From assembly GCA_019828595.1 (NCBI GenBank), contig JAHQRK010000001.1, positions 3,844,001 to 3,908,000 of the forward strand: a stretch of 64,000 nt of DNA, given 5' to 3'. The notes beneath the pieces were generated by a model that worked only from the letters and a program-made list of their open reading frames with translations, was not told the DNA's origin and made no database searches. This DNA comes from Aphanomyces cochlioides. Lineage: Eukaryota; Oomycota; Saprolegniomycetes; Saprolegniales; Verrucalvaceae. The position numbers and the translations under genes were made by a program. Position 1 is the first letter of the stretch. The number at the start of each line of letters is the position of its first letter. This document shows, piece after piece, positions 1 to 64,000 of this stretch.

Positions 1-1129
1 TAAAGGCGTACAACAAGCAAGCCATTGTCCAAAAGAACCAGGCTCAATACATCCACACAGAAAAGGCTGCTCTGCAAGCTTGCTCGGATCACCCATACAT
101 TGTGAGCTTGTATTACGCTTTCCAATCTCAAGACCGTCTTTTCTTGGTCATGGAATACTGCGGTGGTGGCGATTTGTTGTCAACTCTGACACGTCGCAAA
201 GCGTTTACTGAACCAGAAGCTGCCTTCTACATCGGCCAAATTGTCTTGGCTTTGTCGCATTTGCACTCCAAGGTATTTTATTTCTTCGCCTGAATTCGGG
301 CCCATTAAGCATTCGTAGGGTATTGTCTTCCGTGACTTGAAGCCTGAAAACGTCGTCATGGATTTGGATGGCAATGCACTTTTGACAGATTTTGGTATCT
401 CCAAGGAAGGTGTTGCAGACCATTCATCGGCAAACACATTCTGCGGCTCTCCGATGTACTTGGCCCCTGAAATGTTGTCTCGATCAGGGTATGTCCTCTC
501 CTCATGCTGTTGTGATGACCAGCTTGTTTAGACACGGTTTCCCATTGGATTGGTACTCTGTGGGTGCTCTGTTGTTTGAACTACTCACGGGTTTGCCTCC
601 GTACTACACGAACGACAAGAAACAGCTTTTCCACAACATTTTGCGTGGCAATTTGACCATTCCAGAATACATTTCTCCTCAAGCCCGCGATCTCATCCAA
701 CGATTGCTCTGCAAAGACCCGAACCAACGTTTGGGAAGTGGCCCTCGAGGAGACAAAGAAATCATGGAACATCCTTTCTTTGCATCTATCGATTGGGGCA
801 AGTTGTACCGAAAAGAAATTCCCGCTCCGTTCAAGCCCAAGATCGACTCTCAAAATGGAAACGGCATGCCAGACACCTCGAACTTCCCTAATGCGTTTAC
901 GGACCAAGAAATCACAGAGATTGAAAAGGGCATGGTCCCGCCACCTCAAGTGAGCGGTGGAAGTCGCAGCAAGGACGAGAAGCGACTATTCAAAGATTTT
1001 GATTTCACGCCCGAAGTGAAACTCGACACGGAAGCTGCTTTGTTTGAAGCGCAACTTCTTCTGCACCAAAACAGCGCCAAGAACCTCAAGCCACCTCCGC
1101 TTGTCGAAAGTGACGAATATAGCATCTAA
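1..1129 (+). CDS. AGC-family protein kinase, 3' part (5' end outside window)
   Basis: Serine/threonine kinase, frame open from base 3. Three exons are joined across introns at 273-318 and 489-531. The spliced protein shows the HRD-type catalytic loop (FRDLKPEN), the DFG motif (LLTDFGIS), an activation segment reading [14 protein letters not shown], the kinase C-lobe and an AGC-type C-terminal tail with a hydrophobic motif (FKDFDF). An ATP-binding lysine probably lies at bases 3-5 (KAYNK); the glycine loop is upstream of the window. AGC kinases (Akt, S6K, PKA relatives) phosphorylate Ser/Thr in growth and nutrient signalling. Unusually, the segment reads [10 protein letters not shown] where most AGC kinases have CGTPEYLAPE. 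The specific subfamily is not settled. It ends about 90 bp from the convergent sulfate-activation gene. Confidence 0.9.
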
Positions 1130-1216
1130 ACTATGTAGAGTAGCGTCGATATGATGTACATACTTGCATACGTCGTGTGTCGTTAAGTACTTCTTCCTTT
1201 TGACAAAAAATATAAT

Positions 1217-4216
1217 TCACCCTTCTTTACTAAATCTATTCTGGCCGAGCCAAAAGCCTGGGTTTGCAATCGTGCCGTCCTTTAGTGCCTGCCATCGCTC
1301 ATGTGTCGTCTTGACGATGGCGAGTGCTTCGTCCGCGGTAGTCATGGTCTCCTGAGTTAACGTGTTCACGGCCTTTCCTTCCGGGATTTTGTAGTTCTTG
1401 AGCCAATCGACTAATCGATCAACGACATCGGGTTTGAATTTCTTCAAGTCGTCCACCGTTGAAATGGAAGATGTAAGGGGATCCTTGATGGACAACACAA
1501 CAATCTTGTGGTCGATTTCATCTTGATCGATGAGTTCGAGACTTCCGAGTACTTTGACTTGATTGATGGAACCGACGGGTAAATTCGCCGAGCCAATTTC
1601 AATCACGTCCAACGGATCATTATCTCCGCCACGACCAGCTGAATCTACCAAACTCGGGTCTTCCCACGTTTGTGGCAGCATCCCATAGTTGAAAAATGGG
1701 ACTCCATACATGTAATACCGGGTGCGATTTGATTTTGTCAAGTCTTGTTTGATCGGGTTGAATGGAGTTCTCTTGTTGACTTCCATCTTTTCCATGTGCC
1801 CCTTTTCAATTTCCACAACGAAATTCACAACCTTTTCATCCACATACAATGGAATATCATGCCATGGGGAAAACTTTTTCTTTGTCGTTGGATCCACAAA
1901 GCTGAGTTCAAAATCCAAAGTGCCGAGCTGGCCGACAGGAGCAATGTTTGGTTCATGGACGTTGGAGAAGTTTCGAAATGGTGTGGCATATGGAAGGTAT
2001 GTCGGATCGGCAATGTTTTGGTAATACTGAATCATGAGATCCCAGCCTGACTGGACCATGAATCCAGGCGGGACACAAGTTGGTTTGTCCTCCCATGTTG
2101 ATGGGATTTCATCGTCGCAGGGCTGCAAGCCTTCCTTGGCCATGTAACGCATCTTGGACCCAGAAATGGACAAAAAGTCCATTTTGTTGCGAGTAGGATC
2201 AATTGGCTTCATCTGATGGTCCATCTTGTCATAATAAACTTTGGGGAAGCTCAACAGATTCATTTGCTCCATTCCAGGGGCCAAGTGCAAGACATAGCGA
2301 CCATGATCTCCAGCATACATGTCGTCCTTTGTGTCTGAACGCTTGATGCCAGCAGGATCACGTCCCACAACAAAATAGCTCGCCCCGGCATTTTTACGGC
2401 TCTTGGCATGCCATTGTACTTCTCGAGGACCAGCGTAAACCATGGGCGATGGCCAGATTGACAAAACAGTCGATTTCGCATCGAGCATTCCATCTCGGAT
2501 GACAGCTTCATGTTGGTGAACTCGAACGTCCAGCGGCACGTCATCGTCCTTTGTCCAGCCGCCGAGAGGGCTGAGCCACAAGACGGGATTTTTAAAACCT
2601 TGATCCAATAGCCATTGACGCCCTTGGTTCATCAGGTAAGCATGGCCCGCATGCGTTGGGTTTCGAGTTTGAAAGGCCAAAACAGCATCAGCGCCCATGG
2701 CTTCAAATGTGTCACGCAATTCTGCTGGAGTCTTCCTATACTTGTCCAATCCATCATTGTACTGCACACGACGCAAGAGCTGAATTTCACCACCAAGGAG
2801 GAAATCACCCGATTTCTCAATATTTTCAATGTAAGGATGACCCTTGTCCATGGCACCAAAGGTTCGAGTAATGCGCTCTTCCTTACGGTGATCGAACACT
2901 TCAGGGTCACTTAGCAACGCAACTTCTTCGCCAGTGCGGCTCACCAAAACAACATATCGCGATTTCGAACTTTCGATTTGGGTCTTGGCGGCTTTGGTGA
3001 CAGGCAAAACAATCGGAATGGGCATGTTCACACGTGTGCCACGACCAACATCAGACGTAGAATACTCCGAAAAGTTCGTGGCAGTGTGGGGATTGAGGCT
3101 GCCGGCAGTCAAATTGTCAGAATCAAATACCACAGAGCTAAAATGTAGGCATTGCAAGTAAGCTCCTTCGCGCATGAAACCCCGTAGAGGAGAAGCCCAT
3201 CCTTCACCAATAACTTGGACCCAATGCAGGTCCTCGTTGCGCAATAGAACGCGAGCCATGTCTGGTGTTGGCTGTGCAGTGGGTGCTGGGAGATTTGGAT
3301 AGATCGCATTGAATTGAGCTGCAGCATTACCACCGTCAGCCATCGCCACACCAGGATATCCATTGGGAAGAGCGTCAACTCCAGTGAGAAGGCCCTTCTT
3401 CTGGATGAACTTGTACAAAGCATCCACTTCAGACTGCAGCGTCATGTTGGGTGTGAAAAGCGTCATGTCGGCCTTCAGTGGGGCTTCATAAGGAGCAGAG
3501 ACGCCAGTAAACTGCTTGATTTCGCCATTCACAGCCTTCTTGTAGAGACCTTTGATGTCGCGCGCCATGACTACGCTCAACGGAGTGTCGACGAAAACTT
3601 CGTAGAATGGAATGTTCATCTTTTCATGCAGTTCACGGACTTCATCGCGATGAGCGCGGTAGGGTGATACGAGGCCGACTATCGTAATCGTGCCAGATTG
3701 GGCAAAGAGCGCAGCCATTTCGCCCACACGACGAACGCTTTCATGGCGATCTGCAGCTGAAAAGCTAAGATCGCGATTCAGACCAATTCGAACATTGTCG
3801 CCATCAAGGCGGTACACTTGAATTCTGTCACGTAGCAAAGTAGCCTCCAGTGCGCGTCCAATCGTGCTTTTTCCACTTCCGGACAAGCCAGTCATCCAAA
3901 TCGTGGCGCCTTTTTGCCCGATAGCGGCAAATCGATCGCGTTCTGACATGAGAGACTCGTCATAGAACACGTTGCGCTTCATATTCAATTTCTCCGTGCG
4001 TTGGAGGCCGCAAAAACCTTCATCTGGTTGAGATCCTGACAAAGCAATGGCCACGAGAGCAATATATGGCGCGACGAGGAAAGCCCACCAAATGATATTC
4101 TTCCAGGAGGGACCGTCGCTTCGAACTTGCGGTGTCGTGCTCACTTCCATCGGCTCCAAGCTCTTCTCGTCTTCATCCGTCAAGTTGACGGACGTGTACT
4201 GCACTTCCTTCCCCAT
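1217..4216 (-). CDS. Trifunctional sulfate activation protein: APS kinase-ATP sulfurylase-inorganic pyrophosphatase
   Basis: Single-exon protein of 999 residues when started at the ATG at 4216; an upstream in-frame ATG at 4369 would run the reading frame through the ATCCGGAT promoter motif and is disfavoured. Order: an acidic N-terminus, one predicted membrane segment (about residues 40-61), an APS kinase domain with P-loop GLSGSGKST near residue 110, an ATP sulfurylase domain with the nucleotide-binding HxGH motif in QTRNPTHAGH, and a C-terminal soluble pyrophosphatase domain with signature DNDPLDVIEIG. ATP sulfurylase makes APS and pyrophosphate from sulfate and ATP, the kinase makes PAPS, and the pyrophosphatase pulls the reaction forward. 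Fusions of these three activities are known in stramenopiles. The membrane segment suggests tethering to an organelle or secretory membrane (inference). Confidence 0.93.
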   Translation of the reverse strand: MGKEVQYTSVNLTDEDEKSLEPMEVSTTPQVRSDGPSWKNIIWWAFLVAPYIALVAIALSGSQPDEGFCGLQRTEKLNMKRNVFYDESLMSERDRFAAIGQKGATIWMTGLSGSGKSTIGRALEATLLRDRIQVYRLDGDNVRIGLNRDLSFSAADRHESVRRVGEMAALFAQSGTITIVGLVSPYRAHRDEVRELHEKMNIPFYEVFVDTPLSVVMARDIKGLYKKAVNGEIKQFTGVSAPYEAPLKADMTLFTPNMTLQSEVDALYKFIQKKGLLTGVDALPNGYPGVAMADGGNAAAQFNAIYPNLPAPTAQPTPDMARVLLRNEDLHWVQVIGEGWASPLRGFMREGAYLQCLHFSSVVFDSDNLTAGSLNPHTATNFSEYSTSDVGRGTRVNMPIPIVLPVTKAAKTQIESSKSRYVVLVSRTGEEVALLSDPEVFDHRKEERITRTFGAMDKGHPYIENIEKSGDFLLGGEIQLLRRVQYNDGLDKYRKTPAELRDTFEAMGADAVLAFQTRNPTHAGHAYLMNQGRQWLLDQGFKNPVLWLSPLGGWTKDDDVPLDVRVHQHEAVIRDGMLDAKSTVLSIWPSPMVYAGPREVQWHAKSRKNAGASYFVVGRDPAGIKRSDTKDDMYAGDHGRYVLHLAPGMEQMNLLSFPKVYYDKMDHQMKPIDPTRNKMDFLSISGSKMRYMAKEGLQPCDDEIPSTWEDKPTCVPPGFMVQSGWDLMIQYYQNIADPTYLPYATPFRNFSNVHEPNIAPVGQLGTLDFELSFVDPTTKKKFSPWHDIPLYVDEKVVNFVVEIEKGHMEKMEVNKRTPFNPIKQDLTKSNRTRYYMYGVPFFNYGMLPQTWEDPSLVDSAGRGGDNDPLDVIEIGSANLPVGSINQVKVLGSLELIDQDEIDHKIVVLSIKDPLTSSISTVDDLKKFKPDVVDRLVDWLKNYKIPEGKAVNTLTQETMTTADEALAIVKTTHERWQALKDGTIANPGFWLGQNRFSKEG

Positions 4217-4288
4217 CCCGAAGCAACTTGTCGACTGGAAGCTTGGAGATGCGTTCCTTTTTATCGCCAATGAGAAAATGTACTCATT

Positions 4289-4307
4289 ATCCGGATACTT
4301 TATCCGG
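4289..4307. promoter_or_regulatory. ATCCGGAT element with adjacent TATCCGG
   Basis: Exact palindrome ATCCGGAT at 4289-4296, followed by a partial copy TATCCGG at 4301-4307. It lies about 73-90 bp upstream of the ATG of the sulfate-activation gene. This is one of the recurring upstream elements in the window; a transcription-factor site is inferred. Confidence 0.6.
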
Positions 4308-4474
4308 CAGAACAATCCAAATTGTTCCATGTTCGAAAAATGAAGTCCTCGATGGTCCGTCCGAACCAAGCGAGCGCGCCATTTCTCGGGCTCATGTCTG
4401 AATGACGGCAGGGTTGTAAGATAGAGCGATGGGAAATGACGATTGTCAACGTGCCGCTTGGTGTAGGATGCTTC

Positions 4475-4517
4475 AAGGCTGTCTGAGGAACATCGACAAC
4501 ACCAATCAGACAGCCTT
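4475..4517. repeat. Perfect 12-bp inverted repeat with 19-bp loop
   Basis: AAGGCTGTCTGA at 4475-4486 is the exact reverse complement of TCAGACAGCCTT at 4506-4517. The two arms could form a hairpin in DNA or RNA. No gene was identified over it. It could be an RNA element, a protein-binding site or a small mobile-element footprint. Confidence 0.6.
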
Positions 4518-4944
4518 GAGGAACAATCATTTCTTCAGATACCAGGATGTGCCCGACCAGGGCTCAACACGAAATGCAAGTTCGCATGTGTCTTCGCATT
4601 ATGGAGAACTTGATTTTGAAATCTATTGTACAAAGCGATAGACGCAGTCTTGAGGGCCAGGATGAGGACGAGTTTGGAGATGTCATCAACCATGAATAAC
4701 CATCAAATCCTCCACAAGTCTAGAGTCGCCAAGCGTGGCGCGTTTGTTGTAGAATCGACAAGCATTCAACTTTCGCCACACTCTTCCCGTATTGGGGCAT
4801 TCCTGTCAAGAAAGGCAACGGAGAGATGTGTCAGAGTGGTTGAGCGGATAACTGGGTTGGTCTTAACGAGGGGTATAAAGATCGTATTAAAGTCATTCAC
4901 AGAACAGTCTGCTGCACGGTGGATCCATCGTGATGCTCTCTATG

Positions 4945-6100
4945 TTAAATCAGCACCTTTTCTGTCCAGTCTAGGTCTATCTCCATGTATGGATATCCTC
5001 CTCTTGCTTGCTGGGCGCTAGATCGCTCGCGTTTCATCACGCCTTCGACGTCCATTTGTCGCATTCCAAATGTATACGACCCATTGACATCCACCGCGTC
5101 GTCTTCATTGGGCGGCATGACACCCAGTCCCAAGGAACCCAGCTCATCCATTCTACAATTAGGGGTCACGTCAGTATGCATGCTCCATCATGCATACTGG
5201 TTTTGTAGCGATCGCCACTGTATTTGAGATTCCATGCTGTGACTTCCCGAGTGCCACGGGTCGGAGGAATGGTGGCTAGAGCTGTGGTGAGATGGATATA
5301 CGATTCCTTGCAATCTTACCTGTACTGTGATGAGTGCATCCACGCCTCAGGTTTCGGCGAAATCCCGCCGACACCAGATTCAACTAAAGACCTGTGCGCA
5401 GGAGGTGAGACAACAATAATTCGATCGTCAGACCGAATTCGATCATGCGCTTCAGGCCTCGGAGTCATTTGCTCTTCTGTGTCCTCCTGCCATCAAATGA
5501 GTAAATCGCACGACTCCAGTCGAGCCGTACATCAAATACTGCGTCAACCCTGCCCGACATTTTGTTATTGCGTCGCATCTCCCGCCTCTGCTTGGCAAAC
5601 CTACGGCAATACGTCAACCTTGATCGCTTAATGCATACTGTGCGTACCAGCGATTTTTGATGGCATTGTCGGTACGCCCATGAAACAGCTTGGCAATCTT
5701 GCTCCACTGGTTTCCATGTTCAGCGTGTGCTGCTTCAAGTAGCTCCTCTTCTTCATGTGTCCACGGTCCCTTTTTAATCGATGCATCTACAGATCTATGT
5801 CTAGCCACAACGAATGCCTGATCACGGCGTACCCAGGTGATTGTGCCAGCGTTCTCGACACTGTTTTCCCGTTCGCATGACACCACTTGTGCTTTCGTCA
5901 TTGAGAACTTTGGCGAGCTTGGACCAATGTTTGCATCCAAGCCGCGCGACCAAGGTGATAATCAACTGGTCTTCATCTGGACTCCACGCCTTCTTGCCGC
6001 CTTTTTCCCTCGACAACGAGTACTTCTCATCGTAGATCTCGCCCATCGTGTTGCAGTGCATGCTATACAGACAATTTAGATGAGAAATCGATCCATCCAA
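4945..6100 (-). CDS. R2R3-type MYB transcription factor
   Basis: Five exons: 6100-5833, 5786-5648, 5600-5540, 5486-5320 and 5152-4945, giving about 280 residues. Two MYB repeats are clear. The first begins KAWSPDEDQL and ends CRERWHNHL; the second begins KGPWTHEEEELL and ends AIKNRWFAKQRREMRR. The first intron falls between the repeats, so that WHNHL joins DASIKKGPW, the expected linker. R2R3 MYBs bind DNA in the nucleus and regulate transcription. The C-terminal exons encode a Pro/Ser/acidic tail without a recognised domain. The last intron (5153-5319) is 167 bp, much longer than the others, so a small exon may be missing there. The start could be internal (the MGEIYDEK methionine). Confidence 0.85.
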
Positions 6101-6352
6101 CCTCGCCAGGGTGTATCGACGGCGTCTCGTCGGCTTGAGTAGTGAAGAAACGCGATCTGGAATTTAACAGTCGCGATCCTTTGAAATATTTTTAGCCAAT
6201 CATGAGGCAGTATGAGGAGATATCAACAGTTGTATTGTGAATCGCTTCACTGTATAACGCATACAATTTTCAAGTCTAATCATACATTTGTACTTTCAAT
6301 GTATGTACGTGAGATCTCAGTCCAAAAACTGTACAAGATAATATATTAAAAT

Positions 6353-8061
6353 ATGGGGGATATCGCCGACATTCTCGGCCTAAGCGGCGGTGGAGCTGCG
6401 GCCGGCAACGGAACACCTCCAGCCAAGCCGAAGAAAGAAGACAAGCAAAAGCCGAAAGCAAAGATCAACAGAGAAGTTTTGCTACTCCAAGAAAATATCA
6501 ATGCTGGTGGACTCGCTATGGGCCTCGGTGGCCGATCGCACGTGTCGGTCATGCCGAGCAGCCAACTGCCCATGAAGAAATCGCTATTGCAACAACGACC
6601 TGCATTGCGCAATAAATGGTATACCTAACTCTGCTGATGGAAAATCACTGAGTGATTCTCTAGGGTACGCCGCGAGTTTACAAACGCAGCACGAAATGAC
6701 GGACTGGTACTGACACATTGGGTCAAATCCTCGCTCCCAGAAGGACTTGAATACCCTTTTGCACGATTCAACGTGACTTGCGAAGTGTCAGCTTGCTGCA
6801 CAAAAGACGAATACGAGAAAGATCTCTTGACGCATCAAGATCCATTGATTCCAACACCATGGAACTTTGACGATACTGTGTTTCTGTGGGATTTGTGCAA
6901 GCGATATGAGCTGCGATGGATCGTGATTGCGGATCGATTCAATAGCCAAGTTCCGTCAAAGCAGTCTCGCTCCATTGAAGATATCAAATACTGGTACTAT
7001 GAAGTTACAAGGCTGTTGTCAGAGCGACGAAATGCAAAAACAGAGGAGACTGCTCCAGTCGTCCCAGAGGCAACCACTGCGACAGCAACAACATCTTCCA
7101 CTGAGACACCAACGACGGAAGAAGCTGCAGTTGAGCCTACAGTGGAGGCAACAAAGGTTTCACCAGATGTATCACAACCTCCAAGCTTCCGCTACCATAT
7201 TGCATACGAGAAGCAACGCAAAGCACAGTTGGAACTTCAGTTCAATCGCTCCAATGCTGAGGAATCGGCAATCAAGAAACTGCAGGAAGAGTTGCGAAAT
7301 GTCGAGCAGCAAATCAAGAAGGCTGTGCTGCGAGTCGACATGAAGAAGAAAAAGGTACGTCGATCAATGCTTCGCTGTGGGAAAGTCTCATGGCCTCAAA
7401 GGAATTGGCAGAAGCACGGCATCAATTCACACGTGAAGTTCCCACAGGCGTTTACTTTCGAAGTACATCTCAAGCTCTTCCTACACAAAAAATGGGTCTC
7501 AGTGCCAAACTTTCCAAGAAACTCTCGCTCATGCTCGACGAAGTACGTAGCCTCAAGATTGTTTCTTGAACTCATACCTCGTTCAGTTTGGCATTCCTGC
7601 ACGACCCATGCCGACCAAAGCAGTATGCGAAGGTTTTGATAAAGTTCGTCAAGACATTCTATCACTCCTTGCACTGCGGAAGACACTCACATCCAAAGTC
7701 AACGAAGTTCACGCGCTGACCGACAAATACAGCCAGGCAACAGGTACACATCATAGCCTCCGTTGAAAAGTTTCTCTGACACATTGACTACAGGAGTGTC
7801 ATATACTCCCCGTGCAAAGCATCAGCCATTGGATCCACCCATTGGAGGTGGAGTGAGCGAGGCAACGCCTTCAGCAACACCTCTTGCATTGACGCCAGCA
7901 ACAGGCTCGTCCAAAGTTTCGGTAAGCTTTTCAACGATGCAGAGGATATGTATCCATATCGATGCGATGGTTAGCAAAAAGGCGGATCTAGCATCAAACG
8001 CAAGATTGGCGGCGCGGCAGCAGCAGCGGCGTCCGGGAAGCGTCCCAAGAAAGTCGCTTAA
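6353..8061 (+). CDS. DMAP1/SWC4-like subunit of NuA4/SWR1 chromatin complexes
   Basis: Six exons (6353-6618, 6664-7354, 7402-7542, 7587-7743, 7794-7921, 7975-8061) give about 489 residues, close to the usual DMAP1 size. The N-terminus reads MGDIADILGL, typical of the family, followed by INREVLLLQEN, the SANT-like region (WNFDDTVFLWDLCKRYELRW with KYWYYEVTRLL), a Thr/Ala-rich linker, a long coiled coil and a conserved C-terminal part (FGIPARPMPTK). The family bridges histone H4/H2A acetyltransferase and H2A.Z-loading complexes in the nucleus. The last exon ends in a basic KRPKKVA tail that may be a nuclear localisation signal. The 7355-7401 intron boundary is the least certain. It converges on the poly(A)-binding protein gene with about 100 bp between. 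Confidence 0.88.
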
Positions 8062-8165
8062 TCGACTCATGGAGTTCTTTTTGCTCTGACAGTGCGCTCT
8101 TATCTTTTTTCACTTTTTTTTTCATTTTGTTATTCTTTTTTCAGCGCATTTCGAGCTCTTTTTTC

Positions 8166-8855
8166 TTAATAGCCATAGGGATGGTAGCCAGGACCGCCCA
8201 TACCACGGCCACGGCCACGTCCACGACCGCCACGACCGCGGGGAGGATATCCCCCTCGTCCGGCACCACGGCCACCGCGGTATCCCCCGCGGCCGCCCCT
8301 GCCACCACGACTGGCATAGTTGAACCCGCGTTCGTTGACACGCTTGGGCGTAACTTTGAGTTGGCGTCCTCGAAAGGTCGTGTCGTTGAGGAGGAGAGCA
8401 CTCTCGACGGCATCGTGGTTTGCAAATTCAATGTAGGCGTAGCCTTTGGGTTGGCCCGTGAATTTGTCGCAGAGAATCGTGACACGATTGATCGTGCCGC
8501 AGCTCTGGAAGAGCGCTTGGAGTTCTTCTGGAGTGGATTCGTAGTCGACTTGGCCAATGTAAATAGAGTTTTCGTCGATGACCATTTGCTGCGCAGCGGT
8601 AGGGGTCGCAGCTGGAGCGAGCTCCTTGGGAATTTGTGCTTGGACGTGGCTGTGCATTTGGTTAAGTTTCTGTGCTTCCTCTTCCATTTCAAGCACACGA
8701 CGCTTCATGTCTTCAATTTCTTGATCGACTTCTTGCTCTCCGCCGTTGTCAATGGCATCGGTTTGCATTTGTTCTACGTCTTGGTCGGCGGCGTCCATCG
8801 GCTTCGAGGGTGGTTTTGAACTCTGGGGGGGAGTGGTTGTCGTTAATGGCTCCAA
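8166..8855 (-). CDS. Nuclear poly(A)-binding protein (PABPN1/PABP2-like)
   Basis: Single exon, 229 residues. An acidic N-terminus is followed by a short coiled coil (EIEDMKRRVLEMEEEAQKL), one RRM with RNP2 SIYIGQVDY and RNP1 KGYAYIEF, and an Arg/Gly-rich C-terminal tail. This domain order, with a helical segment before a single RRM and an RGG tail, is that of PABPN1, which binds nascent poly(A) tails in the nucleus and controls their length. The RGG tail is a likely arginine methylation region. The 5' flank abuts the left end of the transposon at 8900, only 45 bp upstream of its ATG, so the element has inserted in its promoter or 5' UTR. Confidence 0.93.
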   Translation of the reverse strand: MEPLTTTTPPQSSKPPSKPMDAADQDVEQMQTDAIDNGGEQEVDQEIEDMKRRVLEMEEEAQKLNQMHSHVQAQIPKELAPAATPTAAQQMVIDENSIYIGQVDYESTPEELQALFQSCGTINRVTILCDKFTGQPKGYAYIEFANHDAVESALLLNDTTFRGRQLKVTPKRVNERGFNYASRGGRGGRGGYRGGRGAGRGGYPPRGRGGRGRGRGRGMGGPGYHPYGY

Positions 8856-8899
8856 TGCAAATTTACAAAAAATCCAAATTAATTCTAAAAATTAGATTA

Positions 8900-8920
8900 T
8901 TGATCTGGCCAAAAGTTATC
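8900..8920 (+). repeat. Left terminal inverted repeat of the transposon
   Basis: TTGATCTGGCCAAAAGTTAT and the next base (8900-8920) pair with 10869-10889, with a single mismatch over 21 bp. Preceded by TA. Confidence 0.85.
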
Positions 8921-9024
8921 GTGGACGGCAATTTGTATTTTTATTCATCATCACATACTTACACCAAAATAAACCATTCATGGATATAAAATAACACGAT
9001 TGAGCGTCTGAATCTTACGCTTTG

Positions 9025-10547
9025 ATGGACCCCAGGCACTCTCAAATCCGACAAGAAATGGCCGAGATACCCAAGGCGAAACATCGGCTTTCCCAGGCCG
9101 AGAAGATGATGGTTGTGCGCGTCCACGCGTATTTTATCAATGAAGCAGCCGAACAAACAGCGCAAAAGAAAAAGCGAGTGCTGAGCTTGGTAGCACAAGC
9201 TTGTGGCATTTCAGAGAGCACTGTGTCAGTCATCGTCGCTTCCTACAATCGATGCGGCGACCCAACTCAATTCATGTCAGAAACTCTGCAACAAAATACA
9301 TCATCAAAACGTGAATCCAAATACACAGATTCAATAGTCACTGTGCTTCGCGAGCTTGTTTACACACGCAACAAAGCTGTCCAACCGATAACCGCCAAGC
9401 TTTTGGCACTTGATCTGAGAGAGAAGTAAGGAAATCATTCAATATGCGTGTTTTAAGTTTCATAGGGCAGGACTCTTTATACCGGACCGGTCACTGCGAC
9501 GGATCCTTACAAACAATGGATTCTATTTTGGCCGAGGCAAAAAGTGACAATACTGCGCTGAGTCCACAGCAAATCTTGCATTTCGTGCTGTCTACTTACG
9601 TACGAAACTGGCCAATTTGACAAGGAAGAACCTGCCTGCCAAGCCTGAAATTTTTCTAGAGGAGTCATACTGCAATCTGCATCATGTTTCGCAATTGGCA
9701 TGGAACGATAGCACGGTTGACGGTGGTGTGCAGTATGAAAAAAGCGGCAAGGGTCCACGTGTATGCATGGTGGGAGCTGGCGTTGTATGGTCACAACATG
9801 ATCGCGTGTCAGCTGAGTGGATCACTGGCTCATTTTTATGCTGGAATTCTATGAAATCATAGCGAAAAAGTTGCGACAACGACGATGACGACGATTACCA
9901 TGGCAACTTCAACGCCGCGATCGTCGAGTCGTGGTTTGAGATGATGTGCGCTGTCGCGCAGCGTGAACACGGTTCATGCTTGACACATATGGACTGTGCT
10001 TCCTACCATAATCGTCAAGTGAATCATGCTCCTACGGCGGCGTTCCGAAAGGCCTCAATCGTGGAATGCCTGAATGACAATAGAATACCCTTCGATCACT
10101 TGTCCACAAAAGCGGAGCTGCTGCAACTTGCTCGTTTGCACCGACCCAAAGCTGTTTATCGTACGACCCAGATTGCTATGGAGTTTGGTCATATTGTGCG
10201 ATGGACACCGCCTTACCACCCAGAACTCAATCCAATCGAGCTTGTCTGGGCAAACATCCAGCGTCGTGTAGCAATGGACCCTGCTTCAAACATGCGGGAC
10301 TTGGAGTCGAAGGCAAGCTTGTGTCTAAACGTTCATGACTTCATTGTAGGTTCGATCATTTCACCTCCTTGTCGATGGAGATCAATGGTATCGATATTGG
10401 CAGCATAGCCAAAAGTTCGAATTCAAGTATGCGGCGATGATGGACGAGGAAGTTGATGACTCCTTGGAGATGCTTGAGCCAGAGGAAGGCGTCATGGACT
10501 GCTCGGCATCAGACAGTGCATCATGTGACGACTTCGTTTTGTTATAA
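9025..10547 (+). pseudogene. Degenerate DDE-superfamily transposase
   Basis: N-terminal helix-turn-helix region (SQAEKMMVV; ACGISESTVSVIV) is followed by a possible 41-bp intron near 9426-9466, then DDE core blocks: LEESYCNLHH, DYHGNFN, MDCASYHN and HPELNPIELVW. The C-terminus is acidic and ends at 10547. Lesions seen: a frame change near 9545, an in-frame TAG at 9860-9862 inside an otherwise continuous frame, and Glu in LEES where related transposases have the first catalytic Asp. The frame of the acidic tail is restored if 10313-10349 is a GC-AG intron; otherwise this is another frameshift. Transposases of this type cut and paste the element between its inverted repeats. Confidence 0.75.
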
Positions 10548-10868
10548 AATATTAGTTCCCATTCATACAATTTGCAAGTGATTTAATTGGAAACAAACAA
10601 ATCGTAATAATAATAAAATAAAAGAATGCACACGAAATATAAAAGATTAAAAAACGGAAAACGACAATTATATTTTTAACCCTACCCCAGATAGCGTGTG
10701 TCCAAATCGATGCCGCCGCTCATTGTGCACGTATCTCCGTGGATATTCGTCGCTTCGAGTTTTGCCCAGAAATAGATGTGCCAGAATATTTGTTGACAAC
10801 ACGATGGTGCCTGGGGTATGCACTGGCATCTTCATTTAATCAATGAAAATGGTCTTCATTTGGTGCAT

Positions 10869-10889
10869 GATAACTTTTGTCCAGATCAA
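10869..10889 (-). repeat. Right terminal inverted repeat of the transposon
   Basis: GATAACTTTTGTCCAGATCA and the next base, followed by TA. Reverse complement of the left terminal repeat with one mismatch. Confidence 0.85.
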
Positions 10890-10891
10890 TA

Positions 10892-11297
10892 AGATTTTGT
10901 ACTTTATTTTTATTTTTGTATTTTATTTTTCAGATTTAAAGTTTAATTGTGATGTTCTTTCAAAGATTCACATGGAAGCAACGCAACAACAGACGACATC
11001 GCAGTCGCTCTCTTGCACTTGATCCAGAAGAGCTTCATGCGTTCCACAAGACTATCCAGAGAATGAACAAGCCATAGTGCGAGCTGTGCAGCTGTGTTGA
11101 CCACACTCCCTATGACTACCGCCATTTAGTGAATATGACTTGACGAACTTGAACGACCAAATAGTGCAACCAACTCGACATGCTCCCGTGCTCCGAAGGC
11201 GATCGTTAAGAAGCTCGAGCTCTTGCAGTTTCCTTATTGCCAAGAATATCTGCTCGATCTCTAAAAATACGTCTGGAAGCTTTGGTATTCCTGGATT
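10892..11297 (+). other. Upstream region of the acidic coiled-coil ORF, possible broken exons
   Basis: Two stretches look protein-like on the plus strand: one reading ALDPEELHAFHKTIQRMNKP before a stop near 11080, and one (about 11200-11297) reading LELLQFPYCQEYLLDL, then a TAA, then KYVWKLWYSWI running directly into the next ORF. Either unrecognised short introns or gene decay next to the transposon would explain this. No family was recognised. Confidence 0.35.
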
Positions 11298-11639
11298 ATG
11301 AACCTCGAAGACAGCTACGACAGCGTCGATGAAGTGGACGAAGATGCAGAGCTGGAACTATCATGCGCGCTGCAGAGTTTGGCACGTCGATGCAAATCAT
11401 TCAGTGCCAAGATGACGGAGGAAATCCCTGAACTTGAAGACAGCGAGATTAGCGAAGATGAAGATCTGCCACAGTTTGCTGAAGCTAAAACCACCGAACG
11501 ACGTCCTAGCGACGACAAATCGGACGACAATGAGAATGCGTTAACCTCGATCCAGTCCAACATCAAGCATTTGCTCGAGAAACTCCAAGATGAAGCCAAG
11601 AAGACACGTGAAGAGGCAAAAACCAACCAGGAAAAGTAA
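11298..11639 (+). CDS. Acidic coiled-coil hypothetical protein (possibly a 3' exon)
   Basis: 113 residues from the ATG at 11298. The sequence is rich in Glu, Asp, Ser and Lys with a C-terminal coiled coil (KHLLEKLQDEAKKTREEAK). No domain recognised. Protein-like sequence continues upstream in the same frame across a TAA, so this may be the last exon of a longer gene or the remains of one. Its stop codon (11637-11639) directly abuts the stop codon of the convergent minus-strand gene. Confidence 0.45.
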   Translation: MNLEDSYDSVDEVDEDAELELSCALQSLARRCKSFSAKMTEEIPELEDSEISEDEDLPQFAEAKTTERRPSDDKSDDNENALTSIQSNIKHLLEKLQDEAKKTREEAKTNQEK

Positions 11640-12732
11640 TTAACATCGTGCAAGGTACGCCATAACGCGGCGTTGGAGCTCGACTTCGTCGGCGCGGAGT
11701 TTCATTTCGGTCGCATTGTGCTGCATGTCGACTTGCATCTTGTGCTGCAACAATTGGAGCAGCTGAGATGCAACGTCAGGCTCATCACTGTCGGCGCCTC
11801 CACCTTCTCTACACATCATTGCCCAAGTCATTATTCGGAATGATAGGGGACAGCTTACCGAAGATGGAGGCGACGACGGACCGCAACGCTGTCCAAATAG
11901 TCCAACAGTTGATGCTGCATATTCAGTTCCTGGGCGCGAAGTTGCTGATCTCGCTGTCGCATGTCCATGTCAGTCTGTAGCTTTTGCTCGACGACGCGAA
12001 CAAACTGCGCGGCGACGTCAGTGACGTCGGAGGCTTTTCGCTTGCGAGATGGCATGACCAACGACGGCAACGGATGGTCGACTGTCATCTCGTCTTCATG
12101 TTGTTTGGGTAGATACTTCTCTCGTACTACGATGGCAGGCATGGCGTTGCCTTGAGGCGGCGTCAGCGTGAGTGGTTGCACCACAAGAGACGGCAGCTGG
12201 TATGAACCTGTCGGCTCTGATGGGCGGTACCGCTTATGCGGTGATTCGGCGGGGAACATAATGTCCCTTGACATGGGGGGCGATGCGATCGAAGTCGTGC
12301 TGTAAATCGGGATCTCCGAAGTAGGTGAAGGTGGCGACGTGCTTCCTTGCTTGGCAGCAGTCGCGTGACGTAACGCAAGTAGCAATGTTTCTTTCTTCTT
12401 GTTCTGAGCGTCGTTGTCGTCTTTGAAGAGTTTATCAAATTTGCCTTCTTCAAACCACCGAAGGAGTAGATTTCCGCGATCTCTATATGTCGAGAAACGA
12501 TCTATACGATGCTTGCACGAGCTACGTCATACCTGCAGATCTGCCACTTGCAAGCGGCAGGATTGTCAAAGATCTGCGAGCCGAATTCGCGCGCAACGCG
12601 TTCCCACATGGCCAGTCGAGTGCCATGTTTCGCAGCAATTGGATTGTGAATCTGAATGAGCTCGAGAAGCGCAATGTCCATCGCGGACGAGAACTTGATG
12701 TACTTGACGCGAACGGGTTGCACAGCTTCCAT
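11640..12732 (-). CDS. SANT/trihelix-like DNA-binding protein
   Basis: Three exons (12732-12533, 12482-11859, 11808-11640) give about 330 residues. The N-terminus is a compact MYB/SANT-like fold (DIALLELIQIHNP; WERVAREFG; KWQICRDRGNLLLRWFEEG), of the kind often found in oomycete transcription-factor-like proteins. A Pro/Ser-rich middle with a basic SRKRKASD stretch (possible nuclear localisation signal) follows. The C-terminal half has two similar coiled-coil units, each with a Gln-rich helix before an ML.AxE.xxQxxxxxYL pattern, suggesting an internal duplication and dimerisation. The specific target is unknown. The exon 1 to exon 2 junction falls inside the SANT-like domain and preserves frame. 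Confidence 0.7.
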
Positions 12733-14289
12733 TGGCGTGCGACCTGCTCTGCGATGAGATCCTCATATTCTCTCGACAAATCGTCTCACCGTCCAGCATC
12801 GAGTGATTGGGAGAGTGGTGGCGCTTACAAACTTTTGCAATTCGCGACCAAGTGCCATGAGTAACATGCTGTACACAACCTGGATTTGCTCAAGAAGCAT
12901 CACCCTTCACTCCGATTCGACACATCTTCCTCCCAACGACGACATGCTTCATCACGTCCTCCTTCTTCTATTTTCACACAATCCGAATGCAAACTTCCGC
13001 ATAATGCCAAAATTATCCGGATCAGTGAAAAATCAATGTAAAATTTCGTTATTCGACGACCAGACTCATCATATCCTCCTGTAGTTTTAGGCGACAAAAT
13101 ATTTTTTGATTTATTTTGTGAATTTTCTCAACGAATTTTATTGGATTTTTTGTATAGGGCCGGTGAAATATCGACAATGCAGCTCAATCAGACTGGGGCT
13201 ACAACGCAAGCAACAAAATATGAAAGGCTCTGGCTGCGTGGAATCCGCCATCCAAGACCGCGTCGCACAGCCCCCTCTTCCCACATTTACACTACGCGCA
13301 TACTTGTACAGTGTACAACTACCGCGGGGGAGAAGGAAGCAGCGATCGGCGCGTTTTAAGGGCGACCAGCTACTTGCGCGACATGCCAAACCAAGAGACA
13401 AAGGTTTTGATACACTTCATCTTTCTGGGCGTTGCAAATGTAAGTCACGGCGAGGCACCAACAGGGTGTACCAACGTGTGCGAGGCCTTTTGTTGCACTC
13501 AAAAGAACGAACGGGCGCTCTCGTACATGGCTCAAATGCTCTCGAACGAATCGACTGTCTAGCCTGACAACAACAGAGAGCGGTGGGATATCACAACAAA
13601 GAATAAGCTGGGCAAAATGGGTTTGAATCTTTGCATATGGTCTAATTTTGGATTTGGATTGCGAAAAAGATACAAAAAATATGGTGTATTTTTTCCATTT
13701 TATAGCGGATTTTTCAAAAAAATAGCCAAAAAGTGCAAACTTTGAAGTGATATTGCCAAGGTCGTGTTCATATCGCATGGATATGTATTGTTTGGCCAAG
13801 TTTACTTGCTGGAGGATCTTTCTTACAATTGCGACGTCGATTATTTTCATGAAAGGAGTCTTGACATAAGCCGTCTTGAATCTGTGCGATCAGACGTTGA
13901 TGAAGGCATAAGTTGACAAGAATGCTCTTGACCAAAGCGGTCAGAACTTTTAAATTATTGACTGTTGTGAATAACGTCATGAATTCCACAAGATTGCAAA
14001 TCAAGCTCATGATCTTGGGCAATGAAGCTTGATCGATATGATGGACAATTCAGGTAGATTATGGCAGGATAGGAGGATGGGCAGACCTGCCAGTACAGTG
14101 CATGGTCGACTTTCTGATGTGCCTCCAAGCATAAACAGAATTGGGAAAATAAAAATAGTAAAGAATGAATTTCAGGATTTTCTGAATTATCCGCTATTTG
14201 TCGGGTGATTTTCTGTGATTTTTCGAGTTTTGTCACAGGCTGGCTTGAATTTGGTGGACTCGACACTAGCAACTTTGTCCAAGACAACC
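12733..14289. other. Gene-poor interval, no confident gene
   Basis: About 1.5 kb between the SANT-like gene and MYG1. Contains one ATCCGGAT at 13015. Overlapping open frames at 13106-13567 (both strands) and minus-strand frames at 13356-14022 reach 80-160 residues, but the frames compete, lack recognisable domains and do not join across plausible short introns. The interval may hold a decayed element or a long promoter. Confidence 0.5.
13015..13022. promoter_or_regulatory. ATCCGGAT element
   Basis: Exact ATCCGGAT palindrome about 280 bp upstream of the SANT-like gene start; a near match, ATCCGAAT, lies at about 12981. Part of the window-wide recurring element. Confidence 0.45.
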
Positions 14290-15500
14290 ATGAGCGGAAT
14301 CCACAAGTCACTCCTCAAGGTGCAGCAAGCCAAGGTCGTGTCGGCCATTACGCAGGTATAGCGGAGTGTTTCTTGCTGGACTTGACTTCTCGCACGCCAG
14401 GGAACGAAGTACATTGGAACACACAATGGCACATTTCATTGTGATGAAGCACTGGCTGTGTCGCTCTTGAAGATCTTGCCGCGCTTTGAATCCCATGGTA
14501 CTTGCAAGCGAGTGTCTGTGAGTGTTCTAACTTGGCCCAGATATATTGCGCACTCGTGACATGGAAAAGCTCTCGCATTGCGAAGCTGTCGTGGACGTTG
14601 GTGGCGAATATGATGCTGCTCGGATTCGGTTGGACCACCATCAAAAGACCTTTGATGGCACTTTGGACTGTGAAAAGACCAAGTTGTCCAGCGCTGGGCT
14701 TGTCTACAAGTAGGTTGTTTGCGTCTATTGGCTTGATGCGAGAGTTTTAGGCACTTTGGCCGTGATATCCTTCAAACCATTTGCGACAACTCGCTCGATG
14801 AAAAAGTGCTCGAGATCATGTACAAGAAGATCTACCGCGGGTTCATCGAACATATTGACGGTATTGACAACGGCGTTGAAGTTGCCACTGGCACGACCAA
14901 CTATTCCATCACAACCTCCCTCAGTTCTCGCGTCGGGTACCTCAATCCCCGCTGGAATGAAAGCCAAACGGACGAATCGGTCAACGCTCGGTTCCATCAA
15001 GTAGGCATCCACATTCCTTCAATTCACTCTCAACTTGCTAGGCCATGAATTTGACCGTCTCCGAGTTTGTTGAACGCGTGCTTTACTTCTACGAAGCCTG
15101 GCTTCCCGCCCGCTCGATCGTCGAAGCCGCTTTGAAGAACCGCTTCCAAGTGCATGAATCTGGCGAGATTATGACTTTGTCTTACTGCCCGTGGAAGTCG
15201 CACTTGTACGATATTGAGACCGAACTGCTCATTCCAGGACAGATCAAGTTTGTCTTGTACGAAGATTCGACTGGTGGCATGTGGCGCATCCAAGCTGTGA
15301 ATGTGGAAGACGGTAAGTTTGCCTTGCGTTTGGGTCTTCCTGCTGCTTGGCGTGGCTTGCGCGACAGTGAACTGAGTGCTGCTGCTGGCATTGAAGGATG
15401 CACTTTCGTCCATGCTGGTGGCTTCATTGGCGGAAACAAGACGTACCAAGGCGCACTGCAAATGGCCATTGCGACGCTCCAACAAGCCCCTAGCTCGTAG
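14290..15500 (+). CDS. MYG1: MYG1 (UPF0160) DHH-like exonuclease
   Basis: Five exons (14290-14355, 14401-14497, 14541-14709, 14751-15000, 15042-15500) give about 346 residues, the usual family length. The hallmark N-terminal motif [16 protein letters not shown] is followed by RTRD, DVGGEYD and [10 protein letters not shown], the metal-binding His/Asp cluster of the family. Later conserved blocks are [24 protein letters not shown] and the C-terminal [16 protein letters not shown]1 is a nuclease reported to act on RNA in nucleus/nucleolus and mitochondria. All introns are 41-45 bp. The ATG sits close to a possible upstream extension, so a mitochondrial presequence from an earlier start cannot be excluded. 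It converges on the carnitine acyltransferase gene, 70 bp away. Confidence 0.93.
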
Positions 15501-15571
15501 ACTTAAGATGCTGCAACTCGATGGACATCCAGCATAATTGTCAAAGCTTTCTCTCATGTTACAATTATATA

Positions 15572-17932
15572 TTAATCCCAAATGGCACGAATTTCCGTCA
15601 ACGCGGCGTTCAAATCCCGCGCGAACGACTCGGAGCTCGTGTTGCCAGCGGTCTTATCGCTCGAGATGTGGAAGAAGAGATTCGAGTCACCGGCAATCAT
15701 GTAGCTAACACCGTAACCATCCAAAGCCACTGGACCAAAGCCACCACCAGGACAGATGCACTCGCTCATGTCTGCCACGAGCTTGCGGCTCTTGATCTTG
15801 CAGAACAAATCTGTTTGATTCTGAGGTTGCTGGCTCGTACTCAATCGCCAAGGTCGGCTCATCGCATCCTTGAGGAAGGGAGCATCAATGCCCAATCCAA
15901 CCGAAACGCAGTAGAGAGTGAAGAGATGGCGGTCGACACCCAAACCAGACATGGCACTGCGGTACAAATCTTGATGGGCTTCACCAGCGACCCAGCAGAG
16001 CTTTCGTCGTTCTTCATTCGAGACCTTAGGGTCAGCCATAGCCAGGACGAATGCTTTCGATTGATCCGTGACAGGCCGGACAGTCTCTGTGCGCCCATGC
16101 TTGTACAAGCGCGTCATACTGGCTTCGTACGTCTGGGTAAATGTTCCGTTAGTGTTCTTGAAGTACGCAAATTGAAGAGCGAGTTGGATGAAAGCATCGG
16201 GACTCATCTTGCACGTGCGGGTAATTTCCGTCTTGCCGTAGGCAGAGTGGGTCACAACTCGCAAGTCAAACGTCGCAATGGCATCTTGAGCAGTCGACAG
16301 GCACGCATGGACAGCATCGTTGAGCTCTGGGGTCCAGTTCCAGAGCAATTGTTCAACAGGAGGAAGCGGTGTCGAGTCTGTCAACGTCGCTGGCTTCTTG
16401 CAGTGTCCATCAGCGTCGTACATTTCGTCAAGCACTTCACGGAACGACACTTCTTCCCAAGTGTGAGCCATCACAGGCGCATCCGCCCATGAGTGCTCAA
16501 CGTTAAGCCCAACTTTGCCATTCGCATACGCGACAACGTTGAACGACTTGTCAAACCAGCGGTTGCTGCCATTGCCATGGATCAACGATTTGCCAAGGAC
16601 ATCATCGTTTGACGGCGCTGAGTCATCCAAAATCAGCACAAAGACGGCAGATTCAATCACGCGGAGCGATTGACGATTCACACCCTCGCCAAAGAAAGTG
16701 TCGCGGTGTTCAGCCCACGCCGTGCGGTTGGCAGTCGTGAAAGCAGCAAGATGTTGTTCTTGCACAATGTCTTCAGGGGCACAAGCGTTCGAGACGGCAA
16801 TCAATTGTTGTTCGATTTCGTACGCGCTGAGGAGTTCGCCATGCGTACCCTTGCGGAAGAGCGGCACTTTGAACCAACGACCACGGCAACTGACAGCCAA
16901 ATGCTTTGAATGGGAGTACTTCTTGAGCACGTCTTCATCACGGCCAGGGATGCGGTTAGTCGAGAAGATACGAGAGTATTGCTGCATGCAAAGCGGGACA
17001 AGACCACGAAGCATGATAGGTTGAAGTTGTTCGCGGTCCAAACGTTGCTTGAATTCCATGAATTGACGCACAATACCAGCAGCACGAGCAAGTTGACGGG
17101 CCGATGGAACAATCTTCGCCGGCAAGGCATAGTAGTTGCTGCCGATCATGATGGACGAACGGCCCTTGAGGTAGACATATTGCTCCCACCAGTCCGAGAT
17201 GTAGTTGTCAGCGTACCAGCTCTTCAACACGAGGTATCTTTGCAACTTGGGGCCAGCGTTGGCTTGGAAGTTGGCGACCATATCTTCGATGCGTTTGTAT
17301 TCTTCGTCAGAGACAAGAGGGTGGATCGACTGCAAGTATCGTTGCAATGTATCCTTCAAAGGAGGGACAGACATTCGAGGCAACGCACTTTGAAAAGCAT
17401 ACGTGAGAGGGTTGCGGCCCCCCAAGACTTTGATCAAGGCGGCCCAGATGGTCACGACATGGGACGTTTGCTTTGGCGCAAGGTACAACCATCCGCGGTA
17501 TCCAAGGAGCGCACGGAGGATGAGGCGATGGATCGACATGAGAACAATCAGACCACAGAAAGATCCCCAGGCAGTCAAGTAGGCAACGTAGAGACCTCGT
17601 GGAATATACGACGAGAAGGGGGTGAGAAAGTTGCCAACGTGCCAGATGAACCACGAGATGGAACTTTGTCGCCAAAACGAGTCGTCTGGGGAGCTCGCGA
17701 CGAGTCCAATGAAAAGAACCACAATCGCGCCAGCAATCGCAGGCGGGACGGGGTAGATGACATTTTGCACCAAATTCTTCGTGTAGTAGACGTTGCGCAT
17801 CGCCATCGATCGCAATTCACTCGGCGACGGAATATGAAGCGTCACATCGATCGCGCCTTCTTTGGACACGAGCAGCTTCACGCCGCGGCGGTTTCCTTCG
17901 TACACTTGCACAGCCGCGCGAGCTTCAGCCAT
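15572..17932 (-). CDS. Carnitine O-acyltransferase, CPT1-like (membrane-anchored)
   Basis: Single-exon protein of 786 residues, similar in length to animal CPT1. Two predicted membrane segments near the N-terminus (around residues 60-80 and 105-135) match the outer-mitochondrial-membrane topology of CPT1. The catalytic histidine is in EHSWADAPVMAH at about residue 480, and the carnitine/CoA-binding region includes the YGKTEITR block. The enzyme transfers long-chain acyl groups from CoA to carnitine, the committed step for import into beta-oxidation. A paired ATCCGGAT element lies about 150 bp upstream and a CCAATCA box at 18031, about 100 bp upstream. A long antisense open frame across the gene (16910-18502) is judged a shadow. 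Confidence 0.92.
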   Translation of the reverse strand: MAEARAAVQVYEGNRRGVKLLVSKEGAIDVTLHIPSPSELRSMAMRNVYYTKNLVQNVIYPVPPAIAGAIVVLFIGLVASSPDDSFWRQSSISWFIWHVGNFLTPFSSYIPRGLYVAYLTAWGSFCGLIVLMSIHRLILRALLGYRGWLYLAPKQTSHVVTIWAALIKVLGGRNPLTYAFQSALPRMSVPPLKDTLQRYLQSIHPLVSDEEYKRIEDMVANFQANAGPKLQRYLVLKSWYADNYISDWWEQYVYLKGRSSIMIGSNYYALPAKIVPSARQLARAAGIVRQFMEFKQRLDREQLQPIMLRGLVPLCMQQYSRIFSTNRIPGRDEDVLKKYSHSKHLAVSCRGRWFKVPLFRKGTHGELLSAYEIEQQLIAVSNACAPEDIVQEQHLAAFTTANRTAWAEHRDTFFGEGVNRQSLRVIESAVFVLILDDSAPSNDDVLGKSLIHGNGSNRWFDKSFNVVAYANGKVGLNVEHSWADAPVMAHTWEEVSFREVLDEMYDADGHCKKPATLTDSTPLPPVEQLLWNWTPELNDAVHACLSTAQDAIATFDLRVVTHSAYGKTEITRTCKMSPDAFIQLALQFAYFKNTNGTFTQTYEASMTRLYKHGRTETVRPVTDQSKAFVLAMADPKVSNEERRKLCWVAGEAHQDLYRSAMSGLGVDRHLFTLYCVSVGLGIDAPFLKDAMSRPWRLSTSQQPQNQTDLFCKIKSRKLVADMSECICPGGGFGPVALDGYGVSYMIAGDSNLFFHISSDKTAGNTSSESFARDLNAALTEIRAIWD

Positions 17933-18655
17933 GACGTCTCAACCGCGCCAAATGAAGAATGGCGTTTCATTCTCGAGCTTCTCTTCGTTGTTTACACAAC
18001 AGCTCGCGTCTTGAACTTGCAAAGATCGGACCAATCAGAGCGAACCGACCTATGCTTTGTCAACACCATGGATGAACAGGTGCATCCGGATAATATCCGG
18101 ATGTGCCGACATCATCACAATCTTGTGGTTTACGCATCAGAGGTTGGGATTGTATCGATCGCGTGCGGCGAACCATTCGTTCCGTCTTGGGTTGTCTGCG
18201 CTCCTTTGTGCTTCCGCGATTGTATTGTTGTCCCCACCCCCCGCAACAATGCGTTTCACGTTGAATTTGCGATATATTCTGAAACAGCTGCCATCTCAGC
18301 GACACCGCTGATTTGGCTGATTTGGTGTCCACGATTCGTACTATACTCATTCGCTTGCGAAACATGTCACGCATCCGACGAATACCAAAACACTTTGACT
18401 CTTGGAATGAAATCTCGTGCAGAATTGTTGAGATTATGGCGTTCCAGCGAGTTAGACGCGAGTACTCGGGTTGTGTTGTTTGTCGACAGTCAAGACGCTT
18501 GATTCCAGTGTCTATTTATAGAAGCTGACGCGATCTGAGTGCAAGTCACTTGACAGGCTTACACTTTACACTTTACATGTTACGGTAATGTTGACGGGAT
18601 AGATTGTGATTGGTTAAAATATAAAATTAGGTGGGAAGTTTCACCCAAAGTCAAA
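17933..18655. other. Intergenic, promoter region between divergent genes
   Basis: Holds the CCAATCA box at 18031, two ATCCGGAT copies (18084-18102) and, near 18610, GATTGGTTAAAATATAAAAT upstream of the small plus-strand ORF. A short tandem ACACTTTACACTTTACA lies near 18560. No convincing gene. Confidence 0.5.
18084..18102. promoter_or_regulatory. Two ATCCGGAT elements one helical turn apart
   Basis: ATCCGGAT at 18084-18091 and at 18095-18102, start to start 11 bp, so both sites face the same side of the helix. They lie 152-170 bp upstream of the carnitine acyltransferase ATG. Cooperative binding is inferred. Confidence 0.6.
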
Positions 18656-18943
18656 ATGTCGTATGGAGGAACATGGAGAGTGAAGCGCGAAAGACAAATC
18701 ACTCCGGCGTTGTTGCAAGTGTCACTGCCAGCGTTGCCAACGTCAGAAGCGCCACTGACAATCCGGAATGAAAAGTTCGATGGCAAGCTGCACCCAATCT
18801 TGTGGCTGGCAACGGAGAACGAGTGGGATTGGACCCTTTCGCATGTGAGAAAGAAGAAAGGGAAGGAGCTCGGCTGTAGAGTTGTAGAGTTGTGCAAAAC
18901 ATTTTTCACGTGTTTTTTGTGCAAAACGTTTAAAACTTTGTGA
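18656..18943 (+). CDS. Small hypothetical protein
   Basis: 95 residues beginning MSYGGTWRVKRERQ, with an ATG in an A-rich context (GTCAAAATG) and a CCAAT-type GATTGG about 45 bp upstream. The middle (NEKFDGKLHPILWL) looks globular, and the C-terminus becomes Cys/Phe/Lys-rich where the frame runs into the TGTGCAAAAC repeat, so the true end may be earlier or spliced. No family recognised. Confidence 0.35.
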   Translation: MSYGGTWRVKRERQITPALLQVSLPALPTSEAPLTIRNEKFDGKLHPILWLATENEWDWTLSHVRKKKGKELGCRVVELCKTFFTCFLCKTFKTL

Positions 18944-19130
18944 AAACGTTTTTCACATGGTGAAAAATAGGGAGAATGTTGGTACCTCAAGTTGATTTTC
19001 CACAAGATGGGAAATTCCGGATAAAACCGGCACGATCAGACACATCCGGATAATAATTTTGCACAAGTGTTTAATATTACCTGTGAAAAAGTGTGAAAAA
19101 TGTGCAAAATGTTTTAAACTGTGAAAAATG
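18918..19130 (+). repeat. Diverged direct repeat around a TGTGCAAAA/GTGAAAA motif array
   Basis: Copy A (18918-18948) and copy B (19101-19130) share the order TGTGCAAAA, C/TGTTTTAAAC, GTGAAAA. Further GTGAAAA, TTTTTCAC and GTGCAAAA units fill 18890-19140, in both orientations. An ATCCGGAT element lies between the copies. Non-coding; a regulatory or replication-related role is possible but unproven. Confidence 0.5.
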
Positions 19131-20247
19131 CTGTGCAAAAACAACACTACTCGCCTGTCCTTGTTGTGGTGTGCTGATGAAACCAGAATGTTTGAGTACC
19201 GCCCTTCCCTCTGTAGCTCTCGTGGGAAGTGTTGACGACGTTCAACACTCGACGCGATGCCAATTTCAACGTTCCTCCAATTTGTGAACTTTCCAAAGAT
19301 GGGGGGCTTCATTGCAAACGGACCCGTCTTTGACAAGAAACCGACTCGTTTCACCATACAGTCAACTGGCAGATTGGCTTCAAGAGAGGTTGTTCGAATC
19401 CACACGGCGCGCGAGAACACGAGCGGGTTGTATCTCTGGCTTAAAGATAAGCGGTACAATCCGCTCTTCGTCAAAAGAAACGAAGGGTATGACGCCTTGC
19501 CATTGCGATGCTTTTGAAAAAAGTCGAAGCTCCATGAGGTGATAGATCTTCTCACCAAGATAGCGTCGTCGTGTTGGCAGAATTACAACGATCTTCTTAC
19601 CTTGAAGAAAGCGTCGGGTGGAATCTATGACGACGTGACGCGGATTCAAAGTTTGTCACAGTCATTAGCCAAACAAACGTCGCTCCATCAAGGACGTGGC
19701 TATACGACGACGACGATTGTCAAATGTGGTCGGCGAGCCCTCGTCTCGGTGTTGCCAATCTCAAAGTCCAAACTTGGGATCTTGTCAGCATGGGTTGCCT
19801 TGTACGAACACATGACGTTGAGCCTGCATCGGATGCAAAAACATGCTTCTCGCATCTCCCGATTTCCAAGTCCATGTGTCCATCAATGCGCCAAGAACTG
19901 GTCGTGATGGCCAGTGCGGCATTAGTCATGAAAGTTGAAGTTTTTTAGGCGTTCGTCACGTCTGGCCATTTCGACAGCCCTACAGCGTCTGCCGCCGCCG
20001 CTACCACGCGCCATAACCCCGTGCAAAAACAGTCAGCGGGTTGTCCATTCGAAGAAGGAGGTAGGAGATGGAGAGGTTGGCCGCGCGAGAAGGAGAGAGC
20101 TTTCGCGATGTCGTTTCAGTCTTGCAGTTGAAGTTGGTGACAGAGAACTCCCGTGAATTACTTCGAATGAGTGCGGTTCCCAGTAAGAATCGATGCTCTT
20201 TAGTTTCCAGATCTTTTTTTGCTTCCTCCATCACAGATTAGACCGTC
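18944..20247. other. Gene-poor interval with uncertain ORFs
   Basis: Contains the repeat array, TTCCGGAT at 19015 and ATCCGGAT at 19044. Plus-strand frames at 19257-19517 and 19539-19948 and competing minus-strand frames at 18953-19649 have no recognisable domain. The plus-strand frames might be exons of one unknown gene, since the first begins MPISTFLQFVNFPKMGG about 200 bp downstream of the promoter-type elements. No splice chain was convincing. Confidence 0.4.
19015..19051. promoter_or_regulatory. TTCCGGAT and ATCCGGAT pair
   Basis: TTCCGGATAA at 19015 and ATCCGGATAA at 19044, in the same orientation, 29 bp apart. The nearest possible downstream start is 19257 (+). Same element as upstream of confirmed genes. 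Confidence 0.45.
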
Positions 20248-20499
20248 ATGACACTGGCTGGACAAGTCTCTATCGAAGCGGCGACCATGGAATCGACTGT
20301 GGACTTTAGCCTGCCTGAAAAAGAGCAAACCAGCTACATCTCTCTTGAGAAAGCAGCACCACAGCCGAAATCGTCGCCACCGGCGTCGCTCAAGTATGTT
20401 CATCTGCCCATGCGATATGGACACAGTTATGGCGCGACGTTGCCAAGCTGGCATGCTGCCAAACAAGACCGACTGGTGAAACGCGCTGCCAGTACGTGA
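20248..20499 (+). CDS. Small protein with C-terminal YGHS...PSWHA motif (copy 1)
   Basis: 83 residues from the ATG at 20248. The N-terminal half is acidic/Ser-rich and looks disordered; the C-terminal block reads LPMRYGHSYGATLPSWHAAK. The same block recurs in the ORF at 21698-21925 (LPTPYGHSHSFGMTMPSSSWHA), so both are probably real paralogous genes. Function unknown. A GT at the last codons would allow the protein to continue by splicing. Confidence 0.5.
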   Translation: MTLAGQVSIEAATMESTVDFSLPEKEQTSYISLEKAAPQPKSSPPASLKYVHLPMRYGHSYGATLPSWHAAKQDRLVKRAAST

Positions 20500-21697
20500 A
20501 TAGCCGTTCCCTCTGCCATGCCTTCGCCGCCACCGTGCGTCATTATGTCCGCGCGACACCCGAAATGAACGCATGCAGACACCATGCCCATCCCCACGCT
20601 TGCCCTCGATATTTTATAACTCCCTATATATATATGCATCTCTTTCATGTCCACCAACTAGCGTCAGAGAAGCTATTCACACACACGTCGTCGCTTTTTT
20701 CACAATCTTCGGTGGATGTCGCGTTGGCGACAGCATGCCCCAAACGATCAGGAATGTGTGTGCCTATGACTGAAACCAACCGAAAAATATCAAAAAAAAG
20801 ATCGAAACGTGCAAATTTAGTCCAAAAATGTCAAAACATATGTCAAGTTTGGATGCAGTACGAACTACTCGTATTGAATTAGTGTAAGATCAAGATGCAA
20901 GTGAAAGGCATTACTACATGACGCCGGGCAAGAACTGCAGGTAATGTGCTTGGCCACGGTACATATATGAGAACACTCGAGAGTTTGATATGCATTGTGT
21001 AGAGGCTGGGGATACATGTTGGTGGATTCGTTCCTCCAACTCACCCACACTATTTAATGGACGTATCGAATAGCATCGCACTTGGTTTTGGCGAGCATAG
21101 TCATCGACGGAAGACTGCATGCTTGTTTGTTAACCACGCGCATTGTAATCTACTCTCTGTACCTCAAGGCGCCCGACAGACTGGTCAGAAATCAACGTCG
21201 TCGGGTATTCTTAGCTCGACGGACTTACACTATTTAACTATTTCTTCCGATTTTTTTGGTCGTGGCAATCGTCGTCACAATCCAAGGTCTCCTGAGACCG
21301 ACGGACTGTTCGGCGTGGAGATGACATCGATGGAAAGCACACATGTACACACACACAAATGAACGACCAAGTGCGCGCACATGTACACACGACAGAGAAG
21401 CAGCGAGCTGTGGCCTCTACATTTTTGAAGTACACTGTGGATGCTTCACGAAGAATCGAGATGAGACTACCTGGAACGTGGGTGTTGCAAGTCGTACTAA
21501 TTGCAGCGCCATGTTGCTTGTATCATTTCTTTCACCTTGCATACGGTCCCACGGCGATACGTAAGCATCGTCTGAAATTCAGTCGCAAAACATTTGTGTG
21601 TTGGACACGTTTGTCACCCAATCCCCGACCAAGATGAAGTTCAAGTGCACGTTGGCGTGCGAAGCAGCGACCATTTCACATTCTCCAACGAAAGAGC
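20500..21697. other. Interval between the two YGHS paralogues
   Basis: Open frames at 20496-20882 and 21057-21362 have no recognisable domain. CACATGTACACAC occurs twice near 21340-21390. No gene is supported. Confidence 0.4.
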
Positions 21698-21925
21698 ATG
21701 AGCACAACAACAACATGCAAGCCATTGCCGCCTGCGCTAAAGGAACCAACGCTAAATGAGACCCACATCGAGGACGAAGGCAATGATACCGAGAGCACGA
21801 GCAGCTCACCGTCACCTCGACGAAGAAGACCTCTGACGCTGCCGACGCCGTATGGACACAGCCATAGCTTTGGCATGACAATGCCAAGCTCATCATGGCA
21901 TGCCAGCCGCGACAAGCGAAATTGA
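21698..21925 (+). CDS. Small protein with C-terminal YGHS...PSxxWHA motif (copy 2)
   Basis: 75 residues: Thr/Ser/Glu-rich N-terminus, then SPSPRRRR and a C-terminal block YGHSHSFGMTMPSSSWHASR ending RDKRN. The pattern LPxxYGHSxxxGxTxPSxxWHA is shared with the gene at 20248. Both are short, basic at the end and lie on the same strand 1.4 kb apart, as expected of a tandem duplicate. It converges on presenilin with 44 bp between. Function unknown. Confidence 0.5.
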   Translation: MSTTTTCKPLPPALKEPTLNETHIEDEGNDTESTSSSPSPRRRRPLTLPTPYGHSHSFGMTMPSSSWHASRDKRN

Positions 21926-21969
21926 CAACCTCCTTTGATTTAATTTTCTATTAAGATATTCCGTTAGTA

Positions 21970-23575
21970 CTATCCTTGCACGCCTTGAGTCACGTCGATG
22001 AATCCAATCAAGACGAAGCGAAGCCAGAGATAAATCGCGACGCTGAGCAAGATGGAGATAGGCAACGCGGGCAGAGCTTTCTTGTACACGTTGAGTAGGA
22101 ACAACGTGCCACCCAATCCCTACAACGATTTTGTCTGAGCATCCAGCCGACAAGTTAGTATAGAGTCCTACCATCAAGATGGAAACAAGGCAGGCCCACA
22201 TGGCTGACACGTCGAAGACGGCAGCGCGAGAAACCAAGACGCTGTAGAAGACGAAATCGCCGAGACCCAACTTGATCGTGTTGTCTATATGACAATGTGA
22301 TTCAAGCAGCTTGATCGAAGTTACCTTCGTCCTCGGCATTGTCAACGCCATATTTGGCAGCCAGATCAGCCCAAAGATCGGCTTCTCGTCCTTCGTACAT
22401 GGCGAGAACTTGATCCACGCGTGGAATAGCCGACGGGTTGAATTCAGTGTAGAAGGCGACAAGTCGGTCCCGAAGAGTTGGCGGAGCTGACTCAGCCAAG
22501 AGAGGTTCACGACCAGATTCACCAGTTTCTTCGTCGCTTTCCTGGCGAGAGCGGCGTCGCGTAAACGAGCACGACGACGATGCAACTGACGCGTCATTCG
22601 ATTCAGTTCTTTCAGGGAATGGACGGCCACGTTGGTAGTAAGCTGTGTCAGGGCCACCCGCATGGGTTGAATGAAAGGTCGTTTGAACTTCAGCCTCGTA
22701 GATTAGACCAGGCAATGGACGGCCTTCTTGTTGGATGAGGTTCACAAGGCATTTGAGAGGTCCGCACGGCGTCAAGACAGCGCAAAGATCGTAGAAAGCA
22801 AGGACAACAACGAGTGCCCACGTTGTCCACTCGGGAAACTTGCTAAATTGCCAAGCCATGATGACGGAAATTGCGACCAAGTAGGATTGTGTCAATGTGG
22901 TTGTGACTCCCTAAGGTGATGTTATTAGAGAATTGATCGAAGCAAAGAGCGGACCTTTTGGTAGAAGATGGCAAGGACTCCGACGACTGCAAAGTTGTAC
23001 ATGATGAACCAGTACGACCAAACGTCGACGGCAATATCGAAATTGCTCAGTGAGACTTCAACCAAGCGACCGCCGAGGAGACCCAGCAAGCAGACGCACG
23101 ACAAGAACAAATAGCCGACCAGGAACTATTCATACATGATCGTCAGGACGAGCAGTGGCGCTTCGAAGGATGTACATTGGTGAACTTGAACTTGTAGCAA
23201 ATGACGATGACAAATGTAGCTACGATAAAAAAGCCGACAATCACAATAGCATTGACAAAGGCATGGCCAAGTAGTGTGCTGTCTGAATCTCCATCTTCAG
23301 CTTTGTAGATGAGATATGATCTACAAGACAAGTTTCAATCGGGTTTGTCCAACGCAATGGTCTACTGAGCCATCAAGGATGCGGCGTCGGGATCGGTAAT
23401 GACTGCCGATGCGAAACTACACGCGAACGCACACGATAAGGTTGATCAAATCGAGATAGCGACAGTACCTTGAGAGCAACATGGTCAGGGTGACCGGAAA
23501 TATCACAGCTTGAAAGGATCCGAGGGACTGGATGAGATCTTCAATGTCGACTCGTTTGTTCTCGTGGGAATCCAT
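21970..23575 (-). CDS. Presenilin-type intramembrane aspartyl protease
   Basis: Seven exons (23575-23469, 23416-23366, 23320-23176, 23125-22955, 22910-22325, 22284-22172, 22119-21970) give about 440 residues, close to animal presenilins (about 450-470). The two catalytic motifs are present: YD in AFYDLCAVLTPCGPLK and GxGD in KLGLGDFVFYS. The C-terminal PALP motif is in KALPALPISILL. Multiple membrane segments precede the first catalytic motif, and a Ser/Arg/Glu-rich loop separates the two aspartates, as in presenilin. In other eukaryotes this is the catalytic core of gamma-secretase, cleaving membrane proteins within the bilayer. The start at 23575 (MDSHENKRV) is chosen because upstream in-frame sequence lacks an ATG. 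Introns are 40-52 bp. Confidence 0.93.
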
Positions 23576-25004
23576 CTCGCGGTCTTGAGGCGACCGCGCT
23601 GGGACTAATGGGTGGCTATACACGACAGTGTAAGGAAACCTTTCTCCCTCGAGCGATGCACGGACCTCGTGGCATTCATCGCAGCGCGCTTGTTGGAAGT
23701 TGCGTCGAGACCCACGGAAGACCAACTCAGAGAGCAAACGTCGTTTCGGAGTAAATGACTTGTTTTTTGTATAGACATGCTAATTTTTTAAATTATTGCA
23801 CGAAACGAAGGTGCTCTCACCTCTATATTTAAGGCAACTAACCATTGCATCGAGTCCAAATTCTTCCCTTCTCCAAGCAAACGAAACGAAGATTCTTTGC
23901 GATTAGAAGCATTCTCAGCGGCAACGCACTGCAAAGTCCTGGTCATTTCGGTGCAAAAGTCGCTGACGTCCGCTGCTGATGTGATATTCACACTTTCAAT
24001 CAATAAATATAAATAAATATTTATGTGGACAATAAATTATTGTTGCCATTGCATGAAAGTGACATTGTGTTGCTTCAAATGAGACGAATACGAGGAGGTT
24101 CTGCGCATCGATCTCGTTTGACAGCGACAGGGGCTTCGTGCAGAGCAGCGAAGGTTTGCGGAGAGCTTCTCGAGTGTAAATATTGAGAAATTGTATTGGC
24201 TGGCACAAATAATTGTTTGCTTTCTTGGCCGATGCGACGAGAACCTCCTGAGCATCGACGATGAATCATCTATGCCATGACATTTCTTTGCCTCCTTAGC
24301 TCCTTAGAGAAGGAGAAACCCAAAAAGTGCATCGGGGCTATCTTGCCAAAGGGTATTAGATCAATCTCTATGGAATAGCCCCTCTATTGCATGTTGAAGG
24401 CTTGTTGAAAGCCTCGCTGTCGAGCCAAAGTAAGACTTTCGTGTCATTATCTCAGACCATCTTAGAGCGCCGCCTGCAATTTCGTTTATGCGCTCAAACT
24501 CTTTCAGCCTGCTGCTGCTGCTTAGAGTGAATTGAATGCACTGAAAGGCGCCGGTAATGCTATCAGCAGATTGGATCTCGTAGAGGGCAGTCTTCTCGGT
24601 CCAATGGATGTGCCGGGGGCGGTTAACATCCTCTACGTGCTTCTATCGAAATTGCCGACGCGATGATAATGCTGCCTTTGGATCAACTTTCAAGAGTACC
24701 AAACGCCCAGGCTGTTGAACGCCCCAGTCATTGTCGTCCGTAACGCACGCCAGGCCTCAGATATTGAGCTAGAATACAAAGAAGTTGAATGTATTACGCG
24801 CGGCTTGCAAAGGCATAACCGCTCCGGCTCAGCTTTAGATGAAAGATGACGTCCGCCTTTCCAATGGTCGGACGAATCACACATGGACGGCCACCATGTT
24901 GATGATCTTCCATGGACGCATCGACATCCGGATGGATCAGCTTATCCGGATGACCATTGCCTTGAAACTTTAATGCATTTTTGATTTTCTCCGGTGAATC
25001 CAAC
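23576..25004. other. Intergenic, no confident gene
   Basis: About 1.4 kb between divergent presenilin and oxoprolinase genes. A minus-strand frame at 23788-24003 looks mildly protein-like, and 24330-24780 contains scattered protein-like stretches interrupted by stops, perhaps a decayed gene. No family recognised. The oxoprolinase-proximal end carries two ATCCGGAT elements. Confidence 0.45.
24926..24951. promoter_or_regulatory. Two ATCCGGAT elements upstream of 5-oxoprolinase
   Basis: ATCCGGAT at 24926-24933 and 24944-24951, 18 bp apart start to start, 54-79 bp upstream of the ATG at 25005. Confidence 0.65.
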
Positions 25005-28000
25005 ATGCGCAATATCCGAGTCTCCATCGATCGAGGCGGCACGTTCACGGACGTTTACGCCGAAATGGGATCGCCTGACGGTGATGCCCAAGTCAAAGTC
25101 ATCAAGCTATTGTCAGAGGATCCAGCCAACTACCCAGATGCGCCACGGTAGAGTCGATCACATCAGAGAATTCTCATGATTTCTAGGGAGGGTATTCGCC
25201 GCATCTTGGAACAGTTTACGGGTATCCCACACCCTCGCAACAAGTCTGTTGATACGTCTCGCTTGGAATACATTCGTATGGGCACGACTGTGGCGACCAA
25301 CGCGTTGCTCGAGCGCAACGGAGAGCGTACCGTGTTAGTGATTACCAAGGGATTCCGTGACTTGCTATTCATTGGAAACCAATCCCGTCCCAAGATATTC
25401 GACTTGGAAATTACGACGCCTGATGTAATTCTACAGTTCTTGATGATCTCTGATTTTCTGTGATATTAGATGCTCTATGAAGAAGTTGTCGAAGTTGATG
25501 AACGCATTCAACTTGTCCATGGCAACGATCGCAAGTCCGACGATATTCGTGGCATCAGTGGAGATTACGTTCGCGTCTTAGTCGCGCCTGATGCTAGTCG
25601 CTTGCGCGAACAACTCAAGGTTTCCCTGGATTTCAAATACTTCTTACATTTTACCCACCATTAGGCTATTCGAGCGAAAGGAATTAAGAGTATGGCGGTG
25701 GTGTTGACGCACTCGTACACATTTACCAAACACGAGCAGTTGATCGGTTCTCTCGCCAATGAATTGGGTTTTACCCAGGTAACTCTGCGAATATTTCTTC
25801 AAGTTTGACTTCTCCATAGATTTCCCTTTCATCGGACATCATGCCCATGATCAAAATGGTCCCTCGTGGGTTTACATCATGTGCTGATGCATATTTGACC
25901 CCGGTCATTAAGGTCAGTGCATGAAGTCAAAACCATAATTCAACTATGCGATTAGGACTACTTGACGTCGTTTTGCTCTGGCTTTGATGAGAACTTGAAG
26001 GAAGTCAAGATTAGCTTCATGCAATCGGATGGCGGCCTCACGCCAATGTCGTCGTTCTTTGGTAATCGGGCTATCCTCTCAGGTCCTGCTGGAGGCGTTG
26101 TTGGATACGCCAGGACAACGCATCCGCCTCGACTTCCTGCTCCTCTCCCTGGTACGCTATTCGACAAGAAGCACAACTCATATTTCGTTTTCTAGTCATC
26201 GGTTTTGATATGGGAGGCACCTCCACTGATGTCTCCCGCTACGACGGTACTTTTGAGCATGTGTTCGAAAGTGTGCCTGCCAACGTGCCTATCCGCGCCC
26301 CTCAGTTGGATATTCAAACGGTGGCAGCTGGTGGTGGATCTCGTTTATTCTACAAGAACCAGCTCTTTGTTGTGGGTCCAGAGAGTGTTCGAGCCCATCC
26401 TGGACCTGTGTGTTACCGCAAGAATGGATTTCTCAGTGTCACAGATGCCAATTTGATCACGGGACGCATCGTGCCTCGATTTTTTCCTCATATTTTCGGT
26501 CCTAGTACGCAAGCAACTTATGGACTTGCGCATAATTCTACTGTGTTGTAGATGAAGACGAACCTCTCGACGTTGAAGGCACACGGAAAGCCTTTGAAGT
26601 CTTGACGGCTGAAATCAATGCCTCTCAAAAGACAAATTACTCGCTCGAAGAAATCGCATCGGGTTTTTTGCGTGTCGCCAACGAAGCCATGTGTCGTCCG
26701 ATTCGCAACTTGACTCAGGTAAGCTCATGCATTAATCGTGGGATGTAAGCTGTGCTGCAGATGCGTGGCTATGACATCACGACCCATGTCCTGGCTTGCT
26801 TTGGGGGCGCCGGGCCTCAGCATGCATGCTCAATTGCTAAAGCTCTCGGGTATTCCTGTCTCTGTCGCCAGCAAGTCTGAATTGTCCTTGTGTAGCATGA
26901 GCAAGGTGTACATTCAACGCTACAGTGGTATTTTGTCCGCCTATGGCTTGAGTTTGGCCGACAGTGTGATCGACAAGCAATTGCCTTCATCATGCTTGTA
27001 TGTTCCTGAAGAAAAGGTGTGCAGCTTGCCAACCCTCGGCATGAAAATATTAATCATCTCTGTCTTGTAGGCTGCATTGGCAAATAATTTGGTTAACTTG
27101 GCTTCAGTTGTCATGTCTGAGCTGAAGGCGGAAGGATTTCAAGAAGCCCATTGCTCGTTGGAATACTTCCTCAACCTGCGCTATGAGGTGCGTCGGGCAA
27201 AGTTGGATGGACTTGCTGAATAATTGGCGAGCAGGGAACAGACACAGCTCTCATGACTCGAGCAACGATTCCTTCTGTATCAAATATCGAGGCTGCTCTT
27301 GCTGCTTTTGACTTTGACGAGGCGTTCAAAACAAAATACCAGCAAGAATTTGGTTTCTTGTTGAGCGCTCGATCCATTTTGGTGGATGACATCCGTGTCC
27401 GCGGAACATTTTCTCCTCCATCAAATGCTTCAAAGACAGCCAACGCGGCTGCAAATGTTACGTCGGCTTCACCACACGCCACGTCACCTTTGTACTTTGA
27501 CGACCTGAAGGCATGGAAGGATGTTCCAGTGTACCTGCACTCTGAAATGCTCGACACTCAAACGGTGGTGGACGGACCTGCCATTATCATGCAAAACCAA
27601 GCAACTGTGGTTGTGGAAAGCGAATGGAAAGCTGAAATTCTTCCGAACGGGGATCTCTACCTCTTCTTGAGTGGTGGCTCGCAGTCTGCAGAAAGCGACA
27701 CGAAGGAAGATAATACGCCAGTCATCATGGATCCGATTCAACTGTCTGTATTTTCCCACCGATTCATGGGTATTGCTGAGCAGATGGGCCGCACTCTGGC
27801 TCGTACTTCAGTCTCTGTCAATATCAAGGTATGCGCCTTCCAAAGGTTGAAGTTATCATATGCTGTAGGAACGCCTTGATTTTTCATGCGCCTTGTTTGG
27901 CCCCGACGGTGGTCTCGTGGCGAATGCTCCTCATCTTCCTGTGCACTTGGGGGCAATGCAGCAAGCAGTGCGGTTTCAAGTAGGCTGATCGTGGCATTCC

Positions 28001-29579
28001 GTGGGCTTATTTGTTGTGTAGATGCAATACTGGGGGGATGACATCGTCGAAGGCGACGTCCTCGTGTCCAATCACCCTCAACTAGCAGGAGGAAGCCATT
28101 TGCCTGACATTACAGTCATGACGCCTGTGTTTGATAACGGCAAAATTGTCTTCTTCGTCGCTAGCCGTGGCCACCATGCTGATATCGGTGGTATTGCACC
28201 GGTAAGCTGCTCCTGGATGACGTGACATGCTCACTTACATTCAATAGGGATCGATGCCACCACTCTCCAAGACTTTGACTGAAGAAGGGGCTGCAATTGT
28301 TGCCTTCAAGCTTGTCGACGGTCGCACAGGACAATTCCAAGAGGAAGACATCACCGACATTTTGATGCAGAAGGGAAAGGTGGATTCCAAGGGGCAACCA
28401 GCCATTGGCACGCGCAACCTACGCGACAATTTGTCAGATTTGAAGGCTCAAGTCGCGGCGAATCAACGCGGTGTCTTGCTCATGCATGACTTGATTGCCG
28501 AGTATTCTCTCAAGATCGTCACGGCGTACATGTATTTTATTCAGGTACTCGACAGCTATACCAGTGGTCATTCAAATGAATTGGCTGTAGGAATCCGCGG
28601 AAAAGGCTGTGCGCAATATGCTACATGAGTTTTCGCTTGCCCAGAAGCTCCTCGAGGTTGGAAGTGTTTCAGCTGAAGACTTTATGGATGATGGCACTCG
28701 CTTGGCGTTAAAAATCACTATTGATCGCCGCACAGACAGCGCAATCTTTGATTTCACTGGCACTGGAGCGGAAGTCTATGGCAATATCAATGCTCCTCCT
28801 GCTGTCACGTACTCAGCCATCATTTATTGCCTTCGTTGCTTGTTGGATGGAGATGACTTGCCACTAAACCAAGGCTGTTTGACGCCAATTCAAGTCGTCT
28901 TCCCCGAGAAGGGCAGCATTCTGAACCCAAGTTCAACCGCCGCGGTTGTTGGAGGTAACGTGACCACTTCCCAACGTGTCACGGATGTCATTTTCTTGGC
29001 CTTCCGAGCATGCGCGGCGTCTCAAGGCTGCATGAACAACTTGACGTTTGGCTCATCAACTCTGGGTGGTTACTACGAAACCATTGCCGGTGGTGCTGGT
29101 GCTGGCCCGCACTGGCACGGACGTAGTGGTGTTCACACTCACATGACGAATACGCGCATTACTGATCCTGAAATCCTCGAAAAGCGCTATCCCGTCTTGC
29201 TCAACACGTTTGGATTGCGTCAAGGATCGGGTGGCAGTGGCAAGTTTGTCGGCGGCGAAGGCGTGCACCGCGAATTGAAGTTTTTGGTGCCGATGACCGT
29301 CAGTATCTTGTCTGAACGCCGTGCTTTCCAGCCGTAAGACGTCGTTTGCGCTTTGGACTTATAGATTTCTTAGGTATGGCTTAGCCGGTGGTGGTCCTGG
29401 AGCTCGTGGCCACAATTTGCTCACCTATACAGACGGTCGCACGATCAACTTGGTACTAATCGCAGCGTTGTTTGTGAGCTAAAACTGTTGTCTAGGGCGG
29501 CAAAAACACAGTCGAAGTCCAAGCAGGCGATGTGTTGACGATTTTATCGCCAGGTGGCGGTGGCTACGGTGCTGAGTAA
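25005..29579 (+). CDS. OPLAH: 5-oxoprolinase (ATP-hydrolysing)
   Basis: Eighteen exons separated by 39-54 bp introns give about 1,274 residues, matching the family's usual size (about 1,280). The HyuA-like N-terminal half begins with the ATP-binding signature [14 protein letters not shown] and contains [34 protein letters not shown] and [16 protein letters not shown]. The HyuB-like C-terminal half contains [33 protein letters not shown] and [10 protein letters not shown], and ends in a Gly-rich GGGGYGAE. The enzyme opens 5-oxo-L-proline to L-glutamate with ATP in the gamma-glutamyl (glutathione) cycle, in the cytosol. Exon starts after the first: 25187, 25470, 25665, 25820, 25956, 26196, 26552, 26761, 26896, 27071, 27235, 27869, 28022, 28248, 28591, 29374, 29496. 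It converges on the methyltransferase with 89 bp between. Confidence 0.96.
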
Positions 29580-29668
29580 ACAACAATGTATATTTCTAAG
29601 CTTTTAATGGACTTCATTGTCAACTTCTTCTGCGAAGACTTCAGAGCCTTGGATGATGCCAAGTACGA

Positions 29669-30505
29669 CTAGGAAATGGGCAGAACAGCTTCAAATCGGA
29701 CTCGAATGTAGTCACCACGCCAAACGCCATGGCTGTCGCGCAAGCTCTACGTAAAAGTTATCAACAAAACACTTTGAGAACTTGCCCAGGAGAGAAGATC
29801 TTCAATCTCACGCATCACAGCTTCACGCCCGTCGACAGGAATATCGACGAAGAAATTGTCGCCAAACGTCTTCAAGAAGCCAACAACGCCGTCTTGCAGC
29901 ACGGGCTGTTTCGCAATAGAAGAGATCGCAATGACTTGGAAACCTTCGGCTGCCAGGGCTGCTTTCCATTCATCAACGGTGCGGAATGTCCATGGAATCT
30001 TAGCTCGCCCATCAATACCATGACGTGCTAGAACTGCTTGTGTGGCTGTCACAATAGAAGCAAGGTTTCCAAAGCCACCACATTCAACGACGAACCGACC
30101 ACCAGGTTTGAGTGCGCGGCGAACCCCTTGGACGATTCGATTCGTATCAGGCATCCAGTGCAGTGCAGCGTTGGAAAAGACAACATCAAACTTGTGTTCG
30201 AATGTGAGCGCCTGGCCGTCCACAACGAATGCCTCGAGGCCAAACTTGGATCGTGCGTGTTCCACCATCTCTGCGCTTGAATCGACACCGATGACATTGG
30301 CTCCAGCAGCAACAATCTCAGCAGTGAGCACTCCATCGCCACAGCCGAGATCCAAAATGGCTTCGCCAGGCTGAGGCTTCAATAAGTTTAGGACATCAAC
30401 GCCAAACTCACGCGCAATGTAGCCCGCTGCTTTGTTGTACTGCGCTGGGTCCCAAGTGTTCAACTCGACAACCATTTTGCAATGACACTTCGCATCAAGA
30501 TCCAT
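29669..30505 (-). CDS. SAM-dependent methyltransferase (class I, type 11)
   Basis: Two exons (30505-29786 and 29746-29669) give about 265 residues. SAM-binding motif I is ILDLGCGDGVLT; the acidic residue after strand 2 lies in VIGVDSSAEMVEHAR; further motifs are FDVVFSNAALHWM and the post-motif LKPGGRFVVECGG. The short last exon (LRDSHGVWRGDYIRVRFEA) restores the family's normal C-terminal end and requires a GC-AG intron (29747-29785, donor GCAAG). Substrate unknown; the family includes small-molecule methyltransferases. The start is 30505 or 30475, because sequence upstream is filled with GGATAA promoter motifs, although open. Confidence 0.85.
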
Positions 30506-31347
30506 TTTTTGTTTGCGCATCCAAGTCTCCGGATAATGTGTCATCCGGATAATACAATTCAAGGTCGGAAAATCCGGATAAAGAGGTAGCAATACGGATA
30601 ACTCTGGCATATTTACGGATAAAACAGCACGCACAGACAATCGACATGCTGGACGGCATTGTCTTTGCTGTCGAGCACACTTGCTTACATTTGGACAAAA
30701 GCACGCTCATGAAGATTTTTCAGAGAGGATTTTAAGCTTGTCGATTCTGTACCCCATGTCGCAAAAGACCATGGCCCAGGGGTTCACTCTTTTGAACTGC
30801 CCAGCAGGGAAACATGGAAGAAAGCACGGATGCATCTTTATCAACTATCCGATTGTGGTGGCTCTCTAAGATCTAGACAAGATGCCCAGTCAAGCCATCT
30901 CAGCACTAATGAGCTCGATGATATGTGATGCCTAAATCGTTCATCTCGTCCACTTCCAGTAAATAACACTATGGATCTGCAATGTAGCCCAACTTACAAA
31001 TGGCAGACATGATTCCGTCCGGCAACTTGGCGCGTTGGCAGTATTCATGCATCACAAAAGGTCATCTCACTGTGGCCATTCTCTCACGAGGTGTCGGTTC
31101 CGAGGACGTCGAGAAGATCCAATGTGCTGGATGACAATCGGATAACTGGCCCTGGCTTTTGATTGGTCGTTGGATGACCAATGCGACGTGGAATAGTCTA
31201 TTTTTATCACCTCTTCGATAATTTAAATATAAAAGTTAAATATCAATACTCAAATTAAGTATGATGAGCATATTTTTAATGATTAATTCCAAGACACCAA
31301 CATTCTGCATTCATTGCCCATATATTATTCGCCAAAGCTTCTTCGAT
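30506..31347. other. Divergent promoter region
   Basis: Contains the GGATAA cluster at 30528-30622 next to the methyltransferase and a GATTGGTC/CCAAT pair near 31160 on the oxidised-gene-free side facing the OTU gene. No supported gene; small open frames lack domains. Confidence 0.45.
30528..30622. promoter_or_regulatory. Cluster of five GGATAA sites including two ATCCGGAT
   Basis: GGATAA starts at 30531, 30548, 30576, 30596 and 30617, all in one orientation. The second and third are within full ATCCGGATAA; the last two are ACGGATAA. The cluster begins 23 bp upstream of the methyltransferase ATG, on its opposite strand. Confidence 0.65.
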
Positions 31348-32697
31348 ATGAGTGCCGCCGCGGCGTTGAATCCAAAGCGTCCGTCCGCAAACGTCGAAGA
31401 CGACTACGTGTTTGTAGGACATGACAATATTCCTCCCCCACCTCTTGCCGATACGTCGTCGGGATCGTATACGAAAAAAAAGGTAGCAGTGGTCGCGCCG
31501 GTCGTCGAAGAAATCCCAGCTGCTGACGAGACCGTTCCATACTTGCCAAGCTTGGGCTCGTCGACGGAAATCAAGAAGCTGGACGATTTCAACGACATCA
31601 TCAACACTGCGCAAGCGTTTATCGACTCTCGAATGCTCCAGTTCTCCAAGTATAGTGGATTTATGGGTGGATTGGAAGATTCCATGATGCTTCTCACACC
31701 TCGACCTGATGCACATGTACAATTTGTCAAAGAAGACGATGATTTCCTTGTCCCGTACCCCTCCAAGAAGAAGACTCCAGGCATGGGATGGTCAAAATGT
31801 CCGTCCTTGGATTCCCAAAGTCGACAATGCCTTCGTCAGTTGGAAGAATATGGCGTCCAGTATGAACCCCACGACACAGCTTATAGCGTCAAGTACTTGG
31901 CGCCAGTTCTTCCGTTTGGCGATTGCCTCTTCCTCTCAATGGAACAGCTCACTCTTCATACAGAAGGCGTCGAGCACTTGTCTCCGTCTCGCTTGCGCCT
32001 TGAAGCTGCCAAGCATTTCCATGCACATTACATGTCTTGCTCCGCGGAAGGCAAGGCCAAGATTGACAATGCTATTCGCAACCTCTATTACCCTGACCTC
32101 CGTGGTGGATGGGGCGTGTCGCCTACTCAAGCGCGGCGATTTGTTGCTCTTAGAAGCGAGAAGGATTGGCTCGTCGCTCGTATCTTTGAGCTTCAAGACC
32201 GAGGATATTCGTGGCTCGAGGCAGCAGAGATGGTCTACTCAGAGCATGCGCAGCCTGTGCTCAATGCGGAAACCTATTGCAAGTACATGTGCGTTGGGTC
32301 GAACTTTGACTCGAACACGCACTTCCTCATCTCGATGATGTACTCTCGGAATGGTCTGGTTGGCATTGACAACGACCCTGATGGCCGCCGTGTGGCTTGG
32401 GGCGACGACTTCACCCTTGAAGCACTTGCGACAGCGTACCAACGGGACATCTTTGTCGTTTTGGTCGGCGGTGGTCAAATGTTCTTCTTGCCGCATCGAC
32501 CGCATCCAACTCCGTTCTCTCTCGGACAATCTTTGTCCATGTCGACCTCCACAAAAAATCCAACGAAAGGACTCAGTCCATGGTTCCTCCTCATGCGCAT
32601 GACTGGTGGCGATCGTGGCGGAGATCATTACGAGCCCATGTACTGCCAGCGACTGCGTAGTGATGGCTATGAAGAATTTGGTAGCATTGGCGATTAA
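31348..32697 (+). CDS. OTU-like cysteine protease (putative deubiquitinase)
   Basis: Single exon, 449 residues from ATG 31348 (MSAAAALNPK). After a Pro/acidic N-terminal region, the C-terminal half has an OTU fold: the Asp-Cys nucleophile region in PVLPFGDCLFLSMEQL, a helical core, WGDDFTLEALATAYQRDIFVV, and the catalytic His in GGDHYEPM. OTU proteases remove ubiquitin or related modifiers from proteins. Insertions between the catalytic blocks (about 200 residues) are long for an OTU domain. An upstream in-frame ATG at 31261 exists but lies in AT-rich sequence and is disfavoured. Confidence 0.75.
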   Translation: MSAAAALNPKRPSANVEDDYVFVGHDNIPPPPLADTSSGSYTKKKVAVVAPVVEEIPAADETVPYLPSLGSSTEIKKLDDFNDIINTAQAFIDSRMLQFSKYSGFMGGLEDSMMLLTPRPDAHVQFVKEDDDFLVPYPSKKKTPGMGWSKCPSLDSQSRQCLRQLEEYGVQYEPHDTAYSVKYLAPVLPFGDCLFLSMEQLTLHTEGVEHLSPSRLRLEAAKHFHAHYMSCSAEGKAKIDNAIRNLYYPDLRGGWGVSPTQARRFVALRSEKDWLVARIFELQDRGYSWLEAAEMVYSEHAQPVLNAETYCKYMCVGSNFDSNTHFLISMMYSRNGLVGIDNDPDGRRVAWGDDFTLEALATAYQRDIFVVLVGGGQMFFLPHRPHPTPFSLGQSLSMSTSTKNPTKGLSPWFLLMRMTGGDRGGDHYEPMYCQRLRSDGYEEFGSIGD

Positions 32698-32778
32698 GCT
32701 GCATTATATATCTATATATCAACCCTGTACGAGGACACGGAAGATACACTAGGATCGCATGTATATTGCTCCAAAGAC

Positions 32779-33182
32779 TTAGTTGCCATCGATCTTGTCC
32801 AAGCTAGCTTCCCACTTGGCGAAGTTGCCAGGGACCTTGGACCATTCATCAAAGTTGTCGTCGAAAAGAGAAGGAATCACAGTCGACGCGTTCGCGTTAG
32901 CAGCAGGAGCGGCTTCTTCCTTGGCAGGCTTCTTGCCAGAGGGGAACCACAAAGGAGCAGTGATGACGGTGTAGAAACCAAGAGTGGCCAAGACAATCTA
33001 CAAAGATGCACAAGTGAGTGGTCGCCTGTCGTTGAGCTTCATCGTACGTCGTGGTCGTTGGGGAGCTTGGCACGGATTTGAGCTTCCAAGCCAGTGTAGG
33101 TCGGAGGAGGACCGTGGTGAGCCATACGGGCTTGGCCGACAGGCTTGATAGCGCGGGTAGCTTGGTTCAAACGGCCCAACAT
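32779..33182 (-). CDS. Small single-TM protein, probably mitochondrial inner membrane
   Basis: Two exons (33182-33048 and 32997-32779) give 117 residues. The N-terminus (MLGRLNQATRAIKPVGQARM) is basic, without acidic residues, like a mitochondrial presequence. A conserved-looking block GPPPTYTGLEAQIRAKLP is followed by one membrane segment (IVLATLGFYTVITAPLWF) and a Lys/Ala then acidic C-terminal tail with aromatic residues. The architecture resembles accessory subunits of respiratory complexes, but no specific family is claimed. Confidence 0.65.
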
Positions 33183-33628
33183 GACGTCTTCGCTTTCAAC
33201 TGACTTGCGTTTGTGGTGTGGTTGCCACCATAGGTAAAGAAAGTTCTCATATTTTATAACCTCTATATATCAATATTGTATTGTCGTGCATAATCCATTT
33301 TGTACTTGCCTCCCATAAATAATAGTTCATACATGTACATCAATTTCTCCACCTCCTTTCACATCGCGACAACATCTATCCCGAATCAAAGAGACCACAG
33401 CAAAAAATATGGTAGAGTGTTGCACGGTCAGCTCAGACGTGTGGCTGATGTTTCTTGCGATAATTACGTTTTCGGTGGTAGGATTTAGTAAACTGTATAT
33501 GAATTTATGGAAATTGTTTTTCGTGGCATACATTTTTCAAATACATTGCATTCAAATTCGATTTTTTGTAATAAATTTGATATTTTTTCAAAATCAGGAA
33601 TAATCATAAATTTGATTTGGATTTGAGG

Positions 33629-35239
33629 ATGGCCAAAGAAGGAAGTGAAGACTCGCGTGTCTTGTCGATTCAATCGCATGTTGTCCATGGCTACGTGGGA
33701 AACCGCAGCGCAGTATTTCCGATGCAGCTTCTAGGCCTTGAAGTGGATGTACTCAATACGGTATGACGTGGCTCCTTGTGTTGTTTGTGTCATGAACAAA
33801 GTGTGCAGGTGCATTTCAGCAACCACACGGGCTACAGAAAGTTTCGTGGCGAGCGCTTGAACGGCGATCAGCTTTTGGACATCATTGCCGGCCTTGAAGA
33901 GAACGACTTGATCAATTATACCCATCTCTTGACAGGATATATTGGTAATCCATCGCTTCTTCGTGCGATTACCACCACTCTCCAAAAACTCCGTCAGCGA
34001 AATCCATCCTTGTACGTCGTCCTACTTTGATGTATTCAATCCTACTGCCGTCTGGAATTTAGGATCTATGTTTGTGATCCCGTCATGGGCGATGACAATC
34101 GCTTGTACGTCCCACCGGAGCTCGGTATGCAGTTCTGTACAGACTCCATTTGATCTTCAACATCTTCAGTCGACATTTACCGCGATGAAGTCCTCCCATT
34201 TGCCGATATCATCACGCCAAACCAATTTGAGTGCGAGCTGCTTTCCGGTCAGTCTCTCAAAGGAGATGCTGACGTCATAGCGGCTTGTCAAAAGCTTCAT
34301 GCTCTTGGCCCTCGAATTGTCATCATTAGCAGCTTTGTGCCCTCATCCGACTCGGAGTTTTTATGGTTGTATGCCAGTGAGCAAGTGAATGGTATCTCAA
34401 ACCAATACAAGATGGAAATCCCGCGACTAAAGGAGTACTACTCGGGCACGGGCGACATGTTTGCCGCGCTTTCACTCGCTTGGCTCTCGAGATACCCTAC
34501 GAATCTCAAGCTCGTTCTTGAAAAGGTCATTGCCACTATCCAAGCCGTCATGAAACGAACAAGCGAAGCCAAGTCGGCAAATCGTCCGTCGCCCCTATCG
34601 TCCTTCTAGCCTAACTCGCATCGACTGTAGGCGAATTGCGTCTCATTCAAAGCCGTCACGACATTGAGTCGCCTCAGGTGAGCTCCTTTATGTCTTTCTC
34701 GAGTCCTTAAGATATTTCAGGTCGTTATCCATGCTGAGCTTCTCCATTCCCCAATTACGCACGTCGTCTTGGACAGTCGAGTATGCCTTTCTCTCTTTCT
34801 TTCACGCTGACATCTTCACCAGGCTTTCCATCAAGAAAGTGTGGCTGCGGAGCTACACAGCGCTGGTGTCGCTACTATTTTGTTGACATACTCGACGCAA
34901 GCTGAGGTGAAGAGAATTTGTTATTTGCATGAGGATACTGATTGTTTGGCATTCTAGACCCCATCAAGCGCATTTACTCAAGTCTCAGAGCAATCTTTGA
35001 AGTTGGATCTTGCTTTTGCTCATGCTTTCTCGTGGTCTCAAGCGTGTGCTAGTGCTGGCGTCCTACCAGGTACTCCTTGACGTTTCTTCTGCACCAACCG
35101 TCCATGCTTTTTTGTAGTTAATGCGCTCTTTTTATCGCAAGCTGCATCTGCGTCCAGTGACAAAGACATCGAATACCATGTCGCAACTGACGTGGCGTCG
35201 GCTGTGGCGTTGATTTCCAAACGCAAGCAGCAGGCTTAA
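33629..35239 (+). CDS. Pyridoxal kinase with a C-terminal extension
   Basis: Nine exons (33629-33760, 33809-34011, 34063-34124, 34170-34583, 34631-34677, 34721-34780, 34823-34906, 34958-35069, 35118-35239) give about 411 residues. Pyridoxal kinase motifs: [19 protein letters not shown] at the N-terminus, [40 protein letters not shown] and the ATP/anion-hole block [16 protein letters not shown]. The enzyme makes pyridoxal 5'-phosphate from vitamin B6. Normal family members end soon after [17 protein letters not shown], near residue 290; here four further exons in continuous frame add about 115 residues ([38 protein letters not shown]) of no recognised family. A separate downstream gene is possible but no ATG/stop separates them in this splice chain. 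Confidence 0.87.
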
Positions 35240-35278
35240 GACGACCGACAAATCAAAACCAACGACAAAACGTTGATT

Positions 35279-37032
35279 TTACTTTGCTAAATGACGCGCG
35301 TCCATTGATTCTTGCAGCTTGGCGAGTGCATCGGTCCATTTCGCCAACGCTTCTAGCTTCTTATGCGAGACATCTCGGCTCCTACAATCACATTCAGCTT
35401 TCGCTACTTGCATCTGCCTGGAGGGCATACTTGGAAAAGCTTTGCAAGACACTATGCTGCTGGTCAATCTTGCTATGCAGCAAGCCATCATTAATCAACG
35501 CCGCCGCAAGGGCTTCAACTTCCTTCTCGGGAATATTCATATCCTACAACGTCAAAGATCAATCTCAAGCTACGCGGAGGCGACGGCGCATACGCGTGCA
35601 ATACTTGCAATCTTGATTGATTTGTAAGGCCCGACGAGTTTGACCAAGACATGGCAGCGAATATTGCGCAGTAGTGGATCTAAGTACCTACAAGACGAGC
35701 ATAGCGATGAGGAACGAGAGGAATGGAAGAGCGGACCGCTTCATGAGAGGATCGCTACTAATTTGGTTCTTGGGATTCTTGAGGATTTTTTCAAACGTGT
35801 TGATATCGTTCGAGTCGTACGCCGACCGAAGAAGCAGCATCGCGTTAATTTCTTCCACGTCTTTCAGCACTTTAGCTTCACGCGAGTCGAAGGGATTGAT
35901 GTCTGAGCTGGCGAGCATATTGGCCAAGACGACATATCTTCACGAGTTAGGACATGGCATCCCGACGGGAAAGACTTACTTGAGGCATTGTCGAGCGCGC
36001 GAATTGCCGGCTTCCTAATAGCCACATGCACCATCAAAGCCATGATCAATATTAAGCAACCTGGTAATTGCGGAAAGATTCAAAGAATTCATTGTACGCC
36101 AAGTCCCAGAGGCCTTCGCTCATGTACATCTTGCCGCCTTCTTCTCGAATGACACTATGGAGAAATCATGCTGAGTATGGACGGTGGCAAGGAGAGCCTA
36201 CCCCATTGTACGTGGATCGGAGATTGCCGCATCTAAATCCAACGTCTTGGGGTACAACGTCTTCATTTTCATCGTATCGTTGGTTGCCGTGCAGAGCTAG
36301 CAGACGACTTAAACCATGGATATGAAGTTGCTTGTACCTGAATTTCTAAGCAGTAGACGTCAAGCAACGATGTGGCTTTGCTCATGTCATCGTGGCCATC
36401 TGGTGTTTTGCATGCTGCGTGTAATTCAGTCAAGACGCGTTTGAGATGGCCGTATTCGCCGAGCTCCAAGTACAATCGACCGAGCTTGATGTTGGTCTGG
36501 AACCATAAACGATCGTTGTTGGCAGACTTGAGTGCGTCCAACGTGATTTCGTACGTTTGTGAGACAATATTGCGCGCTGACGTGAGGGAGGAGACTAAAT
36601 CCAGGATGCCATTGACGGAATCAGTAAATTCATTGCGCGTAACGTGGGGAAGCAGGAGGAGCATTTCTTTGTAGTGTTTGAGCATTGGTTCTGGCTTGTT
36701 GAGCGTCGCGCACAACTTGACAATGTTCTCCAACGACATGAATTGAAACTTGACGTGGTCCTTGTCTTTTCCCGCACAGCCTTCCTGCTGGAGAGAAATC
36801 ACTTGGAGGAAGAGTTCCAACGCGCGGGTCGGATCAGAATTCTTGCAGTCGTCGGCTTCATAGAATGTATTCTAGCCGCTCATGTCAATTCGTGACCGCA
36901 GGGAGCAGTTCAACCTACCTCAATTTTGATGGCCGTTTCATCAATCACTTCTTCTTCGTTGTCATCTTGCTGCGAGCCACCATAATCGCTTTCGTACTCG
37001 TATTCATACTCGGAACCGCCGTCAGAATCCAT
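35279..37032 (-). CDS. CSN2: COP9 signalosome subunit 2
   Basis: Nine exons (37032-36920, 36872-36338, 36296-36202, 36154-36061, 36014-35980, 35937-35737, 35687-35594, 35543-35431, 35381-35279) give about 460 residues, near the usual 440-460. An acidic N-terminus (MDSDGGSEYEYEYESDYGG) is followed by helical repeats and the PCI domain. Diagnostic blocks: LDALKSANNDRLWFQTNIKL, GRLYLELGEYG, LANMLASSDINPFDSREAK and the C-terminal ALAKWTDAL. CSN2 is a core subunit of the COP9 signalosome, which removes Nedd8 from cullins and so regulates ubiquitin ligases. Every splice junction restores the conserved sequence. It is divergent from the EngB gene with 221 bp between. Confidence 0.95.
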
Positions 37033-37253
37033 CTTTCACCTGCGTCGATCTTCCTTCTGCGTCGCAACTTTGTGTCAAACACCCAAATGTCCCTTCTGTC
37101 CGTCGGGTTTTAGTAAGAATGACTTTAAACACGAACAAATACCCGACTGTCCATTAAAAACCGGGTTTTTGATTTTCACTTTAGTATTCTCTGGTGTAAC
37201 TTCGAAATTCGACTCAGTATGACTTCGAAGTACGACTAAGTTGACAGAAATCA

Positions 37254-38175
37254 ATGGCAAAGCGTCGCGGCGGCATCCAAGTGCTTCGGTCGCTCTTTGC
37301 CCAAGTCGAGCTTCCGCCACCACTGAAGCCTCATGAAGAAGCCTACGTGAAGGGGATATTCGGTGCTTGCGACTCGCAGCGCATGGCCAGCTTGAGCAGC
37401 AGCGAACGCAGTGACTTGCCACCATGGGACGGACCAGAGATTGCACTCGCTGGTCGCTCCAACGTGGGCAAGTCATCATTGATCAATGCACTCACATCAT
37501 CTACGATCATGAAAGCCTCAAAAACGCCTGGCCGGACACAGCAGTTGCATTTTATTTCAGTGGGTGGCAAAGCTGGCAGTCAACCCGAGCTGGTTCTCGT
37601 CGATATGCCAGGTATATAGATGCTGGTTGCGGCGGATTCAAGCACGTGCTTTGCGTAGGTTTTGGATTTGCACAAGCACCAAAGAGCATGGTCGATGACT
37701 TTCATAGACTTGTGGGACGATATGTAAAGCACCGAAGCAACAACAATTTAAAGCTAGGTACGTCGTTCCCACTCATGTTACACTAACTGGTGTGCCGTCA
37801 GTTTTGCTTTTGATTGACAGCCGCCGTGGCGTTACGTCTGTCGATCATGAGTTTATGGACCTCATGGAAACATTGGATGCATCGTTCCAAGTTGTCTTCA
37901 CAAAAATTGATACTTTGTCGTCAACAGCTCTCGAGAAATCGATCAAGTCGGCCGAAGAAGCAGTTCAAAAGTACATGCGCATGCATCCGATCCTCCATTT
38001 AGTCAGCTCCAAAGATAACATTGGCGTGCGAGAGCTTCGCAATGCCATTGTGAGTGCGAGTGGAGCTCTCTATAATCTGCAAACGAAAGCCCAACGACGA
38101 GCAATTCGAGAGATGGAGGCTGAAGAAGCTCAGCGCCTCGCTGAGATTGAAGCCAAGGAGCAGCCACAGCCTTAG
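37254..38175 (+). CDS. EngB/YihA-type GTPase
   Basis: Three exons (37254-37611, 37659-37757, 37802-38175) give about 276 residues. GTPase motifs: G1 [13 protein letters not shown], a G2-region [11 protein letters not shown]3 LVDMPGFGFA, G4 FTKID and a G5-like VSSKDN. The order and the switch sequence are those of the TrmE-Era-EngA-EngB-Septin class, EngB branch, used in large-subunit ribosome assembly in bacteria and organelles. A basic, hydroxylated N-terminus precedes the G domain and may direct it to mitochondria (inference). The C-terminus is an Ala/Glu/Arg-rich helix. The upstream 220 bp, shared with CSN2, contain an AAAAACCGGGTTTTT palindrome. Confidence 0.9.
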
Positions 38176-38409
38176 GTAGCTCTAAATATCTATCTACACA
38201 TGTAGACATTTGAGCGTTGGCCATGAGTTGCTCATAGGAAGAGAAGACGGCTGGATGATTCTATTGGAAACATGGTTGCTCTATTTACACTTAATTGATT
38301 CATTCATTGCTGCTGAAAAAGCAAGGGCAACGCTATGGCCTCCATGAAGGTCTACCATGGAGAGCCCCAAAGAGGGCAAGGCGAGGAGTCAATCCAGCAC
38401 TTGGCGATA

Positions 38410-39525
38410 TCAAGAGTGCTCTTGGAGGGAGACGCGAGACTTGAAGGCCTCCCAACGGCACGTGGCGTAGCTGAAGTAGTCGAAGTCAATAGTAGATTGG
38501 GTGGCTTGGATGAAACCCCAGAGGGACCAGAAGAGATGTGTCGCGTTGGCGTACACATTGGCTTCGCGGCGGAGGGCATCGATTTCATCGTCTGTGGCAT
38601 TTTCACCCAAGTAGGCAGCACAGTAGGTGCGTTGTTCGGCCACCGTGGGGTATTTGGCGAAGTCACCCCAATGAGGAGCGTCGCCGTGGTAGTTGTAGCA
38701 CCATTCACTGAAGTGGTTGCCCAAATCATAGCCTCGTGGATTGTAGTGGCTGTACTCGAAGTCAATCAAGACTGCATCGTTGTCGTCCGTGACCATGATG
38801 TTACCGTACTGGAGATCATTGTGGCAAAAGACAACAGGCGAGTCAACCGTGGCAACAAGTTCTTCAAGGGCTTCAATGTCACGGGCCATGGCTTCCATGT
38901 CAAACTTGCGTTCGCTCGTCGCATAGGCAGCGCATGCATCCTTGTAAAACTTGCGAATGCTTTGGAGGATGCGAGGTTGGCGGTCAATATCGACTTGAGT
39001 AGTGTGGAAGAGAGCCATGCGTTTTGCGATTTTCGCCGAGAATTCAGGAACGCGAATGTCAGCCGCAGTCGCAGTGCGTCCATCAATCATGCGTTCAAAG
39101 CGGCCATTGTGGAATTCACCCACCAATCCAATCCCCAAGTTCAAGAGCGACAACTCTTTGAAGACGAGGATTTCTTCTTGGCGCGAAAAAAACGCTTCCG
39201 TACCGGCACCATACAATCGAAGCAACACTTTGTCTTCCGGAGCAGACTTTTTGTGACACGTAAAGATGACGTTCGTCATCGCACCCGTCAAGTGGGTCAA
39301 CACCAATTCATTCGTCGTGATGTCTTCGTACCCGGCGACTTTGGCGCGCAATGCGACGCACACATCTTCCGCCAAACGAGTCATCTCAGCAGCGTCATGT
39401 GTGTCGGCGTCCAAGTGAAGAGGCACATGCACAAGCAGTGGAGCGTCATTGATAGACGCGAGCGAGGTCGTGGTCGTCGACGGCGCTTGGACGTCAGCAT
39501 CTGGCTTCGTGTTGGCGTTTCCCAT
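38410..39525 (-). CDS. Choline/ethanolamine kinase
   Basis: Single exon, 371 residues, usual family size. The kinase fold shows LTGAMTNVIFTCH (ATP-binding), VLLRLYGAG, the Brenner motif VFCHNDLQYGNIM with the catalytic Asp, and the choline-kinase motif LIDFEYSHYNPRGYDLGNHF. It phosphorylates choline or ethanolamine in the first step of the CDP-choline/CDP-ethanolamine pathway. The N-terminus MGNANTKPDAD fits an N-myristoylation signal (Gly2, small residue at 6), which would put the enzyme on membranes; this is an inference. Which of the two substrates is preferred cannot be told from sequence. Confidence 0.93.
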   Translation of the reverse strand: MGNANTKPDADVQAPSTTTTSLASINDAPLLVHVPLHLDADTHDAAEMTRLAEDVCVALRAKVAGYEDITTNELVLTHLTGAMTNVIFTCHKKSAPEDKVLLRLYGAGTEAFFSRQEEILVFKELSLLNLGIGLVGEFHNGRFERMIDGRTATAADIRVPEFSAKIAKRMALFHTTQVDIDRQPRILQSIRKFYKDACAAYATSERKFDMEAMARDIEALEELVATVDSPVVFCHNDLQYGNIMVTDDNDAVLIDFEYSHYNPRGYDLGNHFSEWCYNYHGDAPHWGDFAKYPTVAEQRTYCAAYLGENATDDEIDALRREANVYANATHLFWSLWGFIQATQSTIDFDYFSYATCRWEAFKSRVSLQEHS

Positions 39526-41246
39526 GACTGGCTGTTCTTGGGTGCGTCCTTGCGAGAAAATTAAAAAATGACTTAGTATTTGACGTGGAGAGAGGAGCGA
39601 AGCCCGTTTGCGTCACCAATGCAATGATACTAGGCTTCCATTGACAATAATATCTCACCAATAAACATTTCTGGATTAAATTCTCATATAAATCATGTCA
39701 TTTTTATAAAAATCTTAAAGAGGACAATATTGACCCATGACGGTGAGATTATTATTAGTAGGTCTTTTAACGGCTATACAATAATCAAGATAATATTAAT
39801 TTGTACAATTGTAGTAGTACTAGGAAGATCAGAATCAAATGTTCTTTTTCCAGATGAAGTAAAAAAAATGTCTGGAACTAAGTGGATAAAGCCCAGACGG
39901 TTGAAGTGAAAGACGGCGCGGACGGAAGGAGCGTGCAGGACGAGGAAGGCAACAAAATAGAGCGAACCGACGCAAGTGAGCGAGCGAGGCGTTGTCAGGA
40001 TGGAGAAAGAGTCGTTTGATGTGGATTTATATGGCTGGGAGTAATCCAGGATCAAGGAAAGCGACCGGATCTATGTGAAAAACGCATCTGGTGGTTGGTG
40101 GTGCTGTGGTGGGTAAAACAGCATCAGGTCCAGGCTGTGTATCTGTGATGAAAGGTGATGTGCAGGAAGAGGACACAAGGTATTTCATCATCGCAACGGA
40201 GGATACCCCATGAACTGGCTGAATGTATGAAGAGGATTCTTCCTCGGTATTTTTCGTGGGATATCATGATCATTGCGCAGTGAAATCCGTGGAATGACGT
40301 ATGTCAAGGAAATCAACTCGCCGCGCAAATTCTTGAAGTTGCCGCCAGGTTTGATGTGGACAACACTCGGTCCTCTCGCAATCTGTTGGGGAAACATCCG
40401 TGGATGTGTCAACAAGCTTGCAGAACAAAGGTGTGAACAGGAAGACAGTAACGGGTTACGGTCTCGAATGGTTCGACGGATTGCGTTGTGTAAAGCGCGT
40501 GAAAAGATTTCAACGCTGGGTGATTTGGCTGTTGCTAGCCAATGTGCAAAACAAACGATTTTGGAGACCCCTCCTGTCTCAACGAGCTGAGTGATGTGTC
40601 CTCGTCCGATTCAAATGAAGAGGCGTTACTTCTATCATTGCCTACGTCCAAACATTTCCTGGGAAGTGTATCGCTATGCCAAGACTCTCGCTGACGGCCC
40701 CATTTGAGAACTTTCGTGACAGCTAGCAAATGATCTGCCATACCAACAGCCCTCGATCTCTCAGGGTGCTGTCAACGAATAAAGCTGAGATCCCAAACAA
40801 GTTTCCAGGGCGGCGAGTCTGTTGACAAATTCCGATGCTCTACACCAGGTCAGAGTACTGAAGCCCACTGGAACTGGTGGCATATTTTGTCAGTCTTGGT
40901 TTCAATCGTCTCTCTCCGGTCGTCTCACCTTCAACTCCCTAAAAGTCCTCTCAGGACTATCAAGCGCGCTCATGGACGGTCGTGGCATCTACACCAGGAA
41001 GATGACCAACTCGTGATCGAGAGGCGGGAGACAGCCGACAAGTGGATTGTCTACGGCGGCATCGTCGTCGTCCTCGGCTTCATGTGGGTGGTCCTTCCAT
41101 CATCCAGTCAACAGAATTTGAAAATGCTCCATTTCGGATCTTTCAAATTCTAGCCAATGGAATTTAAGAAAGAATTTGATTGGTTAAAATTAGGCTCGTG
41201 ATTCTCTGAATGACTCGGATCATTATCCGGATTTTTCATTGCCATC
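39526..41246. other. Gene-poor interval with one possible tail-anchored ORF
   Basis: About 1.7 kb. A plus-strand frame ending at 41153 reads HLHQEDDQLVIERRETADKW, followed by a strong membrane segment (IVYGGIVVVLGFMWVVL) and a short tail; it lacks its own ATG and could be the last exon of a small tail-anchored protein. Frames at 40273-40594 have no recognisable domain. Near the 3' side, CCAAT (41154) and GATTGGTTAAAAT (41178) precede the gephyrin-like gene. Confidence 0.35.
41225..41232. promoter_or_regulatory. ATCCGGAT element next to the MoeA-MogA start
   Basis: Exact ATCCGGAT ending 14 bp before the ATG at 41247. This is the shortest distance in the window and implies that the element overlaps the transcription start or lies in a short 5' leader. 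Confidence 0.6.
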
Positions 41247-43726
41247 ATGAGCTGCAATTGCTCCGACGGCGTCGGCAGTCTTCGCAACAGTCCTTATGAC
41301 ATGATTCCGATGCAGGAAGCGATCAACACTGTACTGAGAGAAGCCCAGCCGCTATTGAAGACCACTGTGTCGCTGCAAGAAGTACGATATCTATCCTTCT
41401 CTGCGATTCTAACTCTTGAACCCGGGACAGGCGCTGGGATGCGTTCTCGCTGAGACCGTGAAAGCTAAGGTATGAATACCCCCTTGAACTTTCAGTCCTT
41501 ATGAAGCATTCAGGAACCACTACCTCCTTTTCGCGCCTCTGTGATGGATGGATATGCAGTTGTAGCCAGTGATGGGGTTGGAGAGGTCTGGGAATTGTTC
41601 CCTCTCAAATCTTTATTCACCCATGCCTGTCGATAGTTTCCTTTACTAAGTCGTGTGGCTGCTGGAGATGCCCCCGGACTATCCATCAAGCCAGGCTACT
41701 TGTTATACGTGACGACGGGCTCCCCTGTTCCTGACGGTGCTGATGCTGTTGTCAAAATTGAAGACACGGAGGCTGTTCTCAATGAAGTACGTAGATGCAC
41801 CACTAACTTCTTTGCTCATTCGTTCCAACCAGGCTGGTCAAGAGGTTGCCATCAAGATCTTGCATGCTGTCACACCTGGAACGAGCATTCGTCCGATTGG
41901 ATACGACATTCAGCAAGATGAAATCGTGGTTGAAGCGGGTGAAGTCATCACACCAGCCGTCCTTGGTCTCCTTGCAACGGTTAGACATCCTCCCCGACAA
42001 CTCTCCTAAAACCTTGCGTGTAGGTCGGTGAGTCAAGCGTGTCAGTCTTTCGCAAACCTGTCGTTGGTGTGCTTTCTACGGGGAGCGAGCTCGTGGATGC
42101 ATCACATTCCATCCATGATGGCAAGATCCGAGACAGCAATCGACCTATGCTCTTGTCGTACTTGCAACAGCTTCATGTTCGCACAGTAGATCTAGGTTCT
42201 CTCTGCCGCTGGACTTTAATTACTGATGGCGTTCGCGTAGGTATCTGCTCGGATAAATGGGACTCGTTGCGGTCGCTTCTTTTGTCCAAACTACCTTCCA
42301 TCGACGTCCTCATCACTAGTGGCGGTGTCAGCATGGTACTCCAGTCAGTCTTCAGCAACTAGCCTGACGACTCTCTTCTCAGGGTGAACACGACCTCGTC
42401 AAGCCATTGCTCAAAGAGCTCGGGAAGATTCATTTCGGACGCATTCACATGAAACCCGGCAAGCCCACGACATTTGCTACGGTGAGTTTTCATTCTTGTT
42501 TGTCATCTTACTTTGTCGTAGGTCCAAGTTGAAAATGTTCCCAAGCTCGTCTTTGCACTACCGGGCAATCCCGTGAGCTGTCTTGTGACTGCCTGCCTTC
42601 TTGTGCAGCCTGCACTTAAACGCCTCAGTGGTCATGACGTTGCAACCTCTGCGCCGGTTACATTCCGGGCTCGCCTACAACATGACTTGCCGCTCGACAA
42701 AGAACGTCCAGAGTACCATCGCGCTGTTGTCAACTGGAGTGCGCAAAATGAATGGGTGGCGACAAGTACCGGTGTACAAGCCAGTAGTCGACTCCTAAGG
42801 TTTGTGTCTTCGAAATGCTCGATGGTCTCAATTTGTCATACTTGTAGCTGCCGTCATGCCAATGCTTTGCTTTATCTCCCAGTAGGCACTCGCATTGAAG
42901 CTGGTGCTTTGGTCGACTGCATCTTCCTTACCGAGACGGTTCGTTCTAGACTCAGCGGGAGAATTTCAAAGTTGTTGGGCTGTAGGGCTTGTCGTCAACA
43001 CCTACGTCCATTCCAATTCCAAGTATTCCTCCACCAAAAGCGGCCTCATCGTCCGCCAAGAAGGCTTTAAAAGTCCGTGCTTGTGTCCTCACGGTGCTTT
43101 CAATGGTTCTACCTGGCCGTTCTTTACTCAGGCGATAGGTGAGCGATCGTGTCTCGCGTGGTGAAGCTGAAGATCGCAGTGGTCCGACCATGCAAAAGAA
43201 ATTACAAGGTAAATTGCAATCTTTGCATAAGGTAGCACGGATTAATCATGGACTGTGTAGACATCCCAGGACTTGATGTCGAGATTGTCCAGGCTGCTGT
43301 GGTTCCTGATGAGCGCGAGGAGATCCAAGACATTGTCAAGACGTGGTCGGACGACAAGCGTGTTGATGTCATAGTCACGTCGGGAGGGACTGGATTTAGT
43401 CCTCGTGATATTACTCCCGAAGCCATCAAGGTACGTCTTCTGCCTGCTTTTTCTCGACTGATGATACAATCCAGCCGCTCTTGCATCGAGAAGCGCCTGG
43501 TTTAGTCCATAAAATGATGGCAGCGTCGCTTGAAGTGACGCCGATGGCGATTTTAGCTCGCCCGATTGCTGGAACTCGCAACCAGACGCTCGTGATCACA
43601 TTGCCAGGAAAACCCAACGCTGTCGTCGAAACGATCGACGCTCTTGCCCCAGTCTTGCCCCACGCGTTGCATTTACTTCAGGACGTATCGCACGGTCACC
43701 ATCAAGGCAAAGTCGATGCCAAGTAG
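41247..43726 (+). CDS. Gephyrin/Cnx1-like molybdenum cofactor protein (MoeA-MogA fusion)
   Basis: Fourteen exons give about 625 residues. E (MoeA) domain first: ALGCVLAETVKAKEPLPPF, RASVMDGYAV, TTGSPVPDGADAVVKIEDTE, VGVLSTGSELVD, DSNRPMLLSYL, ITSGGVSMGEHD and LPGNPVSC. A Pro/Ser linker (IPIPSIPPPKAASSSAKK) leads to the G (MogA) domain: VLTVSDRVSRGEAEDRSG, VVPDE, VIVTSGGTGFSPRD and ITLPGKPNA. MogA adenylates molybdopterin and MoeA inserts molybdate, giving the molybdenum cofactor for enzymes such as nitrate reductase and sulfite oxidase. The E-then-G order is that of plant Cnx1; animal gephyrin has the reverse. Exon starts: 41247, 41431, 41514, 41637, 41833, 42024, 42241, 42383, 42522, 42848, 42986, 43139, 43261, 43475. 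It ends 14 bp from the convergent phosphatase gene. Confidence 0.93.
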
Positions 43727-43740
43727 GAAGGTCTTCGACG

Positions 43741-44750
43741 TCAACGTCGCTGCTCAAGGCGGTACATGTTGAGTTGGTAGAAATCCCAGACTGGATCCGT
43801 CGACGCGATCACTGACGACGACTCAAAGAGCGTAATCTAACGAGCGTCGCGTTGTGGCTACACTTGTCTTGCGAGTAGACGAGACTGACCTCATACATGG
43901 CTAGCTCCATCCGAAATGCTGGACTTGGATTCATCACGGGACGCTTTCGCTTGACGAAGTCGTATGCTTGGACGAGCAGCATGCTCCGATGCTTCATCAA
44001 ATACGCCACGACCAAACTCGCCGAGCGAGAAGCCCCTGGAGGATAACAGCCGCAAGATCAACCAAGTCGCTCAGGTGGCTCTACCTGCGATGCAATGCAC
44101 CAAGACGCAACCCCCAATGCTCCGAGCATTTTCGATGAAATCCGCGGCCGTATTGAATGCTCTCGAGAGACGCTGCGTCGCCGAGTCTTCGAGATGGAGA
44201 TGGAGATACGTGAACTGGTCGCGGAAGTGGTTCTCGCATTGCACTGCGGCGTTGCAAATATGCGTAATGCCAACGCTATCGAGCAAATTTCGGTCCTGCG
44301 CAGCGGCGCTGCTGCCGATGTACAGAAAGGGTAAGATGCGATCCATCGGTTGCGTCGGCAGCGTCTGGACCCCAAAGAATCGACCGACCCAGCTCGCCAA
44401 CGACCGCAAGATCGACGCGTCTTCGGCATCGCTCGCACGCTGTTGCCGAGCCTACACATGTACGACTGAAGAATCTCTTCTTCTGCGTCGAATACCTTGG
44501 CAGCTCGAATGCGCGCTTGCTGTTCTGTGGGATTGAGAGCATGAATACTCCCGCTGTCGGAGGAACTGCGGCGAAGATAATGCGGCCGGACAGCGACTTT
44601 GTGCACCGTTCCTTTGGGCTTCCCGGTCGTCGTAGTGTCCGGCTCGGGCGTTCTTTGGACTTCATACTGGCGAACGCGTCAGTGAGCCAGTGGAACGATG
44701 CTAGCAAGTGCATACCTGACGCTCTCGGCGCTTGGCTTGAACGGAACCAT
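43741..44750 (-). CDS. Dual-specificity protein phosphatase
   Basis: Five exons (44750-44721, 44666-44456, 44420-44085, 44035-43890, 43836-43741) give about 272 residues. The DSP domain has RILPFLYIGSSAAAQDRNLL, GITHICNAA, the catalytic loop VHCIAGASRSAS (HCxxGxSRS, split by an intron) and LVVAYLMKHRSM, then KRKRPVMNPSPAF. Such enzymes remove phosphate from Ser/Thr and Tyr, often on MAP kinases. The N-terminal 80 residues are a low-complexity region. Exon 1 and the 35-bp intron at 44421-44455 are less certain than the rest; another donor choice in exon 1 would change the N-terminus. It is divergent from the coiled-coil/TM gene, 85 bp away. Confidence 0.83.
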
Positions 44751-44835
44751 GACGACGTCGCGGCATCGCAAAGTGTGCTTTTCAGTTTGACACTCTCTCG
44801 ACACTACCGAGGGATCTAATTTTAGCCCGACGTAG

Positions 44836-47806
44836 ATGGACGAAGATGACTTGGAAGCGCTTCTTCACGCCGTCGACGTGCCATCGCCCGACACAACTGC
44901 CGACCATCTAGCGATTGAATTACTCCAGGATGAGACCAAGCGCGCTGTCGACGACGAGCGAGATTACGTGGAGGAATTTGACGGGATCATCCCTGCCGCT
45001 GAAGTTGTCGTCGCGAGCATTCCCGTTGAAGTGATTCAACAGCGTGAAGCCGAGATGGAACGAGCGCGTATTCAAAAAGCACAGGTAGATGGCTCTCCTG
45101 CTGTCACATGATGAGAAACGACGACAGGACGAAGCCAAGGAGTACCAAATGCGCGAGACGCTTCTAGCGTACAAGGAAGAGAAAGCCCGCGCTCGACTCG
45201 ACCAAGCTGCAACACTGCAAAAGCAGAAACTCGCCCAGAAAGAACTCCAGAGTCTCCACGTCGTCACGCTCCAGTCGAAACAACTCTTGCACGTCTACCA
45301 CCAAGCAGAAACGCACATGAAGCACGTGCTGAGCCAGCAACAAGTTGGTCTTCGTAGCTTTGTCATGATTGTGACTTGCTCTCACAGGCGCATGTCCAAG
45401 ATACATACGGCAGCATGGAGACGACAAGAGCGCCAGTGCACAAGCGACGGTATCGCGCCGAGTGGGCTCGGATTCCACAGCCGATTGAGATTCACATCCA
45501 CATGCTGCGAGCTGTCAAGGACAAGCTTCCGATCGGCCATTATGTCATTCTAGCGACGCTGTACGACCGTCTTGGCGGACATCCAATTACGTGGACGGTG
45601 GCAGGCGATCGTGGCGTCGGTGCTGGGTTTCCAGGACTCACGACGCCGTTGCTGCACCGCGGACGCTTCTACGACACGGAATTCACCGTGGGTCAAAATG
45701 TCCATGTCGTCTGTCCACCACAGATTGAACTGCGACCAGGTACTTAGTTGCATCTCCATGGCTTGCACTCACTTCCTCTTGCAGCGAATGTCGTTTTGTT
45801 TGAAGTGTACATGCTGAGCAACAACTACAGTAGCGAGACCACAACGAGAGACGTCGTCGTCGCGTGGGGCGTTCTTCCAGTGTGCAATGCTGACTTTGGC
45901 GTCGTGGCGGGCTGCTTCAAAGTCCCGCTCATCCGTGGCGACGTCGACCACACGATCACCAAGTTTCGCGTACGCTTCTTGTCGTTCTGCCACGTCATGA
46001 CTTTGTGTAGGATATTGAGCACATGCACTCGACGGATCTCTCGTCGTGGCTGTGCAATATGTACGTCACGGTGCGCCATTTGCCACGAGAACGACTCGAC
46101 GCCGCGGGCATCCTCCAGCGGGAATACGACGTCGAGTTGGATTTCATGAACCAATTGCTCAAATTGGACGACACGACGCGGAAGAATCTCGCTCAGGACG
46201 GCCAAGAGAGTTCATGGCAGCGACGTCGACGACGCAAAGGCAGCAGTCAACCAACCATGCTGAGGAGCGTCGAGGGAGGCAGTATGAAGTCCATGAACCA
46301 GCGGAGGAAAGCTCCAAATGGACTGTCGAAAGTTGCTCCGACGATCCAAGATGACGACGAGAACGATAAAACGAAACGCCATGGAGGAGCGATTATTCCA
46401 CTGTCACCGCCATCGTCAAGATCGTGGCGGCATTGGTTCCGTCGCCGACGAAAGCGCAATCATCGAGAGTCGGTGCCGCGAGATTTAGCCGCGCAGAACG
46501 CAACCACGGACGATGTTCATGACGAGCAAGGCGACGACGAAGAGGACGACACTGGAGCCGCGACGGCGCCAACGCCAGCGCATGCTCGAACATGGGAAGG
46601 GTTTACCTTTTCAACCAACCATTATGTGGACGACCAAGTCGCCAAGCACGAACGCTTTCAATCGTTCCGCAAGCTGCGCTACCTCCAGCAAGAGGTTCTC
46701 TTCCTCATCATGTCGTCGTCTAATTCATGCTGTAGCTCTTCGCCGACATGGGACTGCAGAATGCATCGACGTGGCAATTCTGGCTCCTCATCGTCTTCTT
46801 GCTCCTCGCGCTGTGGCTCCGAGTGTACATCCACTACCTCGGTCAGTGGCTCTATCTCCGTGGCTCGAATGTGCCCGTCTTTGACTTTCGGCCGCAACTC
46901 ATCACGTGCGTCCTCAAGTACACTTGGAATACGATCCCGACCGCGACGGAAATTGGAGTCATCACGCTGGGCGTCATGTTCAATATTTTGGCGTTCGGCG
47001 CGTTCATGGCGACGGCGTGGCTTTGCCAGCATCTCATCGGTGAATTCCCAGACATTGGATCCAACTTTATAGCGTGCTTTGGGCTCGCCACGGTCTTTGA
47101 TCCTCTCCTCGTGCTTGCTGTCGACTTGATCCAACATAATTATGACTGTGGCTCGACATGCACCGACCCGTCCGCGGCGCTTTGCACGTAAGTCGAGACT
47201 CTCTTTGATCTCCTCAGTGAGCTGTCTTGTAGATGTATCGAAGGGGATGCATTCAAGCTCTACAAACGCTTCAAGAGCCAAGATGGATCGGGCGTTGTCG
47301 GTGTTGTGCTCACTCTGCTGCTGTATGGTATCCTCATGTGTGTCGCGGCAGTCGTTTTCTACACCTACTTGCTGCATTTCCACATGAATGGACGCATGCT
47401 CGACGTGTACCGCCGAGTCCACGCCCGCGAGGGAGTCTTCTTTGTCCCGAACGACTTTGAAGTGTCGGCCGCCGATGTTGCGCTCCTCTGCGAGAAGGCT
47501 GCACGGTGGAAATCCATCAAGGGAACGCAGCGTAAAACCGCCGTCTGCGAATACGAACTCCGCGACCCTGCGGATCCATCCTTTGTCGAGACAACTGTAC
47601 ATATTGCGATATTCAACCTCGAATTGGATGGCTCACGTCAGCTCTATCGTCACTTCATCAAGAACCCCGACGGCGAAATTCTCGAAGTGTTTGGCACAAT
47701 CTCGGACAGCCTGGGGTCTCAATACTCTACGCTCGAGTCGGCTCTCTTCCAAACCGCACCACTTGAAGATGACTCGCCACACATCGGGCTCTTTGACGCG
47801 TTGTAA
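44836..47806 (+). CDS. Large coiled-coil, C2-like, four-TM protein of unknown function
   Basis: Seven exons (44836-45084, 45128-45343, 45388-45739, 45785-45969, 46011-46694, 46736-47187, 47233-47806) give about 903 residues. Order: acidic N-terminus; long Lys/Glu/Gln coiled coil (about residues 65-150); a beta-rich C2-like region starting PQPIEIHIHMLRAVKDKLPI; a low-complexity basic/acidic linker; then four membrane segments (WQFWLLIVFLLLALWL; IGVITLGVMFNILAFGAF; LATVFDPLLVLAVDLI; VVLTLLLYGILMCVAAVV) and a C-terminal soluble domain of about 150 residues. All splice junctions keep frame. The layout recalls transmembrane proteins of flagella/cilia, but no family is recognised and none is claimed. 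Confidence 0.75.
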
Positions 47807-48159
47807 CTCGGAAAATCTCAGCGTGTTACCATTTTTCTGTGCGGCCCCTACCTACGGTCGATCCACAATGCGAGTGATCGCCGCCTACGCTTGCCGCTCC
47901 CACGCAATCCAGTTGCTGGGAATTCTTCCATATAGGACGGATATACAATACACGCTGCCATAACTCTAGCAGAGCGACCTCGATCCGTCCATTTCTTCCT
48001 CTCTGTCTTCCTGCCATCACTTTTCATATACGTCAAACCCAAATATACATGTTATCCGGAACCACGCATATCCGGATGTATTCACCGGATAATGTTTCAT
48101 TATCCAGTCAATTCCGGATAAATTAGTTGTAACCGGATAGATCATTCCAAACCAACTCG
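47807..48159. other. Promoter region of the SWSAP1-like gene
   Basis: Short intergenic stretch whose last 110 bp hold a dense cluster of CCGGAT-type elements. Nothing else recognised. Confidence 0.5.
48054..48138. promoter_or_regulatory. Cluster of CCGGAT-type elements
   Basis: Related sites: ATCCGGAA (48054), ATCCGGAT (48070-48077), ACCGGATAA (48084), TTATCC (about 48099), TTCCGGATAA (48112) and ACCGGATA (48132). The cluster ends 22 bp before the ATG at 48160. Densest group of this element in the window. Confidence 0.65.
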
Positions 48160-49120
48160 ATGGAACGCTGCTTCACTCATCGCGAGGATGGATCTGTGGC
48201 GTGTGAAAATGTCGAGAAGGAAGTGGCCAAGATCACATCAGACATTAGCATGATGCTGTGGCATGGCCCGCCTTGCAGTGGAAAGAGTTCTTTGGCTTTT
48301 CAGTACGCCTTTGACGTGGTACGAGCTGCAACACCGACGGACTTGTCATCGGATGAACCACTGCCGTTCGTCGTGCTGGTGTGCCATGAAAGCGTCAAAG
48401 GAAAGGCTGGATTTGTCCCGATTCAACCTTGTGATTCATGTCAAACTCCTGTCAAGAGCGGTCGAGATGTTCTCCATTGGGAGCGTATTCGAATCAAGTA
48501 TGTATTGCCATGCTTCCTCGCTGAACTTTTGACTCAATCTCAAGCGTAGGTACTTGAGAAATGCCGCCGAATTATGCCATTTCGCATGCTCTTTTCATCT
48601 TCTTGGTGGTCGATGCATTGCCTTGATCGTCGATGACTTTGACTTGTTCTGGGATGACTCGCCTTCAATGTACCAGCAATATCGTCATGATTGTCCACAA
48701 ATTGATTCTTCGCTCTAGACCTGAGGTATATCGGTGCCTCGCTTTCCTCAAAGACACTGTCGATTATATGCAACACGCTCATGGTGAAGGTCAAGTTGTT
48801 GTCGTTTCGTCCACGTCAGCCTTTTCCAAACAAGAGCGCCATCGCATGCGTCGATGGTTTCCTCTTCTTTTGGAGCTCTTACCACGTACTCGAATCACTC
48901 GCTGGTTTGTTCTCACAGACCTCTTTACTTAGATGCTCATGCAAACACGTTTGCTATGCAAGAAGAGCTGCCGTCACCACCACCACCGGCTTCGTTGATA
49001 CTTCAGGACTGGGCAGCATACATGCCGCACTTCCCAGTGCCGTATCGAATCATATATGCCTTCGAGCCCAACTCGGTCAAAGGCGGCGATGGGTTCTTTC
49101 GTTTTCTGCACGCTGGGTAG
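48160..49120 (+). CDS. SWSAP1-like RecA-fold ATPase
   Basis: Four exons (48160-48497, 48550-48669, 48719-48885, 48933-49120) give about 270 residues. Walker A WHGPPCSGKSSLAF and Walker B CIALIVDDFDLFWDD; between them WERIRIKYLRNAAELCHFAC, the arrangement seen in SWSAP1, the ATPase partner of the SWIM protein ZSWIM7 in the Shu complex, which aids Rad51 loading in homologous recombination. A VVVVSSTSAFSK strand follows. The similarity is recalled, not computed, so the name is tentative; a generic RecA-like ATPase is certain. The frame ends at TAG 49118-49120; a further exon from 49194 to 49472 is possible with a 73-bp intron. Confidence 0.65.
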
Positions 49121-49913
49121 TCAATGGTTCATCCTCACTTCATCTTTGTACGCAAACTTCTCTGACGCTCATGACGTTTATCTACCTAGACGTCAAGAAA
49201 CCCAACCAAAGCGTGTCTATCCTTCAGACACCCACCGCAGGACATTGCACACTGACCACAACCCTCGAGGTCACACAGTCCTAATACGCATGACAATAGT
49301 GGTTTCTGTCATTCTCTCTCGCAATTTGATTGCCTCCTCAGTCCTTTCTTCCTCCGCTCTGCGAGATCATGCGACACTAACTGGGGTAGGAAACATGAAT
49401 CCTTTCCCACAACGTTTTGACAATCGCGACGATGTTTTGTGGCTGACAACGTCAAGAAACCTTCGTGAGTGACGATGGATGCAGAAAGAGGCATCCATCA
49501 TGTGCTCTTGGAGCTTTGGAAGGCTTTGGCGAGAGGATGATTCTATTCAACAGCCATCTACACTCAATCCTCATGGAGGAACAGCTTTCACGACTTCAGC
49601 GCGGAGGATTTTGTCAATTTTAGCAACACTAGTGCCATGAGAGTCTCACTGACAGGCAAGTCAGAGCAAACGATATACATTGAAAACGATCTCTTCGAAC
49701 AACGATAACTCAATAGACTTGTACTTACTTACCCAGGCCATGGAGCACCTGTCCTGTGGCAGAATCTCTCTCAGTGCATGACCTTTCACGAGAACATTGT
49801 AACCCCTTCACCCCCAAAGGAATATAAACCCTTGACACGCTTGTCAAACCCTTCACGCCTTAGACAATTCAACCCCTAACCCCTAAACCCCTAATTCTTC
49901 AAAACTTGTTACG
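49121..49913. other. Intergenic, with telomere-like repeats
   Basis: A plus-strand frame (49194-49472) continues in phase with the preceding gene but has no recognisable domain. The 3' side contains C-rich CCCTT/CCCCTAA repeats ending at 49894, just next to the stop of the His-rich gene. No other gene. Confidence 0.45.
49873..49894. repeat. Short interstitial telomere-like tract
   Basis: Three tandem CCCCTAA(A) units at 49873-49894, preceded from about 49800 by looser AACCCTT-type units. Similar to the TTTAGGG-class telomere repeat. A scar of double-strand break repair, or a chance C/A-rich 3' UTR, are both possible. Confidence 0.5.
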
Positions 49914-50748
49914 TTAAGCAATCAAATCAATCTCGAGCTCGTTGCCCTGGTCATCCATGTAGAAGTTGTCGACTTCCTTGTCGATGTCGGCGTCGTTGAA
50001 GTCAAAGAGCAGCTCGGGGTGTTTGCTATGGTCAAAAATACACCCCTCTTCGTCATGACTTGGGCTCCCGCTCGAGACGTCCGTCGACGCGTCGGACGGA
50101 ACGTGTTCTTCAACGTCTGGTGCTCGTTGACTCAAGTGCGTCTGCTCAAAGCATTGACTCAACCCTTCTTGTTCAATGCTCGTCGTGCGCACAAGTGTCG
50201 GTGGCATCTGGAACGGTTCAAGCCCACTGGGGGCATCCATCATTTCAAACGGCGTGCCTGCTTTCGGCGTCGGGAGATCCAAGAATGTATCAAATGAGCC
50301 AAAGTCCATGTCTTGGCCAAAGACGTCATGCGGCGTTTGTGGCGTGTGATGATGGTGATGATGGTGGTTGTGATGATGCGACGACGGCGTGCCTACACCT
50401 GAAAAGTTTGCCCACGGGGACGATTCGACGAGCGACGTTTGGATATGCATGTCTTCGAACGCATTGCCGCAGTTGAGTTTCCGACGCGGCGTGCGGGGTT
50501 TCGGTGCATTGTGGATATCAAGCAAGTTGTTGCGTTTCTTCAAGAGCGGTTTGATCCATTTCTTCGACATCATGTCGATCGTGGTCTTTGGCTCGACTTT
50601 GACGCCGCGGAAGTCCGTTTCCAGGAGCGCTCCGAGCGTTTGTTGCTTCTACGTCAAGATCTCTGGTGAGCCCACGGCCTGCAATCAAGAGCACAAGTCT
50701 ACCTCGAGGGGTAATTCGCCACTTTGGAGCAATTCGTCCGACGCCATG
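49914..50748 (-). CDS. His- and Asp/Glu-rich protein of unknown function
   Basis: Two exons (50748-50704, 50648-49914) give about 259 residues beginning MASDELLQSGELPLE. A basic N-terminal section (WIKPLLKKRN; PRTPRRKL) is followed by a histidine run (HHHNHHHHHHH), Pro/Ser/Asp-rich segments with repeated short aromatic-acidic motifs (FGSFDTFLDLP; LLFDFNDADID) and an acidic C-terminus. These features fit an intrinsically disordered, acidic activation-type protein or transcription cofactor, but no domain is recognised. The His run could bind metal. The first exon is only 45 bp but gives a clean ATG and frame-preserving splice. Confidence 0.65.
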
Positions 50749-51395
50749 CTTTTCTTCTTGAGATTTGCTATCCACTGCGCGCGGACATGGTTTTGATCGC
50801 TCTTCTTGTCGCTCCCGTCGTGGTTCTACACAAGAAACGCGTCGTGTTGGCCATGTCTGTGAAAAGACTTACTCGATGCGCGACTGCGATCGGCGATACA
50901 AGCACGGGCGCGCCGCTGGCCGTGCGGATGTTGGCGAGGCTCTTCTTGGACGACGTCGCTGACATGAAGAAAGTGGGAATACAAAAAAACCGCAGCACGG
51001 ACGACTGTGTGGAGATGAAAGGCAAACATGATCACGAATAACGATTTTCAACGTGAAACTCCCACGCGCCGTCAAGTTGGAGCGGCGGTTTCATCGCTCG
51101 GTTTACAAATTTCAAGTAGAAGTGTGGAAGAGCGGTTTCACGAACGGTTTCATCCTCGCTTAAACATCAAAATGGAGGCGCAAGACATCGCAAACCACCC
51201 CGACAGATCTTGGAAAAAAACGAAGAAAGACGCCACGACTGCTAGAACGACCCACGGCGACGAATTGACGGCGCCATGCAGCGGCGATGGAACGAGTTTG
51301 CATCGACGTGGAGAGTGTGAAAAGATGAGGTTTTGACAATCCGTGCAGCAATCGTTACAAAACGCGCGTGAAACCACCGTTTCCAACAACATCTC
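50749..51395. other. Intergenic, no supported gene
   Basis: Divergent promoter region between the His-rich gene and the IQ-motif gene. Long overlapping frames exist on both strands (50724-51041, 50768-51075) but have no domain and no consistent codon pattern. Confidence 0.45.
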
Positions 51396-53343
51396 ATGAG
51401 GACGAGCGTCCTTCATGCCTCTCTACTCAAGCCAGCTCCCCGCAAGAAGGCCAAGAAACCAAGCAAACTCCCAGCGCTCCGTGATACAAGCTCAAATCAT
51501 GAAGGAGCTCTCCGAGAGGCAGCGCAAGCAGGGCCAGCGGCGAGATCAACTTTGAACTCGGCGCATTTGCAACAACTTGTCGCCCTCCGTGAGGCAGCCA
51601 AGGCTGTGACACCAAAGAATCAAAGTCCACCATGCGTGACAGTTGCCACGACGCCATCAGTTGCAGCACAAGTGACGAAGCCACAAAGCTCATGGCGTAA
51701 ACCAACAACCACGGCCGCTGTAGCACCGGCAGCCCCGGCCATGGCGACGACAACCTTGGCCCGCTATCGACGATTAATCGGCATGACCGCTCGGAAGAAT
51801 GCTCTGCAGTATATTGCTCAAGCAACAACCTGCTGCCTTGTCAAGCACCGCCAGGCTGTCGTCATCCAACGAGCATACCGACGGTACTATTGCTCATGTG
51901 CGGCGACCAATCTTCAGCGACTCTGGCGAGGTTGTCTTGGTCGTCAGCTGGCCAAAGCACAGCTACAACTTTACAAAAGGCGCTCTCGTGCCGCCACACA
52001 GGTCTCGCTGCACCTCGACGGGATGTTAGCTCAAAGTTTGTAGATTCAGTGTCTAGTTCGACGACGACTGGCGTGGCTAGACCGAGTGAGACGACAAGAG
52101 GCTGTCGCCCATGCAGCTTGTCGACAGGTCTTGATGGGTTTTCGAGACTGAAGCACTGATGAGGACGGTGTAGATTCAATTGGGATATCGTCGTTACAAG
52201 CACCGTAGACGGAGGAGGATCAACGCCGCTGTGCAGTTGTTCCAACGTGTCGTGCGATCTCACCAAGCGAAGCGACGAAAAGCACGATGGTGGCATTCCA
52301 TGACGCGATTCCAAGCTCAACTCCGAGGTTTCTGTGTCCGTCGCACTTTCCAACGACTTCGGCATGGCGTGATCCAACTTCAGCGCCGCTATCGTGCTTA
52401 CCATCAATTCTTGACTGTACATGCCACAGGAGCGTCTTGCTCGCAGGGCCAACTACTTATCTCGATGCTGGACATGCCAATGCAAGAACCAACAGAGCGT
52501 CAAGCTTGCGACGAAGGCGACAGCTCAATCGCACAGCCAAGTCACGTCTTTGAGCCTTCGTGTGCTCGTTTGGCGATCAATTCTAGCAGCGAGTGCCTCT
52601 GTGATGAAACCATCGCATCCTCATCGGTGCTTGAAGTCTCTGCTGCTTCAAACGACGCCTTCAAAATCAACAACTCGATGACCAGCAGTGCTCTTGTCTT
52701 GGAAACGACGTGGGCTACAAGTCCTGCAAGAACCAATGCCAGTGTGAACTTTGAGCCCATGCCTGCACTTCCCGTCGCTTGCTCCTACTCCACCGTGTCA
52801 TTTCAATCAGCAAGGAGCGCTGTTGATGTTATGGAAGCGCGTCAAATGACCAAAGTTCCTGCTGCCACCGGTCCATTCTCATCATCGAGCTCATCAAATG
52901 CAGCCAAGGAAGCTGGCGTCGACCAGACTGAAGCCAGCGTCAAATGTAAACAATCTCCTGAGGAAGATGCTTGTCAAGTTGCTACGGCCGCGCTCGATGG
53001 ATTCGTGAGGCGGTCAGTGCGTCCATGGCTCTCCCATCGGTACAAGAGTGTGGTGCGTCTCCAATGCTGTGTTCGCCAATGGCTCGCGGTGCGGATCGTC
53101 CAGCGTCGACGTGCTGCTGCCATTGATGACTTGGATGCATGGATGCACGCCACGACCGACGTGTTGCTCAAGGAAGACCATGAAGCTCTACCCACGACGA
53201 CGACGGCATGTCCACCATCAGGGGATGAACCATGGCGGCAATTGTATCCCGTCAAGGACAAAGTACCGCCAGGCTGCCACGTCATCAAGCCAATCTATCT
53301 CTGGTCATGGAACCAGTCGACGCAGGAATGGAAGTCCAAGTAA
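51396..53343 (+). CDS. Multi-IQ-motif protein (calmodulin-binding, putative)
   Basis: Three exons (51396-52001, 52050-52127, 52174-53343) give about 617 residues. A basic Ala/Pro-rich N-terminus leads to repeated IQ-type helices: AVVIQRAYRRYYC, TNLQRLWRGCLGRQL, IQLGYRRYKH, FQRVVRSHQAKRR, FQAQLRGFCVRRTF, IQLQRRYRAY and, near the end, VRLQCCVRQWLAVRIVQRRR. A Ser/Thr-rich disordered section separates the last IQ from the others. IQ repeats bind calmodulin or myosin-light-chain-like EF-hand proteins; proteins like this are often cytoskeletal or flagellar. No motor or kinase domain is present. Convergent with the zinc-ribbon gene, stop codons 7 bp apart. Confidence 0.82.
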
Positions 53344-53350
53344 ATTAAGC

Positions 53351-54802
53351 TTACGCATTGTACGTCACGGACCGCGTGACTGTTTGAGTCATCGTGTAGA
53401 CGTGGTTGGTGCCGTGCTCTGGCGGCACAAACGTTGGAGGAACGAACGGAGGGCGCTGCTGGGTGCTTGGACCAGTAGACCGAGACGGCGGCGCTGCGGA
53501 ACCCGACGAAAAGAACGCTGGAGGGGCGGCCTGGAGATTCGAAGCCATGGCCAGAGCCGATGGCGCACCAGCGACGACCATGGTTGTTGTCTGAGGGGTT
53601 GGAGCCACATTCATCTTTGAAGCTGCCTTGGCCAAATCGGATATGGATGCGCTGGCAGCCTTGGCCTGCGACGATCGCGACGGCATTTGCGCTGTGGACG
53701 TGCCGCATGATGGACAAAACTTGGTCTTGGGAGCTAGAGTCGCGCGACATTGAGAGCATTCAGAGGACGACGACGCTGATGCAGAGGAAGATCCAACTTG
53801 ACACACTGTTGGCTGGTTTGCCTGGAACTTTGATGCCATGGCGAGAACTGACGGCGCCGCAGCGACAGCCGCGGCAGTTGTCTGAGGAGTTGGAGCCGCG
53901 TATGTGCCAGCAGCAGCAGCTTTGGCCGTGTGTGAAAGTGAAGAGCTCGCAATCTTCCCAGGCGACGCTCTTGAGGATGATCGTGCTGTGGAGGTACCGC
54001 ATGATGGACAAAACTTCGCATTCGGAGCAAGTGTCGCACGGCATTGAGTGCAATCGTGAGACGCCGTAGCTGTAGATGCCAACGACACGGCGACTTTGGG
54101 AGACGACGCTTTGATGGGAGCTCCACATGATGGACAGAACTTCATATTGGGGGCAGCAAGGCCGCATGCAGCACATTGCTTAGTCTGGCTCGTCGAAGCA
54201 GGGAATAACAACGGCGCTGGAGAGGAGTAAACTGGAGCTGGGGGAGGCGGCTGCACTGGCATAGCTCTGACTGGGACAGGTTGAGGTGGCGGTTGAACTG
54301 GTTTTGGTCGAGCTGTTGCGACAGAGCTGCCGCAAGACGGACAGAATTTACTCGTCATTGGGACTTGAGTCCTGCAATTGTAGCATGGAGATGTCTGTCC
54401 GCTTGTTCTTGCGACGGCTTCGACCTGGTGTGGTCTCGACCGCATGTCTCGTTCCATCTGTGCGAGTTTCCTTTCAGCCATTGCTTGTTTCGACGCCGCG
54501 AGTTCAGCAGCTCGTGCCTCTTGCATCTCTCTGTGTGCTCTTTCTTGTCGAATTCTCTCTTCAACGTCCGCCATGTCGAGACGGCGCGGCTGCGGAGTCG
54601 TGTTGACAGATGACGTTGTGGAAGGTGTTCCGCACGACGGACAAAATTTGCCTCTCGCTGCTGGAGCGCCGCAGTTTCCACACGTCACAGCTTCCACAGG
54701 TGCTGAAGGAGCTTGTACAGCGCCGCATGTGCTGCAGAAGCGGCTATTCCGCGGTAGATTCGCTTGGCACTGAGAGCATGGCACGGTCGTCTGCGGCGGC
54801 AT
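53351..54802 (-). CDS. Zinc-ribbon repeat protein, six ribbons (paralogue A)
   Basis: Single exon, 483 residues beginning MPPQTTVPCSQC. Six CxxC...CxxC zinc ribbons, most of the form CxxCGxxxxxxxKFCPSCG, lie at both ends of the N-terminal region and through the middle of the protein, joined by Pro/Ala/Ser-rich linkers. After ribbon 2 comes a conserved amphipathic coiled coil starting LDMADVEERIRQERAHREM. The C-terminus is Pro-rich, ending TMTQTVTRSVTYNA. Such ribbons are usually protein- or nucleic-acid-binding; the biological role here is unknown. The promoter contains four CCAATCA boxes at 31-bp spacing. Tandem paralogue of the gene at 55257-56117. Confidence 0.85.
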   Translation of the reverse strand: MPPQTTVPCSQCQANLPRNSRFCSTCGAVQAPSAPVEAVTCGNCGAPAARGKFCPSCGTPSTTSSVNTTPQPRRLDMADVEERIRQERAHREMQEARAAELAASKQAMAERKLAQMERDMRSRPHQVEAVARTSGQTSPCYNCRTQVPMTSKFCPSCGSSVATARPKPVQPPPQPVPVRAMPVQPPPPAPVYSSPAPLLFPASTSQTKQCAACGLAAPNMKFCPSCGAPIKASSPKVAVSLASTATASHDCTQCRATLAPNAKFCPSCGTSTARSSSRASPGKIASSSLSHTAKAAAAGTYAAPTPQTTAAAVAAAPSVLAMASKFQANQPTVCQVGSSSASASSSSECSQCRATLAPKTKFCPSCGTSTAQMPSRSSQAKAASASISDLAKAASKMNVAPTPQTTTMVVAGAPSALAMASNLQAAPPAFFSSGSAAPPSRSTGPSTQQRPPFVPPTFVPPEHGTNHVYTMTQTVTRSVTYNA

Positions 54803-55256
54803 GAAAGAGCAAGTGTTTCTGCTGAGATTGCGACAGTGAGATATCAGCCAATCAGAATCGATTCCGAAATATTTTCAACCAATCAAATCGTTCAATTTAT
54901 TTTAAATAACCAATCAGCGATCATATTAATCAATGTTGTAGCCAATCAAATGCGAGATTTACAAATCCACTTCAACGGCAGGCTGGATTGACTTGGACAA
55001 GCGATGACCGACCGCGGGGATCTTCATGGCTCCAACGACGACATGCAGCAGAAGAATTGGAAAAATTCTTGAAGGAGAGGAAGATCATTGAAGTGGCTTC
55101 GTGCTGCTCCAACTCGCGCTCTTCAAAGACGAAATCTGACGGAATGACGAGAGTTTTAAGTTATGCACACACCGTGATCGCACAAGGACGACGGCGCGCC
55201 AATTGAAGACTTCCGCGGCATTTGGTCAATCTTTGCGCTGTGGTGGAGCGGATCTC
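54803..55256. other. Intergenic between the zinc-ribbon paralogues
   Basis: Contains the CCAATCA array and an AT-rich stretch; downstream of it a small plus-strand frame at 54988-55206 has no domain. No gene supported. Confidence 0.5.
54848..54948. promoter_or_regulatory. Four CCAATCA boxes spaced 31-32 bp
   Basis: CCAATCA at 54848, 54879, 54910 and 54942, all in one orientation, start-to-start spacing 31, 31 and 32 bp (about three helical turns). They lie 46-146 bp upstream of the paralogue A ATG at 54802. CCAAT boxes of this spacing are typical of NF-Y-controlled promoters. Confidence 0.7.
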
Positions 55257-56117
55257 TCAGAATATCTGTTGGGTATAATGCCTGCCAGGCTGTGGGACTC
55301 GACTTTGAACCGGCGTGCCGCATTCGAGGCAAAACTTCATGTTGGTCACGTCGTGGCCGCATTGAGAACAGTGCGTGGTTGCTGCGACGACTGGGGTGAC
55401 GCTAATGTGGCTTGGAGCCTGCACGGGCGTTCCACATTCCAGACAAAACTTCATGTTGTTTGTGTTGGTACCGCATTGACGACAAGAGCCACCTGTGGAC
55501 ACCGATGGCATGGGTGAGATGACCGGTGTGGGGAGAGGAGGAGGAGCAGGTGTGCCGCACGAAGGACAGAACTTCAATCCAGTGACGTCCGTGCCGCATT
55601 GACCGCACATCATTCCTGAATGTCGCGCTCCTGTTGAACCAGCCCTAGGACGGAATACTGCTGAAAGCGGAGGAGGTGGCGGTGGCGGCGTCCCTGCAAG
55701 AGCTTTGAAGGCAGACATGGACGCGTGTGGAAGAGTTGGTGGTGGTCCCCGAGTGTTCATTTGACGTTCCAACGCGGCAAATTTGGCTTCGGCAAGCGAC
55801 CGTTTAGCGGCAACAAGTTCTTCCGCTCGTCTCTCTTGTTCTGCTCGGAGAGCTTGATGTTGTCGACGTCTCTCCTCAACATCGGACATATCGAGCGAAT
55901 GTTGTCGTCGTGGAGGCTGTGGTGCCGCCGTATGGGACGATGCACACGGCGATCCGCATGATGGACAGAATTTGACGTTGGCAACGGTCGTTCCGCATTG
56001 TCCACACACAGCAGTCGCTGTAGGGACGACTGGAGCGTCTTGAGAAGCCCCACAGCTCATGCAGAAGCGACTTCCAGGCGCATTTTCAGCGCAGCAAGCA
56101 TGGCATGGCACTGTCAT
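55257..56117 (-). CDS. Zinc-ribbon repeat protein, five ribbons (paralogue B)
   Basis: Single exon, 286 residues from ATG 56117 (MTVPCHACCAEN), aligned with the start of paralogue A; an upstream ATG at 56177 would add 20 residues. Five ribbons (CxxCG...KFCPSCG or KFCLECG) flank a coiled coil starting LDMSDVEERRRQHQALRAEQ, the same position as in paralogue A, and a Pro run (PPPPPPPL). Function unknown. It is transcribed in the same direction as A, which lies 450 bp downstream, so a local tandem duplication is likely. The last two ribbons are near-identical to each other (NNMKFCLECGTPV; TNMKFCLECGTPV). Confidence 0.85.
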   Translation of the reverse strand: MTVPCHACCAENAPGSRFCMSCGASQDAPVVPTATAVCGQCGTTVANVKFCPSCGSPCASSHTAAPQPPRRQHSLDMSDVEERRRQHQALRAEQERRAEELVAAKRSLAEAKFAALERQMNTRGPPPTLPHASMSAFKALAGTPPPPPPPLSAVFRPRAGSTGARHSGMMCGQCGTDVTGLKFCPSCGTPAPPPLPTPVISPMPSVSTGGSCRQCGTNTNNMKFCLECGTPVQAPSHISVTPVVAATTHCSQCGHDVTNMKFCLECGTPVQSRVPQPGRHYTQQIF

Positions 56118-56403
56118 GGGGTGAGGACCACAAGGTACGATTTGAAATGAGAAAAGCAGCACAAACCCGATACGCACTCATATTCTCGCGCCCTTTTAGA
56201 AAGAAACCGCCATCTTGTCAGGCAGTTGACGGCGCAGCGATGTAGGGACGCAATGACTTCGTGAATGGAAGTGTGTCGAGTGTCAGACGACGTCGAGGGA
56301 AGCGGGGGACGAGGTGTATGATGGCGTCGACCGATTGATGGACTCGCCGCATCTCATAATCGCATGGATACAATCCCACGATGACTCGATTAGATTCGAC
56401 GCC

Positions 56404-59072
56404 ATGGCCACTCAAGATCGAATGGAGATCCTTCTCGCTGTCCGCGACGCATCCAAGGAGGTGGACAAAGATGTGCGAAGTGTTCTCTACGTAGAAGATG
56501 ACGAGGATGCGCTCCATGGATTGCCGCTTGGTAGCATCGTGTCCATCCGACGGTCAGCGGACGATGACAAACCGCTCGCGTACGCGCGACTCCAGTCCAA
56601 GGACATATTGACCCCGCATGAAAGCTCCATCGCTCCTGCCATTGCATCCTACGGACTTGCCTTGGCATTGCAATCGCATTCCGGCTTGACGTCGGTAGAA
56701 TTAGCTGAAGTCGACGACGAGGAGTCCATGCAAGTCTTCCGCGTTCACCTTGATGGTGTGGAGATGCCCGTCCCGACTGCAACCCATGGCGTTCTCCATC
56801 TCCCTCAATTGCATGAAGCGCCACTTGCTGCGAAAATCGTACGATCCATGGAGCGCATTGCTCCGCAGGTAAGCTGTCCTAGTGCTCTTCGGCACTAACG
56901 CTCCTCATCATCGCAGCTCTTGAGCGGCACTCTGGTGTGGCCGAACCGACTCTTACATCTCACATGGCGGCATCAAATCGACCTGGCGGCGATCTCTCTC
57001 GACGTTCCTATCGCCTTCATCTCTTCGTCCTCTTCTATCTCGATCGAGACAGCACCTTCCTCCACTTTGCTGCCCGCGCCGCTCTCCGTCCCCGACACAC
57101 TCGACGCAATGATAGCGGACATCAAGCAGCACATGGCCGGCCACGACGCAGCGATCCGCCGCGTCGTATCGATGCTCATCCACTCTCTCTTTCGTCCACC
57201 AAGTCAAAAGTCTGCACACGATGCGCATGAAGAAGCACTTCGCAGTCTCTCGGCGCGCAGTGTCCTCTTGAGCGGCGTCCCTGGCGTCGGCAAGACGCAC
57301 TTTGTCAACTTGCTGCGCTCTGCGTGCTCGACGCATCTTGGCATGTCCATCTTGTCGCTCTCGGGGCCCGATCTCTTCCAGACCAAAGTCGGGGATTCGG
57401 AAAAGAAGCTCGTCGATACATTTGCCGCCGCGAGACAATCCGCGCCGACGCTCTTGTGCATTGAAGACATTGACGCGATGGCGGCAGCGACGCCCGCGGC
57501 ATCTTCCAACCCGTCGCCACTGGAACAATCTCTCCTTGGCGTCCTCCTGGCATGCCTCGATTGCGTCAACTCTGCGGCATCGAGTCGCATCTTTGTCATC
57601 GGTAAGACATTATTCTCTGTCCATGGCATGCTCATGGAATGTCATGTAGCAACGACGAATCGACTGGAATATGTCCATGACGCGATCCGCCGCAATGGCC
57701 GCCTCGAGCACTTGGAAACCTTTCGACCGCCGAATCAACAAGACCGCGCGGCCATGCTCGCCATGGTAAAACCTCCATGGAATCATCGGCATGACGCGTT
57801 CTTCCTCCATGTAGATGTGCCGTCAGGTCGACGCCACGCCAGACATTCTAGCGCAGATCGCGGCGAGGACGAACGGCTTTGTTGCCGCGGACTTGCTCAA
57901 TCTTGTCCGTGAAGCGACGCTCGTGTCGTGTCGTCCTGGATGTCGTCCTGGCGACTTGAACGACCTTGCTGCCGTCTGGGAACCCGCGCTCGCTATCGTC
58001 AAGCCGTCGATGCTTCATGGTCAAGCCTTGGCAGCGCGTCCCACCGAGCGTCCGCTGCTTTTCGGCCTGGACGATGCGCTGACGACGCTGCGCGTCTCGT
58101 TGCTGCAGCCGCTGCACGACTCGAGTCCGTTTCGCACGATGGGCGTCTTGCCGCCTCGCGGCATTCTCGTGACGGGCTGCTCTGGGGTTGGGAAATCGCA
58201 ACTGCTGAGCGTCATTGCGCATGATGTCGGCAGTCTCGCGACGTGTTTGACAGTCCAATGCACGGATTTGATCTCGAAACAAGTCGGCGGCACCGAGAAA
58301 GCGCTCGCGACGGTCTTTGCGACGGCCAGAGCGGCCGCGCCGTGTGTGCTTTTGTTCGACCAGATTGAATCGCTGGCGCCCGTGCGAGGATTCGACACGA
58401 CGACCGAGCAGACGTTTGATCGCGTCTTGAGCTTGCTTCTCCTCGAGATGGATGGCTTTGCGTCGGCGTCTCCTGGAGGTACGTGGCTTGTCCCCTTGCC
58501 GACAAGATATTGAGATTGATGTGGTAGATATGCAAAGATGGAGTCATGCGCAGTTTGTCCAGCAGCATGTTGTGCTCGTCGCAATGACGACGTCGGCGTC
58601 TTTGCTGGATCCGTCCATCTTACGACCAGGGTAAGCCAAAGCATGCAAGTTCGAGCGATCATGCGGCGATCGTAGGCGCTTTGACATTGAGATCTCGATT
58701 GAAAAGCCAAATGAAGACGCGAGGAAGCAAGCGTTGATGCATCTGGTGGAGAAGACGCCCGTGCAATGGACAGAGGAGATTGAATCCAAGGATTCTCTCG
58801 TCGCGTGGCTGGCTCACAAGACGGAAGGAGCGACGATCGGCCAGTTGAACGCGATTTTCCAAGATGCCGCCATGGCATCACTCCGCCAGTCGATTGACAT
58901 CGACCATTTGTCCACCAGTGCGCTGGAAACGGCGTGTCGGCATGTGGTACGCCGCTCATGAGAGCTATAGAAGGCTTGAATTGACGGTTGTTGTGTCTAG
59001 ATGGGTGATATTCTTCGAGACGATGAGGAAGAGGAAGTGGATGAATTAGTCTCTCGAATGCAACAACTATGA
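56404..59072 (+). CDS. Double-AAA ATPase, Afg2/SPATA5-like
   Basis: Seven exons (56404-56868, 56917-57601, 57650-57765, 57815-58478, 58528-58630, 58676-58946, 59001-59072) give about 791 residues. An N-terminal domain precedes two AAA modules. Module 1: Walker A SGVPGVGKTHFVNLL, Walker B LLCIEDIDAM, followed by ATTNRLEYVHDAI. Module 2: Walker A GCSGVGKSQLLS, Walker B CVLLFDQIESLAP and LVAMTTSASLLDPSILRPG, giving the sensor and arginine-finger region. CDC48-like architecture with these features is that of Afg2/SPATA5/SPATA5L1, which releases shuttling factors from pre-60S ribosomes. Start could be 56338 or 56404. The C-terminal exon encodes an acidic tail (LRDDEEEEVDELVSRMQQL). Confidence 0.82.
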
Positions 59073-60441
59073 TGGCTCAGCTTCGCCTTTTCGAGCTTTC
59101 TTCGATCGATAGAGTCTAGTGCGTTGTCTGACGTGGGCTTGAATGTCTTCGTGGTTGTATTCCATATCCTTCTAATGCCCTCGATTGACTTGCCTGAGGG
59201 CTTTCGCCTGGATGGACAATTGACTCTGTCGGCGTTGATGCAGTGGATTTCTCCACACAACCGTCCATGCGCGTATGAAAGCAACGACTCCTGCTAACTC
59301 ACACATGGAAAAACACGCCACGCCCGTCTGACTCGCGCTCTATCGTCTCCAGAACGAGTTTCAACATCCTCGCCATCTTCTTCCTACGTCTTCATGTTAA
59401 TCTTGAATCTCCCCCTCTCAATCCAAGTACCTTCATAAATTTATAATAATCCGTTATTAGAGTTACATTAAAATATTCATTTATAAAAACTATGAAAATA
59501 GAGAGAATATCTTTTTTCCGTGACATCAAGACTGTGACGCTGTCTTCTAGAGCATTGCGCTTCATATCTCTAACATTTTAAAGCGCGGAATATTTGTGTG
59601 GAATTGCGTCTCCGTTTGAACCTCACGTAAAAGATTTCAGTGGTCAGAGAAACCAAGTCAGCGGTCGTGAGTGAATTTAATAAATTAACCAATCAATTTT
59701 TTATTTTGTTATTTTTATCCAATAAGAATGAAGTAAGCAATGCAGCGATCGTGAGAAGAGTTGATCCATGCGCGCGTGTCGAGCTCCGGCGTTCGATGTG
59801 TTGTGACGTAGAACGAGTGGAACGGGAACCACGACGATGCGCACAGTCTATCTGTCGAGGGCGACGAATCCAGCGTGGTTTTCTCAATATAGCAGAGTGA
59901 ATCGGTGAATTACCACGGCTTCTATGGACCAATGACCTTTCCAGTCCACCCTGAGCTGTCCAGGATAATACGAACACCAAGCATAATCCACGTGACGAAC
60001 GTGCCCGAGAGTCAACGATCTGGTTCACCTTCAGTGCCGACGCACTTTTGTCAACTCCGTGACAATCCTGGTCTATTTTGTCCCATTCGTTCGCTCCTCA
60101 ACTACCAAAGCGATCGCAAGTTCCAGTTGCTGACATCGGAGGAAACAACTCAGTCCAGGCAGTGCTCAAGCAGTTCTTCCATCCAGCGCGCTATTGAAGC
60201 CTCTGGACGATTCGCAAGGCGACGATGGCAGAGCGAACTAATGGCAATCTGCCGAGCAACTTTTAGCCCAAGTGGCCCCGTCTCCATTTCCCAGATGCTC
60301 CGTTGGACACAGAGAACGACGCAGTCACCTTGAAATGTTGTCTTTCCAAGGGGTGGATTGGACGGCCTTCAAGAAAAGGACAATTCGATTGAGGCGGGGA
60401 GCGGTCTCATTTGTGAATTTTGCACATGTCGCCGAGGCTCC
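59073..60441. other. Intergenic, no confident gene
   Basis: A small frame near 59175-59297 reads MPSIDLPEGFRLDGQLTLSA and a longer one at 59932-60333 reads MTFPVHPELSRIIRTPSIIH; neither has a recognised domain. AT-rich sequence at 59400-59720 holds two CCAAT boxes 30 bp apart (59689, 59719). If real, the 59932 frame would be a small gene upstream of the one-TM protein. Confidence 0.35.
59689..59723. promoter_or_regulatory. Two CCAAT boxes 30 bp apart
   Basis: CCAATCA at 59689 and CCAATAA at 59719, same orientation, 30 bp apart. Similar spacing to the array at 54848. Which gene they serve is unclear. Confidence 0.4.
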
Positions 60442-60695
60442 ATGAGTGACGTGACTGGCAACACCGGTACGATCGATTGATTATCGTCCCCCCGCTCATC
60501 TGTGGCCTTGTAGATGGTTACTACTGGATGATCATCGTCTTTGTGCTCTGCTTGGCTGGCTGCGCTGGTTACTACGTGTACAAGCAAAAGACGGCGCGTC
60601 TTGAAGATGGCGGTCGCTACACATTGTCAGACGATCATGTCGAAAGTGGAGTCGCGCAACGTGCCGCCCCTGCGCCAGAATCCAAAGTGATTTAA
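60442..60695 (+). CDS. Small single-pass membrane protein (68 residues)
   Basis: Two exons (60442-60466 and 60514-60695) joined across a 47-bp GT-AG intron give MSDVTGNTDGYYW, a strong membrane segment (MIIVFVLCLAGCAGYYVY), and a charged tail ending ESGVAQRAAPAPESKVI. The N-terminus is short and lacks a presequence; the tail after the membrane is basic then Ser/Asp-rich. The size and layout recall small membrane adaptor or proteolipid proteins. No family recognised. Without the intron the frame would read through promoter-like sequence, so the spliced model is preferred. Confidence 0.55.
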
Positions 60696-61316
60696 GTCTC
60701 AAATCAAAGCGTGAAGTTATCCAAAGACAACACCCCTCGCGTCTTTCGCCATTCGATTCCACCTCCATCATGCTGCAGTTCTTCCTCTGGGGAATGCAAA
60801 GATGCATCGAGATGTCAACCTCACCACGCTTGAGGCATCAGGTGAAGAACCCAACGTCGTCAAAAGACACGTTCGCAATCTCTCGTTCGTGTTCTTACAC
60901 AGAGGATAGCATGAAGCGAGAATGCCGTCATGGGAGGAAAAGCCCTCGTATTCCCCGCCGAGCGCTCCTGTAGCAGCAGAATTGATATACCAGGAACTTC
61001 AAAGCAAGCGGTCTTCAGCGCCTCCTTCAGTGTTTTTGGCGGCGCTTCTGTCGTCCATGAAGCAAGGCGACGGGGGGGAACGACTCAGCAGCGGCAAGGA
61101 AATTTGACTCATCGCTCCATGTGGTCCATGCCGGCTATCGTCACTATATTCTCTCTCGTGTGTATTTTTTTGAAATCATAGAAGGGACGCGCCGTCTCTC
61201 GAGATTGCGGCAAGTCGCGCGGCCATCATGGCCTTGATCTACTTGGGGGGAAGGTTTGCATCTACGGGGACGGGCATCCTCTTCATGGTTCATCTAGATA
61301 TTCAAACATGCTATGG
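60696..61316. other. Intergenic, no supported gene
   Basis: Between the small membrane protein and the 3' end of the receptor kinase. Overlapping frames at 60770-61181 have no domain; one ends in a hydrophobic stretch (MPAIVTIFSLVCIFL) that could be chance. Nothing else seen. Confidence 0.4.
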
Positions 61317-63659
61317 TTATTCTATCCTCGTGTCTATCCTCAACGACGCTTGAATTCGCTGGAACTCGGCGCACAGGTCGATGGCGGACGGTCGTATCTT
61401 GGCGTCGAAGGCAAGGCAATCCCGCGCGATCTTCAAAAGCCATTCGGGGCATTCAGGATCAAAGTCCGGGCGGAGTTTGCCCGCCGCGACGCTCTGGACA
61501 ATGTGGAGTCGAGTGGCATCCAGCCCTGCATTCGTGCAGTCCACAGGGAGCAAATGGCTGTATGGCACGACGCACGTGTCCATTTCCGACAACATGACGC
61601 CAAAAGAGTAGATGTCGGCCTTCTCGTTGTAGCGATCTCCACGCAAAACTTCAGGCGCGATCCATGGAATCGTGCCGATTTCAGCCGTCATGGTCGCATC
61701 CCCTTCAGAGTACGCGCGACTCGTGCCAAAATCCGTGAGCTTGGCGACCCACGCCTCGGTGAGGAGGATGTTGCGGGCTTTGAGGTCGCGATGCAGAAGG
61801 AGAGGCTGCAAATCATGGAGGTAAGACAAGGCAGAGAGGACGTCGATGACAATCTGGAGCTTGGAGACTGTAGCGCCGCGGATGGGGTTCTCCACGCCGC
61901 CGGTCCATGAAAATTGCCGCGGATCTCGGTCGAGCCATGTCCAGAGGTCGCCACGAGGGAGAAGTTCAGTGACGAGCGTCACATTGTTGAGATTCGTGAA
62001 GGCAATGCCGACAAAGCGGACGATGTTTGGATGGCGCAGCATGGAGACGAGGCGGATTTCCTGGAAGAAGACTTCAATCGCATACGTGTCATGGGTCTTT
62101 TCAGGCAGCAGCTGCTTCATCGCGACGGTTTCGCCGCTTGGACGGTACGTCGCTCGATAGACAATGCCAAATCCACCAGCGGCAATGACAGATTCCGTCT
62201 CGAGCTCCTTCATGGGAATTCGATGTTCTTTGAAGAGCGGGTCGAAGCGAATGTCATTCGGACCGACAGCTTTCTTCAAGTCCGAGTCGGAATACCGCCG
62301 GCAATAGTAGAAGAGGGCCAGAGCGACAACCACAGCACACGCGACAGCGATAATAATGGAGATCGTCGTTTGATTGTGCGACGATTCTGGCGTCGGGCTA
62401 GGCGTCGGAGTGGGCGGTGCCAGGATGCAGATGGGAAACGTATTCCACAGAAGCTTATACGAGTTTGGACACGCCGCGGTCGAGAGGTTGGCTGAGAAGA
62501 TTGAATCGCACGAGTTGTTGACCCCAAGCTGCGTTCGCTTGGGGTTTGCAAGGTGGTTCAAGACGGTGAACTGTCCTTCCGAGGCATACACCGTCGTCAA
62601 TGGGTTTCCAGTCAAGCATCTACGCCACGTACGAGTTAGCGGGGAAAATAGCAGAGGAATTTTGTACAGGGTAGTGATGGAAGGAGGCAATAAGTCTGCA
62701 TTGAAGGTAGTCAAGTTGTTGTTCATGAGGGAAAGCGTCGAAAGCGCCGATGGAAACTTGACAGAGCGAATAGTAGAGATGGGATTGTTGTCGAGCATCC
62801 TAGAACGATGAAGGGTTAAACTACGACGGACAAGACAGCGGATAGTACAAGTTTGTCAGGCCTATCGGGAACGAAGCATTGTCAATTGACTCGAGGCGAT
62901 TGAAGGAGAGATAAAGAGTTGGTAGAGAATCTGGGAAGATGGCACCTTGAAGAGAAACAATGGCGTTGTGGTCAAGATACCTATAGAAGTCAAGTCACGA
63001 TCGATCAATGGAGATTGAAGGGTACAGTGACGACAGGGAGTTGCCGGGGGAATCGGTTAGCCATCGAGGATTTACATTTCCGATACGCTCGATCGCATTG
63101 TAGCTCATATTCCTATCGCATCGTCAAGTTCAAGCGAACGGAGCCGCAGCGGAGATTACAAGTAGATCATTTTGCTTGCGAAATGCACATTGTCGATCGA
63201 TTTGATCTTGTTGACGCTCAAATCTCTACACAAGGAACATGATGAACGATCGAGGGAACGAGAGAGAGAACGTCGTTCGTACAAGTAGACAACTGCCACA
63301 GATCCACTCGCGGCATCGCGGGAGAGATCGGGCGCTAGCGATCGAATGCCGACGCCGGATAAGGTGCTATATCGTGTAAATCAGGCTCAGAATCAACCAT
63401 AGCTCGTTTCGTACATGTTGGAAGGGTTCGAAGGCAACGTCAAGACGTGATCAATCGTCCAATTCTTCTGCAAGGTGAACACCCGCGTGGAGTTTCCGCC
63501 ACCGATTTGAGTTACCGTTCCGTTCGGGAACTGGATTTCCACCGTGGACGAGTCCGACGAGGACGTTGTAAATGTGATATTCTCCACGGTTGCATGTACA
63601 TGGACCAGAAGAAGCACGAGCAGCGCGGAGAGACTCCATCGGGGGAACTTGTGCCGCAT
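61317..63659 (-). CDS. LRR receptor-like kinase of the TKL class
   Basis: Seven exons (63659-63416, 63367-63283, 63225-63160, 63112-63026, 62980-62849, 62799-62668, 62619-61317) give about 682 residues. A signal peptide (WSLSALLVLLLVHVHA) is followed by an N-glycosylation-rich ectodomain with leucine-rich repeats (LDLSVNKIKSID; LNMSYNAIERIG; LYLDHNAIVSL; LYLSFNRLESID; LMLDNNPISTI; LSLMNNNLTTF), a Pro/Ser stalk, a membrane segment (ISIIIAVACAVVVALALFYYC) and a cytoplasmic kinase: glycine loop IAAGGFGIVYRATY, VAMKQLL, catalytic loop LLLHRDLKARNILL, LTDFGTSRA and IPWIAPEVL. The kinase has TKL (Tyr-kinase-like) features. Such proteins sense extracellular signals; the ligand is unknown. Exons 3, 5 and 6 are 66, 132 and 132 bp, all bounded by phase-2 introns. 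Confidence 0.92.
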
Positions 63660-64000
63660 GCTTTGATCCGGAGCGCTTCTCACAGTGACCAACTTGTGTG
63701 CGCTTGACGACAATGGACATCTGCAATGTAATAGTAATTACTACCAAAGCGTACCCAAAATACTGAAACTCTACTACCTGACTTTAGTGACATTATGTCA
63801 TTATAGGCCCACCATCAAATACAAAAGTTTGAATTTGCTTCACAGAAATGTCGTTAAAGTCAGGTGTACATTTATTTGTAGTAAGGTTCCTTTGTACTAG
63901 GAATCTAAGATCGCAGTTTCTTGACGCAGGATGGTATCGCTCAAGTGGGGATGGTATGGCACTGAAATGACCGCCGAGCCGGTGGACACGGCGGACAAAT
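63660..64000. other. Window end, no gene recognised
   Basis: 340 bp upstream of the receptor kinase start. AT-rich with a short frame at 63685-63900 without domains. Probably the promoter of the receptor kinase and the edge of the next gene. Confidence 0.4.

Follow-up and report, generated by a model that had tools for sequence, protein, structure and literature searches.

The palindrome TATCCGGATA (core ATCCGGAT; extended form TTATCCGGATAA) recurs upstream of unrelated genes in Aphanomyces cochlioides, and its role there as a promoter element is strongly supported. Very probably, it is a proximal-promoter element of double-stranded DNA that is bound by a symmetric dimer and serves as a general activator site. 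The element would act in the stretch from 0 to about 150 bp before start codons, and its reader would be a sequence-specific protein. In some promoters there are two or three copies, at times as 12-bp units that abut; binding could then be cooperative. Protein binding, the dimer, activation and use across the whole genome are what we infer from the observations below.

Genome-wide, the element is over-represented relative to matched words: ATCCGGAT was counted 4570 times, its reversed spelling 163 times and TACCGGTA, which has the same composition, 488 times; TATCCGGATA was counted 1586 times and its reversed spelling once. By one protein, this is the genome of an Aphanomyces close to A. euteiches. 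The mean density of ATCCGGAT is one per 16.7 kb. It is higher in the window (the whole stretch of 64 kb that was analysed), where 11 copies were found against 1.08 expected from shuffling, a number reached in none of 100 shuffles. The sequence-only reading, which had listed eleven exact copies and put the chance expectation at about one in 64 kb, was correct in every coordinate. When the 16 NNCCGGNN palindromes were counted in a 224-kb sample, ATCCGGAT gave 25 sites and the remaining 15 gave 0 to 2 each. The copies in the window are as follows (strand is given for near copies only; the strand of a gene follows its ATG).

4289..4296, exact ATCCGGAT in TTATCCGGATAC context, 72 bp upstream of likely ATG 4216 (-) of an APS kinase/ATP sulfurylase/pyrophosphatase fusion
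4300..4307 (-), near copy CCGGATAA, partial dyad
13015..13022, exact ATCCGGAT, without a confident start nearby; a predicted minus-strand block is 274 bp off
18084..18091, exact ATCCGGAT, 151 bp upstream of ATG 17932 (-), carnitine acyltransferase
18095..18102, exact ATCCGGAT, 11 bp (start to start) from the 18084 copy and 162 bp from ATG 17932 (-)
19017..19024 (+), near copy CCGGATAA
19044..19051, exact ATCCGGAT, 1.1 kb upstream of the carnitine acyltransferase gene; no closer gene was found
24926..24933, exact ATCCGGAT, 71 bp upstream of likely ATG 25005 (+), 5-oxoprolinase gene, the family match of which falls in later exons
24944..24951, exact ATCCGGAT, 18 bp (start to start) from the 24926 copy and 53 bp upstream of likely ATG 25005
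30529..30536 (+), near copy CCGGATAA
30543..30550, exact ATCCGGAT, 37 bp upstream of likely ATG 30505 (-), methyltransferase
30572..30579, exact ATCCGGAT, 29 bp (start to start) from the 30543 copy and 66 bp from ATG 30505 (-); if the methyltransferase start is 30475, the gaps of this pair are 67 and 96 bp (30543 and 30572, respectively)
41225..41232, exact ATCCGGAT, 14 bp upstream of likely ATG 41247 (+), frames MoeA/MogA-like by eye
48052..48059 (-), near copy CCGGATAA
48070..48077, exact ATCCGGAT, 82 bp upstream of likely ATG 48160 (+) of a putative SWSAP1-like gene, the frame of which contains GPPCSGKSSL, Walker-A-like by eye
48085..48092 (+), near copy CCGGATAA
48114..48121 (+), near copy CCGGATAA

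None of the 11 exact copies fell in predicted coding blocks, in agreement with their earlier placement outside the gene models. As for the further claim that most copies lie within about 150 bp upstream of a start, a likely ATG, picked by eye, is at most about 165 bp away for nine of the 11, and by automatic prediction alone a CDS 5′ end is no more than 200 bp away for seven; the copies at 13015 and 19044 do not conform. Five copies are located inside long ATG-started ORFs, three (4289, 30543 and 30572) where a sense ORF extends upstream and two (18084 and 18095) in an antisense ORF; the hexamer score placed the likely starts downstream of all five.

Position relative to genes was scored in the 224-kb sample, which was composed of the window (the discovery set), a stretch of C4 and a stretch of C67. 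Only the C67 stretch was chosen blind; of the five copies in C4, two are a double copy known beforehand. Coding sequence was predicted by hexamer score without transcripts, a method that gives approximate 5′ ends and may overlook short first exons. Of the 25 exact copies, 18 preceded a predicted CDS 5′ end by no more than 200 bp (15.6 % for random noncoding sequence), none lay in predicted coding sequence and none within 200 bp of a predicted 3′ end. By stretch, the copies with a predicted 5′ end no more than 200 bp away were seven of 11 in the window, three of five in C4 and eight of nine in C67. To check whether the motif itself had shaped the coding score, 19 motif hexamers were neutralised; the counts for each stretch did not change. 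For six copies, the nearest predicted 5′ end was over 300 bp away; two of these, 41225 and 48070, are near a likely ATG on inspection. A wider set, ATCCGGAT or TCCGGATA, comprised 36 sites in the 224 kb, one of them coding, and its density fell from 2.62 per kb at 0 to 50 bp to about 0.1–0.2 per kb past 200 bp; 23 of its 35 noncoding sites were within 200 bp, compared with a circular-shift mean of 5.9, and this number was reached in none of 2000 shifts. Among 8-mers with at least six upstream occurrences, TATCCGGA and ATCCGGAT had the two top upstream scores.

A further set consisted of 25 motif-centred loci from L001–L035 of only 3 kb each, overlapping or duplicate loci having been dropped. 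A copy was found within 200 bp of a predicted 5′ end in 11 of the 25 loci, and 18 of the 39 copies had this position (background, 14 %); one of the 39 was in predicted coding sequence and three were within 200 bp of a 3′ end. Copies are concentrated upstream of starts and rare in coding and 3′ regions, and this pattern is weaker in the 25-locus set. The expectation of the sequence-only reading that the density would exceed that of control sequence was borne out by the counts for the whole genome and by the position for the 224-kb sample.

In the same sample, the element was found just upstream of about one predicted gene group in seven. Genes within 200 bp of copies include those for sulfate activation, carnitine acyltransferase, oxoprolinase, methyltransferase, EF-hand, HSF, CAF1, carbonic anhydrase, PALP, Prp18, myosin and kinesin, and a DnaJ gene. 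No functional coherence was seen among the genes scanned, in a comparison made without a matched background set and with proteins containing stops left out of the family scans. Since the set is functionally mixed and amounts to about one gene group in seven, the element is most likely a general activator site and not a pathway switch. It offers a handle on the regulator of a large Aphanomyces gene set, and a word so frequent and so sharply placed a direct handle on promoter prediction in this genus.

Copies are clustered: close pairs numbered 634 against about 8.5 expected (control pairs, 0), and a spacing of 12 was preferred (64 pairs; mean 20.5 per spacing). The first 100 copies of C1 form 73 clusters, about 49 of which are single copies, and spacings between clustered copies vary widely. 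Two copies could pair as a hairpin, and the distance of 14 to 165 bp from copies to the likely start codons downstream would suit an element that works in RNA, as a 5′ UTR hairpin or duplex, and not in DNA; this is improbable, since single-copy clusters form no hairpin by themselves and the variable spacing argues against a defined RNA fold.

A proximal-promoter DNA element is also favoured by the flanks. Records of about 1 kb (44 in total, from 25 loci and 19 clusters) were compared. Leaving aside the element and pairs of it, they proved dissimilar, the exceptions being a pair that overlaps physically and a single 43-bp match at 84 %. Together with the widely varying spacings, this makes a dispersed mobile or tandem repeat very improbable as the source of the copies, an explanation that would be favoured by a tandem array on C1 (1.215–1.248 Mb; unit about 13.3 kb) that carries two copies per unit, and by one copy near transposase-like sequence. 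A mobile repeat was accordingly rejected in the sample as a general explanation, and the supposition that the copies are not one dispersed repeat was upheld, the C1 array excepted. Sampled 408-bp stretches of the array were 100 % identical, and the number of copies is in part inflated by this repeat. Known RNA families gave no matches in nine sources at the array and at the end of C1. The transposase-like sequence is a DDE block, 177 bp downstream of its copy.

The form strongly enriched upstream is a dyad centred on CCGG, both halves of which are largely intact. When ATCCGGAT was changed at any one base, the count stood at 0 to 1.2 times expectation, compared with 7.7 times for ATCCGGAT itself, and perfect 10-mers of the element were upstream in seven of seven cases. 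Away from full elements, half-sites were unenriched upstream (ratios: GGATAA 0.9, TGGATAA 0.6, [AGT]GGATA 0.9, TATCCA 1.0, GATAAG 0.5, [AGT]GGATAA 0.7; GGGATAA 0, with 0 up and 6 other), as was CCGGATA without a preceding T (1 up, 5 other, 2 coding). CGGATA showed a weak upstream excess (ratio 2.0; 8 up, 17 other); AGGATAA (2.1; 2 up, 4 other) and CGGATAA (1.8; 3 up, 7 other) are exceptions with few sites. For GATA-type sites the ratio was 1.8 (AGATAA) and 0.7 (TGATAA).

These ratios bear on the identity of the reader. The sequence-only reading had proposed a MYB-type regulator of GGATAA/TATCC boxes; the recurring element upstream of unrelated genes stood, a one-repeat MYB reader of such boxes is weakly supported, and the simple half-site model is unsupported, as GGATAA/TATCC alone is not clearly promoter-enriched. 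A one-repeat (SHAQKYF) MYB that binds the palindrome as two half-sites under a homodimer is a tentative candidate. The half-site TATCC/GGATA equals the plant MYBST1 (GGATA) and AMYBOX2 (TATCCA) sites of one-repeat MYBs, which the text of PMC12586236 lists as single half-sites, and the weak excess of CGGATA points the same way; changes inside the CCGG centre abolish enrichment here, whereas the plant sites differ there (TATCCA). The genome has 28 SHAQKYF matches (26 over the cut-off; 11 in one array on C78), and a [ST]HAQK helix was present in 12 of the 14 SHAQKYF stretches examined. The 1R-MYBs of Phytophthora infestans were omitted from the published protein-binding-array study, according to its main text (PMC11267843).

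A bZIP homodimer, with a basic region that reads the 8-bp palindrome through the half-site ATCC, is about as plausible as the MYB homodimer and equally tentative. Thirteen bZIP matches were found in the genome (11 over the cut-off), and the dependence of the element on the full dyad fits an obligate dimer. In the main text of PMC11267843, about 85 % of P. infestans bZIPs appeared to bind palindromes, often of 8 bp, and about half were without an ACGT core (8-mers such as GTTCGAAC and CATCGATG); no CCGG-centred oomycete bZIP site was found in that text, the figure logos being outside the search.

It is unlikely that the reader is a DREF-like (BED-finger) factor or another dimeric factor outside the MYB and bZIP families. 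DREF is a BED protein, and 11 BED matches were found in the genome. The Drosophila DRE (TATCGATA), read by DREF, is likewise symmetric, has the same outer halves TATC/GATA and is described as upstream of many genes, many of them replication-related (PMC6619835). It differs by lacking the central CG, a homologous reader here would be hypothetical and the lineage is distant; the resemblance of the sites is weak evidence. One BED-finger gene, at L001, is located under a double element that forms a 34-bp perfect palindrome. It continues into frames that are DeoC-like by eye, and therefore does not look like a dedicated regulator; as a self-regulating reader it was dropped as weak. A search for Zn2Cys6 (Zn_clus) gave no matches in the genome and none in the control genomes either, so that absence of such proteins does not follow from it.

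Among the papers listed, no description of ATCCGGAT from oomycetes was found, in a search of titles, abstract openings and some main text. In the literature found, Phytophthora and a downy mildew are the main sources of oomycete promoter words, and Saprolegnia serves as comparison. Like the element, the oomycete core-promoter motifs INR, FPR and DPEP are near gene starts, and INR and FPR differ from it in their words, as given in the text of PMC3599244; the simple INR consensus TCATTYY was unenriched upstream in the 224-kb sample (ratio 1.0). The cross-species comparison described there searched Saprolegnia with P. infestans matrices, so a lineage-specific element would not show.

The nearest published motif is ATACCGGTAT of the Peronosporales, given also as GTACCGGTA and as M94 TACCGGTA (main texts of PMC10031896 and PMC3597505). 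Both are CCGG-centred palindromes of 8–10 bp with A/T flanks upstream of many oomycete genes; the flanks are ATA-CCGG-TAT in the Peronosporales motif and TAT-CCGG-ATA here, and TACCGGTA had no copies in the 224-kb sample. According to the same texts, the Peronosporales motif goes with sets rich in RxLRs, proteases and transcription factors, whereas the genes sampled here are mixed. The element raises the question of whether a general promoter code was rewired between oomycete orders. Speculatively, one dimeric factor with a new CCGG-dyad specificity may serve Aphanomyces, and perhaps all Saprolegniales, as a general promoter factor specific to the lineage; it would be present at about one gene in seven and would replace the Peronosporales promoter words, its site having arisen from an ancestral ATACCGGTAT-type palindrome by a switch of flanks.

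The palindromic 8-mer ATCCGGAT is a real and strong proximal-promoter element, genome-wide. All 11 positions claimed for it in the window (C1:3844001–3908000) by the sequence-only reading were found to be exact, against 1.08 expected, and at least 11 copies were reached in 0 of 100 shuffles. The whole-genome scan proposed there (76.2 Mb, 94 contigs) gave 4570 copies compared with 163 for the reversed-spelling control. The extended form TATCCGGATA was found 1586 times and its reversed form once. Reversed spelling is not always a fair control, because TACCGGTA was present in 488 copies and its reverse in 2260; TACCGGTA, which is identical in composition and shares the CCGG centre, is a better yardstick for ATCCGGAT. 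The 100 copies in the first 1.25 Mb of contig C1 (six of them members of a tandem array) were grouped into 73 clusters by splitting at gaps of >300 bp, and extrapolation gave ∼3300 places in the genome.

Coding blocks were predicted with an iterated hexamer score in the window and in two 80-kb stretches on contigs C4 and C67 (224 kb in total, 46 % coding); block ends and gene groups predicted in this way are approximate. The copies had been held to lie outside genes and mostly upstream of them, and both statements were upheld: 0 of 25 fell in predicted coding sequence, and 18 of 25 had a predicted 5′ end ≤200 bp downstream (15.6 % for random noncoding positions). None of the 25 was found ≤200 bp from a predicted 3′ end (random, 13.6 %). 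Upstream copies made up 7/11 in the window, which was the discovery set, 3/5 in the C4 stretch, including a double copy known beforehand, and 8/9 in C67, the sole blind stretch (random, 17.9 %). All of these counts were unchanged when the score was rerun with the motif's own hexamers neutralised. The claimed proximity to start codons also held in the window, where 9 of 11 copies lay 14 to ∼165 bp from a likely ATG picked by eye. Combining ATCCGGAT with TCCGGATA gave 36 elements in the 224 kb, one of them coding, with upstream densities per kb of 2.62 (0–50 bp), 1.25 (50–100 bp) and ∼0.45 (100–200 bp), and 0.12, 0.07, 0.20 and 0.09 in the bins beyond 200 bp. Of the 35 noncoding elements, 23 were ≤200 bp from a 5′ end (2000 circular shifts: mean 5.9, maximum 16). 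Predicted gene groups with an element ≤250 bp away numbered 14 of 103, and those with an exact ATCCGGAT 12 of 103.

The signal was weaker in 25 motif-centred loci of 3 kb each, six of which came from the first 45 kb of C1: against a background of 14 %, 18 of 39 copies were ≤200 bp from a 5′ end; near a 3′ end the count was 3 of 39 (background 13 %), and one of 39 was in predicted coding sequence; by cluster, 11 of 25 had a near 5′ end. Eight exact copies are packed into C1:3528–11219, close to the contig start (first 11 kb), a region with little predicted coding sequence. Dispersal of the copies by a mobile repeat was rejected, as ∼1-kb flanks of 44 records had no similarity outside the element or element pairs, except for one physically overlapping pair and one 43-bp match. 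Copy number is raised locally by a tandem repeat at C1:1215026–1248028 (period ∼13.3 kb, two ATCCGGAT per unit); its sampled 408-bp stretches were 100 % identical, and it is either a recent amplification or an assembly effect.

In the first 144 kb the top two 8-mer z-scores belonged to TCCGGATA and CCGGATAA. The third place of ATCCGGAT is flattered because palindromes are counted on both strands; counted on one strand it has z ∼9.7 and ranks roughly sixth by our arithmetic. Among 8-mers with at least six upstream occurrences, TATCCGGA was the most enriched upstream and ATCCGGAT the second. Single-base variants each occurred at 0 to 1.2× expectation, ATCCGGAT itself at 7.7×. Of the 16 palindromes NNCCGGNN, ATCCGGAT had 25 sites in the 224 kb and the remaining 15 had 0 to 2 each; perfect TATCCGGATA was upstream of predicted genes in 7/7 cases. 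A one-repeat MYB protein reading GGATAA/TATCC half-sites had been suggested; half-sites apart from full elements were mostly not gene-associated, with a weak excess for CGGATA (2.0, 8 sites). Variant frequencies, palindrome counts, TATCCGGATA placement and half-site behaviour together point to a candidate symmetric dimer that would read the full dyad. Partial dyads, with CCGGATAA lacking the preceding AT, accounted for 12 of 31 CCGGATAA, and some adjoin full copies (e.g., window 48052–48121).

Pairs of ATCCGGAT separated by 0–30 bases numbered 634 genome-wide (control, 0) against ∼8.5 under uniform scatter by our arithmetic. Spacing 12 was found in 64 of the 634 (mean across 31 spacings, 20.5); by our count, an AATT linker, equivalent to two abutting TTATCCGGATAA units, was present in 23 of 50 forward pairs listed. 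The nine occurrences of spacing 12 among the first 50 of the 634 pairs overstate its genome-wide share.

The element was compared with parts of the oomycete (PMC3597505, PMC11267843, PMC3599244, PMC10031896) and non-oomycete literature (PMC6619835, PMC12586236). CCGGA/CCGG words in the main texts of the oomycete papers were of the ATACCGGTAT/TACCGGTA type only, and a term search of PMC3520976 returned none of the words. The ATCCGGAT element is therefore apparently undescribed in the main-text literature searched; its kind is known, and its sequence is apparently new for the lineage.

Predicted downstream blocks were scanned with Pfam, in a set that includes some window genes without an element. 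The families were mixed (metabolism, cytoskeleton, RNA processing, chaperone, signalling and one HSF gene), and no common pathway was visible among the scanned blocks. At E 0.01 no family was assigned to 2/10 blocks in one scan set and 3/10 in another. Two blocks lay further from their copies:

L027, alcohol dehydrogenase, 338 bp from copy
L016, CHAT block, ∼250 bp from copy

Locus L001 has a 34-bp perfect palindrome (1495–1528) that consists of two elements; the likely ATG of the BED-finger exon that follows (1553 onward) is ∼30 bp downstream of it, and subsequent frames appear DeoC-like by eye. The window choline kinase shares 98 % identity with an Aphanomyces euteiches protein and 74 % with one from A. 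astaci; judged by this single protein, the source would be A. euteiches or a near relation of it. Two adjacent zinc-ribbon-rich ORFs, alike in build, at window 53351–56117 (Pfam scan on the first) are probably a tandem duplicate.

Domain searches of the genome gave 93 Myb, 28 SHAQKYF, 13 bZIP and 11 BED matches, among which no single reader of ATCCGGAT stands out by sequence. Of 14 SHAQKYF stretches fetched, 12 carried [ST]HAQK, L052 carried SHLQKYR and L062 was missed by the filter. SHLQKYR is typical of GARP proteins. Two sites were noted among the matches:

Window 5644–5995, minus strand (C1:3849644–3849995), two Myb-domain matches, ∼1.3 kb from the copy at 4289
C78:1757807–1857642, 11 of the 28 SHAQKYF MYB matches of the genome within 100 kb

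The former two rank 2nd and 6th of the 93 Myb matches and look like two repeats within one gene.
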